Below are positions 1-64,000 of a stretch of 64,000 nt of DNA, one piece after another; position 1 is the first letter of the stretch, and the number at the start of each line of letters is the position of its first letter. This DNA is from Adhaeribacter arboris. GTDB taxonomy: Bacteria; Bacteroidota; Bacteroidia; Cytophagales; Hymenobacteraceae. Location: the NCBI RefSeq assembly GCF_003023845.1, contig NZ_PYFT01000001.1, positions 1,488,001 to 1,552,000 on the forward strand, in the 5' to 3' direction. Below the pieces are notes generated by a model. That model did no database searches and had not been told where the DNA came from. It worked only from the letters and a program-made list of their open reading frames with translations. The translations under genes and the position numbers were made by a program.

Positions 1-471
1 AGCGGATGATTCGATTGTATACGTGTTGGTAACATCGTATTTCACGTAAAAAGGTTTTAATTCTCCCATACTGGGAGGCTGGTTTACGTGCTCCACTTTT
101 AAATCAATTACTTGCTTTACCCGCTCGTCTTTTTCGTTTCTTGCCTCAAAAAGTAACTGCACCGTGCGGTCCTTGGCCAGGCGATCAACAAAATCAAAGC
201 TTGGAGTCCAGGAAAAATGACCTAGAGTGTCAAAATACATTTCTTCCATCCTACCTGAAGTAAGAGAATAGAGAAAGCGAGTACCGGTGCCGCCAACTGC
301 TTTTACCTCAAATTGTAAACTTTGGCCTTCTTTTACTACATTCCATCCCGGCTGATTTGGAAAAATAAGCTGAAGCGGGCTAAGGCTTGCCGTTTGAGTA
401 GATCCTTGTTGGGCGTATGTATGTGTTAAGAGAAAGAAAACGGTAGAAAAAAGAAGAATACTCTTTTTCAT
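1..471 (-). CDS. Secreted Ig-like domain protein (partial, N-terminus)
   Basis: The frame is open from an ATG at 471 to the window edge, giving 157 codons of the N-terminal part. It begins with a signal peptide (MKKSILLFSTVFFLLTHTYAQ, cleaved near residue 20). The rest is beta-rich and reads like a putative Ig/cadherin-type repeat: W44, FEV, a 'GHFSWTPSFDFVD' segment and 'VNQPPSM' are typical of Bacteroidota secreted adhesion or cell-surface modules. The C-terminus is missing, so neither the full domain set nor a sorting signal can be seen. No specific function is recognised. It is divergent from the GT35-like gene at 1068. Confidence 0.6.
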   Translation of the reverse strand, partial: MKKSILLFSTVFFLLTHTYAQQGSTQTASLSPLQLIFPNQPGWNVVKEGQSLQFEVKAVGGTGTRFLYSLTSGRMEEMYFDTLGHFSWTPSFDFVDRLAKDRTVQLLFEARNEKDERVKQVIDLKVEHVNQPPSMGELKPFYVKYDVTNTYTIESSA

Positions 472-1067
472 GAAAGGTTAACTGATTTATCGGTTTTAAA
501 GGTAACAAAGACTTTAAAGGTAAAAAAGCAATCGACTGAATATTGCATCTCCGCTCATCATTAATCCATATTTAGTTTAGCAAAATGCAAAAACCTAAAC
601 CAGTTTATTATTTGTACAGTAGAAAAGCTTCAAATTATGTTGTCGGGCAAAACGAATTTTTAATAACTGCCAGGCTTACCTTTGAATCACAATCGGGTTT
701 TAGTTTATAATTTACCTAATGTTATGGTTTAGTAAATTTTGTTAGCCAACAACCTGTCAATCATCTATTTTAACTAAACACCTCTAACAAACACTTATTT
801 TTAAGCCACCTTACCGGTTGTAAGTAAAAATCGACGTGTATTCAACGCTTAACATTTAAATGAATAAACGGCATACCCGTTTAAAAATAAACTGGCTACC
901 AGATCCGCGCCCCTGTCCTTACGTTCTAAAAATCAGAAACTTTAGGAATTAATATTTAACTGACTGCGGCGGCAATCAAATTACTTTATCTATATTTATC
1001 TTTTCACTAGAATACCTTTTGGTAAAAAAATTGTCCAACTTAATTAGTTATTACTAAATAGAAATTT
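472..1067. other. Intergenic region, no gene seen
   Basis: This 596-base AT-rich divergent intergenic region lies between the Ig-like protein and the GT35-like gene. It contains only short out-of-context reading frames (for example a 30-codon frame from about 860) with no recognisable product, no clear hairpin and no exact TAnnTTTG promoter. It presumably holds both promoters. Confidence 0.4.
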
Positions 1068-2720
1068 ATGAAATTCTCTGACCTACAGCCATCCCCTACT
1101 TACGATAACGCCTATAAAACCCGGGTGGCTTATTTTTCGATGGAGTTCGCTATTCATCAGCCTTTAAAAATATACTCCGGAGGCTTAGGCTTTTTAGCTG
1201 GTTCGCACATGCGCAGTGCTTATGAATTAAAACAGAACTTAGTTGGTATTGGCATCTTATGGAAATACGGCTACTACGATCAAATCCGGAAAGACGATCA
1301 ATCCATGAACGTACTTTTTCAAGAAAAGCTTTACTACTTTGTGAAAGATATTGGCCTGCGGTTTCAAATTGATATAAATAACACACCGGTAACGGTAGCA
1401 GCTTATTACTTGGCGCCGGAAGTCTTTGACACGGTTCCCATGTTTTTCTTGTCCACGGACCTACCCGAAAACGATTATCTGGCCCGCACTACCTCGCATC
1501 ATTTATACAACGCTGATACCGCCGGAAAGGTGGGCGCCAGCATTTTACTGGGCGTAGGTGGGGCTAAACTACTAGACTTACTGGAATATAACGCCGACAT
1601 ATACCACTTTAACGAAGCGCACCCCTTACCGGCCGCCTTTTACCTGTACAATAAATTTAAAAACCTTGCCGAAGTAAAAAAACGAGTAGTATTTACCACG
1701 CACACTCCCGAAGAAGCCGGGAACGAAAAAACGGACATTCATTTATTAAACAAAATGAGTTTCTTCTGCAACACCCCGCTCGAAGAAGTGCGCCAAATAT
1801 CGGGGGAATGGGGTAATATTTTTAATCATACTTTAGTCGCTCTCCGGATGGCGAAAATTGCCAATGGCGTATCTAAAATGCACGGGGAGGTAGCCCGCCA
1901 GATGTGGAATTCTTATCCGGATATTTGTCCGATTTTACACGTTACTAATGCTCAAAATTGGTGCTATTGGGCAGACGCCCGCTTATACCAGGCTCTGAAA
2001 GTCGGCGATGATGAAGCTTTTCTGAAACGTAAAAAACGCTTAAAAAAACAATTGTTTGAAGAAGTAGCGAACCAGGTAGGCGACATCTACAAAGAAAAAG
2101 TTTTAACCATTGTGTGGGCCCGCCGCTTTGCCGGTTACAAACGCGCTGATTTACTCATGCGCGACTTAGCCCGTTTTGAAAGGTTAGTTACCAATGAAAA
2201 ATATCCGGTACAGATTATCTGGGCGGGTAAACCTTACCCGATGGACTATGGCGCCATTGGTACGTTCGACCGGTTGGTACAGGAATCGAAAAAATTCCCG
2301 AATTGTGCGGTAATGGTGGGCCACGAACTTAAATTATCTAAATTATTAAAAGGCGGCGCCGATATATGGTTGAATAACCCTCGCATCCGGAAAGAAGCAT
2401 CGGGTACCAGCGGCATGACGGCCGCCATGAACGGCGCTTTAAATTTTTCTATTCCGGACGGCTGGATTCCGGAATTTGCTCAACATGAACACAATAGCTT
2501 TATTGTGCCCGCCGCGGAACCAGGATTGAGTGAATTTGAAATGGATGAATTTGACCACGGCAACATTATGGATATGCTGGAGAATGTAATTTTACCCATG
2601 TACTACGAACAACCCGATAAGTGGCACCAAATGGTAAAAAACAGCATGACCGAAATTATTCCGGCTTTTGAGTCGGGTAGAATGGCTGATGAGTATTACC
2701 AAAATATATATAATGCGTAA
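1068..2720 (+). CDS. Short-form alpha-glucan phosphorylase homologue (GT35-like)
   Basis: A 550-residue GT-B protein of the short bacterial alpha-glucan phosphorylase group. Matching segments, in order, are the N-terminal 'YFSMEF...YSGGLGFLAGSHM' (about 23-50), 'HFNEAHPLPA' (about 180), 'TTHTPEEAGNE' (about 213), 'WARRFAGYKRADLL' (about 352) and 'EASGTSGM' (about 443-450). In classical phosphorylases the residue after this last motif is the lysine that binds pyridoxal phosphate; here it is Thr451 (codon ACG at 2418-2420). Phosphorolysis of glycogen-like glucan is the family role, but the missing lysine makes that uncertain. It may be a Bacteroidota subgroup with another glycosyl transfer activity. 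The protein is cytoplasmic, with no signal peptide. It is a single-gene unit with a strong terminator just downstream. Confidence 0.75.
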   Translation: MKFSDLQPSPTYDNAYKTRVAYFSMEFAIHQPLKIYSGGLGFLAGSHMRSAYELKQNLVGIGILWKYGYYDQIRKDDQSMNVLFQEKLYYFVKDIGLRFQIDINNTPVTVAAYYLAPEVFDTVPMFFLSTDLPENDYLARTTSHHLYNADTAGKVGASILLGVGGAKLLDLLEYNADIYHFNEAHPLPAAFYLYNKFKNLAEVKKRVVFTTHTPEEAGNEKTDIHLLNKMSFFCNTPLEEVRQISGEWGNIFNHTLVALRMAKIANGVSKMHGEVARQMWNSYPDICPILHVTNAQNWCYWADARLYQALKVGDDEAFLKRKKRLKKQLFEEVANQVGDIYKEKVLTIVWARRFAGYKRADLLMRDLARFERLVTNEKYPVQIIWAGKPYPMDYGAIGTFDRLVQESKKFPNCAVMVGHELKLSKLLKGGADIWLNNPRIRKEASGTSGMTAAMNGALNFSIPDGWIPEFAQHEHNSFIVPAAEPGLSEFEMDEFDHGNIMDMLENVILPMYYEQPDKWHQMVKNSMTEIIPAFESGRMADEYYQNIYNA

Positions 2721-2740
2721 CTAAAATTTTCTTTCTTACT

Positions 2741-2790
2741 AAAACTTAAAAACCCGGTGATACATCTATATTGCCGGGTTTTTAAGTTTT
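2741..2790 (+). terminator. Intrinsic terminator after the GT35-like gene
   Basis: A perfect 17-bp inverted repeat (arms 2741-2757 and 2774-2790) with a 16-nt loop. The A-rich 5' arm and T-rich 3' arm flank a CCGG core, so it can act on either strand. It lies 20 bases after the stop codon. Confidence 0.8.
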
Positions 2791-3114
2791 AGTCACCGAA
2801 AGTTTAGGTAAATATTAAATTTAATATTCAGCCTAAATTTTTATTTGGACGAAGTACTTCGATTAAAAATCTAAAATTTACCTTTATTTAAATCCTCCAA
2901 GAACGTCTGCCTTTCAAATCTTTTAGTCTTTATTTCTTATCTATCATTTTCAATTTTTGAACGGGACAAAGCACTAATTATTTAAGTAAGAAATAAAACT
3001 TCAAGTTTAAACAAGCATTTATAGAAAAAATGAAGAAATCCGTATTTAACCGGGTAAATAACTTTTAAAACTGCCGTAAAAGATTTGGTTAAGAGTTAAT
3101 GGAAATATCACCTA
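2791..3114. other. Intergenic region, no gene seen
   Basis: 324 AT-rich bases upstream of the DUF1003 gene. The only structure noted is an 18-bp AT-only palindrome at 2811-2828, which is not convincing as a signal. No gene or RNA is recognised. Confidence 0.35.
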
Positions 3115-3660
3115 ATGAATTCAGATAAAAATCAACCAGGAATTAAATCCGGCATGGCGCAAATTGTGGAGCGCAATATTAAAGCTTTGCTGGACCGCCG
3201 GCAAAAAGATGCGGCTAACAAATCGTGGCAGGACAAAATGGCCGATGCCGTTACCCGCTTTACCGGCAGCATGACCTTTGTTATTATCCACTTACTTTTG
3301 TTCGGCACCTGGATTCTCTGGAACGCAAAAATTTTCCCGGTTAAACCTTTTGATCCTTCTTTTGTGGTATTGGCCATGTTTGCCTCGGTAGAGGCTATTT
3401 TCTTATCTACGTTTGTGCTGATTAGTCAGAACCGGATGGCGGCTTTAGCGGATAAACGCGCCGATTTAGATTTGCAAGTAAGTTTACTGGCGGAGCATGA
3501 AATTACGCGATTGATTACCTTAGTTACCGAAATAGCGCGCAAAATGGATATTGAAGAAGCGCACGATCCGGAAATCACGGAATTAGCCCAGGATGTTCAT
3601 CCGGAAAAAGTATTGGATACGATGGAGGAGAACGAAGAAAAATATTCAAAGGAAAATTAA
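3115..3660 (+). CDS. DUF1003 family membrane protein
   Basis: A 181-residue protein with two membrane segments (about residues 50-70 and 80-104), separated by the short loop 'NAKIFPVKPFDPS'. It then has the conserved family segment 'LISQNRMAALADKRADLDLQV' followed by a helical acidic C-tail. This is the classic DUF1003 layout. The biochemical role is unknown for the family. It is convergent with the ABC permease at 3667, with only six bases between the two stops and no terminator hairpin visible. Confidence 0.85.
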   Translation: MNSDKNQPGIKSGMAQIVERNIKALLDRRQKDAANKSWQDKMADAVTRFTGSMTFVIIHLLLFGTWILWNAKIFPVKPFDPSFVVLAMFASVEAIFLSTFVLISQNRMAALADKRADLDLQVSLLAEHEITRLITLVTEIARKMDIEEAHDPEITELAQDVHPEKVLDTMEENEEKYSKEN

Positions 3661-3666
3661 ACTTGC

Positions 3667-4905
3667 TTACTCGTAACGCAGCGATTCAATGGGGTCGAGT
3701 TTAGAAGCTTTAAATGCAGGATAATAACCCGATAATAAACCTACTACCACGCAAACCAGTAAGCCTACCATCACCCAAAGCCAAGGCACAATAAAAGTAC
3801 CATTCCCAACTAGTGAGGCCACTCCGTTACCCATTAATACGCCAAATAATACCCCGGCAATGCCACCTAAAAAGCAAATTACAATAGCTTCAATTAAAAA
3901 TTGTTGCCGTATTTGCTTGGCCGTAGCGCCCAAGGCTTTCCGGACCCCAATTTCGCGGGTGCGTTCCGTTACCGAAACCATCATGATGTTCATCAACCCG
4001 ATAGAAGCGCCCAGTAAGGTGATAAAGCCCACTAAAAACCCACCAACTTTTAAATAACCAGTAATTTCATTCATGGATTTTAACATGGAATCGCTCCGGT
4101 TGATTTCAAAAGAATCTTCCTGCCCTAAAGCATCTTGCCGCACCTTGCGCATAATACCAGTAGCTTCGGACATGGCAAAAAACAAATTTTCCTTTTTTAA
4201 AATCGCCGTTTTTATTTCGTAGGTAAGCGCTTTTTGCCGGGGCATTTGATTGCCCGTTACTAAAGGAATAATAATCAGGCGATCGGCTCCGCCCCCACCC
4301 ATGTTGTTGCCACTTTTTTCCAGTTGACCCACTATTTTAAATCGCCGGCCCAACATGTAAATCGACTTGCTAACGGCACTTTTCCCTTTAAATAATTTTT
4401 CGTTGATCTCGTTACCTACAATAGCCACATTGGCCCCGTTTTCCAGTTCACTCGCTGAAAAAGGCCGACCGGTTTGTACGTTATAATTTTCGTTGACCAG
4501 ATAATTTTCATCGCCGGCCGTAACGTTTATGTTAGGATTCGTTTTAATATTCCCGTTTTTAACAATAGTAGCCCCCGAAATAAAAGCCGCTAAACTTACC
4601 CGGGCTTCTTCGCCGGATATTTCTTTGTAGCGACGCGCCTGCAAATACGTGATGGGTGGGTAAATTTTCCCTTGGCGGCCATTTTGCTGGTAACGATTGG
4701 TATACCCTTTGGCCACAATATCAAAAGAATTGGCGCCTAACGAAGAAAAAGTTTGGTCAATAGAATATTTAATGGAATCAACGGCCGTTAATATTCCTAC
4801 CAACGACATAATACCAATGGATACAATAAGAGCCGTTAATACCGTCCGAAGCAGATTGCTTTGAATGGAACGTAAACCTTCTTTAATATTTTCGATAAAA
4901 TTCAT
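3667..4905 (-). CDS. MacB/FtsX-type ABC transporter permease
   Basis: About 412 residues from the ATG at 4905 (MNFIENIKEGLRSI). A longer in-frame start at 4926 adds seven residues without family support. It has the layout of MacB-type permeases: an N-terminal membrane helix (about 20-40), a large periplasmic core (about 45-275) and three C-terminal helices (about 285-405) including 'ERTREIGVRKALGA', the hallmark FtsX segment. It ends 'KLDPIESLRYE', the usual family end. Such permeases pair with an ATPase to move lipoproteins, peptides or drugs across the envelope; no ATPase gene lies adjacent. Confidence 0.88.
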   Translation of the reverse strand: MNFIENIKEGLRSIQSNLLRTVLTALIVSIGIMSLVGILTAVDSIKYSIDQTFSSLGANSFDIVAKGYTNRYQQNGRQGKIYPPITYLQARRYKEISGEEARVSLAAFISGATIVKNGNIKTNPNINVTAGDENYLVNENYNVQTGRPFSASELENGANVAIVGNEINEKLFKGKSAVSKSIYMLGRRFKIVGQLEKSGNNMGGGGADRLIIIPLVTGNQMPRQKALTYEIKTAILKKENLFFAMSEATGIMRKVRQDALGQEDSFEINRSDSMLKSMNEITGYLKVGGFLVGFITLLGASIGLMNIMMVSVTERTREIGVRKALGATAKQIRQQFLIEAIVICFLGGIAGVLFGVLMGNGVASLVGNGTFIVPWLWVMVGLLVCVVVGLLSGYYPAFKASKLDPIESLRYE

Positions 4906-5057
4906 GGTATACCCAGATTTTTGCAACCTGTTTCCGGAGGTTAACCGTTAAAACTACTTCGGGTTAGTTGGGATAAATATAAGCGCAAATTCGAAGAAGT
5001 CCTCGTTTATAAAGTTTAATTTGTGTAAGTTACAATAGTTTATCAATTTATAATTAA

Positions 5058-6323
5058 ATGGTACATAAGTTAATAAGCACCTGGGTGCTCCTTATTTTTA
5101 TTTCGTTTCGCGGGCTGGCTTCGCAGGTGCTTATACCCATGGACGAATCTCAAAAAGATCACTTAAAATCTTACGGACTTGCCTACTGGGTTTTACAACA
5201 ACAAGTAGAAGTTGACTGGCTTTTGAATTACAAAGGCGGTTCTTTTGCTTTTGCCCATAATCCTAAACTAGAGAACGAAATGGTAGTACGCGGGATTACG
5301 TACCAGGTAATTTCCGACGCGCAATACAATCAGGTTTTATCCCAGATTGCTTCTCCGGAATCGAACATGGACGTAATGAAGTTGGAGAAAGTGCCTAAAA
5401 TTGCGGTGTACTCGCCTAAAACCAAACAACCCTGGGACGATGCCGTTACGCTGGTACTTACTTACGCCGAAATTCCGTACGATGTAATTTACGACGAAGA
5501 AGTAATGCAAGGGGTCTTACCTAAATACGATTGGCTGCATTTACACCACGAAGATTTTACGGGTCAGTACGGCAAATTTTACATGTCGTACCGCAATTAT
5601 CCCTGGTACATTGCGCAGCAACAAGAATCGGAAGCTACGGCTAAAAAGTACGGATTTAATAAAGTAACGCAGTTAAAGCTGGCCGTGGTGAACAAGATAA
5701 AAGAATTCTGCGTGGGTGGTGGGTTTATGTTTGCGATGTGTTCCGCTACCGATACGTATGACATTGCCCTGGCAGCAAACGGATTAGACATTGTAGAAGC
5801 TATGTTTGATGGAGATGCGGCTGATCCGGGAGCGCAGCAAAAATTAGATTTTACCAAAACCTTTGCTTTTAAAGATTTTACGATTAGCCGCAACCCGTAC
5901 GATCCGGAATTTTCGAACATTGATAACCAACAACACGAGCGCGGTTTAATGGAAAGCAACGACTTTTTTCAGTTGTTTACCTTCTCCGCCAAATGGGACC
6001 CAATTCCTACCATGCTCACCCAGAATCACGAGAAAACCGTTAAAGGATTTATGGGTCAAACTACGGCTTTTAAAAAACAGTTAATTAAGTCGGATGTAAT
6101 TATAATGGGCGAAACCAAAGCCGCTAACGAAGTTCGCTACATGCATGGTACCTTAGGTAAAGGCACCTGGACTTTTTACGGCGGCCACGACCCGGAAGAT
6201 TACCAACACCATGTCGGCGAAGAACCCACCGATTTAGCGCTTCATCCAAATTCTGCCGGCTACCGCTTAATTTTAAATAATATCCTTTTTCCGGCTGCCA
6301 AGAAGAAAAAGCTTAAAACCTGA
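5058..6323 (+). CDS. Conserved secreted protein, glutamine-amidotransferase-like fold suspected
   Basis: 421 residues with an N-terminal signal peptide (about 1-22, ending GLAS). The body contains 'KIAVYSP', 'YDWLHLHHEDFTG', and 'GGGFMFAMCSATDTYD' with a cysteine in a nucleophile-elbow-like position, then 'GTWTFYGGHDPED' near the end. These features suggest a class-I glutamine-amidotransferase/ThuA-like flavodoxin fold. From memory, homologues in Bacteroidota are often labelled 'asparagine synthetase B', but no asparagine synthetase domain is visible here. The actual function is unknown. It is monocistronic, followed by an inverted word tract and a terminator. Confidence 0.6.
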   Translation: MVHKLISTWVLLIFISFRGLASQVLIPMDESQKDHLKSYGLAYWVLQQQVEVDWLLNYKGGSFAFAHNPKLENEMVVRGITYQVISDAQYNQVLSQIASPESNMDVMKLEKVPKIAVYSPKTKQPWDDAVTLVLTYAEIPYDVIYDEEVMQGVLPKYDWLHLHHEDFTGQYGKFYMSYRNYPWYIAQQQESEATAKKYGFNKVTQLKLAVVNKIKEFCVGGGFMFAMCSATDTYDIALAANGLDIVEAMFDGDAADPGAQQKLDFTKTFAFKDFTISRNPYDPEFSNIDNQQHERGLMESNDFFQLFTFSAKWDPIPTMLTQNHEKTVKGFMGQTTAFKKQLIKSDVIIMGETKAANEVRYMHGTLGKGTWTFYGGHDPEDYQHHVGEEPTDLALHPNSAGYRLILNNILFPAAKKKKLKT

Positions 6324-6327
6324 CTTT

Positions 6328-6392
6328 AGTTGTTGGTTGTTAGTTATTAGAGTAAATTATTACTTTGAAAACCACCCACTAACAACTGATAC
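6328..6392. repeat. Intergenic inverted word tract
   Basis: The left arm (6328-6350) is made of GTTGTTAGT-like words. The right arm (6372-6392) carries the complementary words ACTAACAAC. They share a core of about 10 bp. The tract lies directly after the stop codon of the upstream gene. Confidence 0.5.
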
Positions 6393-6409
6393 TGGATATT
6401 TGTTTGTAG

Positions 6410-6434
6410 AAAAGCCGGTTTATCCGGCTTTTTT
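6410..6434 (+). terminator. Intrinsic terminator
   Basis: A 9-bp stem (6410-6418 with 6424-6432) of the AAAAGCCGG type, with a 5-nt loop followed by a T run. It terminates the gene ending at 6323. Confidence 0.8.
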
Positions 6435-6592
6435 GTTGAACTCAAAAGTACTAGTAAACTCATATTACAATTCTGAATACCAATACATTGAAAGTAAAAT
6501 TACCTTGACACAGACGTCTAAAATTCGGCAATTCTTGTTTGGGTTCTGCGGATGTACAATTATCTTCAGGAATACCTAAAACCACTTTTACC

Positions 6593-7357
6593 GTGCGCCT
6601 GAATAATTTATCTTTCCTTTTACTTTTAATCTTTCTTTGGTTTAATTTTTCCTGTTCAGTTATAAGCCACAATTCTGGTTACGATGCTAACCCGGTATTT
6701 ACGCCTTTTCACGAGAAAGCTGGCGAAATAAAAGCTAGTGCCGGCTATGGCCGCGTATTAGGTATTCAGGCTAATGCTTCTTATTCGCTGTCTAACCATT
6801 TTGCCTTAATGGGAGGTGGCGTTTATAACCATCAGACTATTTCTACGGTCGGCTTTTTTAATCCGGTTTACTTTAAAATGAAAAGTCATTATGCCGAAGG
6901 CGCTATAGGTTATTATTTCTCTCTGCCAGGAAAAGTATTTACGCAGGTAGAAATATTTGCCGGTTTAGGAACCGGTGTATTACATAAAAAAACAGATTCT
7001 GATCAGGATTTTTCGAGTTACCAGGAATGGAGAAGTAAGTTTAAAAAACCTTTCTTGCAGATTTCAGTCAGGAAATCAGCGGCTGATAATTTAGAAGTAG
7101 GTTTCGCTAACCGCTTATCCGTTGTAAGATTCCGTGCATTAAACTATACTGCTTACGCCGATACAGCCAGGTATAGAAAAATAGGTACTCTGATAACAGA
7201 ACCCGTACTTGTAGTAAGTTACGGAAAACTTTTAAAAGCTACTTCGCAAATGGGAGTAGCTATTCCCCTGACAAAAGCTTTAAAAACTTCTTCCGGCACA
7301 AGTTTTTCCAATGCCAGTATACTTTTCCAACTCGGGATAAAGTACACTTTCAGGTAA
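6593..7357 (+). CDS. Putative outer-membrane beta-barrel lipoprotein
   Basis: The frame opens at a TTG at 6539, but a GTG at 6593 gives a better leader (RLNNLSFLLLLIFLWFNFSC), with a lipobox-like 'FNFSC' before a mature N-terminal cysteine. About 254 residues follow, with alternating hydrophobic strands and many glycines ('AGYGRVLGIQANASYSL', 'GYYFSLPGKVFTQVEIFAGLG'), ending in an aromatic residue (KYTFR). This pattern suggests a small beta-barrel of unknown function. The start assignment is uncertain. Confidence 0.55.
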   Translation: MRLNNLSFLLLLIFLWFNFSCSVISHNSGYDANPVFTPFHEKAGEIKASAGYGRVLGIQANASYSLSNHFALMGGGVYNHQTISTVGFFNPVYFKMKSHYAEGAIGYYFSLPGKVFTQVEIFAGLGTGVLHKKTDSDQDFSSYQEWRSKFKKPFLQISVRKSAADNLEVGFANRLSVVRFRALNYTAYADTARYRKIGTLITEPVLVVSYGKLLKATSQMGVAIPLTKALKTSSGTSFSNASILFQLGIKYTFR

Positions 7358-7400
7358 GTAATCTGATGTGTTATCTTTCTTGGTTTGTTCTTAAAGAGAA

Positions 7401-7421
7401 AGTTAATTTTTTTAATTAACT
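7401..7421. terminator. Possible weak bidirectional terminator
   Basis: An 8-bp AT-rich stem (7401-7408 with 7414-7421) and a T5 loop between two convergent genes. The stem is weak, so this is tentative. Confidence 0.3.
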
Positions 7422-7442
7422 GGGGATGTATTTCCAAAAATC

Positions 7443-7470
7443 TAACAACTAGCACCCAGCAACTAACAAC
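7443..7470. repeat. Intergenic word tract (single arm)
   Basis: Repeated CAACTA/AACAAC words between convergent genes. They resemble the right arm of the tract at 6328-6392. No left arm is visible. Confidence 0.4.
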
Positions 7471-7474
7471 TTAA

Positions 7475-8086
7475 CTAATGCATCCGATCCGGGCGGTGTT
7501 CCAGATTTTTGATAATGTCGGCTTCAATTTTAAGCAGTTCTTGCAGACGAGCATCTACTACTTCGGCGGGCATATATTCTTTGGCTAATTTTACAAAACT
7601 AACGTAATGTCCGGCTTCGGAAGCCATTAATTCGTAATAAAATTTTTGTAAACCTTCGTCAGGAATATTTTTCCAGAGCAGTTTAAAGCGTTCGCAACTC
7701 CTAGCTTCAATCAAGGCATTTACCAACAAATGGTCCATTAATTGGCGTTCGCGCTTATCGCCTTTCCGAATGTGTTTGCTTAATTCGACTACGTACTCAT
7801 CCGGCCGGTTACGCCCCAATTCATAACCTCGTTTTTTTAACTCGTCCAGCACCCGTTCAAAATGGCCCCATTCTTCGGCTACCAAAGCCGTCATCTCGTC
7901 AACTAATTTGCTTTTATCCGGATATTTTACAATTAAGGATATAGCCGAGGTAGCTGCTTTTTGTTCGCAATAAGCATGATCAATTAAAATTTCCCGAATA
8001 TTTTTCTCGGCTATGTTTACCCAACGCGGATCGGTAGGTAGTTTTAATTTCAGAATAGTTTTACCAGGGTTGGTTGCTTCTTCCAT
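7475..8086 (-). CDS. miaE: tRNA-(ms2io6A)-hydroxylase, MiaE-like
   Basis: A 203-residue all-helical protein of the ferritin-like diiron MiaE family. Likely iron ligands are E41 (in CEQKA), E72 and H75 (EEWGH), E127 or E132 (EARSCERF), and E157 and H160 (SEAGHY). MiaE hydroxylates the isopentenyl group of 2-methylthio-N6-isopentenyladenosine at position 37 of tRNAs. Its substrate is made by MiaB, whose gene is also in this window at 15644. It lies downstream of the porin gene on the same strand, with a long inverted tract between them. Cytoplasmic. Confidence 0.85.
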   Translation of the reverse strand: MEEATNPGKTILKLKLPTDPRWVNIAEKNIREILIDHAYCEQKAATSAISLIVKYPDKSKLVDEMTALVAEEWGHFERVLDELKKRGYELGRNRPDEYVVELSKHIRKGDKRERQLMDHLLVNALIEARSCERFKLLWKNIPDEGLQKFYYELMASEAGHYVSFVKLAKEYMPAEVVDARLQELLKIEADIIKNLEHRPDRMH

Positions 8087-8097
8087 AAGTTGGTTTT

Positions 8098-8314
8098 AAA
8101 GTTGGAAGGTTAGAAAGTTAAAAGGTTATTTTTAGTTGAAAGATTAAAAATTTTCAATTTATTATGATAAATAGGTATGTTCTGCGATTCAGTTAAATAC
8201 TATTTTCATTAATACCTTATTGTGGGTTCGTAAGAGATTCCTAAATAAATTTCGTTAATACCTGTAAATGGTAACGATTAGTTTAACTTTTCAACTTTGT
8301 AACCTTCCAGCTTT
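8098..8314. repeat. Long inverted word-tract pair between porin and miaE
   Basis: Arms at 8098-8127 and 8285-8314 are 30 nt each and complementary at 26 of 30 positions, built from AAAGTTGGAAGGTTA-like words. About 157 bases lie between them. It occupies the junction between two same-strand genes. Confidence 0.7.
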
Positions 8315-8323
8315 ACAACTAAT

Positions 8324-10249
8324 CTAATCAAAAAACATCCAGCGGATACCAAAGGTCAAATTCCGGGGCTGACCTAAATAGATGGGAGTAGTAAAATACC
8401 CGTCTTGCGGAATACCTTGGTTCACGTGGGCCATTTTCACAAAAATATTAAGGGATTTTATATCTGCCGTTATAAAAGCATCTACTATCGGGTAAGAAGG
8501 AATTCTAAAATCATTTTGCAGATAAAACTGCTGGTTAGCCGGCATGTAGGCATCGGCGTAGTACTTATCTTGTAAAAACATTTCAGCGCCTACTTGCCCA
8601 TAAAGCACTTTCTTAAATAAATGGCCTTCAAAATAAACTTTAGAATTGACCATCCATTTCGGTACCCGAATTATCTCGGCTTTGGAATTATCGGTATAAT
8701 TAAAAGTATTATCCATATGGAAAATATTTAAGGCCAGATGATGGTGCAAACTTAAGGTATATAGTTGCAACTGCTGACCTGTTTGGGCGGGAAGGGCCTT
8801 GGTATCAAAATAAACGTAATTTTGAATGTTGGTGCGGGCAAACTCCAGGTTTAAAGTATTATGAAACAAACTACCTTCCACGCGGACACTAGTCCGATCG
8901 GCCACGGTGTTCCGGAAATCATTTTTCCAGTCAAAATGATTCGATAATATCCGTTGTTGCGTGTAAGTCGGTGAATACGACATCCGGGATTGCGCCACCG
9001 TTAAGAACTTTAAACGAAGGGCGGCCTCTAGCCGATAATCTTTAAATAATTGGTACTCGCCGGAAGTGGTAATATTAAATATATCCCGGAATTTGAATTC
9101 TCCGTGACCGCCTAAAAAGTATTGTTTTAAATCATTTTTGTATTCTTCGTTAACAGAATCATTTGCCCGCAAAGGAAGAAATTGCTCTACGTTCAGTAAC
9201 GTATTTCTGTAATTTACACTGCGTTGTTTAATGTATCCTTTAAAATAATGCAGTTTACTGTCGCTCATAATTCCGAAAGAATTCTCAAAATAGCGGAAAT
9301 CTGCCGCGTCGCTGGTTCTTACTGAGTCATAGTATGTATTAGGGTAAAAATAAGTAGCGGCTCTTTTGCCGGTTGTATCATTCAGGTAAGCTAAGGCATT
9401 ATCTTTAAAACGGTTAAACTGCGAAAAATAATCCAAGGTATGATACACTTTCAGGTGTTCTTTGGCAATGCGGTACACCTGACTCAGATGAACATTTTTG
9501 CGGTATTCCCGGTTAGAGGCCGTATTTAAATATACCTGAACATCACTGGTGCTGTACAAACTATCTAGGTTATCGTTATTCTGCGAGCTGCGCCTAATCC
9601 CCCCCGATTCTAACATTGCTTGCTCCGTATATCTTACGCTGGCAAATAAATGATACTTGTTTTCTTTGGTTTGCAAGTGCGTAAATAAGGTAATGCCGGT
9701 TCTTTCTACCTCCCGCGACCCCCTAATCTGACTGCTACCATAAAATTTTTCGCTCGAAATGCGCTCGTAGGTAAAGCCAACATTGGCGTTCTCGTTGATG
9801 TTTCGGCTAAATGTCCCGTCAAAAATTTGCTGACCGTTGCCCCCCTGCACGTAATTTAACCGCGAATAAGGCGACTTGGTATCGAAATAAACCTGGTTAG
9901 TTGGATTAAGATTGTACCGGTCAAAAATGGAGCGGCCGTACCGGGCGCCAATTTGGTCGGGCAAGGTAAAAAGCAAACGTTTAGAGGGAGTAGCTAAATT
10001 GCCTAAATCCTGGTAAAAAGTAGTATCATGATACCAATTCCGCAGTTGCTGTAAGTTATTGAGGGTGGTATCTACCGTGGATAAATCGTAATTGCCCCGG
10101 AAAATTTCAGTTTCCCGGATTACCTTGGTGGTTTTGGGGCTATAAAGATTAACGGTAGAATCGTTTAGTATTTGCGCTTGAGCGGGGGAAAGTACTGAGA
10201 AAGCAAATAAAAACGAGGTTAAAACGGTTAGGATATACTTCACGTTCAA
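8324..10249 (-). CDS. Putative porin (Porin_10-type)
   Basis: 641 residues with a cleaved signal peptide (ending SPAQAQ, about residue 25). After a lead segment it shows repeated amphipathic beta strands and the family-typical region 'IGARYGRSIFDRYNLNPTNQVYFDTKSPY' near residues 96-124. It ends with a strand finishing in FFD. This matches the Bacteroidota 'putative porin' family of large outer-membrane beta-barrels. The substrate is unknown. It starts 26 bases downstream of the lpxK stop codon on the same strand, so the two may be co-transcribed. Confidence 0.8.
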   Translation of the reverse strand: MNVKYILTVLTSFLFAFSVLSPAQAQILNDSTVNLYSPKTTKVIRETEIFRGNYDLSTVDTTLNNLQQLRNWYHDTTFYQDLGNLATPSKRLLFTLPDQIGARYGRSIFDRYNLNPTNQVYFDTKSPYSRLNYVQGGNGQQIFDGTFSRNINENANVGFTYERISSEKFYGSSQIRGSREVERTGITLFTHLQTKENKYHLFASVRYTEQAMLESGGIRRSSQNNDNLDSLYSTSDVQVYLNTASNREYRKNVHLSQVYRIAKEHLKVYHTLDYFSQFNRFKDNALAYLNDTTGKRAATYFYPNTYYDSVRTSDAADFRYFENSFGIMSDSKLHYFKGYIKQRSVNYRNTLLNVEQFLPLRANDSVNEEYKNDLKQYFLGGHGEFKFRDIFNITTSGEYQLFKDYRLEAALRLKFLTVAQSRMSYSPTYTQQRILSNHFDWKNDFRNTVADRTSVRVEGSLFHNTLNLEFARTNIQNYVYFDTKALPAQTGQQLQLYTLSLHHHLALNIFHMDNTFNYTDNSKAEIIRVPKWMVNSKVYFEGHLFKKVLYGQVGAEMFLQDKYYADAYMPANQQFYLQNDFRIPSYPIVDAFITADIKSLNIFVKMAHVNQGIPQDGYFTTPIYLGQPRNLTFGIRWMFFD

Positions 10250-10274
10250 AATTAATTAAATTCCGGTTCTTTCT

Positions 10275-11321
10275 TTACCTCTTACCGGCCACATGGTTTA
10301 AAATAAGAGCGTTAAAACCTATTTGATCTTTTACAAAATTAACTTTTACCGGAATATAAAATAAAGGAATTGTCTTCCAGATGGCAGCTAAGTTTGGTTC
10401 AATAAGTTTAACGGCATCTTTTCGGGTAGTTATAACACTCACCGGCTTATCCTGAGCATAACGCCGCCAGTCTGATAAAATTTTCTCTAAATCCTTGATT
10501 GTATACGCGTGATGATCGGGAAACTGGTAATGGTGCAGAATTTCATACCCTTGTTGCTGTAAATACTCTTTTAAAGGTTTAGGTTGTGCAATAGCGGTAA
10601 CTAATAAAATGGCGGTAGCCTGTTGCGTGTGGCTACTGCACGCTACTGGCTTCCCGTACACGTAATGGGTAAAAAATACAGGTACTGGCTTATTCACGTA
10701 GTGTTTAATTGTTTTTTGGATAGTATGTACTTCTTCCTTGGGCAAAAAAATTGGGCATTTGGTTACTACTACGGCATCTGCCCGGGCGGCGCCTTGCGGA
10801 AACTCACGCAACCGACCGGCCGGAAGTACATAATCCTGAAAAAATAATCGGGAATAATCGGTTAATAAAATATTGAAGGAAGGGCAAACTTTGCGGTGCT
10901 GAAAAGCATCGTCCAAAATAATAACTTCTAAATCGGGCTGACTTTGTAATAATTGCGCAATACCACTCACCCGATCTTCGGCTACGGCCACGCTTACCTG
11001 AGGAAAATCAAGATAATACTGAAAGGGTTCGTCGCCCAAGGTAGCAGCGGAAGAAGAAGAATTTGCCAACCAGAATCCTTTGGTTTGGCGCTTGTACCCG
11101 CGGCTGAGCGTAGCCAATTTTTTATCGGCGAGTAATCGTAGTAGGTATTCCACGTGCGGAGTTTTGCCCGTTCCGCCCACGGTTAAATTACCCACACTAA
11201 TTACAGGTATGCGAAATTGAGTAGTCGAAAAATACCGACGATCGTACAATTGGTTCCGCACCGCCATTACCGCACCGTAAAGCAACGAAAAAGGATACAG
11301 TAAAAATTGGCTTACATTCAT
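10275..11321 (-). CDS. lpxK: Tetraacyldisaccharide 4'-kinase LpxK
   Basis: 348 residues from the ATG at 11321 (MNVSQFLLYPFS). A start at 11342 would add seven residues that lack family support. An N-terminal membrane anchor (about 7-22) precedes the P-loop 'GNLTVGGTGKT' at about residues 44-54, then 'LSRGYKR' and the later 'ILDDAFQHR' segment, all diagnostic for LpxK. It phosphorylates the lipid A disaccharide at the 4' position on the inner face of the inner membrane. It is divergent from the Nif3-like gene with a 76-base shared promoter region. Confidence 0.92.
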   Translation of the reverse strand: MNVSQFLLYPFSLLYGAVMAVRNQLYDRRYFSTTQFRIPVISVGNLTVGGTGKTPHVEYLLRLLADKKLATLSRGYKRQTKGFWLANSSSSAATLGDEPFQYYLDFPQVSVAVAEDRVSGIAQLLQSQPDLEVIILDDAFQHRKVCPSFNILLTDYSRLFFQDYVLPAGRLREFPQGAARADAVVVTKCPIFLPKEEVHTIQKTIKHYVNKPVPVFFTHYVYGKPVACSSHTQQATAILLVTAIAQPKPLKEYLQQQGYEILHHYQFPDHHAYTIKDLEKILSDWRRYAQDKPVSVITTRKDAVKLIEPNLAAIWKTIPLFYIPVKVNFVKDQIGFNALILNHVAGKR

Positions 11322-11397
11322 GTCCCTCGTAATTTGGAGCAAACTTAAAATTTTTACGGGCCAAAAAAAGGCTCACCATAAAATATCCCTTGCAACC

Positions 11398-12495
11398 ATG
11401 ACCAAAATTAAAGAAATAATAGCTCTGCTCGAAAAAGTAGCGCCTCTCTCCTACCAAGAAAGTTACGATAATGCGGGTTTGCAGACCGGAAACTCAGAAG
11501 AAACCGTTACCGGAATTGTAGTTACTCTGGATTGTACCGAAGCTGTACTGGAAGAAGCCCTAACGAACAACTGTAACCTAATTATTGCTCACCATCCGGT
11601 CATTTTTAAACCCTTAAAAAAATTAACCGGTCAGAATTCAGTAGAGAGAATTATAATAAAAGCTTTACAAACTAACCTGGCTATTTACGCCTGCCACACC
11701 AACCTGGACAGCATTTTAACCGGGGTAAATAATAAAATTTGCGAAAAGTTAGGTTTACAAAACCGGAAGATTTTAACTCCTAAATCGGGTTTGCTGCGCA
11801 AGCTCGTCACTTTTGTCCCCATCGAGAATACCGAAGCAGTGCTGCAGGCTCTTCATTTAGCGGGTGCGGGCAATATCGGGGATTACAAAAATTGCTCTTT
11901 TCAGGTTTCCGGAACCGGCAGTTTTCAGCCCACCGGTAATGCTAATCCGGCTATTGGGGAAATTAATAAACAGGAATTTGTAAAAGAAAACCGGATAGAA
12001 GTAATTTTCCCGGCTCCAGTAGAAGGTACTCTCTTAAAAGCTTTGCGCGATTCGCATCCTTATGAAGAAGTTGCTTATGATGTCATCCCGCTCACTAACG
12101 TAAACCAGGAAGTAGGTGCCGGTATGATCGGGGAATTGCCGGCAGCTTTATCCGAAAAAGATTTTATTCAGTATTTAAAACAAAGCATGAATCTTACGGT
12201 GGTGAAACACACCGGTTTTCGGTCAAAAAACATTAAAAAAGTTGCCGTATGCGGAGGCGCTGGCAGTTTCCTGATAAAAGAGGCTATTCGGCAACAAGCA
12301 GATGTATTTGTTACCGCCGATTTAAAATACCACGAGTATTTTGACGCCGAAAACAAAATAATCTTGGTCGACATCGGTCATTACGAGAGTGAAGTTTTTA
12401 CAAAGGAGTTATTTTATGATATTATTACGAAAAGTTTTACTAATTTTGCAGTCTTGTTATCAAAAGTAAATACCAATCCTGTCAGATATAGTTAA
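11398..12495 (+). CDS. Nif3-like dinuclear metal centre hexameric protein
   Basis: 365 residues from ATG 11398 (MTKIKEIIALLEKVAP). The open frame reaches 11320, but residues before MTKIKE do not match the family. Visible family segments are 'YDNAGLQTGN', 'IIAHHPVIFKPL', 'YACHTNLD', a middle insert typical of the long Bacteroidota form, and the late 'TADLKYHEYFDAENKIILVDIGHYESE' carrying His/Glu metal ligands. The family is related to YbgI/GTP cyclohydrolase I type 2; its physiological role is unclear. It is followed within seven bases by the zinc-ribbon gene, so the two form an operon. Confidence 0.9.
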   Translation: MTKIKEIIALLEKVAPLSYQESYDNAGLQTGNSEETVTGIVVTLDCTEAVLEEALTNNCNLIIAHHPVIFKPLKKLTGQNSVERIIIKALQTNLAIYACHTNLDSILTGVNNKICEKLGLQNRKILTPKSGLLRKLVTFVPIENTEAVLQALHLAGAGNIGDYKNCSFQVSGTGSFQPTGNANPAIGEINKQEFVKENRIEVIFPAPVEGTLLKALRDSHPYEEVAYDVIPLTNVNQEVGAGMIGELPAALSEKDFIQYLKQSMNLTVVKHTGFRSKNIKKVAVCGGAGSFLIKEAIRQQADVFVTADLKYHEYFDAENKIILVDIGHYESEVFTKELFYDIITKSFTNFAVLLSKVNTNPVRYS

Positions 12496-12502
12496 GCACT
12501 AC

Positions 12503-13237
12503 ATGGAAAGTACCGTAGCTAGTAAATTAGAAGCCCTCATGAAGCTTCAGCAAATTGATTCCCAGTTAGATGAAATTAGACGCGTTCGGGGAGATTTACC
12601 GGAAGAAGTTAGGGATTTAGAAGATGAAATAGCTGGTTACGAAGTTCGGGTAAACAAATTTGATGAAGAAATAGAAAACCTAAATCAAACGATTGCCGCT
12701 AGAAAACAAGCCATTAAAGATTCGGAAAGCCTTATCCGGAAATACGAAGACCAACAATCTAACGTTCGTAACAACCGGGAGTACGATGCCATTACCAAGG
12801 AAGTAGAACTGCAAAGATTGGAAATTCAGATATCTGAAAAGAAAATTAAAGAAGCCTACTACCAAATTGATCAAAAACACAACGAAATTGCCGGTACGAA
12901 GCAAAGGTTAGAAGAGCGCCGCAAAGATTTGAACTCCAAAACCGGTGAATTAAACGTTATTGTTTCGGAGAGTGAAGAAGAAGAACGTAAACTACTCGCC
13001 GACCGCGAGAAAGCCGTTCAAAATATTGAAGATCGTTTATTAAATGCCTACACCCGTATTCGCCAGAACGTACGCAATGGATTAGCGGTCGTGACAGTAA
13101 AACGCGATGCTTGCGGTGGTTGCTTTAATACCGTTCCGCCGCAACGCCAGTCGGATATTGCTTCGCATAAAAAAATTATTGTTTGTGAGCACTGCGGCCG
13201 TATATTTGCCGATGTAGAGCAAAAAGCAGTTATCTAA
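12503..13237 (+). CDS. Coiled-coil C4 zinc-ribbon protein
   Basis: 244 residues: a long coiled coil (about 10-180, rich in E, K, R and Q) followed by a C-terminal zinc ribbon with two CxxC pairs ('CGGCFNTVPPQ' and 'CEHCGRIF'). This is the CT398/DksA-like zinc-ribbon family that is regularly placed next to a Nif3-like gene in Bacteroidota. A role in RNA polymerase or flagellar-type assembly has been suggested for distant members; no function is certain. It ends with a clear terminator. Confidence 0.88.
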   Translation: MESTVASKLEALMKLQQIDSQLDEIRRVRGDLPEEVRDLEDEIAGYEVRVNKFDEEIENLNQTIAARKQAIKDSESLIRKYEDQQSNVRNNREYDAITKEVELQRLEIQISEKKIKEAYYQIDQKHNEIAGTKQRLEERRKDLNSKTGELNVIVSESEEEERKLLADREKAVQNIEDRLLNAYTRIRQNVRNGLAVVTVKRDACGGCFNTVPPQRQSDIASHKKIIVCEHCGRIFADVEQKAVI

Positions 13238-13266
13238 GTCTTTCAAAAATTTATAGAATATTACTT

Positions 13267-13295
13267 AAAAGGATGGCTAATAGTCATCCTTTTTT
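13267..13295 (+). terminator. Intrinsic terminator after zinc-ribbon gene
   Basis: AAAAGGATG (13267-13275) pairs with CATCCTTTT (13285-13293) and is followed by further Ts. Confidence 0.75.
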
Positions 13296-13420
13296 GTTGA
13301 TACCATTATGAAAGATACCGCCTCATTCTTTAGCCATTAAATTATATCTAAAGCTTTACATACATTTTTAAAATCTAGTCTTTTGGCTTAAAGTAAGATT
13401 TATAAGTTTTAATTTAGCTT

Positions 13421-14704
13421 ATGTTCCAACAGGAATTTTCAGTGGAGGCCTTGCCTATAACTACAGGAGAGTTTAAACAAAAAGCTTTGTATTGGGCCGA
13501 CTCGTTTCAGCAGGTAGCGTTTTACGAACCTAATCAAATTAAATTCCCGCACCAAGGCTTTCAAAATTTTTTAGCGGTGAGCAACGTTTTTCTGAACTTT
13601 GACCGGAATAATGCCTTAGAATCCTTGCAAACCGAAGTGGATCATTTGCAGCAAACCCTGTGTTGTATTCTTAGTTACGAATTAAAAAATCAAATTGAGC
13701 CTTTAACAACCAGCCACACCCATAAAATTAAATTTCCCATAATCCATTACTTTTATCCAGATATAAGTATAGTCTTCCGAGACAATATAATTACAATAAT
13801 TTCAAAATCAGACGATTGTAACCTGGTATATAAAGCAATAGTACACACTACCATTCTTCCTAATAGTGCAGAATCTCCAATTCCAGTTAAACCAATTATT
13901 TCGCAGAATGATTATATCCAACGAGTAAACCAAATAAAACAACGCATTCTGGAGGGCGATGTTTACGAACTTAACTACTGCCAGGAATTTCAAGCGGAGG
14001 TAAATGAATTTCATCCGGTTACAACTTTTATAGCTTTAAACCAACTTTCGCCCATGCCTTTTGCCGGCTTTTACAAGGTGAATGATTGTTATCTACTTTG
14101 TGCTTCACCCGAACGTTTTTTAAAGAAATCAGGCAACACTTTAATTGCCCAGCCCATTAAAGGAACCATCCGGCGCGGCAGAACTGACTTTGAGGACAAT
14201 CAATTAAAGCAGGAATTAGCTTCCAACGAAAAGGAAATTGCCGAGAATATGATGATTATGGATTTGGTGCGCAACGATTTGGCCCGCTGCTCCATAACTG
14301 GTTCCGTTAAAGTGGAAGAAATGTTTGCCGTGTACAGGTTTAAACAGGTGTTTCAAATGATAACAACCATCCGTTCCCAAGTAACTCCCGCTACCCGTTT
14401 AAGCCAAATCTTACGCTGTACCTTCCCGATGGGTAGTATGACCGGGGCACCGAAAATTCAAGCCATGCGCTTGATTGACCAGTACGAAGTTTTTGCCCGC
14501 GGATTGTACTCAGGAAGTATGGGTTATATTTTACCCAACGGTGATTTCGATTTTAATGTCGTTATCCGGAGTATTCAATATAATCGTTCCGCGAAGCATT
14601 TAACCTTTGCGGTGGGTAGCGCTATTACCTACGATTCTGATCCGGAAAAAGAATACGAGGAGTGTATTTTAAAGGCAGAAGCCATTCTAAATACACTGAA
14701 ATAA
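13421..14704 (+). CDS. pabB: Aminodeoxychorismate synthase component I (PabB)
   Basis: 427 residues of the chorismate-binding fold. 'PIKGTIRRG' at about 245-253 contains the lysine that marks PabB (anthranilate synthases have alanine there), followed by 'NEKEIAENMMIMDLVRNDL', 'FPMGSMTGAPKIQAM' and 'YSGSMGYI'. It aminates chorismate to 4-amino-4-deoxychorismate for folate synthesis, with a glutaminase partner that is not in this window. The N-terminal 160 residues are diverged. Cytoplasmic; single gene. Confidence 0.9.
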   Translation: MFQQEFSVEALPITTGEFKQKALYWADSFQQVAFYEPNQIKFPHQGFQNFLAVSNVFLNFDRNNALESLQTEVDHLQQTLCCILSYELKNQIEPLTTSHTHKIKFPIIHYFYPDISIVFRDNIITIISKSDDCNLVYKAIVHTTILPNSAESPIPVKPIISQNDYIQRVNQIKQRILEGDVYELNYCQEFQAEVNEFHPVTTFIALNQLSPMPFAGFYKVNDCYLLCASPERFLKKSGNTLIAQPIKGTIRRGRTDFEDNQLKQELASNEKEIAENMMIMDLVRNDLARCSITGSVKVEEMFAVYRFKQVFQMITTIRSQVTPATRLSQILRCTFPMGSMTGAPKIQAMRLIDQYEVFARGLYSGSMGYILPNGDFDFNVVIRSIQYNRSAKHLTFAVGSAITYDSDPEKEYEECILKAEAILNTLK

Positions 14705-14756
14705 ATATATATTATTGGCATAATATTAGTTATGAGTCAAAAAACCTGATTCATAT

Positions 14757-15398
14757 ATGAAAAAAATTCTACCTATTTTATTATTAAGCGGTTCTATTTT
14801 CGTTACTGGTTGTGCCTCTTCATTTAAAAGTATTAATCCGGAGAAAGTTTCTTACACCTACACCAACAAAGAAGCTGCGGTGCAGTACTCTTATGCCTAT
14901 GATGTGTTAGCTATGAAAGGGAACCGGAAATACGTTAAAAAAGAGCGGAAGCATGGCTTGCGGGTGGTTGCCGTTAAAATTGTAAACACTACCGATCAGA
15001 CATTGCGGTTAAACGATAATTTAAAATTATTAGTAGGCAACAACCAAACTGTACCGGTAAACCCGGTAATTGCCGCGAAAGAATTAAAACAAGGAGTACC
15101 TATTTACTTACTTTATATGCTTTTAAACTTTACGGTAGGAGCTACCCAAACTACTACTAATGGGGTAACTACCACTACCGGAGGCACCTATATTCCGAGC
15201 GGCCCGTTTATTGCCGCCGGTAACATGATAGTAGCCGCTTCGGCTAATAAAAATCTTAAAACAGAACTCTTAAAGTATAACTTAATAGATAAAAATATTG
15301 CTCCCGGGGAAACTGCTTTCGGCTTAATTACCTTGCACACTTTGTCGGCTGATCCTATCCGTTTTGAAATTAATACCGCCGAAGTAAGTAATAAATAA
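14757..15398 (+). CDS. Hypothetical lipoprotein
   Basis: 213 residues with a lipoprotein signal peptide (MKKILPILLLSGSIFVTGC, lipobox VTGC, mature Cys19). The middle has a hydrophobic stretch ('YLLYMLLNFTVGATQ') and a Thr-rich patch, then 'IAPGETAFGLITL'. The fold may be an immunoglobulin-like sandwich, but no family is recognised. It lies 52 bases downstream of pabB and may share its transcript; a strong terminator follows. Confidence 0.65.
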   Translation: MKKILPILLLSGSIFVTGCASSFKSINPEKVSYTYTNKEAAVQYSYAYDVLAMKGNRKYVKKERKHGLRVVAVKIVNTTDQTLRLNDNLKLLVGNNQTVPVNPVIAAKELKQGVPIYLLYMLLNFTVGATQTTTNGVTTTTGGTYIPSGPFIAAGNMIVAASANKNLKTELLKYNLIDKNIAPGETAFGLITLHTLSADPIRFEINTAEVSNK

Positions 15399-15515
15399 GG
15401 TAATATACTTTTAGGTTATTATGAAAACTTTTCAACTTGGTAGATAATAGCCATTTGTTTGATGAATACTTTTTGGTAAAATGAGTATTTAGTTTTTAAT
15501 TTTTATTCTTGAAAG

Positions 15516-15547
15516 AATGCCAGGTAAATAAATTACCTGGCATTTTC
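15516..15547 (+). terminator. Intrinsic terminator
   Basis: A 12-bp stem (15516-15527 with 15533-15544) with a five-base loop, then TT. Confidence 0.75.
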
Positions 15548-15616
15548 GTTTAAATTAAGTATTTACCCGCATTATAATTTATATAACTGCCATTCTGTCA
15601 TTCTAAATAAAATTTG

Positions 15617-15624
15617 TAAATTTG
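15617..15624 (+). promoter_or_regulatory. Candidate -7 box for miaB
   Basis: TAAATTTG matches the Bacteroidota TAnnTTTG consensus exactly, 19 bases before the ATG. No clear TTG -33 element is seen, so this is tentative. Confidence 0.35.
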
Positions 15625-15643
15625 CCCTCTCTAAAATAATAGC

Positions 15644-17074
15644 ATGAACAACTTAGTGGTAGATCTGGATTTTATCGATAACCGGACAGCGGAACAAGCC
15701 GCTTGCGAAACGAAAATCAGCGCGGAGACGAACACCGGTAATTCCCGGAAATTATATATTGAAAGCTATGGCTGCCAAATGAATTTTTCGGACAGTGAAA
15801 TAGTAACGTCTATCTTATTTAAAGAAGGTTTTGACACTACGGCGGATATTAACAAAGCCGATGTAGTTTTTCTGAATACCTGTTCCATTCGCGAAAAGGC
15901 CGAACAAACCGTCCGTCACCGCTTGGTGCACCTCAATGGTTTACGGAAACGTCGGCCGGGTTTAATAATTGGCGTTCTGGGTTGTATGGCGGAGCGGTTA
16001 AAGAAAAACTTCCTGGAAGAGGAAAAGATTGTAGATTTAGTGGTAGGTCCGGATGCTTACCGGGATTTACCTAATCTCATTAACGAAGTAGATAATGGCC
16101 ATAAAGCCGTCAACGTACTTTTATCGCGCGAAGAAACTTACGCCGATATCAACCCTATTCGTTTAAATTCTAACGGCGTTTCGGCTTTTGTGTCCATTAT
16201 GCGCGGATGCAATAACATGTGTTCTTTTTGCGTAGTGCCTTTCACCCGGGGTCGCGAACGGAGCCGCGACTCTTTTTCCATTATCCGCGAAGTAGAAGAA
16301 TTGGTGGCGAATGGATTTAAAGAAGTTACTTTATTAGGGCAAAACGTAGACTCTTACCGGTATACCTCCGAAGACAGCTCCGTAGATATAAATTTTGCTG
16401 GTTTATTGGCAAGGGTGGCGCAGGTAAGTTCCGATTTACGCGTTCGTTTTTCTACGTCGCACCCGAAAGATATTACCGATGAGGTATTGTACACCATAAA
16501 AAAGTACGACAACATCTGCAATTACATTCATTTGCCGGTACAAAGTGGTAATTCCCGGATTCTGGAACTAATGAACCGTACCTATGACCGCGACTGGTAC
16601 CTGAACCGGGTAGATGCTATTCGTCGGATTTTAGGCGAAGACTGCGGGATTTCCTCGGATATGATAACCGGTTTTTGTTCTGAAACTGAAGCAGAACATG
16701 AGGATACGCTTTCTTTAATGGATTACGTTCAATACGATTACTCGTACATGTTCTATTATTCTGAACGCCCAGGCACCTTGGCGGCCCGTAAACTGCAAGA
16801 TGATGTACCGTTGGAAGTAAAAAAACGCCGGCTGGCCGAAGTGATAGAAAAACAGCGTCAACTTTCCCTTCAACGGAATCAATTAGCTTTAAATCAAATT
16901 CACCGGGTTTTAGTGGAAGGATTTTCTAAAAAATCGACAGAATATTTGAGCGGGCGTAACGATCAGAACAAAGTGGTAGTATTTCCTAAAAAGAATTACC
17001 AGAAAGGTGATTACGTGAACGTTCAAATAACGGATTGTTCGGTTGGCACTCTAATAGGCGAAGCAATTAATTAG
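15644..17074 (+). CDS. miaB: tRNA-2-methylthio-N6-dimethylallyladenosine synthase MiaB
   Basis: 476 residues of the methylthiotransferase family. An N-terminal auxiliary cluster domain uses C44 ('YGCQMN'), C80 ('NTCSIRE') and C114 ('LGCMAER'). The radical SAM CxxxCxxC motif is C189/C193/C196 ('[10 protein letters not shown]'). A C-terminal TRAM domain follows ('[10 protein letters not shown]...[11 protein letters not shown]'). It adds the 2-methylthio group to i6A37 in tRNAs. MiaE, encoded at 7475, acts on the product. All catalytic cysteines are intact. Confidence 0.97.
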
Positions 17075-17190
17075 TCGATAGTCCACAGACCGCTGTTAAG
17101 TAGGTACGGCTAATAATTTAAAATAACCGATTAAAAACCTTTAAAAATTATTAAATAATTCTATGGACTATGGTCTGTGGTCTATGGACT
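17072..17190. repeat. Intergenic inverted word tract after miaB
   Basis: Words of the type ATAGTCCACAGACC (17072-17091) face the complementary tract GGACTATGGTCTGTGGTC (within 17161-17190), with a perfect 9-bp core (17083-17091 with 17172-17180). It spans the junction between two same-strand genes. Confidence 0.6.
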
Positions 17191-17198
17191 AATAAAAC

Positions 17199-18461
17199 AT
17201 GAATCATTCAGAGATACAAAGTATAAAACAAAGGTTCGGCATTATTGGTAATTCCCCCCTGTTGAATTATGCGATTCAGGTGGCGGCTCAGGTGGCTCCT
17301 ACCGATATGACCGTTCTCATTACCGGAGAAAGTGGCAGCGGAAAAGAATCTTTTTCAAAAATTATTCATTCGCTAAGTCCGCGTAAGCACGGGCAATTTA
17401 TTGCCATTAACTGCGGCGCTATTCCGGAAGGAACTATTGACTCCGAATTATTTGGTCACGAGAAAGGATCTTTTACCGGAGCCCAGGAAGCCCGTAAAGG
17501 TTATTTTGAAGTAACGAATGGCGGCACTATTTTTCTGGATGAAATTGGTGAAATGCCCTTAGGTACCCAAGCGCGCTTACTCCGGGTACTCGAAAACGGC
17601 GAATTTATTAAAGTAGGATCATCTAAAGTACAAAAAACCGATGTACGGGTAGTTACCGCTACTAACGTAAATCTATTAAATGCGGTGCGGGACGGAGCTT
17701 TCCGGGAAGATTTATATTACCGGCTCAATACCGTACCTATTACCGTGCCTCCTTTGCGCGAACGCGGGGATGATGTGTATTTACTCTTCCGGAAGTTCGC
17801 GGCTGATTTTGCCGAAAAATACCACGTAAAACCCATAACCTTGACCCCCGATGCTATAATAGAATTACAACGTTTTCGTTTTCCGGGTAACATTCGCCAG
17901 TTAAAAAATATTGCTGAACAAATCTCGGTACTGGAATACGACCGGGAAATAGATAGTACCAAATTGCGGCATTACTTACCCCAGGAAGAAGTGAGTTCGG
18001 TACCCATGTTACTTCCTGGCCACCGAGCTGCCGAACAAAACTTTTCGGAACGCGACCTCTTGTACAAGGTGCTTTTCGACATGAAAAAAGACGTAACAGA
18101 TTTAAAAAAATTAGTGTACGAATTTATCAGTCCGCAAACAAACAAAGCCTCTATACTACAGGAGCACAGCCATCTATTTGAAAATCTGGATAATATAGAC
18201 CGGCACGCGTATTCCGCTCCTGAAAAAGCCGAAAATATTTTACTTTCGGTAAATGACCACGCCGACGATTACGAAAAAGTAGAGGATATTCCGCACGAAA
18301 CAGAAGAGGAAACTCTATCTTTAGAAAGTAAAGAAAAGGAAATGATTTTAAAAGCGCTCAAAAAGCACAATAATAAACGAAAGTACGCTGCCCACGACTT
18401 AGGCATTTCCGAGCGTACTCTTTACCGCAAATTAAAACAATACGACATTGAAGAGTTATAA
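17199..18461 (+). CDS. Receiver-less sigma-54-dependent transcriptional activator
   Basis: 420 residues. The AAA+ domain starts almost at the N-terminus: Walker A 'GESGSGKE' at 43-50, the sigma-54 contact loop as 'GSFTGA' at 90-95 (Ser in place of the usual Ala), and Walker B 'IFLDEIGEMP' at 111-120. A Fis-type helix-turn-helix occupies about 385-416 ('YAAHDLGISERTLYRKLKQY'). No receiver or sensor domain is present, so activity must be controlled otherwise. Between about 270 and 375 lies an acidic linker. It overlaps the lptE start by 14 bases. The miaB-activator-lptE order is, to my knowledge, conserved in Bacteroidota. Targets are unknown. Confidence 0.9.
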   Translation: MNHSEIQSIKQRFGIIGNSPLLNYAIQVAAQVAPTDMTVLITGESGSGKESFSKIIHSLSPRKHGQFIAINCGAIPEGTIDSELFGHEKGSFTGAQEARKGYFEVTNGGTIFLDEIGEMPLGTQARLLRVLENGEFIKVGSSKVQKTDVRVVTATNVNLLNAVRDGAFREDLYYRLNTVPITVPPLRERGDDVYLLFRKFAADFAEKYHVKPITLTPDAIIELQRFRFPGNIRQLKNIAEQISVLEYDREIDSTKLRHYLPQEEVSSVPMLLPGHRAAEQNFSERDLLYKVLFDMKKDVTDLKKLVYEFISPQTNKASILQEHSHLFENLDNIDRHAYSAPEKAENILLSVNDHADDYEKVEDIPHETEEETLSLESKEKEMILKALKKHNNKRKYAAHDLGISERTLYRKLKQYDIEEL

Positions 18462-18969
18462 TGCACTTATCACCAGCTTCATTTTTTGGCTTACTTTTGC
18501 ATTAACCGGGTGCGGAATTTATTCTTTTACCGGTACGAATATAGATCCATCCATCAAAACCATGAGTGTTCTTAACTTTGAGAATAACTCGGGCCAGGGA
18601 CCTTCCAATCTTACCCAATTAGTAAGTGAAGAATTTCGGGATTATTTTCAGCGGAATACCAATTTAAAGCTAATACCGCAAAACGGTGATTTACAATTCG
18701 AAGGGCAAATTTTATCTTTCAATTTTAGTCCGGCGGCATTACAAAAACAAGGAGAAACGGATGTGGCCTCCGTTAACCGGCTCACCATTAGCTTGCAGGT
18801 GCGCTACAAAAATAACAAAGATCCAAAGCAGGATTTTGAACAATCTTTCTCTGCTTTCAAAGATTTTCAGCAAAATCAAAATATTTCATCCATTGATAAT
18901 GCCGCTCTGCGCCCAATAGTAGAACAATTGGTAATGGATGTTTTTAACAAATCATTGGCAAATTGGTGA
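18448..18969 (+). CDS. lptE: LptE-family lipopolysaccharide assembly lipoprotein
   Basis: 173 residues from a TTG start at 18448, inside the end of the activator gene; no in-frame ATG fits. The lipoprotein signal ends in 'ALTGC' (mature Cys22). The body 'GIYSFTG...IKTMSVLNFENNSGQG', then 'LVSEEFRDYFQRNTNLKLI' matches the Bacteroidota LptE family. LptE plugs the LptD barrel in the outer membrane. Translation is probably coupled to the upstream gene. Confidence 0.85.
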   Translation: MKSYNALITSFIFWLTFALTGCGIYSFTGTNIDPSIKTMSVLNFENNSGQGPSNLTQLVSEEFRDYFQRNTNLKLIPQNGDLQFEGQILSFNFSPAALQKQGETDVASVNRLTISLQVRYKNNKDPKQDFEQSFSAFKDFQQNQNISSIDNAALRPIVEQLVMDVFNKSLANW

Positions 18970-18972
18970 TAG

Positions 18973-19117
18973 GTTGCAAGTTACAGGTCGCTGGTTACAA
19001 GTTTTACGCTATCGTTGATAAAATAACAAGCAATTAACCTTTCGACTTTTCAACCTTACTTCTAACCTGCCAACTATTCAACTTGTAACTTGTAACCTGC
19101 AACCTGTAACCTGCAAC
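18973..19117. repeat. Long inverted word-tract pair between lptE and TPR-like gene
   Basis: The arms 18973-19003 and 19087-19117 are 31 nt and complementary at 28 positions. They are built from GTTGCA/GTTACA/GGTTACAAGTT words. The spacer is 83 nt and contains further CTTTTCAACC-like words. Confidence 0.75.
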
Positions 19118-19123
19118 TCATAT

Positions 19124-20557
19124 ATGAATAAATCAGCTTTACTCCACATGATGCATCACGTCTCGGCCTTGACTGACCAGGACGTGGAAGAACTGGAAAA
19201 GTTGGTTAAGAATTTTCCGTACTGCCAGACGGCCCATCTACTTATTGCAAAAGCCTCGTACGATAAGGGTAATATGCTCTCGAATCAAAAGTTGCGCAAA
19301 GCGGCAGCTTATGCCACAAATCGGCACTTACTTAAAAAGCTAATTTACACTTCGGATTCGAGCATTTCACTCGCAGAAATCAAGGAACATGAGACTTCTG
19401 ACATTAAAGCAGAAGCGCCAATAGCAACTCATCCCAATCTTTTAATCAGTTCAACCGCTGATGTTCTACATGAGGTTCCGGAAACATCCAACGAGATGGA
19501 TGTAGAAAATGCGGAACTAGCTCCGGAAAATACTGGCTTAAACAACGATGTACCGATTCATTCAGCCATTGTTCCAGAGGAAGAATCATTGGTTTCCAGT
19601 ACAGAAGATGCGGTTTTAAAGACGGTTGAAGAAGAAAAAGAAGAAGAAATTATTGAAGAAGTAATTTCAGGAGAAGAAAGCGATGCTTTAATTCCAGAGT
19701 TAGTGGTTTTTTCAAATGATGATTCACTAGTTGAAGAGGAGGCGCTGTTAATCGGTCCAAAACCCGAAGATATATCCCTTTTAAAGCCGGCAAATTCTTT
19801 TACTCCAGCGGAAGTAGACGAGTTGCTCCAGGTGGATCATTGGAAAACTAACTTTTCTCAAACAGTAAATGGTGCTTCGATAACGTTTGAGCCAATCGTA
19901 CCTGAACAGCCCTCCGAAACAAGCATAAACACTCCGGAACCCGCAGAAATTATCCGCTATGAATTAGACGTTCCGGAAGAAATGGAAGAAAGTTCTCTGG
20001 ACCTAACTTTAGTGAATTTTGATTCTTATTTGTTTAAACCGGAGTGGGACGAATTTATACCTGGTGAATTAAAAGCGGCCACAAACGAAGAATTTATCCG
20101 GGAAGTATACTTATCGAACCAGGTAGGTTATTGGATGGGATCGAGCCGATTAGGCGAGTTATTACAAGTGAAAGACGAAGTAACCCGTCATACCCCTTTG
20201 CAGTTTTATCCTGATTTAATATTAGAGTACAGCAAACAAAACTACCTTACTCCTACCAATCCGCCAAAGGTAACTACTGTAAGCCGGCAGTTCGAGATAA
20301 TCGATCAATTTTTGAAGTCTAACCCTAAATTAAAAACTTTTTCAAACGAGAAGGTGCGTTCCGAGCCGCATGATGATTTAGCTTTTAAAAGTACGAAAAA
20401 CACCAAAAATTTAGCTTCCGAAAATTTGGCTAATATTTTGATACAACAAGGAAAACTTAAAAAAGCTATCAAAATTTATGAGCATCTGATAGTTAAAATA
20501 CCGGAAAAAAAAGCTTACTTTGCGTCTCAAATTGAAAATCTAAGAAATCAGTTATAG
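19124..20557 (+). CDS. Hypothetical protein with C-terminal TPR-like helices
   Basis: 477 residues. The N-terminal 85 residues are helical ('VEELEKLVKNFPYCQTAHLLIAKASYDKGN'), resembling a TPR pair. A long acidic low-complexity middle (about 95-290, rich in Glu, Pro and Thr) follows. The C-terminal segment 'ASENLANILIQQGKLKKAIKIYEHLI' is a TPR-like hairpin. No signal peptide is seen. It sits directly before secG (3 bases between stop and start), a placement I recall as common in Bacteroidota, but the function is unknown. Confidence 0.75.
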   Translation: MNKSALLHMMHHVSALTDQDVEELEKLVKNFPYCQTAHLLIAKASYDKGNMLSNQKLRKAAAYATNRHLLKKLIYTSDSSISLAEIKEHETSDIKAEAPIATHPNLLISSTADVLHEVPETSNEMDVENAELAPENTGLNNDVPIHSAIVPEEESLVSSTEDAVLKTVEEEKEEEIIEEVISGEESDALIPELVVFSNDDSLVEEEALLIGPKPEDISLLKPANSFTPAEVDELLQVDHWKTNFSQTVNGASITFEPIVPEQPSETSINTPEPAEIIRYELDVPEEMEESSLDLTLVNFDSYLFKPEWDEFIPGELKAATNEEFIREVYLSNQVGYWMGSSRLGELLQVKDEVTRHTPLQFYPDLILEYSKQNYLTPTNPPKVTTVSRQFEIIDQFLKSNPKLKTFSNEKVRSEPHDDLAFKSTKNTKNLASENLANILIQQGKLKKAIKIYEHLIVKIPEKKAYFASQIENLRNQL

Positions 20558-20560
20558 TAT

Positions 20561-20968
20561 ATGTACATTACCCTTATTTGTATTATTATTTTTGTTTGTG
20601 TTCTGCTCGTTTTAGTAGTTTTATCCCAAAATTCAAAAGGCGGCGGTTTATCCAGTCAGTTTGGAGCGGGCTCCAGCCAGTTAATGGGTGTAAAGAGAAC
20701 CGGCGATTTACTTGAAAAATTAACCTGGGGTTTTGCCATTGCTTTAGTTCTACTCACTTTAACTTCGCACATTATTTTAGACGAAAATAGCAGCGAGGTA
20801 CAATCACGGAGCGTTAATATTGAAAAAGCAAGTCAGGAAAGATCGGCTCCCGCAGCAGCTCCGGTTATTCCGCCAGCCGGCACTAGAACACCCGCTGGTA
20901 ATACCGCTCCTGCTCGGCAACCAGCCGTAAGTACTCCCGGAGTAACCACGGACACCACTACCAAATAA
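20561..20968 (+). CDS. secG: Preprotein translocase subunit SecG
   Basis: 135 residues with two membrane helices (about 3-22 and 57-75) joined by the diagnostic loop 'LSQNSKGGGLSSQFGAGSSQLMGVKRTGDLLEK'-type sequence containing GGGL. A Pro/Ala/Thr-rich tail of about 50 residues follows, as is common in Bacteroidota SecG. It is part of the SecYEG protein export channel. It starts three bases after the preceding gene and is followed by a terminator. Confidence 0.9.
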   Translation: MYITLICIIIFVCVLLVLVVLSQNSKGGGLSSQFGAGSSQLMGVKRTGDLLEKLTWGFAIALVLLTLTSHIILDENSSEVQSRSVNIEKASQERSAPAAAPVIPPAGTRTPAGNTAPARQPAVSTPGVTTDTTTK

Positions 20969-20992
20969 CACTTTTAACCAACTAATAAGGAT

Positions 20993-21026
20993 ACCGGTAT
21001 TGCCCCAAGCAGTACCGGTTTTTTTC
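20993..21026 (+). terminator. Intrinsic terminator after secG
   Basis: ACCGGTA (20993-20999) pairs with TACCGGT (21013-21019), followed by a run of eight Ts starting at 21019. Confidence 0.8.
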
Positions 21027-21079
21027 TTTACACGTTTTACCTTATCTTTCCCGGTTGCCTTACCAGATGGATGGTCAAA

Positions 21080-21192
21080 AAATGACAGTCATCTTTTACC
21101 TGACAGAGGCACCCTGACATTTATGACAGTTTTCAGAGCAGTTAAACTGAAAAAATGGCGATATTAGATAAGATTAAACGCTTGGCACAGGA
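21080..21192 (+). promoter_or_regulatory. Candidate heat-shock regulatory region upstream of groES
   Basis: Four copies of TGACAG/TGACAT (21083, 21101, 21115, 21124) lie in 47 bases, followed by TTGGCAC at 21182-21188, about 100 bases before the groES ATG. TTGGCAC is an exact sigma-54 -24 half-element, but the matching -12 half is poor (ATGTA instead of TTGCA). The region therefore looks regulatory; the factor is unknown. Confidence 0.4.
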
Positions 21193-21289
21193 AATGTAGG
21201 AGTCCTTAACGCTAAAGAAAGTATAGCATCTGCTTTAGTCATGCATTCATTTAAAACATCCATATTTACTTTAAACTATAGAAAAACCT

Positions 21290-21580
21290 ATGGCAATTAA
21301 CATTAAACCATTAGCAGACAGAGTAATTGTTGCTCCTGCAGCAGCTGAAGAAAAAACCAAATCAGGTATTATTATTCCGGATACTGCCAAAGAAAAACCA
21401 CAAAGAGGTGAAATTGTGGCAGTAGGCGAAGGTAAAGTTTCGGAGCAGGGCGTTTTAGTAAAACCCCAATTGCAAGTCGGCGATCAGGTTTTGTACGGTA
21501 AATATGCCGGCACTGAAATCACTATTGAAGGTCAGGATTACTTGATCATGCGTGAGTCTGATATTTTTGCGGTAGTTTAA
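21290..21580 (+). CDS. groES: Co-chaperonin GroES
   Basis: 96 residues, the usual length. '[32 protein letters not shown]' carries the mobile loop (about 17-33), and '[15 protein letters not shown]' with C-terminal 'YLIMRESDI' match GroES throughout. It caps the GroEL ring during ATP-dependent folding. It is in an operon with groEL, 66 bases downstream. Confidence 0.97.
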
Positions 21581-21610
21581 TGTAACCGCTCTTTTATCTG
21601 AATAAACTAA

Positions 21611-23287
<1,677 letters not shown>

Positions 23288-23298
23288 TATCCTCCCTC

Positions 23299-23352
23299 AT
23301 TAGCATAAACAAAAAGCCCCTGAAATTTCAGGGGCTTTTTGTTTATGCTAAT
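23299..23352. terminator. Perfect 54-nt palindromic bidirectional terminator
   Basis: Positions 23299-23352 equal their own reverse complement with no loop. The centre is GCCCCTGAAATTTCAGGGGC, flanked by AAAAA/TTTTT and then TAGCATAAAC with its complement. It separates convergent groEL and the lipoprotein gene at 23386, so it can stop transcription from both sides. Confidence 0.9.
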
Positions 23353-23385
23353 ATGTAACTCTAGAGTAATTCTTACTATTAAAGT

Positions 23386-23985
23386 TTAAGGTAATTCCTT
23401 GATTAAGATGGTAATAGCGTGCGGAGCGGTTTCGTCGCCGCCAAAGTAAGGGAAAAGCTTGTATTTGTTTGTATCTCCGGAGCAACCACGTTCCATTTCA
23501 ACAGTTTTCCCATCCAGCTTAAATACGTATTTACTATCCAAAGCTTCTAATTCATACTCGTATTCTTTGTTTAAATCAACAGCCGTAATAAACTGTTCGT
23601 ACCGGGTTTGATTTTTATAGGTGTAAGCCAGAATCTCTAATTGATTATTGTACCAGCGCCAGCCAAAACGAGCGCTGTTACTCTGGTGGTCAGAACCACA
23701 ATCAGAAAATCCGTACAGCTTATTTATATCCGCCTGGTTAGCTTGATCTTTGGTTGTATAAACTGCCGATTCATCAAATTTTACAATAAACTTAAGTTTG
23801 TTCGAGGTAACCAAGCCAATATTATTGTTGGTATAGTGGTTATTCTCCAGAATAATATAAGTAGCAAAACCATTGTTGTTAGCTTCTTCTTTGGGCGCTA
23901 CAGGAATAATTTGTTCTATTTTGTCGCAACTGGTAAATAAGACTGATAAAGCTAAACAAGCACCTGAAAAGTAAGTTTTTAACAT
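23386..23985 (-). CDS. Hypothetical lipoprotein
   Basis: 199 residues with a lipoprotein leader ending 'LFTSC' (mature Cys20). The body is beta-rich with 'FGWRWYNNQLEILAYTYKNQTRYEQF', 'YVFKLDGKTVEMERGC' and 'LFPYFGGDETAPHAITI', suggesting a jelly-roll (LamG/polysaccharide-lyase-like) sandwich, with two cysteine pairs possible. No family is firmly recognised. It is a single gene convergent with groEL. Confidence 0.65.
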   Translation of the reverse strand: MLKTYFSGACLALSVLFTSCDKIEQIIPVAPKEEANNNGFATYIILENNHYTNNNIGLVTSNKLKFIVKFDESAVYTTKDQANQADINKLYGFSDCGSDHQSNSARFGWRWYNNQLEILAYTYKNQTRYEQFITAVDLNKEYEYELEALDSKYVFKLDGKTVEMERGCSGDTNKYKLFPYFGGDETAPHAITILIKELP

Positions 23986-24157
23986 ATTTATAATTGAATT
24001 GCCAAAATTGATTACTATGCCAACATTCCGGAATAAGCTTTAAGTTCTCGGATATAAATGGGTTGTTTGGCAGTTGGCGGAAATACTATCTTCTTCTAAA
24101 ATAAATTATACTTCTTGTATATCTTTACCCAAGTTTGGAAACTGTTTAAAAATAAAA

Positions 24158-24182
24158 ACAGCCGACTATATGGGCCGGCTGT
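24158..24182 (-). terminator. Intrinsic terminator after the POT transporter
   Basis: Read on the minus strand, ACAGCCG (24176-24182) pairs with CGGCTGT (24158-24164), followed by a T-rich stretch downstream. Confidence 0.75.
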
Positions 24183-24210
24183 CTTGTCTTCTCTTATCTA
24201 AAATAAAAAT

Positions 24211-25737
24211 TTAAACGGGAGCATTCATCATTTTAACCAGTTTACGATTTACTAAAAACAATATTAAAGATGCTAGAGCCGCTGAAACTACAAACACCAT
24301 AAAGAAGCTGTATAAATCGGTAATTTCGTACCCAAATAAATTAGGAGCGGGTTTGCCGGCTTCTGGGTATAAACTGCTCATAAAACCAGCCAGGTAATTA
24401 GCCGCGGCATTCGCTAAAAACCAAACAGCCATTAATAAAGAACTGAATTTTAAAGGAGCTAATTTGTTTACCAGCGATAGACCAATCGGCGATAAACACA
24501 ATTCGCCGATGGAATGCAGAAAATACAAACCTACCAGGTAGAACATGCTTACCTTAATACCAGGTTGTAAATCGTCTACTCCAAAACACATTACCAAGTA
24601 ACCCAACGCCAATAAACCTAAACCTATAACCATTTTTAATGGCGAAGGTGGCTCTAATCCGCGCTGGCCTAATGCCGTCCAGAGTAATGCCATTAAGGGA
24701 GCACAGGTAACAATAAAGAAGGCATTTAAATTTTGAAATATACTGGCGGGTAAGGTGTAGTTGAAAATAGTGCGGTTCATTTGTTCATCGGCGAAGAAAG
24801 TAAGCGAGGCAGGGGCTTGCTCAAAAGCGGCCCAAAAGAATACTACGAAAAAAGCCACCGTAAATATAACGTAAACCCGTTGCCGGTCCCCGGCCGTTAA
24901 AGATTTATCCAACAACACTAAAGCCGCTATACCTAAAGCGGATAAAATAAGTAAGGGCATAATTACCGAAAACGTAGTGGTATCTATCCAAAGAAAACCT
25001 AAGGCTAAAGCCAGCATAACCGGTAGTATCATATATACCCCTTTTATCCCTGGCGAAGAAACGGGCGTATTACCAACTTGCTCTCCTTCGGGGGTGTGCA
25101 AGTATTTATTTTTCCCCCACTGAAATAAGCCCGTTCCCAGAACCATAGCAATGCCGCAGGCCAGAAAAGCCCAGCGGAAATCTTCGGGCCGGCCGGTATC
25201 CCCTACCAAGCTGGTAATGGTATTGCCGATAAAAGAACCTAAATTAATACCCATGTAAAAAATAGTATAGGCTGCATCTCGTCGGCGATCTTCCGGGGTA
25301 TACAGCGAACCTACCATAGTAGAAATATTAGGCTTAAAAAAGCCATTCCCTATAATCATCCCGCCTAAACCTAAATACAATAATCCTTGCCCAAGTGGAG
25401 TACCGTACGCACTACCAGCTGCAAACAAAACAAACTGACCCAAAGCCATTAAAATACCACCAGTTAAAATGGAACGGCGATTACCCCAATACCGGTCTGA
25501 AATATAGCCCCCTATCAACGGAGTAAGGTAAATTAAACTGGTATAACCACCGTAAAATTTGGAGGCAAAAGCTTTGTCCATCATCATGGCTTTGGTTAAG
25601 AAAAGCACCAGCACTGCCCGCATGCCGTAATAACTAAAGCGCTCCCACATTTCCGTCGCGAAAAGCAAATACAAACCTCTAGGATGTCCCTGGGTTTTGG
25701 TACTTGGTTCCGCGTATAAGCTCGTAGTTGGTTCCAT
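24211..25737 (-). CDS. POT-family proton-dependent peptide transporter
   Basis: 508 residues with about 14 membrane helices. Signature segments are 'ATEMWERFSYYGMRAVLVLFL' (about 27-47, the ExxER-type motif), 'GGYISDRYWGNRRSI' and 'YTIFYMGINLGSFIGN', all diagnostic for PTR2/POT transporters. It takes up di- and tripeptides with protons across the inner membrane. A single gene with its own terminator. Confidence 0.93.
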   Translation of the reverse strand: MEPTTSLYAEPSTKTQGHPRGLYLLFATEMWERFSYYGMRAVLVLFLTKAMMMDKAFASKFYGGYTSLIYLTPLIGGYISDRYWGNRRSILTGGILMALGQFVLFAAGSAYGTPLGQGLLYLGLGGMIIGNGFFKPNISTMVGSLYTPEDRRRDAAYTIFYMGINLGSFIGNTITSLVGDTGRPEDFRWAFLACGIAMVLGTGLFQWGKNKYLHTPEGEQVGNTPVSSPGIKGVYMILPVMLALALGFLWIDTTTFSVIMPLLILSALGIAALVLLDKSLTAGDRQRVYVIFTVAFFVVFFWAAFEQAPASLTFFADEQMNRTIFNYTLPASIFQNLNAFFIVTCAPLMALLWTALGQRGLEPPSPLKMVIGLGLLALGYLVMCFGVDDLQPGIKVSMFYLVGLYFLHSIGELCLSPIGLSLVNKLAPLKFSSLLMAVWFLANAAANYLAGFMSSLYPEAGKPAPNLFGYEITDLYSFFMVFVVSAALASLILFLVNRKLVKMMNAPV

Positions 25738-25954
25738 GTATAAGTTTTAGAAATTTTTTAAATAAATAACGTATTTTTGAAGAAAGTAAATCTACAATCT
25801 ATGTAGCAATTACACAATTTTTAATTTTCTAATAATAAGATTTAAATCAGTTTTGATTGTAAATTCTGCTAATAATACATTCTTATCGGTACAAGTCATA
25901 AACTAACGTAAAACCCTTATCCTTATTCCAGGTTAAAAATTTATAATAATTCCT

Positions 25955-26671
25955 ATGCACTTATTTTACACTCCGGATATTACAACGGAAACCTACACCT
26001 TAAGCGAAGACGAATCTAAACATAGTATACGGGTATTAAGATTACAGGAAGGCGACGAAATTAATCTGGTAGATGGGAAAGGGAGCTTCTATACCGCACA
26101 GATTAAAACTGCCAACCCTAAAAAATGTGTTCTCCAAGTAATAAATAAAGCGCCAGATTTCGGGAAGCGCTCGTTTTACGTACATGTGGCGGTAGCCCCA
26201 ACTAAAAACCTGGACCGCATGGAATGGTTCGTAGAAAAAGCTGTTGAAGTAGGAATTGAGGAGATCTCATTCTTGCTCTGTGACCGTTCTGAGAGAAAAA
26301 ATATTAATATCGAAAGATTAGAAAAGATAGCTGTTAGTGCCATGAAACAAGCGGTAAAAGCGTATTTGCCTCAATTAAACGGAATGCAGGCTTTCCCATC
26401 TTTTATTCAACAAGTTGATGCCGCTAACACGTATATCGCGCACCTCGAAAATCACGATCGCACTTTGCTTAGTCAGGTGCATTTGAGTCAAAAAATTTGT
26501 ATATTAATAGGCCCGGAAGGAGATTTTTCCGTTAAGGAAATTGAACTGGCCTATGGTCGCGGAATTAAACCGGTTACTTTAGGTACCTCACGGTTACGCA
26601 CCGAAACGGCCGCCTTAGTAGCCTGCCATACCGTAAATTTATTACATGAACTTAAATCAGTATTACCTTAA
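25955..26671 (+). CDS. rsmE: 16S rRNA m3U1498 methyltransferase RsmE
   Basis: 238 residues: an N-terminal PUA-like domain (about 1-70, 'DESKHSIRVLRLQEGD') and a C-terminal SPOUT knot with 'LIGPEGDFS' (about 182) and 'LGTSRLRTETAAL' (about 210), which bind S-adenosylmethionine. It methylates U1498 of 16S rRNA. It is followed 10 bases later by the DUF4159 gene. Confidence 0.93.
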   Translation: MHLFYTPDITTETYTLSEDESKHSIRVLRLQEGDEINLVDGKGSFYTAQIKTANPKKCVLQVINKAPDFGKRSFYVHVAVAPTKNLDRMEWFVEKAVEVGIEEISFLLCDRSERKNINIERLEKIAVSAMKQAVKAYLPQLNGMQAFPSFIQQVDAANTYIAHLENHDRTLLSQVHLSQKICILIGPEGDFSVKEIELAYGRGIKPVTLGTSRLRTETAALVACHTVNLLHELKSVLP

Positions 26672-26681
26672 TTAATTTTAT

Positions 26682-27344
26682 ATGAGACTCTTTATTTGTG
26701 TGTTGGTACTACTTTGTGTAAGTGCAGTTTCCTTAAAAGCGCAACAAGCCAGTTTTAAAATAGCTAAATTAAAGTATAACGGCGGCGGCGATTGGTACGC
26801 GAACAAAACGTCTTTAAGCAATTTAATTCAGTTTTGTAACCAAAACCTACGCATGAATATTTCGCCGGAAGAAGCGGTAGTGGAAGTAGGCAGCCCGGAG
26901 TTGTTGTCTTACCCGTTCGTGCATATGACGGGCCACGGGAACGTAGTATTCTCAGAATCAGAAGCGGAGAACTTACGCAAATATTTAATGGGGGGCGGTT
27001 TCCTGCACATCGACGATAATTACGGCTTAGATAAATTTATTCGGACCGAAATGAAGAAAGTATTTCCGGAACTGGAATTTGTAGAATTGCCTTTTAACCA
27101 TCCGGTGTACCACCAGAAATTTGATTTTGATAAAGGTTTACCTAAAATTCACGAGCACGATAATAAACCCCCACAAGGCTTTGGCTTAATTTATCAGGGC
27201 CGTTTGGTTTGCTTTTATTCTTACGAATGTGATTTAGGGAATGGTTGGGAAGACCAGGAAACCTATAACGACCCGGAAGAAAAACGGCAACTAGCTTTAC
27301 AAATGGGAGCCAATCTACTCTCCTACGCTACTACTCAATTTTAA
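26682..27344 (+). CDS. DUF4159 secreted protein
   Basis: 220 residues with a signal peptide (about 1-20, ending SLKAQ). The family hallmark 'YNGGGDWYANKTSLSNLIQF', then 'FVHMTGHGNVVFSE', 'YLMGGGFLHIDDNYG' and 'FNHPVYHQKFDF' define DUF4159. Members have a flavodoxin-like glutamine-amidotransferase-like core; the role is unknown. It is probably co-transcribed with rsmE and convergent with the gene at 27360. Confidence 0.88.
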   Translation: MRLFICVLVLLCVSAVSLKAQQASFKIAKLKYNGGGDWYANKTSLSNLIQFCNQNLRMNISPEEAVVEVGSPELLSYPFVHMTGHGNVVFSESEAENLRKYLMGGGFLHIDDNYGLDKFIRTEMKKVFPELEFVELPFNHPVYHQKFDFDKGLPKIHEHDNKPPQGFGLIYQGRLVCFYSYECDLGNGWEDQETYNDPEEKRQLALQMGANLLSYATTQF

Positions 27345-27359
27345 AATTTAAAATTTTAA

Positions 27360-27857
27360 TCAATAATCTACTCGCCGGTTTAAGATTTCCGATAAAACAT
27401 ATGCTGTCCGAACATTTTGCGGATTGCGCAATAATCTGGCATAATTTACAGCTGGAGTAACCGGCACGCTCACTGGAGCTTTAGCCTGGCGCGCCAATTC
27501 AATGTTGCTTGGTTTCCGAATAACTTCTTTTGGTTTGACAATTATATTTTCTAATGATTTCGGCCGGATTTCCGTTTTTTCTAAAGTTTTAGCAGGCACG
27601 ATAGTTCCTTCCGCCGAACTGCTTCTCTCTAAAGATTTTGGTGGTGCCACCTGTTTTGCCCGTTCGTTGGAGGTTTGCATTTCTTTTAGAATATCCTGGT
27701 AAGAAGTTGCAGGTGGCTTTGGTGTTGGGTACACATTAGGTGAATTGGACCGCTTGGCAGGATTTGATTTGGGCGACTGAAAAGCTTTCATCCACATCCG
27801 GACTACCCAAATAATTACCGCTAATAAAACGTAAAAAAGCCATTTAAATTCTTCCAT
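27360..27857 (-). CDS. Hypothetical membrane-anchored protein
   Basis: 165 residues with one N-terminal membrane helix (about 5-23, 'WLFYVLLAVIIWVVRMW'). The rest is Pro/Lys/Ser-rich with several repeats of the type 'PKSLE/PKTLE/PKEV', and ends 'AYVLSEILNRRVDY', a segment I associate with small Bacteroidota proteins of unknown function. It is likely disordered. It stops 15 bases from the convergent DUF4159 gene. Confidence 0.6.
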   Translation of the reverse strand: MEEFKWLFYVLLAVIIWVVRMWMKAFQSPKSNPAKRSNSPNVYPTPKPPATSYQDILKEMQTSNERAKQVAPPKSLERSSSAEGTIVPAKTLEKTEIRPKSLENIIVKPKEVIRKPSNIELARQAKAPVSVPVTPAVNYARLLRNPQNVRTAYVLSEILNRRVDY

Positions 27858-28058
27858 GCTTTAAGTTAGCGATTTTGGCTGGATGTTTTTCAGGTTAAAT
27901 TAAAAATACTTCTTAGTCGTTTTAACCTCATTACTGCTACCCGCTCTACATAATAAAAATTAAGTATTGTTTTCTTCATGATTAAATCCATCAAACCTCC
28001 ACTTTAAACCAAATACCAATCCCTTTACGGGTTTCTTTCAATAAAAAGGAATAAATCG

Positions 28059-28066
28059 TATTTTTG
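28059..28066 (+). promoter_or_regulatory. Candidate -7 box for smc
   Basis: TATTTTTG matches TAnnTTTG exactly, 31 bases before the ATG of smc. No clear -33 TTG is seen. Confidence 0.35.
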
Positions 28067-28097
28067 TATTTGCGGATAAGTTCCGGTTGACGATTAG

Positions 28098-31000
28098 ATG
28101 CAAGTATCCAAATTAGAAATTAAAGGTTTTAAAAGCTTCGGCGATAAAGTAACAATCCATTTTAACGAAGGTATTACCGGGATTGTAGGCCCGAATGGCT
28201 GCGGTAAATCTAACATTGTAGATGCCATCCGGTGGGTATTAGGTGAGCAGAAAACCCGAAATCTGCGCTCCGAAAAAATGGAAAACGTTATTTTTAACGG
28301 CTCCAAAAATCGCAAACCCCAGCAACTTGCCGAAGTATCGCTGACCTTCGATAACAATAAAAATATTTTACCCACTGAGTACTCCCAGGTTACCGTTACA
28401 CGGCGTTATTTCCGGAACGGCGATAGCGAATATTTGCTTAACAACGTAACCTGCCGGCTCAAAGATATTACCGATTTGTTCCTGGATACGGGTATTGGTT
28501 CGGATTCATATGCCATTATTGAATTGAAAATGGTGGATGAAATTTTGAACGACAAAGAAAACTCGCGTCGTACTTTATTCGAGGAAGCCGCCGGAATATC
28601 TAAATTTAAAGTCCGGAAAAAGCAAACTTTAAAAAAGCTCGAAGAAACCGATGCCGATTTAGAACGGGTAGAAGACGTACTTTTTGAAATTGCGAAAAAC
28701 CTGAAATCACTGGAACGGCAGGCGAAGGTTTATGAGCGCTATTCCCGCTTAAAGGAAGAATATAAAACCTTTAGTCTGGAGTATGCTCGTCGTAACATTG
28801 CTCAACATTTACAGACTTTAGATCGTCTGGAAACAGATTTACACAAAGAAGCTGACCAAAAATTAAATTTTGCTAAGGAACTGGAGGAACTTGAAAATGC
28901 CTTGTTCGAGCAGAAAACAATTCTAAATCTGATCCAGGAGCAATTGGCTGGTGAACAGCGCAATTTAAACGAGCAAACAACTAAAATCCGGCAACTTGAA
29001 AACGATTTAAAATTAAAATCGGAACGCATCAATTACCTGAAAGAGCGTTTGCGCACCCTTCATCAGCAGATAAATATTGATTCGGTTGCCCTTACTCAAT
29101 CCCAGGAAAGTATTGTCCAGTTGCACGAAGAAATCGAAGAGCTACAAACTCAATACGCCGGGGCCGAACAGCAGGTAAGTTTATCGCGCCGCGAACTGGA
29201 ACAAGCCAATCAGCACAAGACGGTTATTCAAAATACGACCCAGGAATTAACTAATCAACAGCGAGCCAAGCAAAACACGGTTTTCCAGCTCCGGAAGGAT
29301 ATGGAAATTACCCAAATGCAAATCGTAAACCTCACCAACGAAATGGAACGGATTACCCAGGCTCAGCAAAACGACCAGCAAAACGCCGATAAATACCGCA
29401 CCGAACTGACTGATTTAGAAGAAAGTCTTACTCAGAAAAATAACGAACTGGCGAATTTACAAGAGCAGGAAGAGCAACTACGCGCCGATATTTCCCAATC
29501 CGAAACGGATATTCAAACCCTCCGGACCCAGTTACAGGAAGTTAACCGTAAAACAGACGCGAAGAAAAATCAATATAATTTAACTAAATCATTGGTTGAA
29601 AACCTGGAAGGCTTTCCGGAGGCGATTAAGTTTTTATACAAATCGAAAAACTGGCAAAAGCCGGCGCCGCTCCTCTCCGACCTGATAGTGTGCGACCAAG
29701 AATACAAAGCATTAATTGAAAGTTACTTGGAGCCCTACATGAATTTTTTTGTGGTGGAAACGGTAGAGGACGCACTAGAGGCCATTCAATTACTGAACAA
29801 CCAAAACAAAGGCCGGGCTAATTTTATTATTCTGGCTGAAATGGAAGATTTAGAAGCTTCTCCCACTGCATCGACCCCCAAATACAAAGCAGCTTACGAA
29901 GTGGTTTCGGCGGAGGAAAAATACCACAACCTGGTGCGGTACATTTTGCAGGAAGTGTATATTTCCCACGATTCTACCCCTGATTTTTACAGCCAGGATA
30001 ACCGGACATTTATTTTAAAAGATGGTTCTGTTATAAAAAAACCTTTGAGTATTTCGGGCGGTTCGGTGGGATTATTTGATGGTAACCGGATTGGCCGCAA
30101 GCAAAACCTGGAAAACCTGGCTCAGGAATTACAGCAACTAATGCAGGATGCGGAGTTGTTAAAGGTAAAAATTAATACCCAGCAACAAGTTTTATTAAAC
30201 TACCAAAACGCTACCCAGCAAAGCACTATTAAGCAATTAGAAAAAAATATTTCTGGCTGGCAACAGGAATTGGTAGCCGTTCGCGTCCGGCACGAACAGC
30301 ACGAACTTTTGAAAGCAAACAGCCAGAACAAAGTGCAGGAATTAACCAGTCAGTTAAAGGACTTACGCTATAAAAGTTACGAATTAGGGCCGCAGGTAGA
30401 AACCGAACAGCAAGAATTAAAACGACTGGAGAATGAAATTCAAGCCTTTAGCGAATCTTTAACGCGGCAGAACGAGGTAATTCAAAATATAACCACCCTC
30501 TATAACCAGGAAAACATTAAATATCACCAGCTTAAAAACCGACTAGGCAGTGTACAGCAGGAAATAAATTACAAGCAAAAATCTTTTGAAACCAATTCGG
30601 CCCGTTTAAGAGCCCAGGAAGAAGAACTTGGTAGCGCGGAAGAAGAAATTTACATTTTAGAAGAGTTTATCCAGGAAAATTCAGCTTTACTCGATGAGTT
30701 CAATATTGAGCGCCAAAAAATTGCGCAAAATTTGGATCAGGTGGAAAAAGAATTTTTTACCGTTCGGGGCGAGATTGATTTGAAAGACAAAAACATCCGT
30801 GAACTGCAACGCAAGCGCCAGAATGCCGACGAAATTGTTGCTAGCGTACAACAAGCTGCCAACGAAACTAAAATCAAATTAGTGGCCGTGCGCGAACGCT
30901 TACTAGCGGAGTTTACTATTTCGGAGGAAGAAATTATGCAAACTTCGGGGGCAACACTTGACTTGCCAACAGACGAGCTAAACAAGCAAATTGCCGAAAT

Positions 31001-31625
31001 TAAAATTAAACTGGATAATGTGGGGCCGGTAAATCCAACGGCCGCCCAAGCCTACGACGAAATAAACGAACGGCACAACTTTATTAAAATCCAACGCGAG
31101 GACTTATTTCAGGCCAAGGAAGCTTTGCTGCAAACCATAAATGAAATTGATACAGTGGCGAAACAAAAATACCTGGATTCTTTTGAAATGATCAAGAATA
31201 ACTTTGTCCGGGTTTTTCAATCGTTGTTTTCCGAGGATGATTCCTGCGACCTGGTTATTGCCGACCCAGCTAACCCGTTGGAATCTAAAATTGAAATTAT
31301 AGCCCGGCCCAAAGGCAAACGGCCTTTAACTATAAACCAGTTATCCGGTGGAGAAAAAACCTTAACGGCTATATCGCTTTTATTTGCCATTTACCTGTTA
31401 AAACCGGCTCCATTCTGTATTTTTGATGAGGTAGATGCTCCGCTGGACGATGCGAACATTGATAAGTTTAACAACATTGTAAAGAAATTTTCCGGTGAAT
31501 CCCAGTTTATCGTAGTTACCCATAACAAACGCACCATGGTATCTACAGATATTATTTACGGCGTAACCATGTTGGAGCCCGGTGTATCGCGGGTTATTCC
31601 GGTAGATTTGCGACAACTGGCCTGA
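28098..31625 (+). CDS. smc: Chromosome segregation protein SMC
   Basis: 1175 residues, full length. Walker A 'GPNGCGKSN' is at 31-39. Two long coiled-coil arms (about 165-500 and 680-1010) flank a hinge domain (about 510-650, 'EGFPEAIKFL...LLSDLIVCDQEYKALIESYLEPYM'). The ABC signature 'LSGGEKT' starts near 1082 and Walker B 'CIFDEVDAPLDDAN' near 1106. It forms the ATP-driven condensin ring that compacts and segregates chromosomes. No partner gene (scpA/scpB) is adjacent. Confidence 0.96.
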   Translation: MQVSKLEIKGFKSFGDKVTIHFNEGITGIVGPNGCGKSNIVDAIRWVLGEQKTRNLRSEKMENVIFNGSKNRKPQQLAEVSLTFDNNKNILPTEYSQVTVTRRYFRNGDSEYLLNNVTCRLKDITDLFLDTGIGSDSYAIIELKMVDEILNDKENSRRTLFEEAAGISKFKVRKKQTLKKLEETDADLERVEDVLFEIAKNLKSLERQAKVYERYSRLKEEYKTFSLEYARRNIAQHLQTLDRLETDLHKEADQKLNFAKELEELENALFEQKTILNLIQEQLAGEQRNLNEQTTKIRQLENDLKLKSERINYLKERLRTLHQQINIDSVALTQSQESIVQLHEEIEELQTQYAGAEQQVSLSRRELEQANQHKTVIQNTTQELTNQQRAKQNTVFQLRKDMEITQMQIVNLTNEMERITQAQQNDQQNADKYRTELTDLEESLTQKNNELANLQEQEEQLRADISQSETDIQTLRTQLQEVNRKTDAKKNQYNLTKSLVENLEGFPEAIKFLYKSKNWQKPAPLLSDLIVCDQEYKALIESYLEPYMNFFVVETVEDALEAIQLLNNQNKGRANFIILAEMEDLEASPTASTPKYKAAYEVVSAEEKYHNLVRYILQEVYISHDSTPDFYSQDNRTFILKDGSVIKKPLSISGGSVGLFDGNRIGRKQNLENLAQELQQLMQDAELLKVKINTQQQVLLNYQNATQQSTIKQLEKNISGWQQELVAVRVRHEQHELLKANSQNKVQELTSQLKDLRYKSYELGPQVETEQQELKRLENEIQAFSESLTRQNEVIQNITTLYNQENIKYHQLKNRLGSVQQEINYKQKSFETNSARLRAQEEELGSAEEEIYILEEFIQENSALLDEFNIERQKIAQNLDQVEKEFFTVRGEIDLKDKNIRELQRKRQNADEIVASVQQAANETKIKLVAVRERLLAEFTISEEEIMQTSGATLDLPTDELNKQIAEIKIKLDNVGPVNPTAAQAYDEINERHNFIKIQREDLFQAKEALLQTINEIDTVAKQKYLDSFEMIKNNFVRVFQSLFSEDDSCDLVIADPANPLESKIEIIARPKGKRPLTINQLSGGEKTLTAISLLFAIYLLKPAPFCIFDEVDAPLDDANIDKFNNIVKKFSGESQFIVVTHNKRTMVSTDIIYGVTMLEPGVSRVIPVDLRQLA

Positions 31626-31809
31626 TTTAAATAAGCTGAAAAATAAAGGTCATAGATACGTCCATCCGTGGGCTTTTTTATCTAAGTTTTACTTACAACG
31701 CATTCTTCAAATCATTGGGTAAAAAGGTAAAAAATTTTAAAGCTTTTCCGCAAAATAAAAGCTCCAAAATGCACTCTTCCATAAAAATAAGGAATTAGCT
31801 TCGTCGGCG

Positions 31810-32207
31810 ATGCTCGTAACGCAAAGCTTAGATAGTATTCAAAGAATAAATGACCAATTGCAAAATACCATGATCCGGATAAGCAACGGGGAAGCGCTGT
31901 ACCACAGGCGAAAACGTTTACGATAGGAGGAAGAAGAAATAAACTTCGACATAACCGGGAACAATTTGAAATCCATTTCAACCAGATTCACCAGGATTTT
32001 ATAAAGCGGCTCCGCATCGATTATCCGCAGCTTAGCCACCGGGACCTTAAATTATGTACTTGTTTACGAGTAAACCTTTCGAGTAAAGAAATTGCCTCGC
32101 TCCTTAATTCATCGATCCGCGGAGTAGAAACCAGCCGGTACCGGATTTGCAAAAAAATAAATTTCGAACAGGATATAAACCTAACCGAGTTTATTCTTAA
32201 ATATTAA
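31810..32207 (+). pseudogene. Relic of a LuxR-type helix-turn-helix regulator
   Basis: The gap after smc holds the C-terminal part of a LuxR-like (triple-tyrosine/two-component-type) regulator in two frames. The first (from 31810) reads LVTQSLDSIQRINDQLQNTM and stops after 'RRKRLR'. The second (about 31947 to the stop at 32205-32207) reads 'EQFEIHFNQIHQDFIKRLRID', then 'LKLCTCLRVNLSSKEIASLLN', then 'GVETSRYRICKKI', ending LTEFILKY. This second segment matches the conserved C-terminal HTH of these Bacteroidota regulators. The N-terminal sensor is missing and a frameshift lies at about 31925-31960. No intact start remains. The adjacent GH16 gene may be a former target. Confidence 0.6.
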
Positions 32208-32212
32208 AACTA

Positions 32213-32241
32213 TAGCCTCTATCTTAAGTTAGCAGAGGCTA
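32213..32241. terminator. Possible weak terminator hairpin
   Basis: TAGCCTCT (32213-32220) pairs with AGAGGCTA (32234-32241) with a 13-nt loop. There is no strong T run on either side, so this is tentative. Confidence 0.3.
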
Positions 32242-32361
32242 CTTTACTACATGGAGCTATCAAAAAAATTTCGAGTTGATTTCTGTCGGGGATTTTAAAT
32301 AACAATTCACAAAGGTTTTAAAATACCCTTAGTAGAAGCTTTTATTGAATTTTTACTCTTT

Positions 32362-33255
32362 TTACCGCTTCGTTACTTTTACCCAATCCACTAGAACTTT
32401 GCCCTGGCCATCTTTAATCTTCTGAACGGTGGCTTCCGGAATGCCATTATAAGGAGTTTTCACGCCGTTGGTTTTAAAAGGGTAGGCCCCGCCTAAAGCC
32501 AGGTTAACGATCAAGTATTTAGGATTGTCGAAAGACCATTTACCGTAATGTTCCACCATGGGGCGGGTAGCCCGGTACACAATTGCATCATCTACCTTAA
32601 ATACCAAGGAATCTTTGGTCCAATCTACCGAGTAAACGTGCCATTTGGTAATGTCGTTACCGGGTTTTAAAAACCCTTTGTTCACCAGCGGAGTTTCGCC
32701 GGAATAACCCGGACCGTGCAAGGCTATGCCGGTCCAGTCCGGTTCGCCCACATTTTCCATAATGTCTATTTCCCCAATGTCGGGCCATTTTCCGTCTCCC
32801 ATGGCCCAGAAAGCCGGCCAAAATCCTGCCCCTTCCGGTAATTTCATGCGGGCCGAGGCTGTACCGTACTGAAATTCTACTTTTTTGCGGGTATCCATCC
32901 GTCCCGAAAGAAAATCAAACTTTTTTCCGTCTTTCGTTACAAATCCCGGACTATATTTAGGCTCAATCACCAGCACTCCTTTATTCGCTCCGGCAGCTTC
33001 TGTTTTATGCGATATATAAAGGGTAGCGGAAGAATCTACGTAGGCTTGCTGTTCGTTATTAACGTGAAACCCGGTTACAACTACATTCCACTTCGAGCGA
33101 TCAAGTTTAGAACCCGAAAAATCATCAAAAAAGACGACTTTCTGGTTACTAGCTTTTGGCTGGGCGGATTTAATTTTTGTTGCTTGGGCATAAACCGATA
33201 TGGAACCTAATAAAATGAAACCGGTAAGAACTAATTTATTTTTGGATACAATCAT
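32362..33255 (-). CDS. Secreted GH16 beta-glucanase
   Basis: 297 residues with a signal peptide (ending VYAQ, about residue 24). The GH16 catalytic motif 'GEIDIMENVG' gives nucleophile E162, D164 and acid/base E167. Family features include 'FFDDFSGSKLDRSKWNV' at the start of the domain, 'GFWPAFWAMG' and 'VNLALGGAYPF'. It hydrolyses beta-1,3 or mixed beta-glucans such as laminarin or lichenan. It is exported to the periplasm or beyond. It is next to a decayed regulator and upstream of no obvious partner. Confidence 0.9.
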   Translation of the reverse strand: MIVSKNKLVLTGFILLGSISVYAQATKIKSAQPKASNQKVVFFDDFSGSKLDRSKWNVVVTGFHVNNEQQAYVDSSATLYISHKTEAAGANKGVLVIEPKYSPGFVTKDGKKFDFLSGRMDTRKKVEFQYGTASARMKLPEGAGFWPAFWAMGDGKWPDIGEIDIMENVGEPDWTGIALHGPGYSGETPLVNKGFLKPGNDITKWHVYSVDWTKDSLVFKVDDAIVYRATRPMVEHYGKWSFDNPKYLIVNLALGGAYPFKTNGVKTPYNGIPEATVQKIKDGQGKVLVDWVKVTKR

Positions 33256-33643
33256 TAATAGAAAGTGAATTTTATAAGCGAAAATACTAGAGAATCTAAA
33301 TTAGGCATGGGCGTGTTTAAAGAAGGCTTATTATAAATTTCTTCTTGATCACCATTATAATTCTGCTCATATTTAGAGGCATAAAATTAAGCACAATTAG
33401 CTATTCAGAAATACAGCAATAAGTAACGCTACACTTCTGCTACTTAAGTACTACTTCAATTCTACTTCAAACTGCAATAGACGTATTTATTAGTTAATCT
33501 GGTTAATAGAAATACACGTTTTAATCAACTTTTTAAATAAGCTATCTGAAGCTATTGGAACATGGCAATAAGAAAATACCCTGAAATCAAAAAGCTAAAC
33601 TTACCAATGTTTGCATTTTAAAAGCAAAGCTGAGATAAGTTAT
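33256..33643. other. Intergenic region, no gene seen
   Basis: 388 AT-rich bases between two minus-strand genes. A weak hairpin TTTGC...GCAAA (33610-33628) could end the MFS transcript. Nothing else is recognised. Confidence 0.35.
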
Positions 33644-34948
33644 TTAAGCCAGTTGGTATGCCTCCACCTGCTTCGCTTTGCGGGTAAGTAAATGGATAAT
33701 AATCCAGGCGGTTAAATAGGTAAAGCCGCAAATGGTAAACAGCAAGTTATAACCCGCAGAAATATTACCCTGCGCTTTATAACTATCGAGTAAATATCCT
33801 ACCAATATCGGAAAAAAAATACCACCTACGGCTCCGGCCATGCCCCCAATGCCTACCACGGAACTTACGGCTTCTTTCGGGAACATATCCGAAGCGGTCG
33901 TGAAAACGTTGGTGGCCCAGGCCTGGTGTACCGCCACCGCTAAACTAATTAATCCTACGGCCACCCATACATCCGTCGCGAACTGAGCCAGAATAATGGC
34001 TAATTCTAAAATGGCAAAAATAAATAAAGCGGTTTTCCGAGCTTTTAAAGTAGGCATTCCCCGTTTTATCAGGTACGATGAAAAGTAACCCCCGCCAATG
34101 CTACCAACCGTAGTAGCCGCATAGATTATCATTAAAGGCAGACTTGGTTTTTTTAAATCTAAATGAAAAGTAGAGGCAAAATAAGAGGGCAGCCAGAACA
34201 AGAAAAACCAGAAAATAGGATCGATTAGGCCTTTGCCGGTAATAAAGGCCCAGGTTTGCGGGAAAGTAAATAATTTATACCATTTAATAGAACCGGCATC
34301 CGACTGAATATTAGTTTCCAGATCTTGTCCGGAAGTAATATAGTTTAACTCAGCGGTGGATAAACGTTTCTGCCGGGAAGGTACTTCGTAAAAAACTAAC
34401 CAGAAAATCAACCAAACAAAACCTAATGCCCCCGTAATCCAAAAAACTTCCTGCCAACCGTAATATCTTAAAATCCAAGGTACAATTAATAAAGCCATTA
34501 CTACGCCAATGCTGGTGCCGGCATTAAAAATACCGGTGGCTTTTGCTCTTTCACTCTTCGGAAACCACTCGGCTACGGCTTTCATGGCCGCCGGAAAATT
34601 TCCGGCTTCGCCAACACCCAAACCCAACCGGGCTATACCAAACCCAAACGCACTGCGGGCAATGGCATGCAGCATTGCGGCAACGCTCCATACCACCACG
34701 GTAATAGTGTAACCTAGCTTGGTACCAATTTTATCTATTACCCGCCCCGAAACTAAGAGACCAATAGCATAAGCGGCCGTAAAAGCCATTACAATGCGGG
34801 CAAAATCAGTTTCCGTCCAGTTAAATTCTTTTTCGAGAGTAGGCTTTAATAAACCAATTATTTGGCGGTCCAGGTAATTAATGGTAGTAGCCGTAAATAA
34901 TAGTCCTACTATAACCCAGCGGTAGTTCCCCATTTTAATACGCGGCAT
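33644..34948 (-). CDS. MFS sugar-acid transporter, ExuT-like (ACS family)
   Basis: 434 residues with 12 membrane helices. 'GNYRWVIVGLLFTATTINYLDRQIIGLL' near the N-terminus and 'ARLGLGVGEAGNFPAAMKAVAEWFPKSERAKATGIFNAG' are hallmarks of the anion:cation symporter family of hexuronate and galactonate transporters. A start at 34933 (MGNYRWV) is equally plausible. It lies 206 bases downstream of dgoK on the same strand, so it is likely co-transcribed under the LacI operator, and probably imports a sugar acid or 2-keto-3-deoxy sugar acid. Confidence 0.88.
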   Translation of the reverse strand: MPRIKMGNYRWVIVGLLFTATTINYLDRQIIGLLKPTLEKEFNWTETDFARIVMAFTAAYAIGLLVSGRVIDKIGTKLGYTITVVVWSVAAMLHAIARSAFGFGIARLGLGVGEAGNFPAAMKAVAEWFPKSERAKATGIFNAGTSIGVVMALLIVPWILRYYGWQEVFWITGALGFVWLIFWLVFYEVPSRQKRLSTAELNYITSGQDLETNIQSDAGSIKWYKLFTFPQTWAFITGKGLIDPIFWFFLFWLPSYFASTFHLDLKKPSLPLMIIYAATTVGSIGGGYFSSYLIKRGMPTLKARKTALFIFAILELAIILAQFATDVWVAVGLISLAVAVHQAWATNVFTTASDMFPKEAVSSVVGIGGMAGAVGGIFFPILVGYLLDSYKAQGNISAGYNLLFTICGFTYLTAWIIIHLLTRKAKQVEAYQLA

Positions 34949-35154
34949 AAAAGTATGTTCTGGCTTTTATTTAACAGCAAATAGTTAATAGACTCACTTA
35001 ACTTTAGAACTTAATGATTTATTAAACCTGGTCCAATTTCTAGCTAAACCATTCCCGCATTCTAATTACCTCTAGTCATCGCTAAGCTTCAAAATCCATT
35101 AGAAATTACAGGCATTGCTTTCCAGCATAGTGGTGAGTTATGTATAATTTCTGA

Positions 35155-36153
35155 TCAGATAGGAGTGAGCTGCTGCTCAAATATCCGGACTTGCCCCACC
35201 ATGGCCGCTTTGTCAATTATTTCCGGCGAAACAACAAGGGTTTGGTCCGTTAACTGCAGTTCTTCTATGGCTCTTTGGTAAAAAGGATACAAATTACTTC
35301 CGCTACTTAAAACTATTTGCGGCACAGTTTTTTGTTGCAAGCTTCTTAATTCGGTACCAATCAATAAGCCACTTAAATAAAAAAAATTTTGCGCTTTGGT
35401 AAGGTGGTTAAATAGTTGATTCGTCCGGACAGAAAATAAGGTATGCAGAATAGTAGCTTTGGCAGATTCCTGAACTCCTCTACTAAAACCTTCCCAATCT
35501 GCCTCGGTTAACTTTTCTTGCTTTGGATTTTTAATGGAGTTTTTTAAAATACTGTGCTGGGCTATTAAATTAAAAAACTCACCCGTCATATAAGTCTGAA
35601 AATTTATGATCGCGTTGTTTTGTACCTGGATGTGCTTGGAATGAGTACCCGGAAAAACAAAAACTATTTCTTTTTGCTTGCTATCCGGCAAGTTCATTAA
35701 ATGCACTAAGCCAATCAACTGAGTTTCTTCACCCCGCATTACATCGCGTTGATTTCGGACCCCTGAGATTAATACGGTTTCGTGCGAAAATTCGGGTTGT
35801 TTCTCAAATGACCTAACAGTAGCTTTACTACCATCTAAAGCAAAAGGCACCTCTGCATAGGCAAGTTCTTCCAGACCAATGGAGGAAGATGCCATCCCCG
35901 ATAACACCACCGGAATATTATTTAAGTCAACTCCCAGTTTAGTAGCTAATACATTAATTTGCTGCTGTAACTTCTGCAGAAAGAATTCTTTCTGCGAAAT
36001 ATTCTTATCCGTACTTTCTTTCCAGGCATTATAGGTGCTGGCAATCCCTTCTTGTCCGGAAACTTCGTCTATAATCTGCAACTCCTGGGTATTTACCCAA
36101 CTTAAGCGCAAACTAGACGTGCCCCAATCACAGCATAGTAAAGTATTTCTCAT
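35155..36153 (-). CDS. dgoK: 2-dehydro-3-deoxygalactonokinase DgoK
   Basis: 332 residues of the DgoK family. N-terminal 'CDWGTSSLRLSWV' is the phosphate-binding loop of the ASKHA fold, 'VVLSGMASSSIG' and 'FVFPGTHSKHIQV' (about 170) are diagnostic, and 'MRGEETQLIG' is present. It phosphorylates 2-dehydro-3-deoxygalactonate (KDGal) in the cytoplasm. No signal peptide is present. Divergent from the LacI regulator, with a LacI-type operator in its promoter region. Confidence 0.92.
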   Translation of the reverse strand: MRNTLLCCDWGTSSLRLSWVNTQELQIIDEVSGQEGIASTYNAWKESTDKNISQKEFFLQKLQQQINVLATKLGVDLNNIPVVLSGMASSSIGLEELAYAEVPFALDGSKATVRSFEKQPEFSHETVLISGVRNQRDVMRGEETQLIGLVHLMNLPDSKQKEIVFVFPGTHSKHIQVQNNAIINFQTYMTGEFFNLIAQHSILKNSIKNPKQEKLTEADWEGFSRGVQESAKATILHTLFSVRTNQLFNHLTKAQNFFYLSGLLIGTELRSLQQKTVPQIVLSSGSNLYPFYQRAIEELQLTDQTLVVSPEIIDKAAMVGQVRIFEQQLTPI

Positions 36154-36303
36154 GAAGATATGAGTTGGTAAAATAAAGCCGGTACGTATTAATTAGTCCG
36201 GGAAAATAATTCCGAAAGAACCTTGAATGGTTTGTAAACTTACTTAAATTTTGAAGTGAGTATTCTAAGGCTACCTTTCTCTTTCCTCACTTAAAACGGA
36301 AAG

Positions 36304-36333
36304 CAATATAATTCGCTTAATCGTTAAAACAAA
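36304..36333 (-). promoter_or_regulatory. LacI-type operator in the dgoK promoter
   Basis: Read on the minus strand, TTTG (36333-36330) is followed at once by TTTTAACGATTAAG (36329-36316), then by a TATATTG -7-like element (36310-36304). The operator lies between the -33 and -7 elements. TTAA-TCG-TTAA has perfect 4-bp arms. Confidence 0.5.
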
Positions 36334-36612
36334 TTCTTCCTAAAACTTTATAAAAACCTTGATTATTGCTTTACTCAATCCAAATTAACTGAAATATCAG
36401 CTAAAAACTACTTACATACTATCTTTTCTGACTTCCTATTTTTCTATTTTTTAAATTTGAATGTTCAACTCTAAAATCCTGCTGGTAAAATTAAGGTGAT
36501 TATTATTGAAAATTTTTCAATAAAGTAAATTTATCATTAAAAAATTATTTGAAAGTACGATTAAATAAATACTTAATTTATAAATTTTTAAAATAAGCTA
36601 TTTTTTTACTTT

Positions 36613-36640
36613 TTTGTTTAAACGATTAACCTTATGTTTG
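36613..36640 (+). promoter_or_regulatory. lacI promoter with overlapping LacI-type operator
   Basis: A TTTG -33 element (36613-36616) is followed by the near-palindrome TTAAACGATTAA (36618-36629) and an exact TAnnTTTG -7 box (TATGTTTG, 36633-36640). The spacing is 16 bases. This places transcription start near 36647, before the GTG start at 36671. The arrangement implies autorepression. The 350 bases from 36154 hold nothing else recognisable apart from a half-site ACGATTAA at 36557. Confidence 0.55.
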
Positions 36641-36670
36641 ATTTGTGTTTCCCCAACAGCTGTTTACCAA

Positions 36671-37696
36671 GTGAACAAAAAAGTTTCTTTAAAGGACATA
36701 GCTCAACAAGCTGGGGTTTCTACAGCTTTAGTGTCTTATGTTTTAAGTGGGAAAGAAAAGGAAAGCCGGGTTGGACAAGAAATCGCTTCTAAAATTAAAG
36801 AAATTGCGCACAAATTAAATTACCAGCCCAACCACCTGGCTAAAAGTTTAAGGAGTGGAAAAACGCATACTATCGGTTTAATTATAGCGGATATTTCGAA
36901 TCCGTTCTTTGCTAATATTGCCCGGATTGTAGAAGACGAAGCCAAAAAATTTGGGTATACCGTTATTATTGGCAGCTCCGACGAAAACTCGGAGAAATCC
37001 TGGGATTTGTTAAATGTTCTGCGCCATCGCCAGGTAGATGGTTTTATAATTGTATCCTCCGAAAATTCTCAAAATCAAATATATTTCTTAAAAGAACAAC
37101 ACCTACCTTTTGTTTTGCTGGACCGGTATTTTCCGGAGATTCAATCCGATTTTGTATCGATCAATAATTTTAAAGCAGCGTACGATGCCGGTTTACATTT
37201 AATTAAAAACGGCTACCGCCGGATTGGTTTTATTGGTTACAAATCTGAGCTTTTCCACATGCAGGAAAGAATCCGGGGATACCAGCAGGCTTTAAAGGAA
37301 AATAACCTGATCGCCAAAAAAAACTGGTTGAAAAGAGTTAGTATTCAGCAAATCGAGAAAGAGGTAAGAACTTCCATTGACGAGTTGATGGCTGCTGACA
37401 ATGCCGTTGAAGCGATAATCTTTGCTACGTACAGCTTAGCGGTAAATGGTTTAAAGTACCTAAACGAATTAAAGTTAAAGGTGCCAGCCGATGTGGCCAT
37501 TGTTAGTTTTGGCCAAGCGGAGGTATTTGATTTATATTATTGCCCCATTACCTATTTACACCAGCCCATTAGCGATTTAGGCAAAACCGCAGTAGAGTTA
37601 TTAGTCAAAAAATTAAAGAATCCGGAAGAAGGAATGCGGCAGGTACTAATGGAAGCAAAATTAATAAGCCGGGAGTCTTCTGAAGCTAAAAGTTAA
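36671..37696 (+). CDS. LacI-family transcriptional regulator
   Basis: 341 residues from a GTG at 36671 (VNKKVSLKDIAQQAGVS). The open frame extends to 36614, but that part overlaps the promoter. The helix-turn-helix (about 6-26, 'LKDIAQQAGVSTALVSYVLSG') and hinge helix 'HLAKSLRSGKTHTIGLIIADISNPFF' are typical, followed by a periplasmic-binding-protein-like effector domain. It presumably represses the divergent dgoK-MFS genes and the downstream dehydratase, since three matching operators flank it. The effector is likely a sugar acid or its 2-keto-3-deoxy derivative. Confidence 0.9.
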   Translation: MNKKVSLKDIAQQAGVSTALVSYVLSGKEKESRVGQEIASKIKEIAHKLNYQPNHLAKSLRSGKTHTIGLIIADISNPFFANIARIVEDEAKKFGYTVIIGSSDENSEKSWDLLNVLRHRQVDGFIIVSSENSQNQIYFLKEQHLPFVLLDRYFPEIQSDFVSINNFKAAYDAGLHLIKNGYRRIGFIGYKSELFHMQERIRGYQQALKENNLIAKKNWLKRVSIQQIEKEVRTSIDELMAADNAVEAIIFATYSLAVNGLKYLNELKLKVPADVAIVSFGQAEVFDLYYCPITYLHQPISDLGKTAVELLVKKLKNPEEGMRQVLMEAKLISRESSEAKS

Positions 37697-37709
37697 GTTT
37701 TATTTGATT

Positions 37710-37727
37710 TTTGCTTAATCGATTAAC
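37710..37727 (+). promoter_or_regulatory. LacI-type operator upstream of the dehydratase gene
   Basis: TTTG (37710-37713) is followed by C and the perfect 12-bp palindrome TTAATCGATTAA (37715-37726). The geometry equals that at the lacI promoter. The -7 position (TATTCACT from 37730) is a poor match. Confidence 0.6.
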
Positions 37728-37764
37728 AATATTCACTAATCTATTTAAATTATTTATCAGTATT

Positions 37765-39006
37765 ATGCAAAGAAGACACTTCTTAAAGTCAGCTATGCTC
37801 GGTTCTGCGGCCATGTTGGTAGGTTTTCCTCTGATGAAAGCAGAAGCAGCATCGAAAATGAAAATAACGAAGATCCGGTATTACAGCGCTCCCGGCTATA
37901 ACAAACCTTTGTTTAACCAGGCGCGAGGCATCGTGGAAATTGAAACCAGTGGTGGCATTATCGGCATTGGCGAAGGCGGTTCTAAAGATATGATTGAGCA
38001 ATGCGCGCAAATGATGATCGGGGAAGATCCTTTTCGGATTGAACATATCTGGCAAACCTTGTACCGGGGCATGTTTTACCCACCCGGCCGGGAAAAGCTG
38101 CATGCTTTAGGTGCCTTGGAAATGGCGCTGTGGGATATTAAAGGTAAAGCCTTAAATGTACCAGTTTATGAGTTGCTCGGCGGCGCTACCCGCGATTACG
38201 TAGAATGTTATGCTACTGGTTTTCGGGCCTCCAAAGCCAAAGACGAAGACCAACGCGCCCGGGATTGTATTGAAGCCGGTTTACGCGCTTACCGAATTGG
38301 CCCCACCGGCGGCAATGGCGATACTCCTTTTGATTTTTACGAAAACGCGAAGAAAACCATTGCGTTTTGCCAAAGAATAGATGCCGCGGTGGGCGGTTCC
38401 GGCAAGTGGGCCATTGACTTACACACCCGTTTTGACACCCCCGAAGCTATAAAAATATGTACCGCGCTAGAACAATTAGAGCCTTTTTTTGTGGAGGATC
38501 CCATTCGTTCCGAAAATCCGGAGGTATTTAAAACGCTTCGCCCCATGCTCAAAGTACCTTTAACCGTAGGCGAACAATTTGGCGACCGTTGGGATATAAA
38601 CGCTTTAATCGAACAGCATTTAATTGATTATTCCCGCGTTACCTTGCCCAATACCGGAGGTATTACTGAGTTTAAGAAAATTGTAGCCCTTGCCGAAACC
38701 CATTATGTGGGCATGATCCCGCATTTTACCGGGCCATTGTCTACGGCAGCTTTAGTGCATGTTTTAGGTTCGAGCAGCCCCATTCGCGCCATGGTAGAAC
38801 TGGCGGGCGGGGAACCGGAAAAAATACCTTACTTCAACGAAGATTACGTAAATTTTAAAAATGGCAAGCTCTACCTCAATCCCAGTCCGGGTTTGGGAGT
38901 AAAGTTCAACCCTAAAAAAGCCGATTTTGTAATGGAGATTACCACTAATACCAAATTTCCGCATCCCATTCTGCATAGCCCGGATGGTGCCGTGCATAAC
39001 TGGTAA
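37765..39006 (+). CDS. Enolase-superfamily sugar-acid dehydratase with Tat signal
   Basis: 413 residues from ATG 37765; the longer TTG frame at 37711 overlaps the operator region. The N-terminus 'MQRRHFLKSAMLGSAAMLVG' is a twin-arginine signal, cleaved near AEAA. The mandelate racemase/muconate lactonizing fold follows: 'ALEMALWDIKGKALNVPVYELLGG', 'AIDLHTRF' (metal Asp), 'FVEDPI' (metal Glu), 'VGEQFGDR' (metal Glu) and 'IPHFTGPLSTAA' (catalytic His). Closest in character to galactonate dehydratases, which dehydrate D-galactonate to KDGal, the substrate of DgoK encoded nearby. Exact substrate unproven. Confidence 0.82.
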   Translation: MQRRHFLKSAMLGSAAMLVGFPLMKAEAASKMKITKIRYYSAPGYNKPLFNQARGIVEIETSGGIIGIGEGGSKDMIEQCAQMMIGEDPFRIEHIWQTLYRGMFYPPGREKLHALGALEMALWDIKGKALNVPVYELLGGATRDYVECYATGFRASKAKDEDQRARDCIEAGLRAYRIGPTGGNGDTPFDFYENAKKTIAFCQRIDAAVGGSGKWAIDLHTRFDTPEAIKICTALEQLEPFFVEDPIRSENPEVFKTLRPMLKVPLTVGEQFGDRWDINALIEQHLIDYSRVTLPNTGGITEFKKIVALAETHYVGMIPHFTGPLSTAALVHVLGSSSPIRAMVELAGGEPEKIPYFNEDYVNFKNGKLYLNPSPGLGVKFNPKKADFVMEITTNTKFPHPILHSPDGAVHNW

Positions 39007-39331
39007 TCCATTAAAGTACATAACCGAAAGCTTCTTTCGGCCAATTAGCTATTCTAAGCAGGAAAGCCGAACATAAATAGACTTTAATAAGGAGTTAGAG
39101 CCATTCCTAAAACTTAGAGAAGATTTTATTCGTCGCCTGAATTACCCCATAGCGAGTTGGTCGTGAACCAGGCCCATGTAACCAAAGCCCTTAACCGGCA
39201 AAGACCGAATAATCTGGATAACCGGGTATAGTGGAATAAAAAAATTATAATGAATCTATTTCCCGGAGCCAATGAAAAAGGCTCCTTTGCTTTTCTTTAT
39301 TAAATATTTTAAATAACAAACACCCCTACAA
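39007..39331. other. Intergenic region with two hairpins
   Basis: 325 bases. A 7-bp hairpin CCGAAAG-CTT-CTTTCGG (39024-39040) follows the stop codon, and GGAGCC/GGCTCC (39265-39285) precedes a T-rich stretch. Short out-of-frame segments at about 39090-39230 look vaguely like a decayed AraC-type helix-turn-helix, but this is not certain. Confidence 0.35.
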
Positions 39332-40693
39332 ATGGAAGAATTAGACAAAGACGTACTGGAAAGCCGCAGAGAACATTTAAAAAAAATAGGCTTAGGCGCA
39401 ACTGCCGGGATATTAGGTTTATTTGGCACGCCGGAATCGCGGGCTGACCAACGGGTTACTCCGGCTTATGCCAAAGGCATGAAGCCCGTTAAGATTAAAA
39501 GTGTAAAAGCCATTGGTACAGCTCCCCAAGGTTCTAACTTAATCGTAGTAAAAGTAGACACCACCGAACCGGGTTTGTATGGTTATGGCTGTGCCACTTT
39601 TACCCAACGGGCCGAAGTAGTAGTAACTGCCATTAATAACTACCTGAATGATTTATGTACCGGCAAAGACGTCGACAATATTGAAGATGCCTGGCAATCG
39701 ACTTACGTTAGTTCTTACTGGCGCAACGGACCGGTGCTCAATAATGCTTTGAGCGGATTAGATCAGGCCCTGTGGGATATTAAAGGCAAAAGAGCCGGTA
39801 TGCCGGTGTATCAACTACTAGGGGGCAAAGTGCGCTTCGCGGTTCCTTGCTACACCCACGCTAACGGCAAAACGCCCGAAGAAACCGCCGACGACGCGAA
39901 ACGGATTATGGACAGCGGCTTTAAATACGTACGGGTGCAGCAAGGTGGCTACGGCGCTACGGCTATCTCCTCTAAACCCGATTTTAAAGATGCCGGCTTT
40001 GGTGGGGCGGATGATCAATACATGAACCAAACCGCCTACCTGAAATCGGTACCGAAACTTTTTGAAACGGCCCGAAAAGTGTGCGGCGAAGAAGTAGAAA
40101 TACTCCACGATATTCACGAACGGCTGGACCCGATGGATTCCATTAACCTGATTAAAGCTCTGGAAGACTATCGGCCCTTCTTTATTGAAGATCCTTTTTC
40201 GCCCGAAAATCCGAAATGGTTTAAAATGCTCCGGGAGAACACCACCGTACCGATTGCTATGGGTGAGTTGTTCAATAACCAGAACGAATGGAAAGAAGCC
40301 ATGATCAACCAATGGTTCGATTACATCCGGATTCACGTGTCACAAATTGGTGGTATTACGCCGGCCATGAAAGTAGCTCGTTTAGGCGAATGGTTTAACG
40401 TAAAAACCGCCTGGCACGGTCCGGGTGATGTATCGCCGGTTGGACATTCGGCTCAATGCCACATGGATTTGGCCATTTGGAATTTTGGTATTCAGGAAGC
40501 CGTGAGCTTTAATGACAAGACTTTAGAAGTATTTCAGGGTTGCCCTACCATGAACAAAGGCTACATGTCGGTGAATGAAGTACCTGGTTTAGGAGTAGAA
40601 GTGAATGAGAAAGCAGCGGCAAAATACCCTATTTCCAACAAAGCGGGTAACTGGCAAGTACGTAAATTCGATGGCACTATCATCCGGCCTTAA
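39332..40693 (+). CDS. Enolase-superfamily dehydratase, ManD/RspA-like, with Tat signal
   Basis: 453 residues. A twin-arginine-type leader 'SRREHLKKIGLGATAGILGLFG' (about 11-32) precedes the enolase-superfamily barrel. Hallmarks are 'ALWDIKGKRAGMPVYQLLGGK', 'EILHDIHERLDPMD' (metal Asp/His), 'FFIEDPFSPEN' (metal Glu), 'PIAMGELFNN' (metal Glu) and 'AWHGPGDVSPVGHSA', a signature of the mannonate dehydratase (ManD/RspA) subgroup. Such enzymes dehydrate D-mannonate or D-gluconate to 2-keto-3-deoxygluconate, with varied activity. Export by Tat would be unusual for this chemistry. Confidence 0.82.
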   Translation: MEELDKDVLESRREHLKKIGLGATAGILGLFGTPESRADQRVTPAYAKGMKPVKIKSVKAIGTAPQGSNLIVVKVDTTEPGLYGYGCATFTQRAEVVVTAINNYLNDLCTGKDVDNIEDAWQSTYVSSYWRNGPVLNNALSGLDQALWDIKGKRAGMPVYQLLGGKVRFAVPCYTHANGKTPEETADDAKRIMDSGFKYVRVQQGGYGATAISSKPDFKDAGFGGADDQYMNQTAYLKSVPKLFETARKVCGEEVEILHDIHERLDPMDSINLIKALEDYRPFFIEDPFSPENPKWFKMLRENTTVPIAMGELFNNQNEWKEAMINQWFDYIRIHVSQIGGITPAMKVARLGEWFNVKTAWHGPGDVSPVGHSAQCHMDLAIWNFGIQEAVSFNDKTLEVFQGCPTMNKGYMSVNEVPGLGVEVNEKAAAKYPISNKAGNWQVRKFDGTIIRP

Positions 40694-40945
40694 TATAGAG
40701 GTCGTCGGTATTCCTTACGGCAATTTTATAAGTATACTCTTTCCCGAACTGCAAAAACATACGCAATCATGTTAGAACTACAGCACCTGCAACCCTGGTT
40801 TTACTTGTTATTCGCTTGACTTTGCCGCTTATTTGATTCTATCATTTTAATAATTCCTCCTAAATAAAGAAGTAAATTTGACGAAAATTCTTTGCAAACT
40901 AAACGCCCAGGGAGGTACTCCCGCTTAGCCTTATTACCTGCTTAG

Positions 40946-41119
40946 GAATTTGCCGCTGAAAGAACCCGCTGGTTTGATTTAGTTCGCCTGGTAATGGTAG
41001 AAGCCGCGAATGATAACAAAAACCCTAATGATATGGCACCAATTAGAGGAAGCACCAAAGAAGATTACACTTCCCCGCTACCGTTCTCCGAAACTATATT
41101 GAACTCGAATTTACCGTAA
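40946..41119 (+). pseudogene. SusD/RagB C-terminal relic
   Basis: In one frame, after an in-frame TAG at 40943-40945, the sequence reads 'EFAAERTRWFDLVRLVM' and ends 'PLPFSETILNSNLP' before a stop at 41117-41119. The ERxRWFDLVR segment is the hallmark near the C-terminus of SusD-like lipoproteins, and the 'PLP.SE...N.NL' end matches their usual 'PIPQSEI..NPNL' segment. Everything upstream is gone. The remaining 40694-40945 holds nothing recognisable. The GH140-like gene downstream may once have been part of this polysaccharide locus. Confidence 0.6.
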
Positions 41120-41267
41120 AATACCAGTCTCTCATTAGGTAAAATCCATTATGTTCATTGGGAAAGCTCTAAAGTTTAAGTAATTTCTACTTTTAAAACA
41201 GGATTTCTGAGAAAGCCACTCCCTCTTTCAGACACTTCTGTTTTATAACTAATCTAAATTCGTCATT

Positions 41268-42725
41268 ATGAGAATAAAGTCTTTTTACCTTGTTATTTTA
41301 GGTTGTTTTATCTGCTCCGCTATCCAGGCCCAAATGCAGGTAAGCGCTAACAATCGGTACTTAACCAATCGAAAAAACCAACCCTTTTTCTGGTTAGGCG
41401 ATACGGATTGGGAGTTATTTCACCGACTTACCCGCGAAGAAGTTGAACAGCTTTTAGAGACCCGCCGACAACAAGGTTTTAATGTCATACAGGCGGTTGC
41501 CTTAGCGGAATTTAACGGCATCCGGGAGCCTAACCGATACGGCGATGTGCCGCTCGTAAACGATGATCCCACTAAATTAGCTATAACTCCCGGGGCCAAC
41601 CCTGCAAACGCGGAGCAATACGATTACTGGGACCACGTCGATTTTGTGATTAAATCCGCCGCTAAAAAAGGCTTGTACATTGGTTTATTACCCACCTGGG
41701 GCGATAAAGTAACTCCGAAGTGGGGCGAAGGTCCCGTGGTATTTAATCCGGAAAACGCCGAAGTATATGGTTCTACGCTGGCTAAAAGATACAAAAATCA
41801 ATGGAATGTAATCTGGATTTTAGGCGGCGACCGGCCGGCAAAATATAAATCGGACCGGGAAGGTCAAATGAAAGAATACGATCAAGTACCTATTTGGCGG
41901 GCGATGGCTCAGGGTATCCAAAGCGTTTGGGGCAAAGAAGCTTTCATCAGTTATCATCCGTCCGGCGGTTCTAATTCTACGTCGCAGCAAATTCACAACG
42001 AGGATTGGCTGGATATGAACGCTTTTCAATCCGGCCATGGCGCCCGGGAAGCACCCGCCTGGGATTACGTAACCCGCGATTTAGCCCTTACTCCCCCGAA
42101 GCCTACTCTGGATATGGAACCTTGTTACGAAGACCATCCGGTAAATCCCTGGGATGGTAAATGGACCCGGGTCCGGGGTTATTTCACGGCCTACGACGTA
42201 AGAGCCCGCATTTACCGGGGAGTTTTTGCCGGGGCCTGCGGCGTTACGTATGGGCATCATAGTATCTGGCAGTTTGTAAATCCTAAACTGTATAAAACCA
42301 TTAACCTGGGCGATACTTTAATCACCTGGCAACAAGCTGCTTTGGCTCCCGGCGCCAGCCAAATGCAATATTTGAAAAACCTGATGTTATCGCGCCCTTA
42401 TTTCTCCCGGATTGCCGACCAAAGCTTGATTTTATCGAATAGAGGAAGCACTTATTTGGATGTAGTTTCTGCTACCCGCGATGAAATAGGCGCTTACGCC
42501 ATGGTTTATCTGCCCCAAAACAAACCGGTTACCATTGACTTATCTAAAATTTCCGGACAGGCCAAAGCCATTTGGTGGTACGATCCGCGGACTGGAAAAG
42601 CAACCCCTGGAAAAACAGTTAAGGCAAATGACAAACAAACTTTTACGCCGCCCGCCGAAGGGAAAGATTGGGTCTTGGTAATTGATGATGCTTCTCGGCA
42701 ATTTAAAGCTCCGGGCAAAATATAG
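41268..42725 (+). CDS. Apiosidase-like glycoside hydrolase (DUF4038, GH140-like)
   Basis: 485 residues with a signal peptide (ending AIQAQ, about residue 21). The domain starts '[36 protein letters not shown]', diagnostic for DUF4038/GH140, and runs through '[10 protein letters not shown]', '[10 protein letters not shown]', 'DMEPCYED' (acidic pair) and '[13 protein letters not shown]'. A C-terminal beta domain ('[12 protein letters not shown]') follows. GH140 members remove apiose from pectin RG-II side chains. Secreted. A SusD relic lies directly upstream. Confidence 0.85.
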
Positions 42726-42979
42726 ATAGTTATACAAACAAGATAAATCTTCTCTAACAACAGTTTGTAATTCTGGTGCCGGAATAAAGAGTTCAAATTC
42801 AAATAGAATCAGGTATTAAAAAGAAATGTTAGTAATACAAGTTAATTCTAATCCAAATCGGAGAAGAAAACTTGTTAGAATGCAACTTTATGTATTTTTA
42901 CAAGAACCTAACGCTAAATACAGTAAATTCATTCATAATTTTAGTATTGTTAATATTGCTTAAAACTTAAAATAACTTC

Positions 42980-43972
42980 ATGAAGAGATTAATCTTTATT
43001 TTTTGGTTATTTATAGGATTAACCAGCTTTGTACTCGTAGCGGATTTTCCAGCAGCCGAAATCAAAAATGAATCTATTAAAGCCAAGCTCTACTTACCCG
43101 ATGCTCAACGAGGCTATTATCAGGGAACCCGGTTCGACTGGTCCGGCGTGATACCCAGTTTGGAATTTCAAGGTCACCAATACTTTGGGCAATGGTTTGA
43201 GAAATACGACCCCAAAGTACATGAGTCTGTTATGGGGCCGACGGAAGAATTTATGGTAGTGGGTTATGATGAAGCGAAGCCCGGCGACACTTTTCTTAAA
43301 ATTGGGGTAGGTTCCCTGCGCAAACTCGACGCTGCTCAATATTTCTTCGCGAAATACTACGACATTGTGGATCCGGGAAAACGGACCGTTAAAACAAAAT
43401 CGGACCGGGTTGAATTTACGCACGAACTAAAGGATGCGGCCGGTTACTCTTATATCTACCGCAAAGTAGTGCGGCTCGTAAAGGGTAAACCTCAACTAGT
43501 ACTGGAACACAGCCTTAGAAATACCGGCCAAAAAGCCATTGCCACCAGCGTGTACAATCACAACTTTTTTACCATTGATAACGAGCCTACCGGCCCCGGC
43601 ATCGAAGTTAAGTTTCCGTTTAACGTGCAGCCAGCTGGTAGCACCCGCGGCTTTGGCGACATGGTGCTGGCCGATGATAGTAAAATAACTTATACGCGAC
43701 AATTAAACAAAGGCGAACAAGTATTCAGCAGCAGTTTAGAAGGTTTTGGTACCAGTGCCAGAGATTATGATTTCCGGATTGAAAATCGCAAAACCGGGGC
43801 CGGTGTTCGCATTACCAGCGACCAGGCTATCCAAAAAATAGTTTACTGGGCCTGCTCCACTACCTCGTGTCCCGAACCTTACATTGCCATTAACGTTGCT
43901 CCCGGACAAGAAGTTAAATGGCAGATTAATTATGACTTTTATACTTTCCCCAAAACGGCCGCCACGCGTTAA
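42980..43972 (+). CDS. Secreted galactose-mutarotase-like protein
   Basis: 330 residues with a signal peptide (about 1-20). The mature part is a large beta sandwich: 'SIKAKLYLPDAQRGYYQGTRFDWSGVIPSLEF', 'HSLRNTGQKAIATSVYNHNFF' and 'APGQEVKWQINYDFY', resembling aldose 1-epimerase-like folds. No catalytic His/Glu pair can be assigned confidently. Function unknown; the setting suggests sugar processing. 254 bases separate it from the GH140-like gene. Confidence 0.6.
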   Translation: MKRLIFIFWLFIGLTSFVLVADFPAAEIKNESIKAKLYLPDAQRGYYQGTRFDWSGVIPSLEFQGHQYFGQWFEKYDPKVHESVMGPTEEFMVVGYDEAKPGDTFLKIGVGSLRKLDAAQYFFAKYYDIVDPGKRTVKTKSDRVEFTHELKDAAGYSYIYRKVVRLVKGKPQLVLEHSLRNTGQKAIATSVYNHNFFTIDNEPTGPGIEVKFPFNVQPAGSTRGFGDMVLADDSKITYTRQLNKGEQVFSSSLEGFGTSARDYDFRIENRKTGAGVRITSDQAIQKIVYWACSTTSCPEPYIAINVAPGQEVKWQINYDFYTFPKTAATR

Positions 43973-44205
43973 TGAATTATTAATCCAGAGCAGCAGGCTT
44001 ATGGCTTTCGGGAAGCGGCGCTCCCGCTCTCTAAACGGGAAAAAAGTGTTTGCTTTTAGCAAACAAAATAAAGCTTGAACTGCCAATGGAGCAATAAAAT
44101 CAGCCGGGTACCGGTATTCGCCCCTCACTTAGATGGCTATCGCTAACTTTCCGTAATGGAAATTGGCCTGGCCGGCTGACACTGATCGGAGAAAACAACC
44201 CCAAT

Positions 44206-44243
44206 AAAAGAGCCGGACAATTATACTTTGTCCGGCTCTTTTT
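44206..44243. terminator. Strong bidirectional terminator
   Basis: A perfect 15-bp stem (44206-44220 with 44228-44242), AAAAGAGCCGGACAA type with a 7-nt loop and A/T tails on both sides, between convergent genes. The rest of the 314-base gap 43973-44286 shows no gene. Confidence 0.85.
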
Positions 44244-44286
44244 ATACGAAGCACTACAACGGAAGCTGCAGATTTAGAAATAAGAA

Positions 44287-44718
44287 CTAAGTTAACTTTG
44301 TGGCTTGCCGGGCAATTAGTTTCCATTTTCCCTGTTGTTTTTGCCAGATAAGCAACACTGCCAGCTTAGTACTGCCGGGGGTGCCGCCGTTATTGGTTTG
44401 AGCGGTAAAATTATGGCGAACAATAGCTGTATTTCCTACCAATTTTATAGTTTGGTCCGTTACATCCATGGTCACAAAGTCATTTTCGCCGCTAACCAAT
44501 ACTTTAATAAAAGTAGCTTTGTCTTCTAATAATCCGTTAGAATGGCCATAGCTTAAATCGGCGGAGGTAACCTGGTCTAATATATTTTTATCCCCGGCCA
44601 GCATTCCTTTTCTTAAGTTAGCAACTGCTTCCGCCACGGCTTTTTCGTCCTTGGATTGGGCTTGGGTGCCTACAGATAACACTAAAAATGTTAAAATTAC
44701 ATAAAGGCTTTTTTTCAT
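44287..44718 (-). CDS. Secreted NTF2-like (DUF4440) protein
   Basis: 143 residues with a signal peptide (ending GTQAQ). The mature part 'EKAVAEAVANLRKGMLAGDKNILDQVTSADLSYGHSNGLLEDKATFIKVL' and 'LLIWQKQQGKWKLIARQATKL' match the DUF4440/SnoaL-like cone fold. Members are diverse and often of unknown function. Single gene. Confidence 0.85.
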   Translation of the reverse strand: MKKSLYVILTFLVLSVGTQAQSKDEKAVAEAVANLRKGMLAGDKNILDQVTSADLSYGHSNGLLEDKATFIKVLVSGENDFVTMDVTDQTIKLVGNTAIVRHNFTAQTNNGGTPGSTKLAVLLIWQKQQGKWKLIARQATKLT

Positions 44719-44920
44719 GCTGTGTTTCCGGTAATAAGATATAAGTAGTTGCTCGTTGTTCGCTTAATTAATCTATGAGGATCAGCAAGTTATCTCACCT
44801 GGTAGTCTACACTAACTTCGTCGAAGTACTTAATACTTTGAGAATTATAAATACAATACATAAAGCCTTCTGAGGAAAACATCCGGCAGTTGCTTTAGTT
44901 TAAAAAAGCTCCCCGTTTCA

Positions 44921-46080
44921 TTAAGATTTTCTGGCGTTTTTGCTCACTGCTTCCATTAAACCGCGCATGTAACCAATAGCAAACAAATTACCTAAAGTCA
45001 TATAGCCCGGTCGGGTATTTTCTTCGCCGGCCATGGTGGGCACGTGGTCGGGGCGGATAGCGCCTTTAAAGCCAATTTCGTAGTAGGCTTTCATGGCTTC
45101 GTACATATCAATCTGGCCTTCGTCGTGGAAAGTTTCGGTAAATTTGGTACTCGGCAAAACGCCGCTTAAATCCTGCACGTTGCGGAAATGCACAAAATGG
45201 ATTTTACCGGCTTTGCCCCATCTTCTAATTAAGGAAGGAATATCTTTGCCCATTAAGGCAAAATTACCCTGGCATAAAGTAACGCCATTAAAATCACTCG
45301 GCATAATTTTTAACATTCGGTCGAAGCTTTCTACGGTATTCATAATCCGGGAGATTCCTTGAATGCTGTGTACCTGCGGGTCATCCGGATGCAAGGCTAA
45401 CTTCATTTCTATTTTTTCGGCTTCCGGTACTACCGCTTTCAAGAAGTATTCCAGGTTCTTCCACATGGTTTCTTTGGTTACTTCGCCGTACTTGGTTAAA
45501 GGTTTGTTTTTAATATCGTCGTAATCAAAAGCCGTAACCAAAGCGCCTCCCCGGGCTGGCCGGTCCATTTGGGTACGGGCCCAGCTAATTACCGGCATCC
45601 AGTTATAACAAATAACATTTACCCCTGCTTTTTTTAAGTTTTTCATGAAGGTGATGAAGTTGGAAATTTCTTCGTCGCGGCCTTCTAAACCTAATTTTGT
45701 TTTTTCTCCCAAGGAAGGCGGACCTTCCACTACGGTATAATTTAAACCTACTTTTTTCCAGGCTTCTTTAACCCCGGCAATAGCCTGATATTCCCAGGGT
45801 TTTACATCGGTTAACCCGGTCAGTCGGGTATCAATACCCGCCACTGCACCCAGGGCATCCATCTGTTTAGCCAATTCGATTAATTGTTTATTAGCTTCAA
45901 TACCGGCAAAGTAGGCCGTACTCATTTCCATGCCCGCATCTTTGGCCATAGAGTTTAAAACCGCATTGTTTTTTTAGTAGCAGCTAAAGCCGGAGAAGTA
46001 GCAGAATTTATTCCACCCAATGATATGGCTGCGGCCAGGGAAGCACTTTTCTTGATAAAGTCCCGACGATTATCTTTCAT
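44921..46080 (-). pseudogene. UxuA-like mannonate dehydratase with Tat signal, frameshifted
   Basis: The gene starts at ATG 46080 ('MKDNRRDFIKKSASLAAAIS', a twin-arginine leader) and breaks at a run of seven A residues (45969-45975 on the plus strand, as T7). One extra A would join it to the frame that runs to 44921, giving about 386 residues. The body has 'GRDEEISNFITFMKNLKKAGVNVICYNWMPVISWART' and 'GAIRPDHVPTMAGE', diagnostic for UxuA, which dehydrates D-mannonate to KDG. It is paralogous to the next upstream gene. Either a sequencing undercall or a real frameshift; see findings. Confidence 0.8.
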
Positions 46081-46262
46081 GAATACTTTTAATTAAAATG
46101 ATGACAGAAATAAGTACAAGGTGTTCGTAAAAATAAAAATAGGTCGTTTTAGTAGGTAAGCATATAGGTAGAACAAGGTTTTCTTTTAATGAGTTTATCT
46201 TTATTTAATCCCGCATTTTACGAAAAAACAGATAATTTACCAACCTTCTTTTATTTTAAAGC

Positions 46263-47446
46263 TCAGGCACTTACCCCGGATTCCTTTAAAGATAACACTG
46301 CTTGCATCATGGCTTTGGTATAGGCTACATTGTAGGCCTGGGCGGCATAGCCGCCGCCACCCGGATACATATTTTTAATACCGCCGGGATGTTCTTTATC
46401 GTAGTCGAGTGCCCGCGGATGTTCGGGGTAAATACCAAATTTGTAACCTAGTTTAAAAATCTCCTGCATCACCGCAAACATATTTACCTGACCTTCATCA
46501 AAGAAAACTTCGGAGTACTTTACGTAAGGTTTCTCCACGGTAACATTGCGGTAGTGAATATGATTAATCCGATCGCGCGAACCCAGGTACCGGAAAACTT
46601 CAATTGGGTCTTCACCCATTTCGCGGGTAACGCCGCAGTCGTAGGTCATGCCGTTCGAAGGGCTATCTACAATTTGTAAGAGCCGCTGCCAATCTTTAAA
46701 AGTAGCCATAATTTGGGCGTGGCCGTGGCTGACCGGAATGGGTGGATCGTTGGGGTGTAAAGCCATCCGGACGCCAGCTTTTTCAGCCACCGGAATGACT
46801 GCTTTTAAAAAATACGTTAAGCTATTCCAGAGCATTTCGGCGGTTTGCGGGGTGCCTAATTTGGGATCGGTGGGCAGATTTTTTCCTTTTTCGTAATCAA
46901 AACTGGTGTTACCCGCTCCGCCGCGCGTTTTTTCTTCGTAATATCCTTCCATGAGCCGGTGAGCGTAAAAGTTATATTCTACCACCGGTAAACCCGCCCG
47001 GCCAGCGGCTACTAACGAATCCTGTATTTTTTTATTTCCTCATCTCTTCCTTCCCGGCCGTAAATGGTATTCGGGTGTTCTCCGATCATCATGTTTATTA
47101 CCGTTAAACCTTCGGCTTTAAAGCGATCCATTATTTCCCGCAAACTTTCTACGGTCCAGGGGATAGGTGGGCCTCCCATTAACACATAATCCACGCCAAT
47201 TTGCTTGATCTGCCTCATTTCGGCGACCAAAGCATCGCTGGAAACTCCTACCGTTAACCGGGGCATATTTTCCCCTATTTTAATGGGCCATTCGGCATTT
47301 TTAGCGGTATTTGCTCCGCCGGTGCGAACAGCGATAGCATTTTCTGCCTTTTCGTTTCCGGAGGAGGAGCAGCTACTTAAGCCTGCTACCGAGAGAGCGG
47401 CTAAAGCGGTACTTTTTTTTAAAAAATTTCTGCGGTTATCTTTCAT
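46263..47446 (-). pseudogene. Second UxuA-like dehydratase with Tat/lipoprotein signal, frameshifted
   Basis: Starts at ATG 47446 ('MKDNRRNFLKKSTALAALSV', twin-arginine, followed by 'GLSSC', a lipobox-like site). It breaks at A7 (47027-47033 on the plus strand, as T7); one more A restores a frame of about 394 residues. The body contains 'MALHPNDPPIPVSHGHAQIM', 'INHIHYRNVTVEKPYVKYSEVFFDEGQVNMFAVMQ' and 'YPEHPR', matching the UxuA family. It is placed 88 bases downstream of susD, in the same operon, with its paralogue next. Confidence 0.8.
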
Positions 47447-47534
47447 AATGCTACATTTTTAATTTTAGCTGAACAGAAAATCTTTTTTAAGTTGCTTGGA
47501 AAAGCTTCATATACATTTTAAAGCCGCCTAAAGG

Positions 47535-49139
47535 TTATTCTTTATCCCACCAAACCCGGGTAGTATACAAATCCGGCCCCTGATTCTTAATGGCGTTTTC
47601 AACACTGGCCGCATTTAAAGATTTTTCCTCGAAAGAATACATCAAACGTCTTACCGGGGCTCCACCAGTGGCATTGAGCGCATAGTTAATTTGCTGCAGC
47701 GTAGGAACTCCGGTGCGCCGCCAGTTCGACCAGGCTTCAAAAAAGTCCAGGTACATGTAATGCGCCAGGTAAAATTGCGTGTGAATTTGTTGCATCATTT
47801 CCGGCATGCTGCCGGTTAAAGGATGCGCCGCGATATAGGTATCTATTTCTTCAGGAGTAATCGCCACATTTGCCACGCTGCTGTTCGGGTATAAAGTAGA
47901 TGACTCCATGTTGGCCCGGATTGCTTTGTGGTAATGCTCCTGCGGTACGCCGGTTTCCCAACCACGCAGGGCAGCTTCGGCCAGCAAAAACTCTACTTCC
48001 GAGTAGCTTAAAATAATAGTAGGAGCCGAAAAGTTGGCAATAGTAGCGGTATTAGGCTCAGAGTATTCGCGCAGCAATTCATTTTTCCAACCCGGGATAA
48101 CCGTGCCGATGGTATTGGGATCGTAGCCGTTGGGCAAGGCTTTTTGTAGTTCGATAGCCGTAGTCTGGGAAATTACCTGTCCTTGTTTGGCGTCAATGTT
48201 ACCTTCCCATAAAGTCATGTAAAAAGGTATGCGGGGGTCTTGATTGACCTGCAATAAATCCAGAAAAGTTTTGCCCATTTTTACAAAGCCCAAGCCTTGG
48301 TTACCTTCCGGTAAACTTTCTCTTTTTAATTCGCGGGCATCCCAGTTCCAGGTATTTTCATTAGCCGAGATATGCGCCAGTTTGGCCATATCGGCGTTGC
48401 TTTGCATTACCCCACCCGCAATGGCTTTTTGAGCCCAAGTCTGCGCCATAGTCGGGTCAACTTTGGTTAACCGCATAGCTAACCGAAGCATTAAAGAATA
48501 ACCAAATGCTTTCCATTTCGGAACGCTACCCGCGTAAATAACATCGGCAGCGCCAAACGAAGCTTTCGCAGCATCCATCTGGTTTATAGCAGCTTCCAAA
48601 TCCTGCAGCATCCAAGGGTAAATGTCCGATTGTTTATCGTAAGCGGGTTTATAAATACCTTCCGGGGCGCCGGCGGCTTGTTTGTACGGTACGTCGCCGT
48701 AGGCATCGGTAACCCGGTGGAGGGCGTAAACTTTCCAGATTTTGGCAATGGCATTTTGATTAATCAGTTCCGGATTTCCTTCGGTTTCCCGGATCACAAT
48801 CATTAATTCCCGCAAATGCGACGTATAAACCGTTTCGAAGAAATTACCGGTTTGGGCGTTTACCACTCCTTTTTCGCCGTACCAGAAATTTTGCAAAGTA
48901 GCGTGGTACTGCATAATCCCCGAAGCATATTTAATATTAGTCCGGTTACGGTCGGTGGTACCGGTTCCTACCGTGCGGATGATGCTATTGGTAAATAAAG
49001 GATCAATAGCCGGCTCGGTAAAGGAATTGGGGTTGATGTTCATTTCTTCAAAACCTTTGTCGCAGGCGGTTAAGAAGAAAACTGCTAAAAAGCCGGTTCT
49101 AAAAGTGAAGGCAGCTAGTTTACGTTTTATGTTGTTCAT
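47535..49139 (-). CDS. SusD/RagB-family outer-membrane lipoprotein
   Basis: 534 residues from ATG 49139 (MNNIKRKLAAF); a start at 49169 adds ten residues. The lipoprotein leader ends 'FFLTAC', and the mature part begins 'DKGFEEMNINPNS', matching the SusD-like_2 group. Sections such as 'AKIWKVYALHRVTDAYGDVPYKQA' and 'EVEFLLAEAALRGW' are typical TPR-bearing glycan-binding segments. It binds glycans at the cell surface for the adjacent SusC porin. Confidence 0.92.
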   Translation of the reverse strand: MNNIKRKLAAFTFRTGFLAVFFLTACDKGFEEMNINPNSFTEPAIDPLFTNSIIRTVGTGTTDRNRTNIKYASGIMQYHATLQNFWYGEKGVVNAQTGNFFETVYTSHLRELMIVIRETEGNPELINQNAIAKIWKVYALHRVTDAYGDVPYKQAAGAPEGIYKPAYDKQSDIYPWMLQDLEAAINQMDAAKASFGAADVIYAGSVPKWKAFGYSLMLRLAMRLTKVDPTMAQTWAQKAIAGGVMQSNADMAKLAHISANENTWNWDARELKRESLPEGNQGLGFVKMGKTFLDLLQVNQDPRIPFYMTLWEGNIDAKQGQVISQTTAIELQKALPNGYDPNTIGTVIPGWKNELLREYSEPNTATIANFSAPTIILSYSEVEFLLAEAALRGWETGVPQEHYHKAIRANMESSTLYPNSSVANVAITPEEIDTYIAAHPLTGSMPEMMQQIHTQFYLAHYMYLDFFEAWSNWRRTGVPTLQQINYALNATGGAPVRRLMYSFEEKSLNAASVENAIKNQGPDLYTTRVWWDKE

Positions 49140-49186
49140 AGTATTCTGATGCTTTTTTGGATAAGACACTATTACCTTTATCTATT

Positions 49187-52100
49187 TTATAATCGCACGC
49201 TTAAATTAAAACCGTAGGTGCGCGTAGAAGGCAAACCAAAGTTTTCTAAGCCTTGCGCGTTGCCGCTGCTGTAATTAGATTCGGGATCGATGTTTTTGGT
49301 GCTGCGATAGAGTATTAGCAAGTTGCGGCCTACAAAAGAGATATTAGCCGACTGAAAAGGAGTTTTGGCTAACAATTTAGCAGGCAACGTATAGCCAATG
49401 TTGAAAGAACGGAGCTTGATAAAATCGGCCTTTTCGACAAATTCGCTGGTGATGGTGTTCCAGATGCCTTTGTAATACGTTTCGGCCGGAACGTTTTTCG
49501 TGAAGGCTTCGCCTTTTTCGTTTACCCCGGTAACGGTTACCCCGGTTTCTCTGACATTATTTTCAACGGTGCGTTTATCTAAACCAAACTGGGTTCCGTA
49601 AGCGCTAGTAGCCGAATAAATACTGCCCCCCCACCGGCTATCGAGTAAAAAGCTTAAATTAAAGTTTTTAAAGGAAAAATCGTTATTTAAACCTACGGCT
49701 AAAGGCGGTACTCCTTTACCCAAAGGCACAACCGGGCCGGCAATAGGCAAACCATTCGAGCTGTTGTAAATTATTTGCCCGTTGGCATTGCGGGAATACG
49801 TACTACCGGCAATCTGACCAAAAGGCTGCCCCTGGTAATGGGTAATCCAGCCGTTTTCGGTACGAGTAGTGGCACCCGGTAAACGCAAACTGGTTAAACC
49901 TAATTCCGGCGCAATACTAATAACTTCATTTTTATTATAAGCGGTATTTAAAGCCATGTTCCAGGATAAACCACTTTCGCTGGTAATCGGAGAACCACTT
50001 AACATTAGCTCAATGCCCCGGTTTTTCATTTTACCTACGTTCAAAGCCACGGCGGTATAGCCACTGGATTGCGGCAAAGTAGCATTTACAATATCGTTGG
50101 TGGTAGTCCGGTCGTAAAGAGTAACATCTACTCCCAGGCGGTTATTCAAAATTTTGGTTTCAATACCTACTTCGGTGGTGGTAGAGGTATAGGGCGTTAA
50201 TAAAGTGGGTAAAGTGGGGTTGGTGACATTCATTAAGGTTTGCCCTAGATGCTGTTGTGATTGCGCCGAAAAAGTTTGGGTAATCGCGTAAGCCGTGGGT
50301 GCTCCGCCCCCTACCTGCGCCCAGGAAGCACGAATTTTAGCGTAATCTAACCAGCCGGGTTTAGTAGCCCAGGCATCGGAAGCTACAAAACTCAAACCCA
50401 CCGAAGGGTAGAACAAACTGTTATTCTTGGGGTCTAAGGTAGAGAACCAATCGTTGCGGCCGGTTAAGGTTAAATACAAATAATTATTAAAATCAATATC
50501 GGCGGAGGCAAACAAAGAATTTATTCCTAGTTCACTGTAGTTAATAGCAAAATTCTGGCTTCTGCCGTTCGCAATAAAGTATTGGTAGGGCCGGTTAAAC
50601 TGACCGCTGGAAAGGCTAAGGCCATCGAAAGTATTGCGCATTTGATTGCCGCCCGCAAAAACATTCACGGAAAAACGACCTACATCTTTCCGGAAACCAA
50701 TGGTACCCTCCAGGTTGGTTTCGGATTGTACGCTCTGGTCGGTAGTCATGGAGCCGGGCTGGTTAAAGGCGAGTCCGGTTGGTTGAATGGCGTAAGCATC
50801 AAAGTTTACCTGGTCAATTCCGAAGCGGGCCCGCACATACAGCGCATCGGTAATATTGTAAGTAGTATTAAAAGAACCAATAAACCGTTTTTTAGTATCG
50901 CCGTTTTGTACTTTGTTAATGGCAAAGTACGGGTTGGTGGCGTATTCATAATCGCTCCATTTAAATTCGTTGCCGGTAGGTAAGTAGCCGGGCAATAAAG
51001 TTTCGATTGGGATATTGGTGGCCAATAATTGAGCGCCGGTATTCGGGTTTAATTGAAAATCCGCTAAATAGGTCCGGTTTTTTACGTCTTCGATATTGTA
51101 CTGGGCGTTGCCTTCGAACACAATTTTCTTGGCCAGAGTAGCGCTGGCGCTCAGGTTAAAGGTTTTAATGTTCATGGTATTGTGCGGCACAATCGCTTTG
51201 TTATCCAGGTTAGAAGCTGAGAACCGGAAGCGGGCAATTTCATTACCGCCGGTCAGCGCCAGGGTATTCACGAAGTTGGTACCGGTTTGATAGAAATTTT
51301 TAAGATTATTTTTCTGCGCGGTATAAGGACGGGGCTGACCATCCGGTTGAATGACCGGTGAATTATCTAACCGGGCTCCCCACGACATGCGGCCGTTGGC
51401 AATGGCTTGCGCCTGCGTAGTTGGCGCGGCTCCCAACGAACCCGAACCATACTCGTATTGCCAATCCAATAAATTAACCGCTTGCTGCAAGGTATAATTG
51501 GTATTGTATTCTACCCCGATTCCCTTTTGCGCTTTACCCGATTTGGTAGTAATTAAAATGACTCCGTTGGCGGCCCGGGCGCCGTATAAAGCGGCGGCGG
51601 TACCTCCTTTTAGCACCGAAATACTTTCAATATCGTCGGGGTTGATACTGGCTAAGCCATCGCCCCGGTCTACGCCGCCAAAAGTACCCGCCGCACCTTG
51701 GTTATTATTCGTAATAGGCATGCCGTTCACCACATACAAAGGCTGATTTTCGCCGTTTAAAGAGCCGTTTCCGCGAATCACAATCCGGCTCGAACTGCCC
51801 GGACCACCCGATGTACCCGAAGCGGTAACCCCAGCTACGCGTCCAGCTAAGGCGTTACCTACATTTATTTCCCGGGCCTGGGTTAATTTTTCGCCGCCCA
51901 CTTCCGAAACCGCGTAGGTTAAGGCTTTCTTTTCCCGCTTTATGCCTAAGGCCGTTACTACTACTTCATCTAAAGTTTTGGTATCGTCTAATAATATGAC
52001 ATTAATGGTAGCATTCCCGTTAAAAGGTACTTCTTTGGTAGTATAGCCAATAAAAGAAAAAACGAGCGTGCCGTTGTCAGCGGGCGCCGTAATAGAATAA

Positions 52101-52615
52101 GAACCGTCGGAGCCGGAAGCCGTGCCCGTGGTGGTTCCTTTTACTAAAACGGTTACCCCAGGTAAAGCTTCGCCGGTAGCCGAAGTAATTTTACCGGTAA
52201 TGGTGGAGGCAACCATCCTCTTTTTGCTGGAAGCTAATACGGTATGAGTGTTATCGGCGGTAGGCACTAAACCACTGGTTTTTAATCTTTTCAGCACTAT
52301 TTCGCCGCCGACTGGTTCAAAATCTATCCGTAAAGGAGTGAATAAGTCTGTAAGTACCTGGGCTAACTTTTTATTAGAAGCATTTACCGAAACTTTGCGG
52401 GTAGCATCAATTATTTGGGTACTGTAAATAAAATGAATACCGCTGCGATCTTCCATTTCTCTTAGAATAACGCTCAGTTCGGTTTTTTCTAATTTTAAGG
52501 TTATAATTTGGTTTAAGGCTGTTTTCGCTTTATTATCTTCGGCTAAAGCATTTCGGTCCACTAGCAAAAAAGTGACGGATAAAAATAATAATTTCAACCA
52601 GAGTCTTTTTTTCAT
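49187..52615 (-). CDS. SusC/RagA TonB-dependent receptor with STN domain
   Basis: About 1142 residues from ATG 52615 (MKKRLWLKLLFL); a start five residues earlier is possible. After the signal peptide come an STN domain (about 30-85, 'LSVILREMEDRSGIHFIYS'), a carboxypeptidase-regulatory-like domain (about 135-220, 'GKITSATGEALPGVTVLVKG'), the plug ('GRVAGVTASGTSGGPGSSSRIVIRG') and a long barrel ending 'NLSVRL'. The STN domain marks a receptor that signals to a FecR-type anti-sigma factor, encoded next to it. It imports glycans with SusD. Confidence 0.95.
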   Translation of the reverse strand: MKKRLWLKLLFLSVTFLLVDRNALAEDNKAKTALNQIITLKLEKTELSVILREMEDRSGIHFIYSTQIIDATRKVSVNASNKKLAQVLTDLFTPLRIDFEPVGGEIVLKRLKTSGLVPTADNTHTVLASSKKRMVASTITGKITSATGEALPGVTVLVKGTTTGTASGSDGSYSITAPADNGTLVFSFIGYTTKEVPFNGNATINVILLDDTKTLDEVVVTALGIKREKKALTYAVSEVGGEKLTQAREINVGNALAGRVAGVTASGTSGGPGSSSRIVIRGNGSLNGENQPLYVVNGMPITNNNQGAAGTFGGVDRGDGLASINPDDIESISVLKGGTAAALYGARAANGVILITTKSGKAQKGIGVEYNTNYTLQQAVNLLDWQYEYGSGSLGAAPTTQAQAIANGRMSWGARLDNSPVIQPDGQPRPYTAQKNNLKNFYQTGTNFVNTLALTGGNEIARFRFSASNLDNKAIVPHNTMNIKTFNLSASATLAKKIVFEGNAQYNIEDVKNRTYLADFQLNPNTGAQLLATNIPIETLLPGYLPTGNEFKWSDYEYATNPYFAINKVQNGDTKKRFIGSFNTTYNITDALYVRARFGIDQVNFDAYAIQPTGLAFNQPGSMTTDQSVQSETNLEGTIGFRKDVGRFSVNVFAGGNQMRNTFDGLSLSSGQFNRPYQYFIANGRSQNFAINYSELGINSLFASADIDFNNYLYLTLTGRNDWFSTLDPKNNSLFYPSVGLSFVASDAWATKPGWLDYAKIRASWAQVGGGAPTAYAITQTFSAQSQQHLGQTLMNVTNPTLPTLLTPYTSTTTEVGIETKILNNRLGVDVTLYDRTTTNDIVNATLPQSSGYTAVALNVGKMKNRGIELMLSGSPITSESGLSWNMALNTAYNKNEVISIAPELGLTSLRLPGATTRTENGWITHYQGQPFGQIAGSTYSRNANGQIIYNSSNGLPIAGPVVPLGKGVPPLAVGLNNDFSFKNFNLSFLLDSRWGGSIYSATSAYGTQFGLDKRTVENNVRETGVTVTGVNEKGEAFTKNVPAETYYKGIWNTITSEFVEKADFIKLRSFNIGYTLPAKLLAKTPFQSANISFVGRNLLILYRSTKNIDPESNYSSGNAQGLENFGLPSTRTYGFNLSVRL

Positions 52616-52818
52616 AAGTATAATTTCCATAGGTGAGTTGATTTTTACGTTTGATTCAGGTAAAACAAGTGAGGCAAGGCAATAGCTTTCCAGGCATCTT
52701 TCAGATGCTTTAGCGAACAGTAGAGTTACATAGGCGGAATACCCGGGGGTTTACCTATTGGGGAGGAGGAGTACTTTTCTAAATCATAAGCGGTATTTTT
52801 TAGTCTTTATTTCGAGGG

Positions 52819-53874
52819 TTATTCTGCGCACCCTTCTCCAAAAATTATAAATTTATCGTCAGCGGATTTGTAGTTAGCACCAATGGATTTACAAATCATT
52901 TCGAGTTTTACTTCCAGGGATTGGTCCTGAAAGTAAGCGGTAAGGGTACATTTATTTAACTGCGCCTTCTCTAACCGGATAGAAACTTTATATTGGTCTT
53001 CTAACTGTTGGATAACTTCTGTTAAAGGAGTTTCTTTAAATACTAATTTGGCTGCGGTTACTTGATGCGCCCAGTAGTTGGGTTGAATCTTTCTTTTGAC
53101 TAAAGTATTAGTTGTGGCATTAAACCGGGAACTTTCGTTAGGTCGTAAATAAAGGCTTTCTTGTTCCGGCTCTAAAAACCGGAGAAAAGCGGGCAGGCTA
53201 TGTACGGTTGGTGTTACGGCTACTTTTCCGGTACGCACCAAAACATCCGTCACTTGCTTAGGAGCATTAAAATCAACTTCAAAACTGGTTCCTAACACTT
53301 CTACTTCAATGGCATCGCCCAGCACCCGGAAGGGATGCTGTGGGTCGCGGGCTACGTCCAAAAATGCTTTCCCATTTAACATAATTTTCCTAATTGAGTC
53401 AGTAAACTTTTTAGGATATTGAAGCCTAGCTCCCGGTTCTAACCAAATTAAGGTGCCGTCGCTTAAAGAAACCCGTAACGGGGCTACTGTTTTATTTTCC
53501 TGTTTCAAGTAAGCTATTTCCGGTCCGGAGAAACTTCCCGGAAACTTTTTCGAATATTCTTTTAGTCCAAAAATCAAAAAAACTACCAATCCCACTCCTA
53601 CCCAAACCGTTGCTTTTCGGCTCAGCTTAAAATTATTTGGTTTCGTATCCTTCTTTACGGACCGGTAATTTACTTGCTGAATCTTTGCATGTAAGGCTAA
53701 CCAGTTGCGGAATTTTACCTGTTCTGTCTCCTTTGTACTAATCAGATGAGAAGGTTGCGCTAAATTTATTTTTTCGTACCAATCTGCAATAATGGCTTCT
53801 TCTTCCGGGGTAGCTTTACCAGCTAAGTATTTTTGCAAAAGCTTTTCCAGCTTCTCTGGTTCATTCCAATTCAT
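52819..53874 (-). CDS. FecR-type anti-sigma factor
   Basis: 351 residues. A cytoplasmic N-terminal segment (about 1-85) with 'LLQKYLAGKATPEEEAIIADWYEK' is followed by a membrane helix (about 87-104, 'VWVGVGLVVFLIFGL'), the FecR domain (about 125-235, 'VSLSDGTLIWLEPGARLQYPKKF') and a C-terminal DUF4974 region ('LVFKETPLTEVIQQLEDQYKV'). It transmits the SusC signal and controls the sigma factor encoded directly upstream. Confidence 0.93.
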   Translation of the reverse strand: MNWNEPEKLEKLLQKYLAGKATPEEEAIIADWYEKINLAQPSHLISTKETEQVKFRNWLALHAKIQQVNYRSVKKDTKPNNFKLSRKATVWVGVGLVVFLIFGLKEYSKKFPGSFSGPEIAYLKQENKTVAPLRVSLSDGTLIWLEPGARLQYPKKFTDSIRKIMLNGKAFLDVARDPQHPFRVLGDAIEVEVLGTSFEVDFNAPKQVTDVLVRTGKVAVTPTVHSLPAFLRFLEPEQESLYLRPNESSRFNATTNTLVKRKIQPNYWAHQVTAAKLVFKETPLTEVIQQLEDQYKVSIRLEKAQLNKCTLTAYFQDQSLEVKLEMICKSIGANYKSADDKFIIFGEGCAE

Positions 53875-54055
53875 GTAAGTAATCGCGCTACCCTTATTTC
53901 TTAGCCGGTTTTATAGATACAGTCAGATAAGTAGCTCCTTACCCTAAAAAATAAACCTAAAAATCTTAAGAAGGTAAGAAATGATTAATAGCCGTGGCCC
54001 TTAGCCCATAGTCTATTAACTTACTAAGAATGTCCGATAAGGAAAATAAGCGAAA

Positions 54056-54637
54056 CTAGTGAGATGAAAAGCAGATTAGGAAAAAGGGAATAACAAAATC
54101 TTTTAAAAAGACTTTCAGATGTTTCAGCGATTTGGTAATATGAAACTCCACCGCTTTATCGGTTAACTGAAGCTCATAAGCTATTTCTTTATTCGATAAA
54201 TTCTGGAATCTGCTTTTTTCAAAAATTTGCCTGGTTTTATTAGATAAAGCCTCCAGCGCTTGTTTAAAAGTAGAATTTAATTCTTCGGTTAAAACTTGTT
54301 CTTCGGTAAAGTTGGCCGCAGCCCGCGCATGTTCCGCAGCGGCTTTGTATTTATTACGGACTAATTGGGCTTGGTAATAATTAATAACAGAGTATTTAAC
54401 GGCCGTAAGCAAGTAAGCATCTAAACTACTTTTAATAACGATTAATTTACGTTTGAGCCAAAGGTTTAGAAATATTTCTTGTACCAATTCTTCCGCAACT
54501 TCTTTCTGACCGGTTTTGCGATAGGCTACCAGGTATAATTTGCTCCAATACAAATCATAAATCTGCTTAAAAGATTGGGCAGAATCCTGGCCCAAGCCAC
54601 TTAAAAGTTCTTCATCCGTTAAACTGCTCTGGCTCAA
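54056..54637 (-). CDS. ECF RNA polymerase sigma factor (Bacteroidota expansion family)
   Basis: 193 residues with region 2 (about 22-90, 'FKQIYDLYWSKLYLVAYRKTGQKEVAEELVQEIFLNLW') and region 4 (about 125-180, 'LEALSNKTRQIFEKSRFQNLSNKEIAYELQLTDKAVEFHI'). It is the FecI-like partner of the adjacent FecR, so the order sigma / anti-sigma / SusC / SusD / two dehydratases forms a signal-controlled uptake locus. The likely output is induction of the SusCD genes. Confidence 0.93.
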   Translation of the reverse strand: MSQSSLTDEELLSGLGQDSAQSFKQIYDLYWSKLYLVAYRKTGQKEVAEELVQEIFLNLWLKRKLIVIKSSLDAYLLTAVKYSVINYYQAQLVRNKYKAAAEHARAAANFTEEQVLTEELNSTFKQALEALSNKTRQIFEKSRFQNLSNKEIAYELQLTDKAVEFHITKSLKHLKVFLKDFVIPFFLICFSSH

Positions 54638-54875
54638 GGTTTATCTATTTGGAACTAGTCAAATATAAATTATAAACCTATTAAAAAAATATACCAAATC
54701 ACTTAGCCGATGGAAGATTTAAAAATTTACAACTGTTGTACAGCTTTAAAATAAAGAAATAATAAAATCCAGTCTTTTGTTAGCTATAATCCTTCAAAAA
54801 AGCTGAAAAAATAAAAATTTAAATTAATAGTAAAGCAAAAGAAAACCAGGATTTCAGAGGCAGACTTAAATAAAA

Positions 54876-54912
54876 ATGCTTCGCCCAACTTTATAACAGT
54901 TGAACGAAGCAT
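54876..54912 (-). terminator. Intrinsic terminator after the PQQ dehydrogenase gene
   Basis: ATGCTTCG (54876-54883) pairs with CGAAGCAT (54905-54912), with a second inner stem CAACT/AGTTG (54886-54890 with 54898-54902) and a T-rich exit on the minus strand. The rest of the gap to 54638 is AT-rich and empty. Confidence 0.75.
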
Positions 54913-54934
54913 CTTAAAGTTTTACTTTCTGCTT

Positions 54935-57137
54935 TTAAGGTAAGGCAAAAGCCACGTATTTACCTCCGGCTTTTAACCCTCGGGCGCCTCCGGCGGCAAT
55001 TACCACGTATTGTTTGCCATTTACCAGGTAGGTAATGGGTGTAGCAAAGCCACCGGCCGGTAATTGGTATTCCCATACTACCTCCCCGGTTTTCTTGTTA
55101 AAAGCCCGGATTTTCTCGTCGCGGGTGGCGGCAATAAATACCAAACCTCCGGCCGTGGCTACTGGTCCGCCATAACTTTCGGTGCCGGTTATCGGGATAC
55201 CTTTTTTCGTTAATTCCGGGTATTCGCCTAAAGGTACCCGCCACAAATACTCGCCGGTATTTAAATCAATGGCGTTGAGCGTACCCCAAGGAGGTTTAAT
55301 GGCCGGATACCCGTTCTGATCGGTAAATTTCTTCCAAACTTTATTTACGTAGCGCGGCACGTACGGAAAGCTTTCCTTTTTTGCTGTTTCCGAAGGACCG
55401 GTTTCGCTGTGTTCGCTTTCAGCTTTGTCGGCGGCGGTTTCGGTGTTTAATAAATAACGCACAATCGCCGCGCGATTTTCCTTTGGTATATGCTCGAAAG
55501 CCGGCATCCGGCCGCTGCCTTTGGCCAGAATAGCCATAATACCTTCCGCATTATTTCTTTTACCAATATCTACCAGGTTGGGAAAATCCGAGCCGCTGCC
55601 TTTTCTGTCCTTGCCGTGGCAAACGGCGCAATTCGCCAGGTACAAACCGTTTCCTTTCGACAGGGAAGCCATTTCCTTATTTCTTTCTTCCTGCGACACC
55701 ATTTGCAATATCCAGGGATCGTCATTGGCATTTTGGTACAAAATACCATCCGGATCAATGGAGTTGCCGCCCCATTCCGCGCCACCACTGTACCCGAACA
55801 AAATAGTGCCTTTTATCACTGGGCGGGGTAAACTTATGATCAGTGGGCATTTCTGCGAAGCGTTCTTTTACGTAGGCGTAGGCTTCCGGGGAGATATTCG
55901 TGATATCGGCTTCGGTAAAAACCTGGTGGGCAAAAGGCGCCGGTTTTAACGGAAACTTCTGAGTAGGGTAAGGGTGCTCACCGGGTAAAGCCGGCGAAGT
56001 AGGCACCGGCCGTTCTTCTACCGGAAACAAAGATTTACCGGTATCGCGGTCTAATACGTATACCAGTCCGTCTTTCGTAGCTTGCACCACTGCCTCTACT
56101 TTTTTACCCTTATGCTTTAAGGTAGTTAAATTAGGCGGCGACGGATGATCACGGTCCCATAAATCGTGGTGAATGGTTTGATAGTGCCATTTTCTTTGTC
56201 CGGTTTCAGCATCCAGGGCCATAATACAGGTGGCAAATAAGTTTTCGCCTTCGCGTTCACCCCCGTAAAAATCAGAGGCTGGCGAACCGGTTCCAAAGTA
56301 AACCGTACCTCTTTTTTCGTCGAGCACCAGGCCGCTCCAGTTGTTGGCGGCCCCTATGTATTTATAAGCATTGGGCGGCCAGGTTTCGTAGCCATATTCG
56401 CCGGGTTGCGGCACCGTATGGAAAACCCACTTTAATTGGCCGGTAATAATATCAAAAGCCCGGATGTGACCTGGTGCCGCATCGCCCGATTCGGATACGC
56501 TGGAACCCATTACGATGGTATTTTTGTACACTACTCCTGGCGTGGAAGCCGTTACCGATAATTTACTCACATCGTGGTCCAAATTGGTTTGAAGCCCTTC
56601 GTGTAAATCAACGGTGCCGTTCTTGCCAAAGCTTTCTATTTTTTGACCGGTTTTAGCATTAATGGCGTACAAACTGGAACCCACCGAATACAAAATTCGC
56701 TGATCGTCGCCGTTTTCCCAATAGCAAACTCCCCGGTTCGTATTAAATTTGGTGTCTTCTTTTAAAGGCTCAAATAGCCAGAGCTGCTCCCCGGTGCCGG
56801 CTTTCAGGGCAAAAAGTTTAAGTTCGGAAGTAGTGCCGTACAGAACTCCCTTTACTACTATGGGCTGACATTGAATAGCTTTTGGCCGCTGGGGTTTGGG
56901 ATTATTTGGGGCCGGTTTTTCGGCAGTATCGTACATCCAGGCTACCTGCAGATTTTTTACATTATCCAGATTAATCTGGCTCAAAGACGAGTAGCGGTTA
57001 CCGGCTTTATTGCCGCCGTAAGTAGGATAATCTACTTCTTTTTGATTCGTAACAGCATTACTTTTTTCGCGACTGGGATTCAAACAGCTTCCTAAAAATA
57101 ACAAGCCTACGGCTAAAAACTTAATTGGATACTTCAT
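54935..57137 (-). pseudogene. PQQ-dependent sugar dehydrogenase with cytochrome c domain, frameshifted
   Basis: Starts at ATG 57137 with a lipoprotein leader ('GLLFLGSC'). The quinoprotein propeller part ('NRYSSLSQINLDNVKNLQVAWMYDT', 'YFGTGSPASDFYGGEREGENLFATCIMALD') runs to 'FTPPSDK', where the frame breaks at an A4 stretch (55811-55814 on the plus strand). Removing one base would join it to 'GTILFGYSGGAEWGGNSIDPDG', giving about 733 residues. A cytochrome c domain ('CAVCHGKDRKGSG', CxxCH) lies between propeller segments. The family oxidises aldoses to lactones/aldonates in the periplasm and passes electrons to the respiratory chain. As sequenced, the product is truncated. Confidence 0.82.
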
Positions 57138-57589
57138 TGAGTAAGTTTAGCTTTGTTATAGTTGATAAAATTATAAATGTAGAAAGTTGAAACAATTTCA
57201 GGGTTGAATATATCAAGTATTCAAACTTTAAAAATAAGAAAAATTAACGTCCGCTTTTTTAAAAAACTCTATTTTGAAAGAATTAATATTTTGGCAGATT
57301 TTACATTTCTGAATGTCTTTGCGGCAAAACTGTTACCTATACGGCTGGTTTTGATGTTCCTGTGCTCGGGTAATTTCAAAAAATTTCACCTTGCGTTTTA
57401 AAATTTTCTTTTTTAACTAGGAAATCTTTTTAACCAAGTACCAAGGTCATGAAAGGGAGTTATCTTTAATTAGTCACTACTTAACCCCTTAAGTCTTTCT
57501 TTTTCAAGATCCTTAAAAAGGAGCACGCCAGAATCAGGCAAGCCGGATTTTTGAATTTATATTGTATTCATGCTCAAATGCCTTCTATA
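57138..57589. other. Divergent intergenic region, no gene seen
   Basis: About 450 AT-rich bases between two divergent dehydrogenase genes. A 65-codon frame at 57204-57401 is present but looks like a chance frame. No exact promoter element is assigned. Confidence 0.4.
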
Positions 57590-59464
57590 ATGCGGATAAA
57601 CCAATTAGTACCTAAATTTATCTTGTCCAGAAAAACACGGCGGCCCCAAACTTATATTGGTTTACTGCTTTTTAGTGGAGTTATTGCTTTTCAAGGGTGC
57701 GTAAGCGGAAAAAATAAGGAAAATCAACCAGTCCGTACGAACCAACAAACCAGCGCCAATAACCCGGTTTTCCCGGCAAACCACTCCGGAAATACCGGAG
57801 CTAGTGCCTCTAAAAATCCCTATTCCACCGACGAACATGATATCATACACGGCAAGCAGCTTTTTCAATCGAACTGTACGGCCTGCCATAACTTTGAGCA
57901 GAAAGGCATTGGGCCTAATTTAGCCGGGGTAACTACCCGCGATACGCCCGAATGGCTGACCAAATTTGTCCGTAATGCCCCGGAGGTAATTAAGTCCGGC
58001 GATGCCAAGGCGATTAAGCTTTATGAAGAATACAAGCAAATGATGCCGCCCTTTACCGCTTTTACTCCGGGGGAGGTGCAATCCATTCTGGCTTATTTAC
58101 ATGCGCAGCAACCTGCCTCGGCCATAGACGAAAACACCGCTAAACTAGGACCTCCCCTATCCGACCCTATTCCTACCAAAATTCCAAAATCGGAACTGCT
58201 TCTTAGCCTGGAATCAATTACTACCGCCCCGGCTACCGCCGAAAAAATACCCTTGGCCCGCATTAATACCATGGTGGTTTTACCGGGTAAAAAGAACCGG
58301 GTTTTTATTCAGGATTTACGCGGAATACTCTACGAAATGGAAGGTAAAAACCTGCGGCAATACCTGGATATGAGTAAGGAACGGCCGGCTTTTATTTCAA
58401 CTCCCGGTTTAGCCACCGGTCTTGGCAGCTACGCTTTTCACCCGGAATTTTATAAAAACGGTTTTTTTTATACCACCCACACCGAAAAGGCGAACACCGC
58501 GCCCGCCGATTTTGCTTACGCCGATTCCATTAAAGTTGCTTTGCAATGGGTGCTTACCGAATGGAAATTGCCTGATCCCCATGCCTCGGTTTTTTCCGGA
58601 AAAGGCCGGGAATTATTGCGGGTAAACATGGTGAACCAAATTCACGGGGTGCAAGAGATTACTTTTAATCCATTCGCCAAACCAAGTTCCCCGGATTACG
58701 GCTTATTATATATTGGTGTAGGTGATGGCGGGGCGGCGGAGCAGAAGTATTCTTTTTTATGTAATTCGAATAAAACGGTTTGGAGTACTGTTCTCCGGAT
58801 TGATCCCCGGGGCAACAACAGTAAAAACGGACATTACGGCATTCCGGCTATTAACCCATTTGCCCAGGATAAGGACCCCGAAACATTAGGTGAAATTTTT
58901 GCCACCGGTTTTCGCAACCCTAACCGGATTTACTGGGCGCCGGATGGTAAAATGCTGATTTCGGATATTGGCTTAACCAACATTGAAGAATTAAACATTG
59001 GCAAAGCCGGCGCTAATTACGGTTGGCCCGCCCGCGAGGGCACTTTCTTACTCAATTATCAGGGTAAAATGGACAAAGTTTATGCTTTACCCGCCGACGA
59101 TGCCCAGTATAATTATACCTACCCGGTAGTTCAGTTTGACCACGACGAAGGCAATGCTTTTTCGGCTGGCTTTGTGTACAATGGTTCTATTCCTTTACTC
59201 AAAAACAAATACATTTTTGGTGATATCGTGAGTGGCCGCGTGTTTTTCGTAGAGAACAATCAGTTAAAATTAGGACAACAAGCTCCTATCCAGGAGTTCA
59301 CGCTGCAAATGGATGGTACTACTTCTACTTTCCAAACCATTACCGGCAATAAAAAAACCGATTTGCGATTTGGTATGGGACTTCAGAACGAATTGTATCT
59401 CTATACCAAAACCGATGGTAAGATTTACCGGGTAAATAACTGCTTGCCGAACAAAAAAATTTAA
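57590..59464 (+). CDS. Cytochrome c / PQQ-dependent sugar dehydrogenase (GSDH-type) lipoprotein
   Basis: About 624 residues from ATG 57590 (MRINQLVPKF); ATG 57578 is an alternative. The leader ends 'GVIAFQGC', a lipobox. A cytochrome c domain (CTACH, about residue 98 of this start) with 'GIGPNLAGV' and 'MPPFTAFTPGEVQSILAYL' is followed by a glucose/sorbosone dehydrogenase propeller ('VVLPGKKNRVFIQDL', 'HGVQEITFNPF', 'LYIGVGDGG', 'GEIFATGFRNPNRI'). It oxidises sugars outside the cytoplasm. It is divergent from the other PQQ dehydrogenase. Confidence 0.85.
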   Translation: MRINQLVPKFILSRKTRRPQTYIGLLLFSGVIAFQGCVSGKNKENQPVRTNQQTSANNPVFPANHSGNTGASASKNPYSTDEHDIIHGKQLFQSNCTACHNFEQKGIGPNLAGVTTRDTPEWLTKFVRNAPEVIKSGDAKAIKLYEEYKQMMPPFTAFTPGEVQSILAYLHAQQPASAIDENTAKLGPPLSDPIPTKIPKSELLLSLESITTAPATAEKIPLARINTMVVLPGKKNRVFIQDLRGILYEMEGKNLRQYLDMSKERPAFISTPGLATGLGSYAFHPEFYKNGFFYTTHTEKANTAPADFAYADSIKVALQWVLTEWKLPDPHASVFSGKGRELLRVNMVNQIHGVQEITFNPFAKPSSPDYGLLYIGVGDGGAAEQKYSFLCNSNKTVWSTVLRIDPRGNNSKNGHYGIPAINPFAQDKDPETLGEIFATGFRNPNRIYWAPDGKMLISDIGLTNIEELNIGKAGANYGWPAREGTFLLNYQGKMDKVYALPADDAQYNYTYPVVQFDHDEGNAFSAGFVYNGSIPLLKNKYIFGDIVSGRVFFVENNQLKLGQQAPIQEFTLQMDGTTSTFQTITGNKKTDLRFGMGLQNELYLYTKTDGKIYRVNNCLPNKKI

Positions 59465-59571
59465 ACTTCAGGTCATTGTTCATTTGCCGGCCGGTGAAAA
59501 TAAATTCTTTAAACCGTTTTAACTAACTTTTGTGAAATCAGGAATTAGTGTAAACCATACTCCTTATCTGA

Positions 59572-60954
59572 ATGATTCAAACCAAAAAAGAATTACAAGC
59601 AGCTGATCTGCAACCTTTATTGCAAAAATTCTGGGAGCTTTCCGGAGAAAAGATCAAAAGCATTGCGCAAAATTACGATACCCGCCAAGGTTCGCCGGTT
59701 TTTACGGTAAAAGGCCAGTACACTACCCGCGGCTGGACGGAATGGACCCAGGGATTTCAATTCGGCTCGGCCATTCTGCAGTTTGATGCTACCGGTGAAC
59801 AGAATTTTTTAGAATTTGGCCGAAACAAAACGGTTGAAGTAATGGCGCCGCACGTGAGCCATATGGGCGTGCACGACCATGGATTTAACAACGTAAGCAC
59901 CTACGGCAATTTGCTGCGGTTAATGCAGGAAGGTAAAACGGCGTTTAACCAATGGGAAAAGAATTTCTATGAACTAGCCCTCAAAATTTCCGGGGCGGTA
60001 CAAGCCAGTCGCTGGACTACTACTAAATCCGGAGGCTTTATTCATTCCTTTAACGGTCCGCATTCTTTATTTGTCGATACTATTCGTTCCTGCCGGGCTT
60101 TAATGGTCAGTCACCGGTTAGGGCATGTGCTGCAAGGCGAGAACGATGTAAAAATAAATTTACTCGAACGCGCTTTGTTGCACTGTCAGGCTACGGCGCA
60201 GTTTTCTGTTTATTACGGTGAAGGCCGCGACTCGTATGATATTTGGGGCCGAACAGCGCACGAGAGTATTTTTAATACCAAAGATGGCAATTACCGGGCG
60301 CCCAATTCGCAGCAGGGTTACACCGGTTTTAGTACCTGGACCCGCGGTTTAGCCTGGGCGATGTGCGGTTTTGCCGAAGAATTGGAATTTATACAAACAA
60401 TAGCGGACGAAGAATTAGCCCGATTTGGTGGCCGAAAAGAAATAGAAGCTTTTATGCTGAAAGCGGGCCAAGCTACCTGCGATTTTTATATTGAACATAC
60501 TCCAATGGACGGCATTCCTTACTGGGATACCGGCGCGCCTAACTTACCTAAATTAGGCAACTACCTCAACCGTGCGGCCGATCCTTTTAATAACCAGGAA
60601 CCTGTTGATGCTTCGGCGGCGGCCATTGGGGCGCAAGGATTATTACGCCTGGGGAGATTTTTACAAGAAAAAGGCGAAACAGAAAACGGAAATAAATACT
60701 GGCAAACCGGTTTAACGGTAATTCAAACTTTATTGCAGGAACCTTATCTCAGCACTAATCCCAACCACCAGGGGATTTTATTACACTCGGTTTACCATTG
60801 GCCCAACGGCTGGGATTACGTTCCCGAAGGCAGCTCTATTCCTCTGGGTGAATCCAGTATGTGGGGCGATTATCATATCCGGGAAGTAGCGCTTTATTTG
60901 CAAAAAGTTATTAACAACGAGCCTTATTACACCTTTTATAACGGCGTAAAATAA
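59572..60954 (+). CDS. GH88-like (alpha/alpha)6 glycoside hydrolase
   Basis: 460 residues with no signal peptide. An (alpha/alpha)6 barrel is suggested by 'YTTRGWTEWTQGFQFGSAILQFD', 'GYTGFSTWTRGLAWAMCGFAEEL', 'DGIPYWDTGAP', 'VDASAAAIGAQGLLRL' and the C-terminal 'ESSMWGDYHIREVAL', as in unsaturated glucuronyl hydrolases of GH88. Those release the unsaturated uronic acid left by polysaccharide lyases. Here an 'HDHGFNN' segment is present. It overlaps the next gene by one base (TAATG), so translation is coupled. Confidence 0.75.
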   Translation: MIQTKKELQAADLQPLLQKFWELSGEKIKSIAQNYDTRQGSPVFTVKGQYTTRGWTEWTQGFQFGSAILQFDATGEQNFLEFGRNKTVEVMAPHVSHMGVHDHGFNNVSTYGNLLRLMQEGKTAFNQWEKNFYELALKISGAVQASRWTTTKSGGFIHSFNGPHSLFVDTIRSCRALMVSHRLGHVLQGENDVKINLLERALLHCQATAQFSVYYGEGRDSYDIWGRTAHESIFNTKDGNYRAPNSQQGYTGFSTWTRGLAWAMCGFAEELEFIQTIADEELARFGGRKEIEAFMLKAGQATCDFYIEHTPMDGIPYWDTGAPNLPKLGNYLNRAADPFNNQEPVDASAAAIGAQGLLRLGRFLQEKGETENGNKYWQTGLTVIQTLLQEPYLSTNPNHQGILLHSVYHWPNGWDYVPEGSSIPLGESSMWGDYHIREVALYLQKVINNEPYYTFYNGVK

Positions 60955-61784
60955 TGGCAAAAGATTTAACTGATTTTAGCCGCTTGTGCGTGCATACCAT
61001 TACTACTAAGCCGTGGCCCATCGAGAAAGCGGCCCAGGAATTTTCGGCAGCGGATATAGGTGGCATTACGGTGTGGCGCGATGCTTTAACGGGTAGAAAT
61101 ATCAGGCAAACCGGCAACATGCTCCGCGACTTAAACCTGGAAGTGGTGTCGTTGTGCCGGGGTGGCTTTTTCCCGGCTCTTTCTGCTAACGCCCGCCAAG
61201 CCGCCATTGCAGATAATTTAAAAGCCATCGACGAAGCCGAAGCTTTAGGCGCCCCCATGGTAGTATTGGTATGCGGCTCGGCTCCCGGTCAATCATTAGT
61301 TGAATCCCGGAAACAAATTCAGGACGGAATGGCGGCTTGTTTATCCCATGCGGCCTCGGCCGGAGTAAAATTAACCATCGAACCGCTTCATCCCATGTAC
61401 GCCGGCGACCGCTCGGCGGTAAATACCTTAGCTCAAGCCAACGACATGGCCGAAGCAATAAACTCTCCGCATGTTGGTATAGCCGTGGATGTGTATCATT
61501 TGTGGTGGGACCCAGATTTGGAAAACCAGATTAAACGCTGCGGTAAAAACGGTAACTTATCGGCTTTTCATCTCTGCGACTGGAAAACACCAACTTTGGA
61601 TATGCTAAACGACCGGGGTTTAATGGGCGAAGGCTGTATTAACCTCAAGCAAATTCGCGGCTGGGTAGAAGAAACGGGTTTTAGCGGTTTTAACGAAGTC
61701 GAAATTTTCTCGAACATTTACTGGCAGCAAGACCAGCACCAGTTTTTAAAAAAGATAAAAGAAGCTTACCTGAAGAATTCGTGA
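60954..61784 (+). CDS. Sugar phosphate isomerase/epimerase-family TIM barrel protein
   Basis: 276 residues of the xylose-isomerase-like TIM barrel. Likely metal ligands are Glu in 'LTIEPLHP', Asp/His in 'VDVYHLWW', His in 'AFHLCDW' and Glu in 'FNEVEIFS'. No signal peptide. The start overlaps the stop of the GH88-like gene by one base. It probably acts on the sugar product of that hydrolase; substrate unknown. Confidence 0.8.
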   Translation: MAKDLTDFSRLCVHTITTKPWPIEKAAQEFSAADIGGITVWRDALTGRNIRQTGNMLRDLNLEVVSLCRGGFFPALSANARQAAIADNLKAIDEAEALGAPMVVLVCGSAPGQSLVESRKQIQDGMAACLSHAASAGVKLTIEPLHPMYAGDRSAVNTLAQANDMAEAINSPHVGIAVDVYHLWWDPDLENQIKRCGKNGNLSAFHLCDWKTPTLDMLNDRGLMGEGCINLKQIRGWVEETGFSGFNEVEIFSNIYWQQDQHQFLKKIKEAYLKNS

Positions 61785-61951
61785 GCTAAGGAAAAATCTA
61801 CAGACATATTTTAGAAACGTAGAAATTAATGTTTTGCCATTCAGAAAAAACCTTATCAGTTAATAGTAATAAGCTTACTTCAGAAGTACAATATTTAAAT
61901 CGAATATATTTACAATCAATTCACTAGGAGGTAGCATTTAAATAAAAAATA

Positions 61952-62245
61952 AATGAAATACATTAGGCTAGAGAAATCCTTGAACTTCAAGAAAAATTAA
62001 ATTTTCCGAAAACTTCTTCCAGAACCTTATTAGAGGAAGATAATTGGTCATTTATGATTAAACTTCATGCTTTGATTGAAGCTGCCTGTGGTTCTTTATT
62101 ACTCTATTATCTTGACGAACCTGGTCTAAAGTATATTATTTCCAGACTTGAACTTAGTAAGAAGACTAACGGGAAAATAGCATGCTTGTCAAATAAATCC
62201 AGGGGCGCAACAAGTTTCCTGCTGAATGACAATATATTTTATTAA
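61952..62245 (+). pseudogene. Truncated, frameshifted small conserved gene
   Basis: An ATG at 61952 (MKYIRL) soon runs out of frame, while an overlapping frame from 61967, which lacks a start, reads 'REILELQEKLNFPKTSSRTLL', then 'EEDNWSFMIKLHALIEAACG', then 'YIISRLELSKKTNGKIA', and diverges after that to stop at 62245. The middle resembles a small conserved hypothetical family that I recall but cannot name. The likely start lies upstream with a 1-base shift, and the C-terminus is lost. Nothing else is seen in 61785-61951. Confidence 0.45.
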
Positions 62246-62283
62246 TTATCTAAATAAATGAGTATTAGGTTTAACAAAAGTAA

Positions 62284-62292
62284 AAACAAACA
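62284..62292. repeat. IS1-type target site duplication, left copy
   Basis: AAACAAACA, identical to 63079-63087, directly abuts the left IS end. Nine bases is the usual length for IS1. Confidence 0.7.
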
Positions 62293-63078
62293 GTTGTGGA
62301 CTACAAAGTATGATGTTTGGCTTTATGTCTATTGCGATAGTCAAACATCAGGTTTAGACTTGCTAAATGGTTTTCCTTCTTTTTGGAGAAGCAGGTTGTT
62401 TTTCTGACGAACCGTCTGTTTCTGGCTCTGATGCAAGTATTCACGCCTTCTATGTTTTTAGTGTAAGCTTTTCCTATCGTGTGCTTTGTCGGGGGGATTA
62501 CCTGAGCAAACGCTTTCCAATGATCAGTACAATATTGTTCTATTTCCACTCCTTTTAGCTTTTTGAGTAGCTGGCGTACTGTTTTAGCGCTTCGGCCGCC
62601 ACAACTATAAGCCAGTACTTCATCTGTTTGGGGACAGTAAGCATACAACAACCAGTATTTTCCTTTCTTGCGCTTTCCGACAAAGCTCCAGACTTCATCG
62701 ATCTGTACGGATCTATAATGCTTTTGGGTTGGTTGAATCTTAAGGGCATTCCCCTGTCGGCACAAGTTGCTTAGCACACACTTTCTACTCACTTCCAGCA
62801 ACTTTTCAATGTCACGAACACCATTATTTCTTTCCAGAAGACGCCGTATCAACCGCTTGGTAGTCGGATCCGCTCCTCTATAGCGATATATTGGCTGAAA
62901 TTGCTTCTGGCAATTACGACATAGAAGGTTCTGAGAACCATTCTTTTTCTTGCCATTTTTTACTACCTTGCTGCTCTGGCAGTGGGGACAGTTTATTTTG
63001 ATCTGAACTTCGAACATTCCATCATCTTAAACACTTCACTGCCTCTTTTTATCCCATCATACTTTCTTTACCACTACC
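62293..63078 (-). mobile_element. IS1-family insertion sequence, intact
   Basis: About 786 bases with terminal inverted repeats at 62293-62315 and 63055-63077/78, matching at 18 of 23 positions (shared inner part AAAGTATGATG). It is flanked by a 9-bp duplication AAACAAACA. It contains one full-length transposase gene on the minus strand whose stop codon falls inside the left repeat. Size, repeats and duplication all fit IS1. Confidence 0.85.
62301..63017 (-). CDS. IS1-family transposase (single-ORF form)
   Basis: 238 residues. The N-terminal InsA-like zinc ribbon (C11xxC14 'CPHCQSSK' and 'CRNCQKQF') and a helix-turn-helix precede the InsB-like catalytic part: 'IDEVWSFVGKRKKGKYWLLYAY', 'YCTDHWKAFAQVI' and 'EGVNTCIRARNRRFVRKT', which provide the DDE acidic residues. 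In Enterobacteria IS1 makes this product by frameshifting between two ORFs; here they are one continuous ORF. It appears intact. Confidence 0.92.
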   Translation of the reverse strand: MFEVQIKINCPHCQSSKVVKNGKKKNGSQNLLCRNCQKQFQPIYRYRGADPTTKRLIRRLLERNNGVRDIEKLLEVSRKCVLSNLCRQGNALKIQPTQKHYRSVQIDEVWSFVGKRKKGKYWLLYAYCPQTDEVLAYSCGGRSAKTVRQLLKKLKGVEIEQYCTDHWKAFAQVIPPTKHTIGKAYTKNIEGVNTCIRARNRRFVRKTTCFSKKKENHLASLNLMFDYRNRHKAKHHTL

Positions 63079-63087
63079 AAACAAACA
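63079..63087. repeat. IS1-type target site duplication, right copy
   Basis: AAACAAACA, identical to the left copy at 62284-62292. Confidence 0.7.
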
Positions 63088-63175
63088 ACTTTCTAACCTT
63101 AAAACCTTAGAACCTTACAACTTTTTAACTTGCAAGCTGCAACTCAAAACTCTAAACTTTTAACTCATAACTTAT
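63088..63175. repeat. Intergenic word tract (single arm)
   Basis: C-rich words of the type AACCTT, CCTTAGAACCTTACAACTTT, AACTTGCAAGCTGCAACT. These resemble the right arms at 8285-8314 and 19087-19117. The IS1 element has inserted at the edge of this tract. No complementary arm is found in the window. Confidence 0.5.
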
Positions 63176-63180
63176 AAATC

Positions 63181-64000
63181 ATGTCTCCCACTATTCATAA
63201 AGTAGGTATTATCATGAATGGCGTTACGGGCCGGATGGGCACGAACCAGCACTTAATGCGTTCGATTGTCGAGATTATCAAACAAGGCGGAGTAAAAGTC
63301 AGTCCTTCGGAATTTATTATGCCGGACCCGGTCCTGGTAGGACGCGATGCCGTTAAGCTGCAAAAGTTAGCGGAACTTTCGGGGGTACCTACCTTTACTA
63401 CCGACCTGGAAAGTGTAATGAACAACCCGCATTACCAGATATACTTTGATGCCCAGACCACCGGCCGAAGAGCAGACGGGGTGCGACAAGCGGTAAAGGC
63501 CGGTAAACACGTATACTGTGAAAAACCCACCGCCGCCAGCACCGAAGTAGCTTTAGAACTATATGAGTTGTGTAAAAAAAACAACATTAAAAACGGCGTG
63601 GTACAAGACAAATTATGGTTACCGGGTTTGCTGAAGTTGAAGCGTTTAATTCAAAACGATTTCTTCGGTGAAATTTTATCGGTGCGGGGGGAATTTGGTT
63701 ATTGGGTTTTCGAAGGCCATACCATTGCGGCCCAACGTCCTTCCTGGAACTACCGCAAAGAAGACGATGGCGGAATTATCGTGGATATGCTTTGCCACTG
63801 GCGCTACGTACTCGATAATATTTTCGGAAAAGTAAAAGCGGTTTCCTGTTTAGGCGCCACGCACATTAAAGAACGAATTGATGAAAACGGCCAACCTTAC
63901 AAATGCACCGCCGACGATGCCGCTTATGCTACCTTTGAACTAGAAAACAACATTATTGCGCATTTCAACTCTTCGTGGACGGTACGCGTGCGCCGCGACG
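63181..64000 (+). CDS. Gfo/Idh/MocA-family oxidoreductase (partial)
   Basis: 273 residues are visible from ATG 63181; the C-terminus lies beyond the window. An N-terminal NAD(P)-binding fold with 'KVGIIMNGVTGRMG' (a glycine-rich loop variant) and 'GKHVYCEKPTA' (the EKP motif, about residues 110-120) is followed by the alpha/beta catalytic domain ('GEILSVRGEFGYWVFEGH', 'DDGGIIVDMLCHWRYVLDNIFG'). It oxidises or reduces a sugar or cyclitol with NAD(P). It probably belongs with the GH88-like and isomerase genes. Confidence 0.88.
   Translation, partial: MSPTIHKVGIIMNGVTGRMGTNQHLMRSIVEIIKQGGVKVSPSEFIMPDPVLVGRDAVKLQKLAELSGVPTFTTDLESVMNNPHYQIYFDAQTTGRRADGVRQAVKAGKHVYCEKPTAASTEVALELYELCKKNNIKNGVVQDKLWLPGLLKLKRLIQNDFFGEILSVRGEFGYWVFEGHTIAAQRPSWNYRKEDDGGIIVDMLCHWRYVLDNIFGKVKAVSCLGATHIKERIDENGQPYKCTADDAAYATFELENNIIAHFNSSWTVRVRRD

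Follow-up and report, generated by a model that had tools for sequence, protein, structure and literature searches.

The genes studied here occupy positions 33644-59464 of a 64,000-nt stretch of the Adhaeribacter arboris contig NZ_PYFT01000001.1 (1,488,001 to 1,552,000, forward strand), which we call the window and to which all coordinates refer. The following features were identified, the start of lacI being set from relatives, which begin MNKK:

33644..34948, minus strand: MFS carrier of the galactonate/hexuronate type (PF07690), proposed importer of a 2-keto-3-deoxy acid
35155..36153, minus strand: DgoK, 2-keto-3-deoxygalactonate kinase, leaderless (PF05035, 213 bits)
36618..36629, plus strand: candidate LacI-type operator ahead of lacI, 1 mismatch to TTAATCGATTAA
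36671..37696, plus strand: LacI-family regulator (PF00356 and Peripla_BP)
37715..37726, plus strand: candidate LacI-type operator TTAATCGATTAA ahead of ENO1
37765..39006, plus strand: ENO1, Tat-leader enolase-superfamily dehydratase, leader approximately residues 1-29
39332..40693, plus strand: ENO2, Tat-leader ManD-like enolase-superfamily dehydratase, leader approximately residues 1-38
41268..42725, plus strand: apiosidase-like protein with Collagen_bind_2 (PF13204), Sec-type signal by eye
42980..43972, plus strand: 330-aa mutarotase-fold (aldose 1-epimerase) protein, Sec-type signal by eye
44287..44763, minus strand: DUF4440 protein
44921..46080, minus strand: UxuA1, Tat-leader protein of the mannonate-dehydratase family, frameshifted in the assembly
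46263..47446, minus strand: UxuA2, Tat-leader UxuA-family protein with lipobox, frameshifted in the assembly
47535..49169, minus strand: SusD-like lipoprotein (PF12771)
49187..52630, minus strand: SusC-like TonB-dependent receptor (PF07715 Plug, PF13715; PF07660 at 28.2 bits vs cut-off 28.4)
52819..53874, minus strand: FecR-like anti-sigma factor (PF04773, PF16344)
54056..54637, minus strand: ECF-type sigma factor (PF04542, PF08281)
54935..57137, minus strand: lipoprotein PQQ sugar dehydrogenase (PQQ-DH) that includes a cytochrome c domain, frameshifted in the assembly and preceding the UxuA unit
57551..59464, plus strand: cytochrome c and glucose/sorbosone-dehydrogenase lipoprotein (PF00034 and PF07995)

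The last of these genes forms a separate unit whose other members encode a GH88-like and a TIM-barrel protein.

Sugar-acid dehydratases of these kinds usually reside in the cytoplasm. The twin-arginine leaders that a first-pass annotation had assigned to four of them in the window (ENO1, ENO2, UxuA1, UxuA2) were recovered at or close to where it had placed them: the N-terminus of ENO1 reads MQRRHFLKSAMLGSAAMLVGFPLMKAEAA, the ENO2 leader contains ESRREHLKKIGLGATAGILGLF, the UxuA1 leader MKDNRRDFIKKSASLAAA sits in a different frame from the UxuA1 body, and UxuA2 carries MKDNRRNFLKKSTALAALSVAGLSSCSS plus, by eye, a lipobox-like Cys. ENO1 and ENO2 both match MR_MLE_N and MR_MLE_C, and the bodies of UxuA1 and UxuA2 both match PF03786. 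The two PQQ/cytochrome c sugar dehydrogenases with lipoprotein signals were likewise found, one at 54935-57137 in two frames (start ...LLFLGSC, the pieces matching PF01011 and cytochrome c) and one at 57551-59464 with the lipoprotein leader ...VIAFQGC, and DgoK has, as annotated, no export leader, nor does the MFS carrier.

Leader statistics were drawn from 80 ENO1 loci of Adhaeribacter, Dyadobacter, Runella and others, counting as Tat-like, by a rule of our own, an N-terminal RR motif with a hydrophobic, uncharged stretch behind it and leaving out 2/47 ENO2 and 5/51 ENO3 best-hit frames beforehand. Such leaders are present on 78/78 ENO1, on 46/46 proteins of the relatives' ENO3 family and on 44/45 ENO2 proteins, the lone leaderless ENO2 (L182) being frameshifted with a Tat-like leader present in another frame; DgoK (0/32), DgoA (0/25), MFS (0/24) and LacI (0/44) proteins of these loci have none. 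The Tat leaders on the ENO dehydratases exceed chance, the background being 27 of 508 unassigned neighbour proteins. Both Arg residues are unvarying among the aligned proteins of the three ENO families (78/78, 44/44 and 45/45), as are the catalytic D, H, E, E, H, and most other columns of the ENO1 leader are variable. ENO1 relatives of at least 73% identity occur in 38 genomes, its own included, from a sample of 390 of the order, all aligning from residue 1; the next match is a broken copy at 49%, and those after it have at most 36% identity.

These leaders might nevertheless be remnants or mis-called starts of cytoplasmic enzymes, so that an ordinary cytosolic De Ley-Doudoroff route would operate with the carrier importing galactonate. 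We counted for this that characterised relatives of these dehydratases are, to our knowledge, cytosolic, that the NCBIfam Tat model TIGR01409 (cut-off 16.7) gives 12.9, 13.4 or no listing on six ENO1-3 proteins, and that the carrier's best NCBIfam family is TIGR00893 'D-galactonate transporter', though under cut-off (238.6 vs 395 bits). Three UxuA-type relatives pass TIGR01409 (21.9, 18.3 and 17.3), one enolase of a cluster at 6.02 Mb scores 19.5, and Pfam TAT_signal stays under cut-off even on UxuA1's relative (14.2 vs 22.7). TatC was found in the A. arboris genome. We consider a cytoplasmic location very unlikely, since the RR pair is unvarying in three families sharing just 27-31% identity pairwise, leaderless DgoD in relatives pairs with an SDR dehydrogenase (plus an SMP-30 lactonase in 2/4 loci) and not with PQQ-DH, and the A. 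arboris genome showed no leaderless enolase-superfamily sugar-acid dehydratase, the RR leader missing only from the MenC-like and epimerase-like ones of its 8 MR_MLE proteins.

Adhaeribacter, Dyadobacter, Runella and others have a fuller cluster comprising SusC-SusD, ENO2, LacI, ENO1, ENO3, the mutarotase-fold protein, a PQQ dehydrogenase, DgoK, an aldolase and an MFS carrier, with ENO1-3 Tat-leadered. Judged by its gene content, the window locus is a reduced copy of this cluster without the ENO3, dgoA and one PQQ dehydrogenase that relatives have. The absence of an aldolase from the window holds, both PF01081 matches of the genome lying elsewhere; in 3/4 same-genus relatives a PF01081 aldolase gene separates dgoK from the carrier gene, which adjoins dgoK/dgoA in relatives, and the one relative's aldolase tested on the DgoA subfamily model scored 173.9 vs a cut-off of 207. 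Weighing against an exported route, the A. arboris genome carries a UxuA with no leader as well as, next to a KDPG aldolase, a dehydratase of the IlvD/EDD type.

Three enzymes had been described as frameshifted, and these are UxuA1, UxuA2 and PQQ-DH. The breaks in UxuA1 and UxuA2 fall at runs of seven A, and all three genes are unbroken in the same-genus genome G004 (UxuA1 at 97% identity across 342 residues, PQQ-DH with 733 aa); the frameshifts fit sequencing error or recent loss. That the window locus is a decaying relic in A. arboris, which would be compatible with our preferred explanation for the relatives, is suggested by the frameshifts and by the genes lost relative to the four same-genus relatives compared, whereas ENO1, ENO2, DgoK, MFS and LacI have open frames, both operator-like sites are kept, A7 runs, a frequent place of sequencing errors, coincide with two of the three breaks, and another enolase elsewhere in the same assembly is likewise split. 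We regard decay as rather unlikely.

The LacI regulator would control the unit via the candidate operator TTAATCGATTAA, of which we found 114 sites vs 5.6 expected in 1.71 Mb, ahead of ENO1 (37), lacI (27) and SusC (20). A single pathway comprising all four window dehydratases was rejected, because the UxuA unit (SusCD, FecR, sigma) lies elsewhere in two same-genus relatives. The UxuA pair constitutes a second, adjoining unit with its own sigma/FecR and SusCD, which may handle another acid likewise. UxuA1 passes the subfamily model NF003027 (256.4 vs 191) and fails the equivalog TIGR00695 (178 vs 199.55), and UxuA2 stays under the NF003027 cut-off of 191, both as the window fragment (108.4) and as an unbroken relative (125.8).

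Regarding the substrate, ENO1 and ENO2 fail every curated dehydratase cut-off, including galactonate dehydratase NF010624 for ENO1 (208.7 vs 311) and D-mannonate dehydratase ManD NF043051 for ENO2 (390 vs 550). Against solved structures, a single-sequence search with ENO1 gave E 1.9e-45, and a profile search at an over-strict E of 1e-60 was empty. Both of the ENO3 proteins scored on the galactonate-dehydratase model exceed its cut-off of 311 (441.9 and 439.9), the best pointer to the substrate and a hint at a galactonate type. Mannuronate or pectin, also put forward in the first-pass annotation, did not hold up: its support consists of one apiosidase-like and one GH88-like window gene, neither of which matched across the 80 ENO1 loci in an ORF-based search; the apiosidase-like gene is retained in the cluster of the relatives' genomes G003, G007 and G004.

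For the oxidation step, the unbroken relatives score 480.7 and 486.1 on the membrane PQQ glucose dehydrogenase model TIGR03074, under its cut-off of 832.65, with the best stretches starting at profile positions 147 and 145, and the Asp and Lys motif positions of the PQQ dehydrogenase are unvarying (25/25). Within the fetched stretches PQQ-DH was seen in 25/80 Tat loci and not seen in 55/80, and DgoK was seen in 32/80, presence being lower bounds as our ORF caller discards the shorter of two overlapping frames in counting neighbours. An SMP-30 lactonase query matched 0/80 Tat loci. The 330-aa protein (42980..43972) has no Pfam or NCBIfam match; its AF2 model (mean pLDDT 84.3) gave 3nre_A as the best Foldseek match (E 2.7e-10, a moderate TM of 0.54/0.61, high rmsd), making it a possible periplasmic mutarotase. 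PqqC was found in 0/25 genomes and PqqE never exceeded its cut-off in A. arboris, uninformative results as control genomes passed neither cut-off. Missing PQQ genes would not refute the pathway, because a published survey describes PQQ biosynthesis as absent from 206 Bacteroidota carrying the PQQ importer PqqU (PMC12124388).

A leaderless counterpart cluster occurs in four Hymenobacteraceae loci (L236, L237, L238, L240), encoding leaderless DgoD, an SDR dehydrogenase, DgoA and DgoK. This DgoD shares 45-47% identity with ENO3, and the galactonate-dehydratase model gives 686 and 680 bits for the two tested. Among nine leaderless loci inspected, all 4 with DgoK have the SDR dehydrogenase and none PQQ-DH, whereas the 32 Tat loci with DgoK show an SDR match in 0 and a PQQ-DH match in 16; the SDR contrast gives a Fisher p of 1.7e-5, with queries taken from the compared loci and related rows, and the PQQ-DH contrast by itself is not significant (p 0.11).

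Export could also be real and the routes separate, PQQ-DH feeding respiration, the dehydratases acting on glycan-released uronic or aldonic acids with products perhaps left outside, and galactonate perhaps being imported as such and dehydrated inside. Several SusCD pairs and the apiosidase-like protein within the cluster, the lack of a curated substrate class for ENO1 and ENO2 over cut-off and the 55 loci without visible PQQ-DH are consistent with this, as are those cluster-bearing Dyadobacter in which a galactonate dehydratase without leader persists (L241, 689 bits) and could act on galactonate inside the cell. We nonetheless consider it unlikely, given that DgoK and DgoA require the product of a dehydratase and that PQQ-DH, Tat dehydratases, DgoK and DgoA lie on one strand in L099, L101, L102, L110, L113 and L114 (four genera), joined by the MFS gene where the fetched stretch reaches so far.

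The order proposed in the first-pass annotation, i.e. oxidation and dehydration outside, import, and phosphorylation inside, is supported by the relatives' fuller clusters, which combine PQQ-DH and Tat dehydratases with leaderless DgoK/DgoA and an MFS carrier. The locus probably encodes a De Ley-Doudoroff-type pathway split over the inner membrane, in which the export itself, the substrate, the enzyme activities, the role of the regulator and the carrier's cargo are inferred from sequence. SusC/SusD would carry sugar into the periplasm, where the mutarotase-fold protein may provide the correct anomer. A lipoprotein PQQ dehydrogenase carrying a cytochrome c of its own would oxidise the aldose, yielding lactone or acid. 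Metal-dependent dehydratases exported folded by Tat (ENO1, ENO2 and the relatives' ENO3) would convert the acid to a 2-keto-3-deoxy acid. The dedicated MFS carrier would bring in this keto acid instead of the sugar acid, and cytoplasmic DgoK would phosphorylate it. Cleavage of the phosphorylated product would fall to an aldolase (in relatives DgoA, in A. arboris paralogues encoded elsewhere in the genome), with the LacI regulator and its TTAATCGATTAA operator governing the unit.

More tentatively, and short of an even chance, Cytophagales and relatives may possess a broad sugar-acid metabolism beyond the inner membrane, with mutarotation, PQQ oxidation and dehydration located there, GalD-like, ManD-like and UxuA-like families each having gained Tat export, and 2-keto-3-deoxy acids being transported. 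Elsewhere in the A. arboris genome, in a second cluster, cleavage too may take place outside, because Tat enolases there adjoin signal-bearing RraA-like aldolase-family proteins.

Should the proposed split pathway hold, two textbook steps known from the cytosol would be relocated across the membrane, dehydrogenase and dehydratase having switched compartment together, oxidation electrons would enter respiration directly, and 2-keto-3-deoxy acids, normally internal, would turn into metabolites that environmental Bacteroidota transport and perhaps share. Exported 'dehydratases' otherwise read as cytosolic would gain a role, and name-based pathway reconstruction blind to location would pick the wrong compartment. 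Several relatives are named, cultured strains, making the model directly testable.

Among the matches listed from freely available journal literature, none had a title or opening lines of an abstract concerned with sugar-acid dehydratases exported by Tat. The LacABC/DUF1080 3-keto-glycoside route is similar in that multi-step periplasmic sugar chemistry is proposed in Caulobacter, Pedobacter and others, but it concerns glycosides, 3-oxidation and hydrolysis rather than sugar-acid dehydration (PMC9007349). The leaderless dgo cluster of Hymenobacteraceae shares DgoD, DgoK and DgoA, but its DgoD is leaderless and accompanied by SDR, at two loci also by SMP-30 lactonase, and by no PQQ-DH. In Pseudomonas and acetic acid bacteria a PQQ dehydrogenase oxidises the sugar outside and the product is imported and phosphorylated; oxidation alone is periplasmic in their glucose oxidation, whereas here dehydration would join it. 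The De Ley-Doudoroff pathway has in common aldose oxidation, a sugar-acid dehydratase (ENO3 over cut-off), DgoK and, in relatives, a KDPG/KDPGal-type aldolase; here, in contrast, an exported PQQ lipoprotein replaces the SDR, the dehydratases are Tat-leadered and the carrier would take up a keto acid.

All genes named in the first-pass annotation are present in the window, which belongs to a 7.25 Mb genome in two contigs, and in the translations the leaders of its four dehydratases read RRHFLKS, RREHLKK, RRDFIKK and RRNFLKK, as given there. The genes are arranged as follows.

Minus strand: MFS (proposed keto-acid carrier) and DgoK (2-keto-3-deoxygalactonate kinase)
Plus strand, first in order: LacI
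37765-39006, plus strand: ENO1, enolase-superfamily dehydratase
39332-40693, plus strand: ENO2, enolase-superfamily dehydratase
Plus strand, next: apiosidase-like protein
Plus strand, next: 330-aa protein with a signal-like start
Minus strand, after the gene of the 330-aa protein: DUF4440 protein
44921-46080, minus strand: UxuA1, mannonate-dehydratase family
46263-47446, minus strand: UxuA2, mannonate-dehydratase family
Minus strand, next in order: SusD, SusC, FecR, sigma, and PQQ-DH (PQQ sugar dehydrogenase with cytochrome c)
After PQQ-DH: cytochrome c/GSDH protein

Comparison with relatives of the same genus shows the window being a reduced copy of the cluster. In G003, G007 and G002, dgoK, an aldolase gene (PF01081) and the MFS gene form one unit, and a divergent unit holds lacI, ENO1 and then ENO3, a third twin-arginine (Tat) enolase missing from the window; G004 has ENO3 and, like the window, no aldolase gene between dgoK and MFS. 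The run continues in G003, G007 and G004 with ENO2 between two SusCD pairs, then the apiosidase-like and 330-aa proteins and, at its end, an unbroken PQQ-DH of 743-744 aa. Adjoining it in G004 is a second PQQ-DH (733 aa), whose position is occupied in the window by the broken PQQ-DH; sigma, FecR, SusCD and three UxuA genes accompany it, all of these genes, the PQQ-DH included, being uninterrupted. UxuA1, UxuA2 and PQQ-DH are indeed frameshifted in the window as sequenced, the two UxuA breaks sitting at runs of seven A. The cytochrome c/GSDH lipoprotein, a GH88-like and a TIM-barrel protein form one unit (57551-61784) with its order kept in G004, and a gene with sequence resemblance to IS1 transposases lies at the right edge (62301-63017).

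ENO1 occurs at a minimum of 73% identity in 38 of 390 sampled genomes of the order, A. arboris counted, all 38 aligning over residues 1-413; below these came a single broken copy (49%), followed by matches of at most 36%, some being ENO3. A scan of 84,980 species genomes gave ENO1 loci, the best 80 of 254 (58 spanning at least 19 kb), from Adhaeribacter, Dyadobacter, Spirosoma, Larkinella, Runella, Persicitalea, Cyclobacterium, Lunatimonas, Segetibacter, Daejeonella, Pricia and others. Neighbours in these 80 loci were, as lower bounds, ENO3 (47), ENO2 (46), LacI (44), SusC (42), DgoK (32), the aldolase DgoA (28), PQQ-DH (25), MFS (24) and the 330-aa protein (9). Two loci of genus g58 (L100, L101) carry SusC, SusD, ENO2, LacI, ENO1, ENO3, SusC, SusD, PQQ-DH and DgoK, followed in L101 by DgoA, all on the same strand. 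A locus of G480 (L112), with no DgoK in view within the fetched stretch, has the three Tat enolases with frames named by eye as zinc alcohol dehydrogenase-like and sulfatase-like; similar frames recur in Cyclobacterium loci such as L180 and L187.

Judging by the leaders, the dehydratases are very likely exported. By our own rule, demanding RR within the first 45 residues and, at most 10 residues later, a hydrophobic stretch free of charge and 10 or more residues long, a Tat-like leader is present in 78/78 ENO1, 46/46 ENO3 and 44/45 ENO2, in 27 of 508 unassigned neighbours, and in none of 32 DgoK, 25 DgoA, 24 MFS, 44 LacI and 25 PQQ-DH. Frames too dissimilar, too short or short of the N-terminus had been dropped (2/47 ENO2, 5/51 ENO3, 3/28 DgoA, 3/27 MFS, none of the others), and the ENO2 exception, L182, has MKVKENNTRRNLLKGLGLG directly upstream in another frame. 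Both arginines are retained in the alignments of ENO1 (78/78), ENO2 (44/44) and ENO3 (45/45); other leader positions fall to 8/78 in ENO1 and are moderately conserved in ENO2, and the largely conserved ENO3 leader makes its arginines less telling. On the opposing side, none of six ENO1-3 proteins tested passed the NCBIfam Tat model, whereas three UxuA proteins did; a relative of UxuA1 stayed below the cut-off of Pfam TAT_signal. Among 12 inspected loci, 15 of 16 UxuA1/2 relatives have RR, the sixteenth (L233), an over-extended frame, having been left aside. ENO2 is closer to the leaderless 3t6c, and ENO3 to the leaderless galactonate dehydratase DgoD, than they are to each other, which suggests that both gained leaders separately. 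The literature searched, with limited coverage, yielded no work on Tat-exported sugar-acid dehydratases.

D, H, E, E and H, spaced by 2, 24, 26 and 50, are invariant across all aligned ENO1, ENO2 and ENO3, the same spacing as between D183, H185, E209, E235 and H285 in the galactonate dehydratase of E. coli. With 441.9 and 439.9 bits, two ENO3 proteins exceed the galactonate-dehydratase cut-off of 311 and lie well under the 680-689 bits of three leaderless members tested; ENO1 remains below this cut-off (208.7) and ENO2 below that of ManD (390 vs 550). In PQQ-DH, the two Asp in HHDLWD and the ATKDG Lys are present in 25/25 proteins, and CxxCH in the 22 ungapped there. The 330-aa protein has a predicted aldose-1-epimerase fold (mean pLDDT 84.3), the best Foldseek match of the predicted structure being a putative aldose 1-epimerase (E 2.7e-10).

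The first-pass annotation had proposed an exported sugar-acid pathway. Our data support its first part, oxidation and dehydration likely being joined in one periplasmic route; import of the keto acid by the carrier we infer from the kinase and aldolase being leaderless. As to the cofactor, PqqE was not over the cut-off in A. arboris and PqqC in 0/25 cluster-bearing genomes, but no control genome was over either cut-off. One study describes 206 Bacteroidota carrying the PQQ importer PqqU, mainly from aquatic sites, as devoid of PQQ biosynthesis; others, according to it, may make PQQ or acquire it by diffusion (PMC12124388).

LacI likely controls the unit, as judged from a candidate operator: the palindrome TTAATCGATTAA precedes ENO1 in the window and a one-mismatch version precedes lacI. 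Two matches against 0.58 expected, reached in 12 of 100 shuffles, are weak by themselves; in the window plus 91 related loci the sites number 114, where five rounds of block shuffling with composition kept predict 5.6, an excess somewhat overstated since the set includes the motif-discovery loci and at least one species twice. Sites precede ENO1 37 times, lacI 27 times and SusC 20 times; 33 of the starts belong to unassigned frames, and 14 sites have no start within 350 bases.

Elsewhere in this genome, a second cluster with SusCD-like genes (C1:6017315-6031811; L021, L022) encodes three enolase-superfamily proteins that bear Tat-like leaders, the gene of one being split as sequenced, alongside three RraA-like proteins (PF03737, aldolase family) whose starts are signal-like; this may be an extracytoplasmic route including aldol cleavage. 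A Tat-like leader, MNRRDFVKITSALVATHN, also stands on another MR_MLE-domain protein (C1:4796402-4797790; L008:868-2256), which adjoins an RR-leader protein, cellulase-like by eye. At C1:4692024-4695270 (L023), a PfkB-family (KdgK-like) kinase, a KDPG-type aldolase and an ExuT-like MFS are consecutive, with SusC/SusD-like genes next; this is a leaderless uronate-type route including its own carrier.

Leaderless galactonate dehydratases of relatives, roughly 382 aa long and sharing 45-48% identity with ENO3, a type not found in A. arboris, provide a natural control. DgoK is present in four of nine loci inspected, hand-picked among matches, all four from Hymenobacteraceae, the family of the window. 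These four have DgoA and an SDR dehydrogenase throughout (two SDRs typed PF00106), an SMP-30-type lactonase in two (one typed PF08450) and PQQ-DH in none, whereas the 32 Tat loci with DgoK match that SDR in 0 and have PQQ-DH in 16; the Fisher values (1.7e-5 for SDR, 0.11 for PQQ-DH) are guides only, since the queries were drawn from the same loci and the rows are related. Four more leaderless copies, without DgoK nearby, coexist with the Tat cluster in Dyadobacter genomes, which may thus dehydrate galactonate on either side of the membrane.
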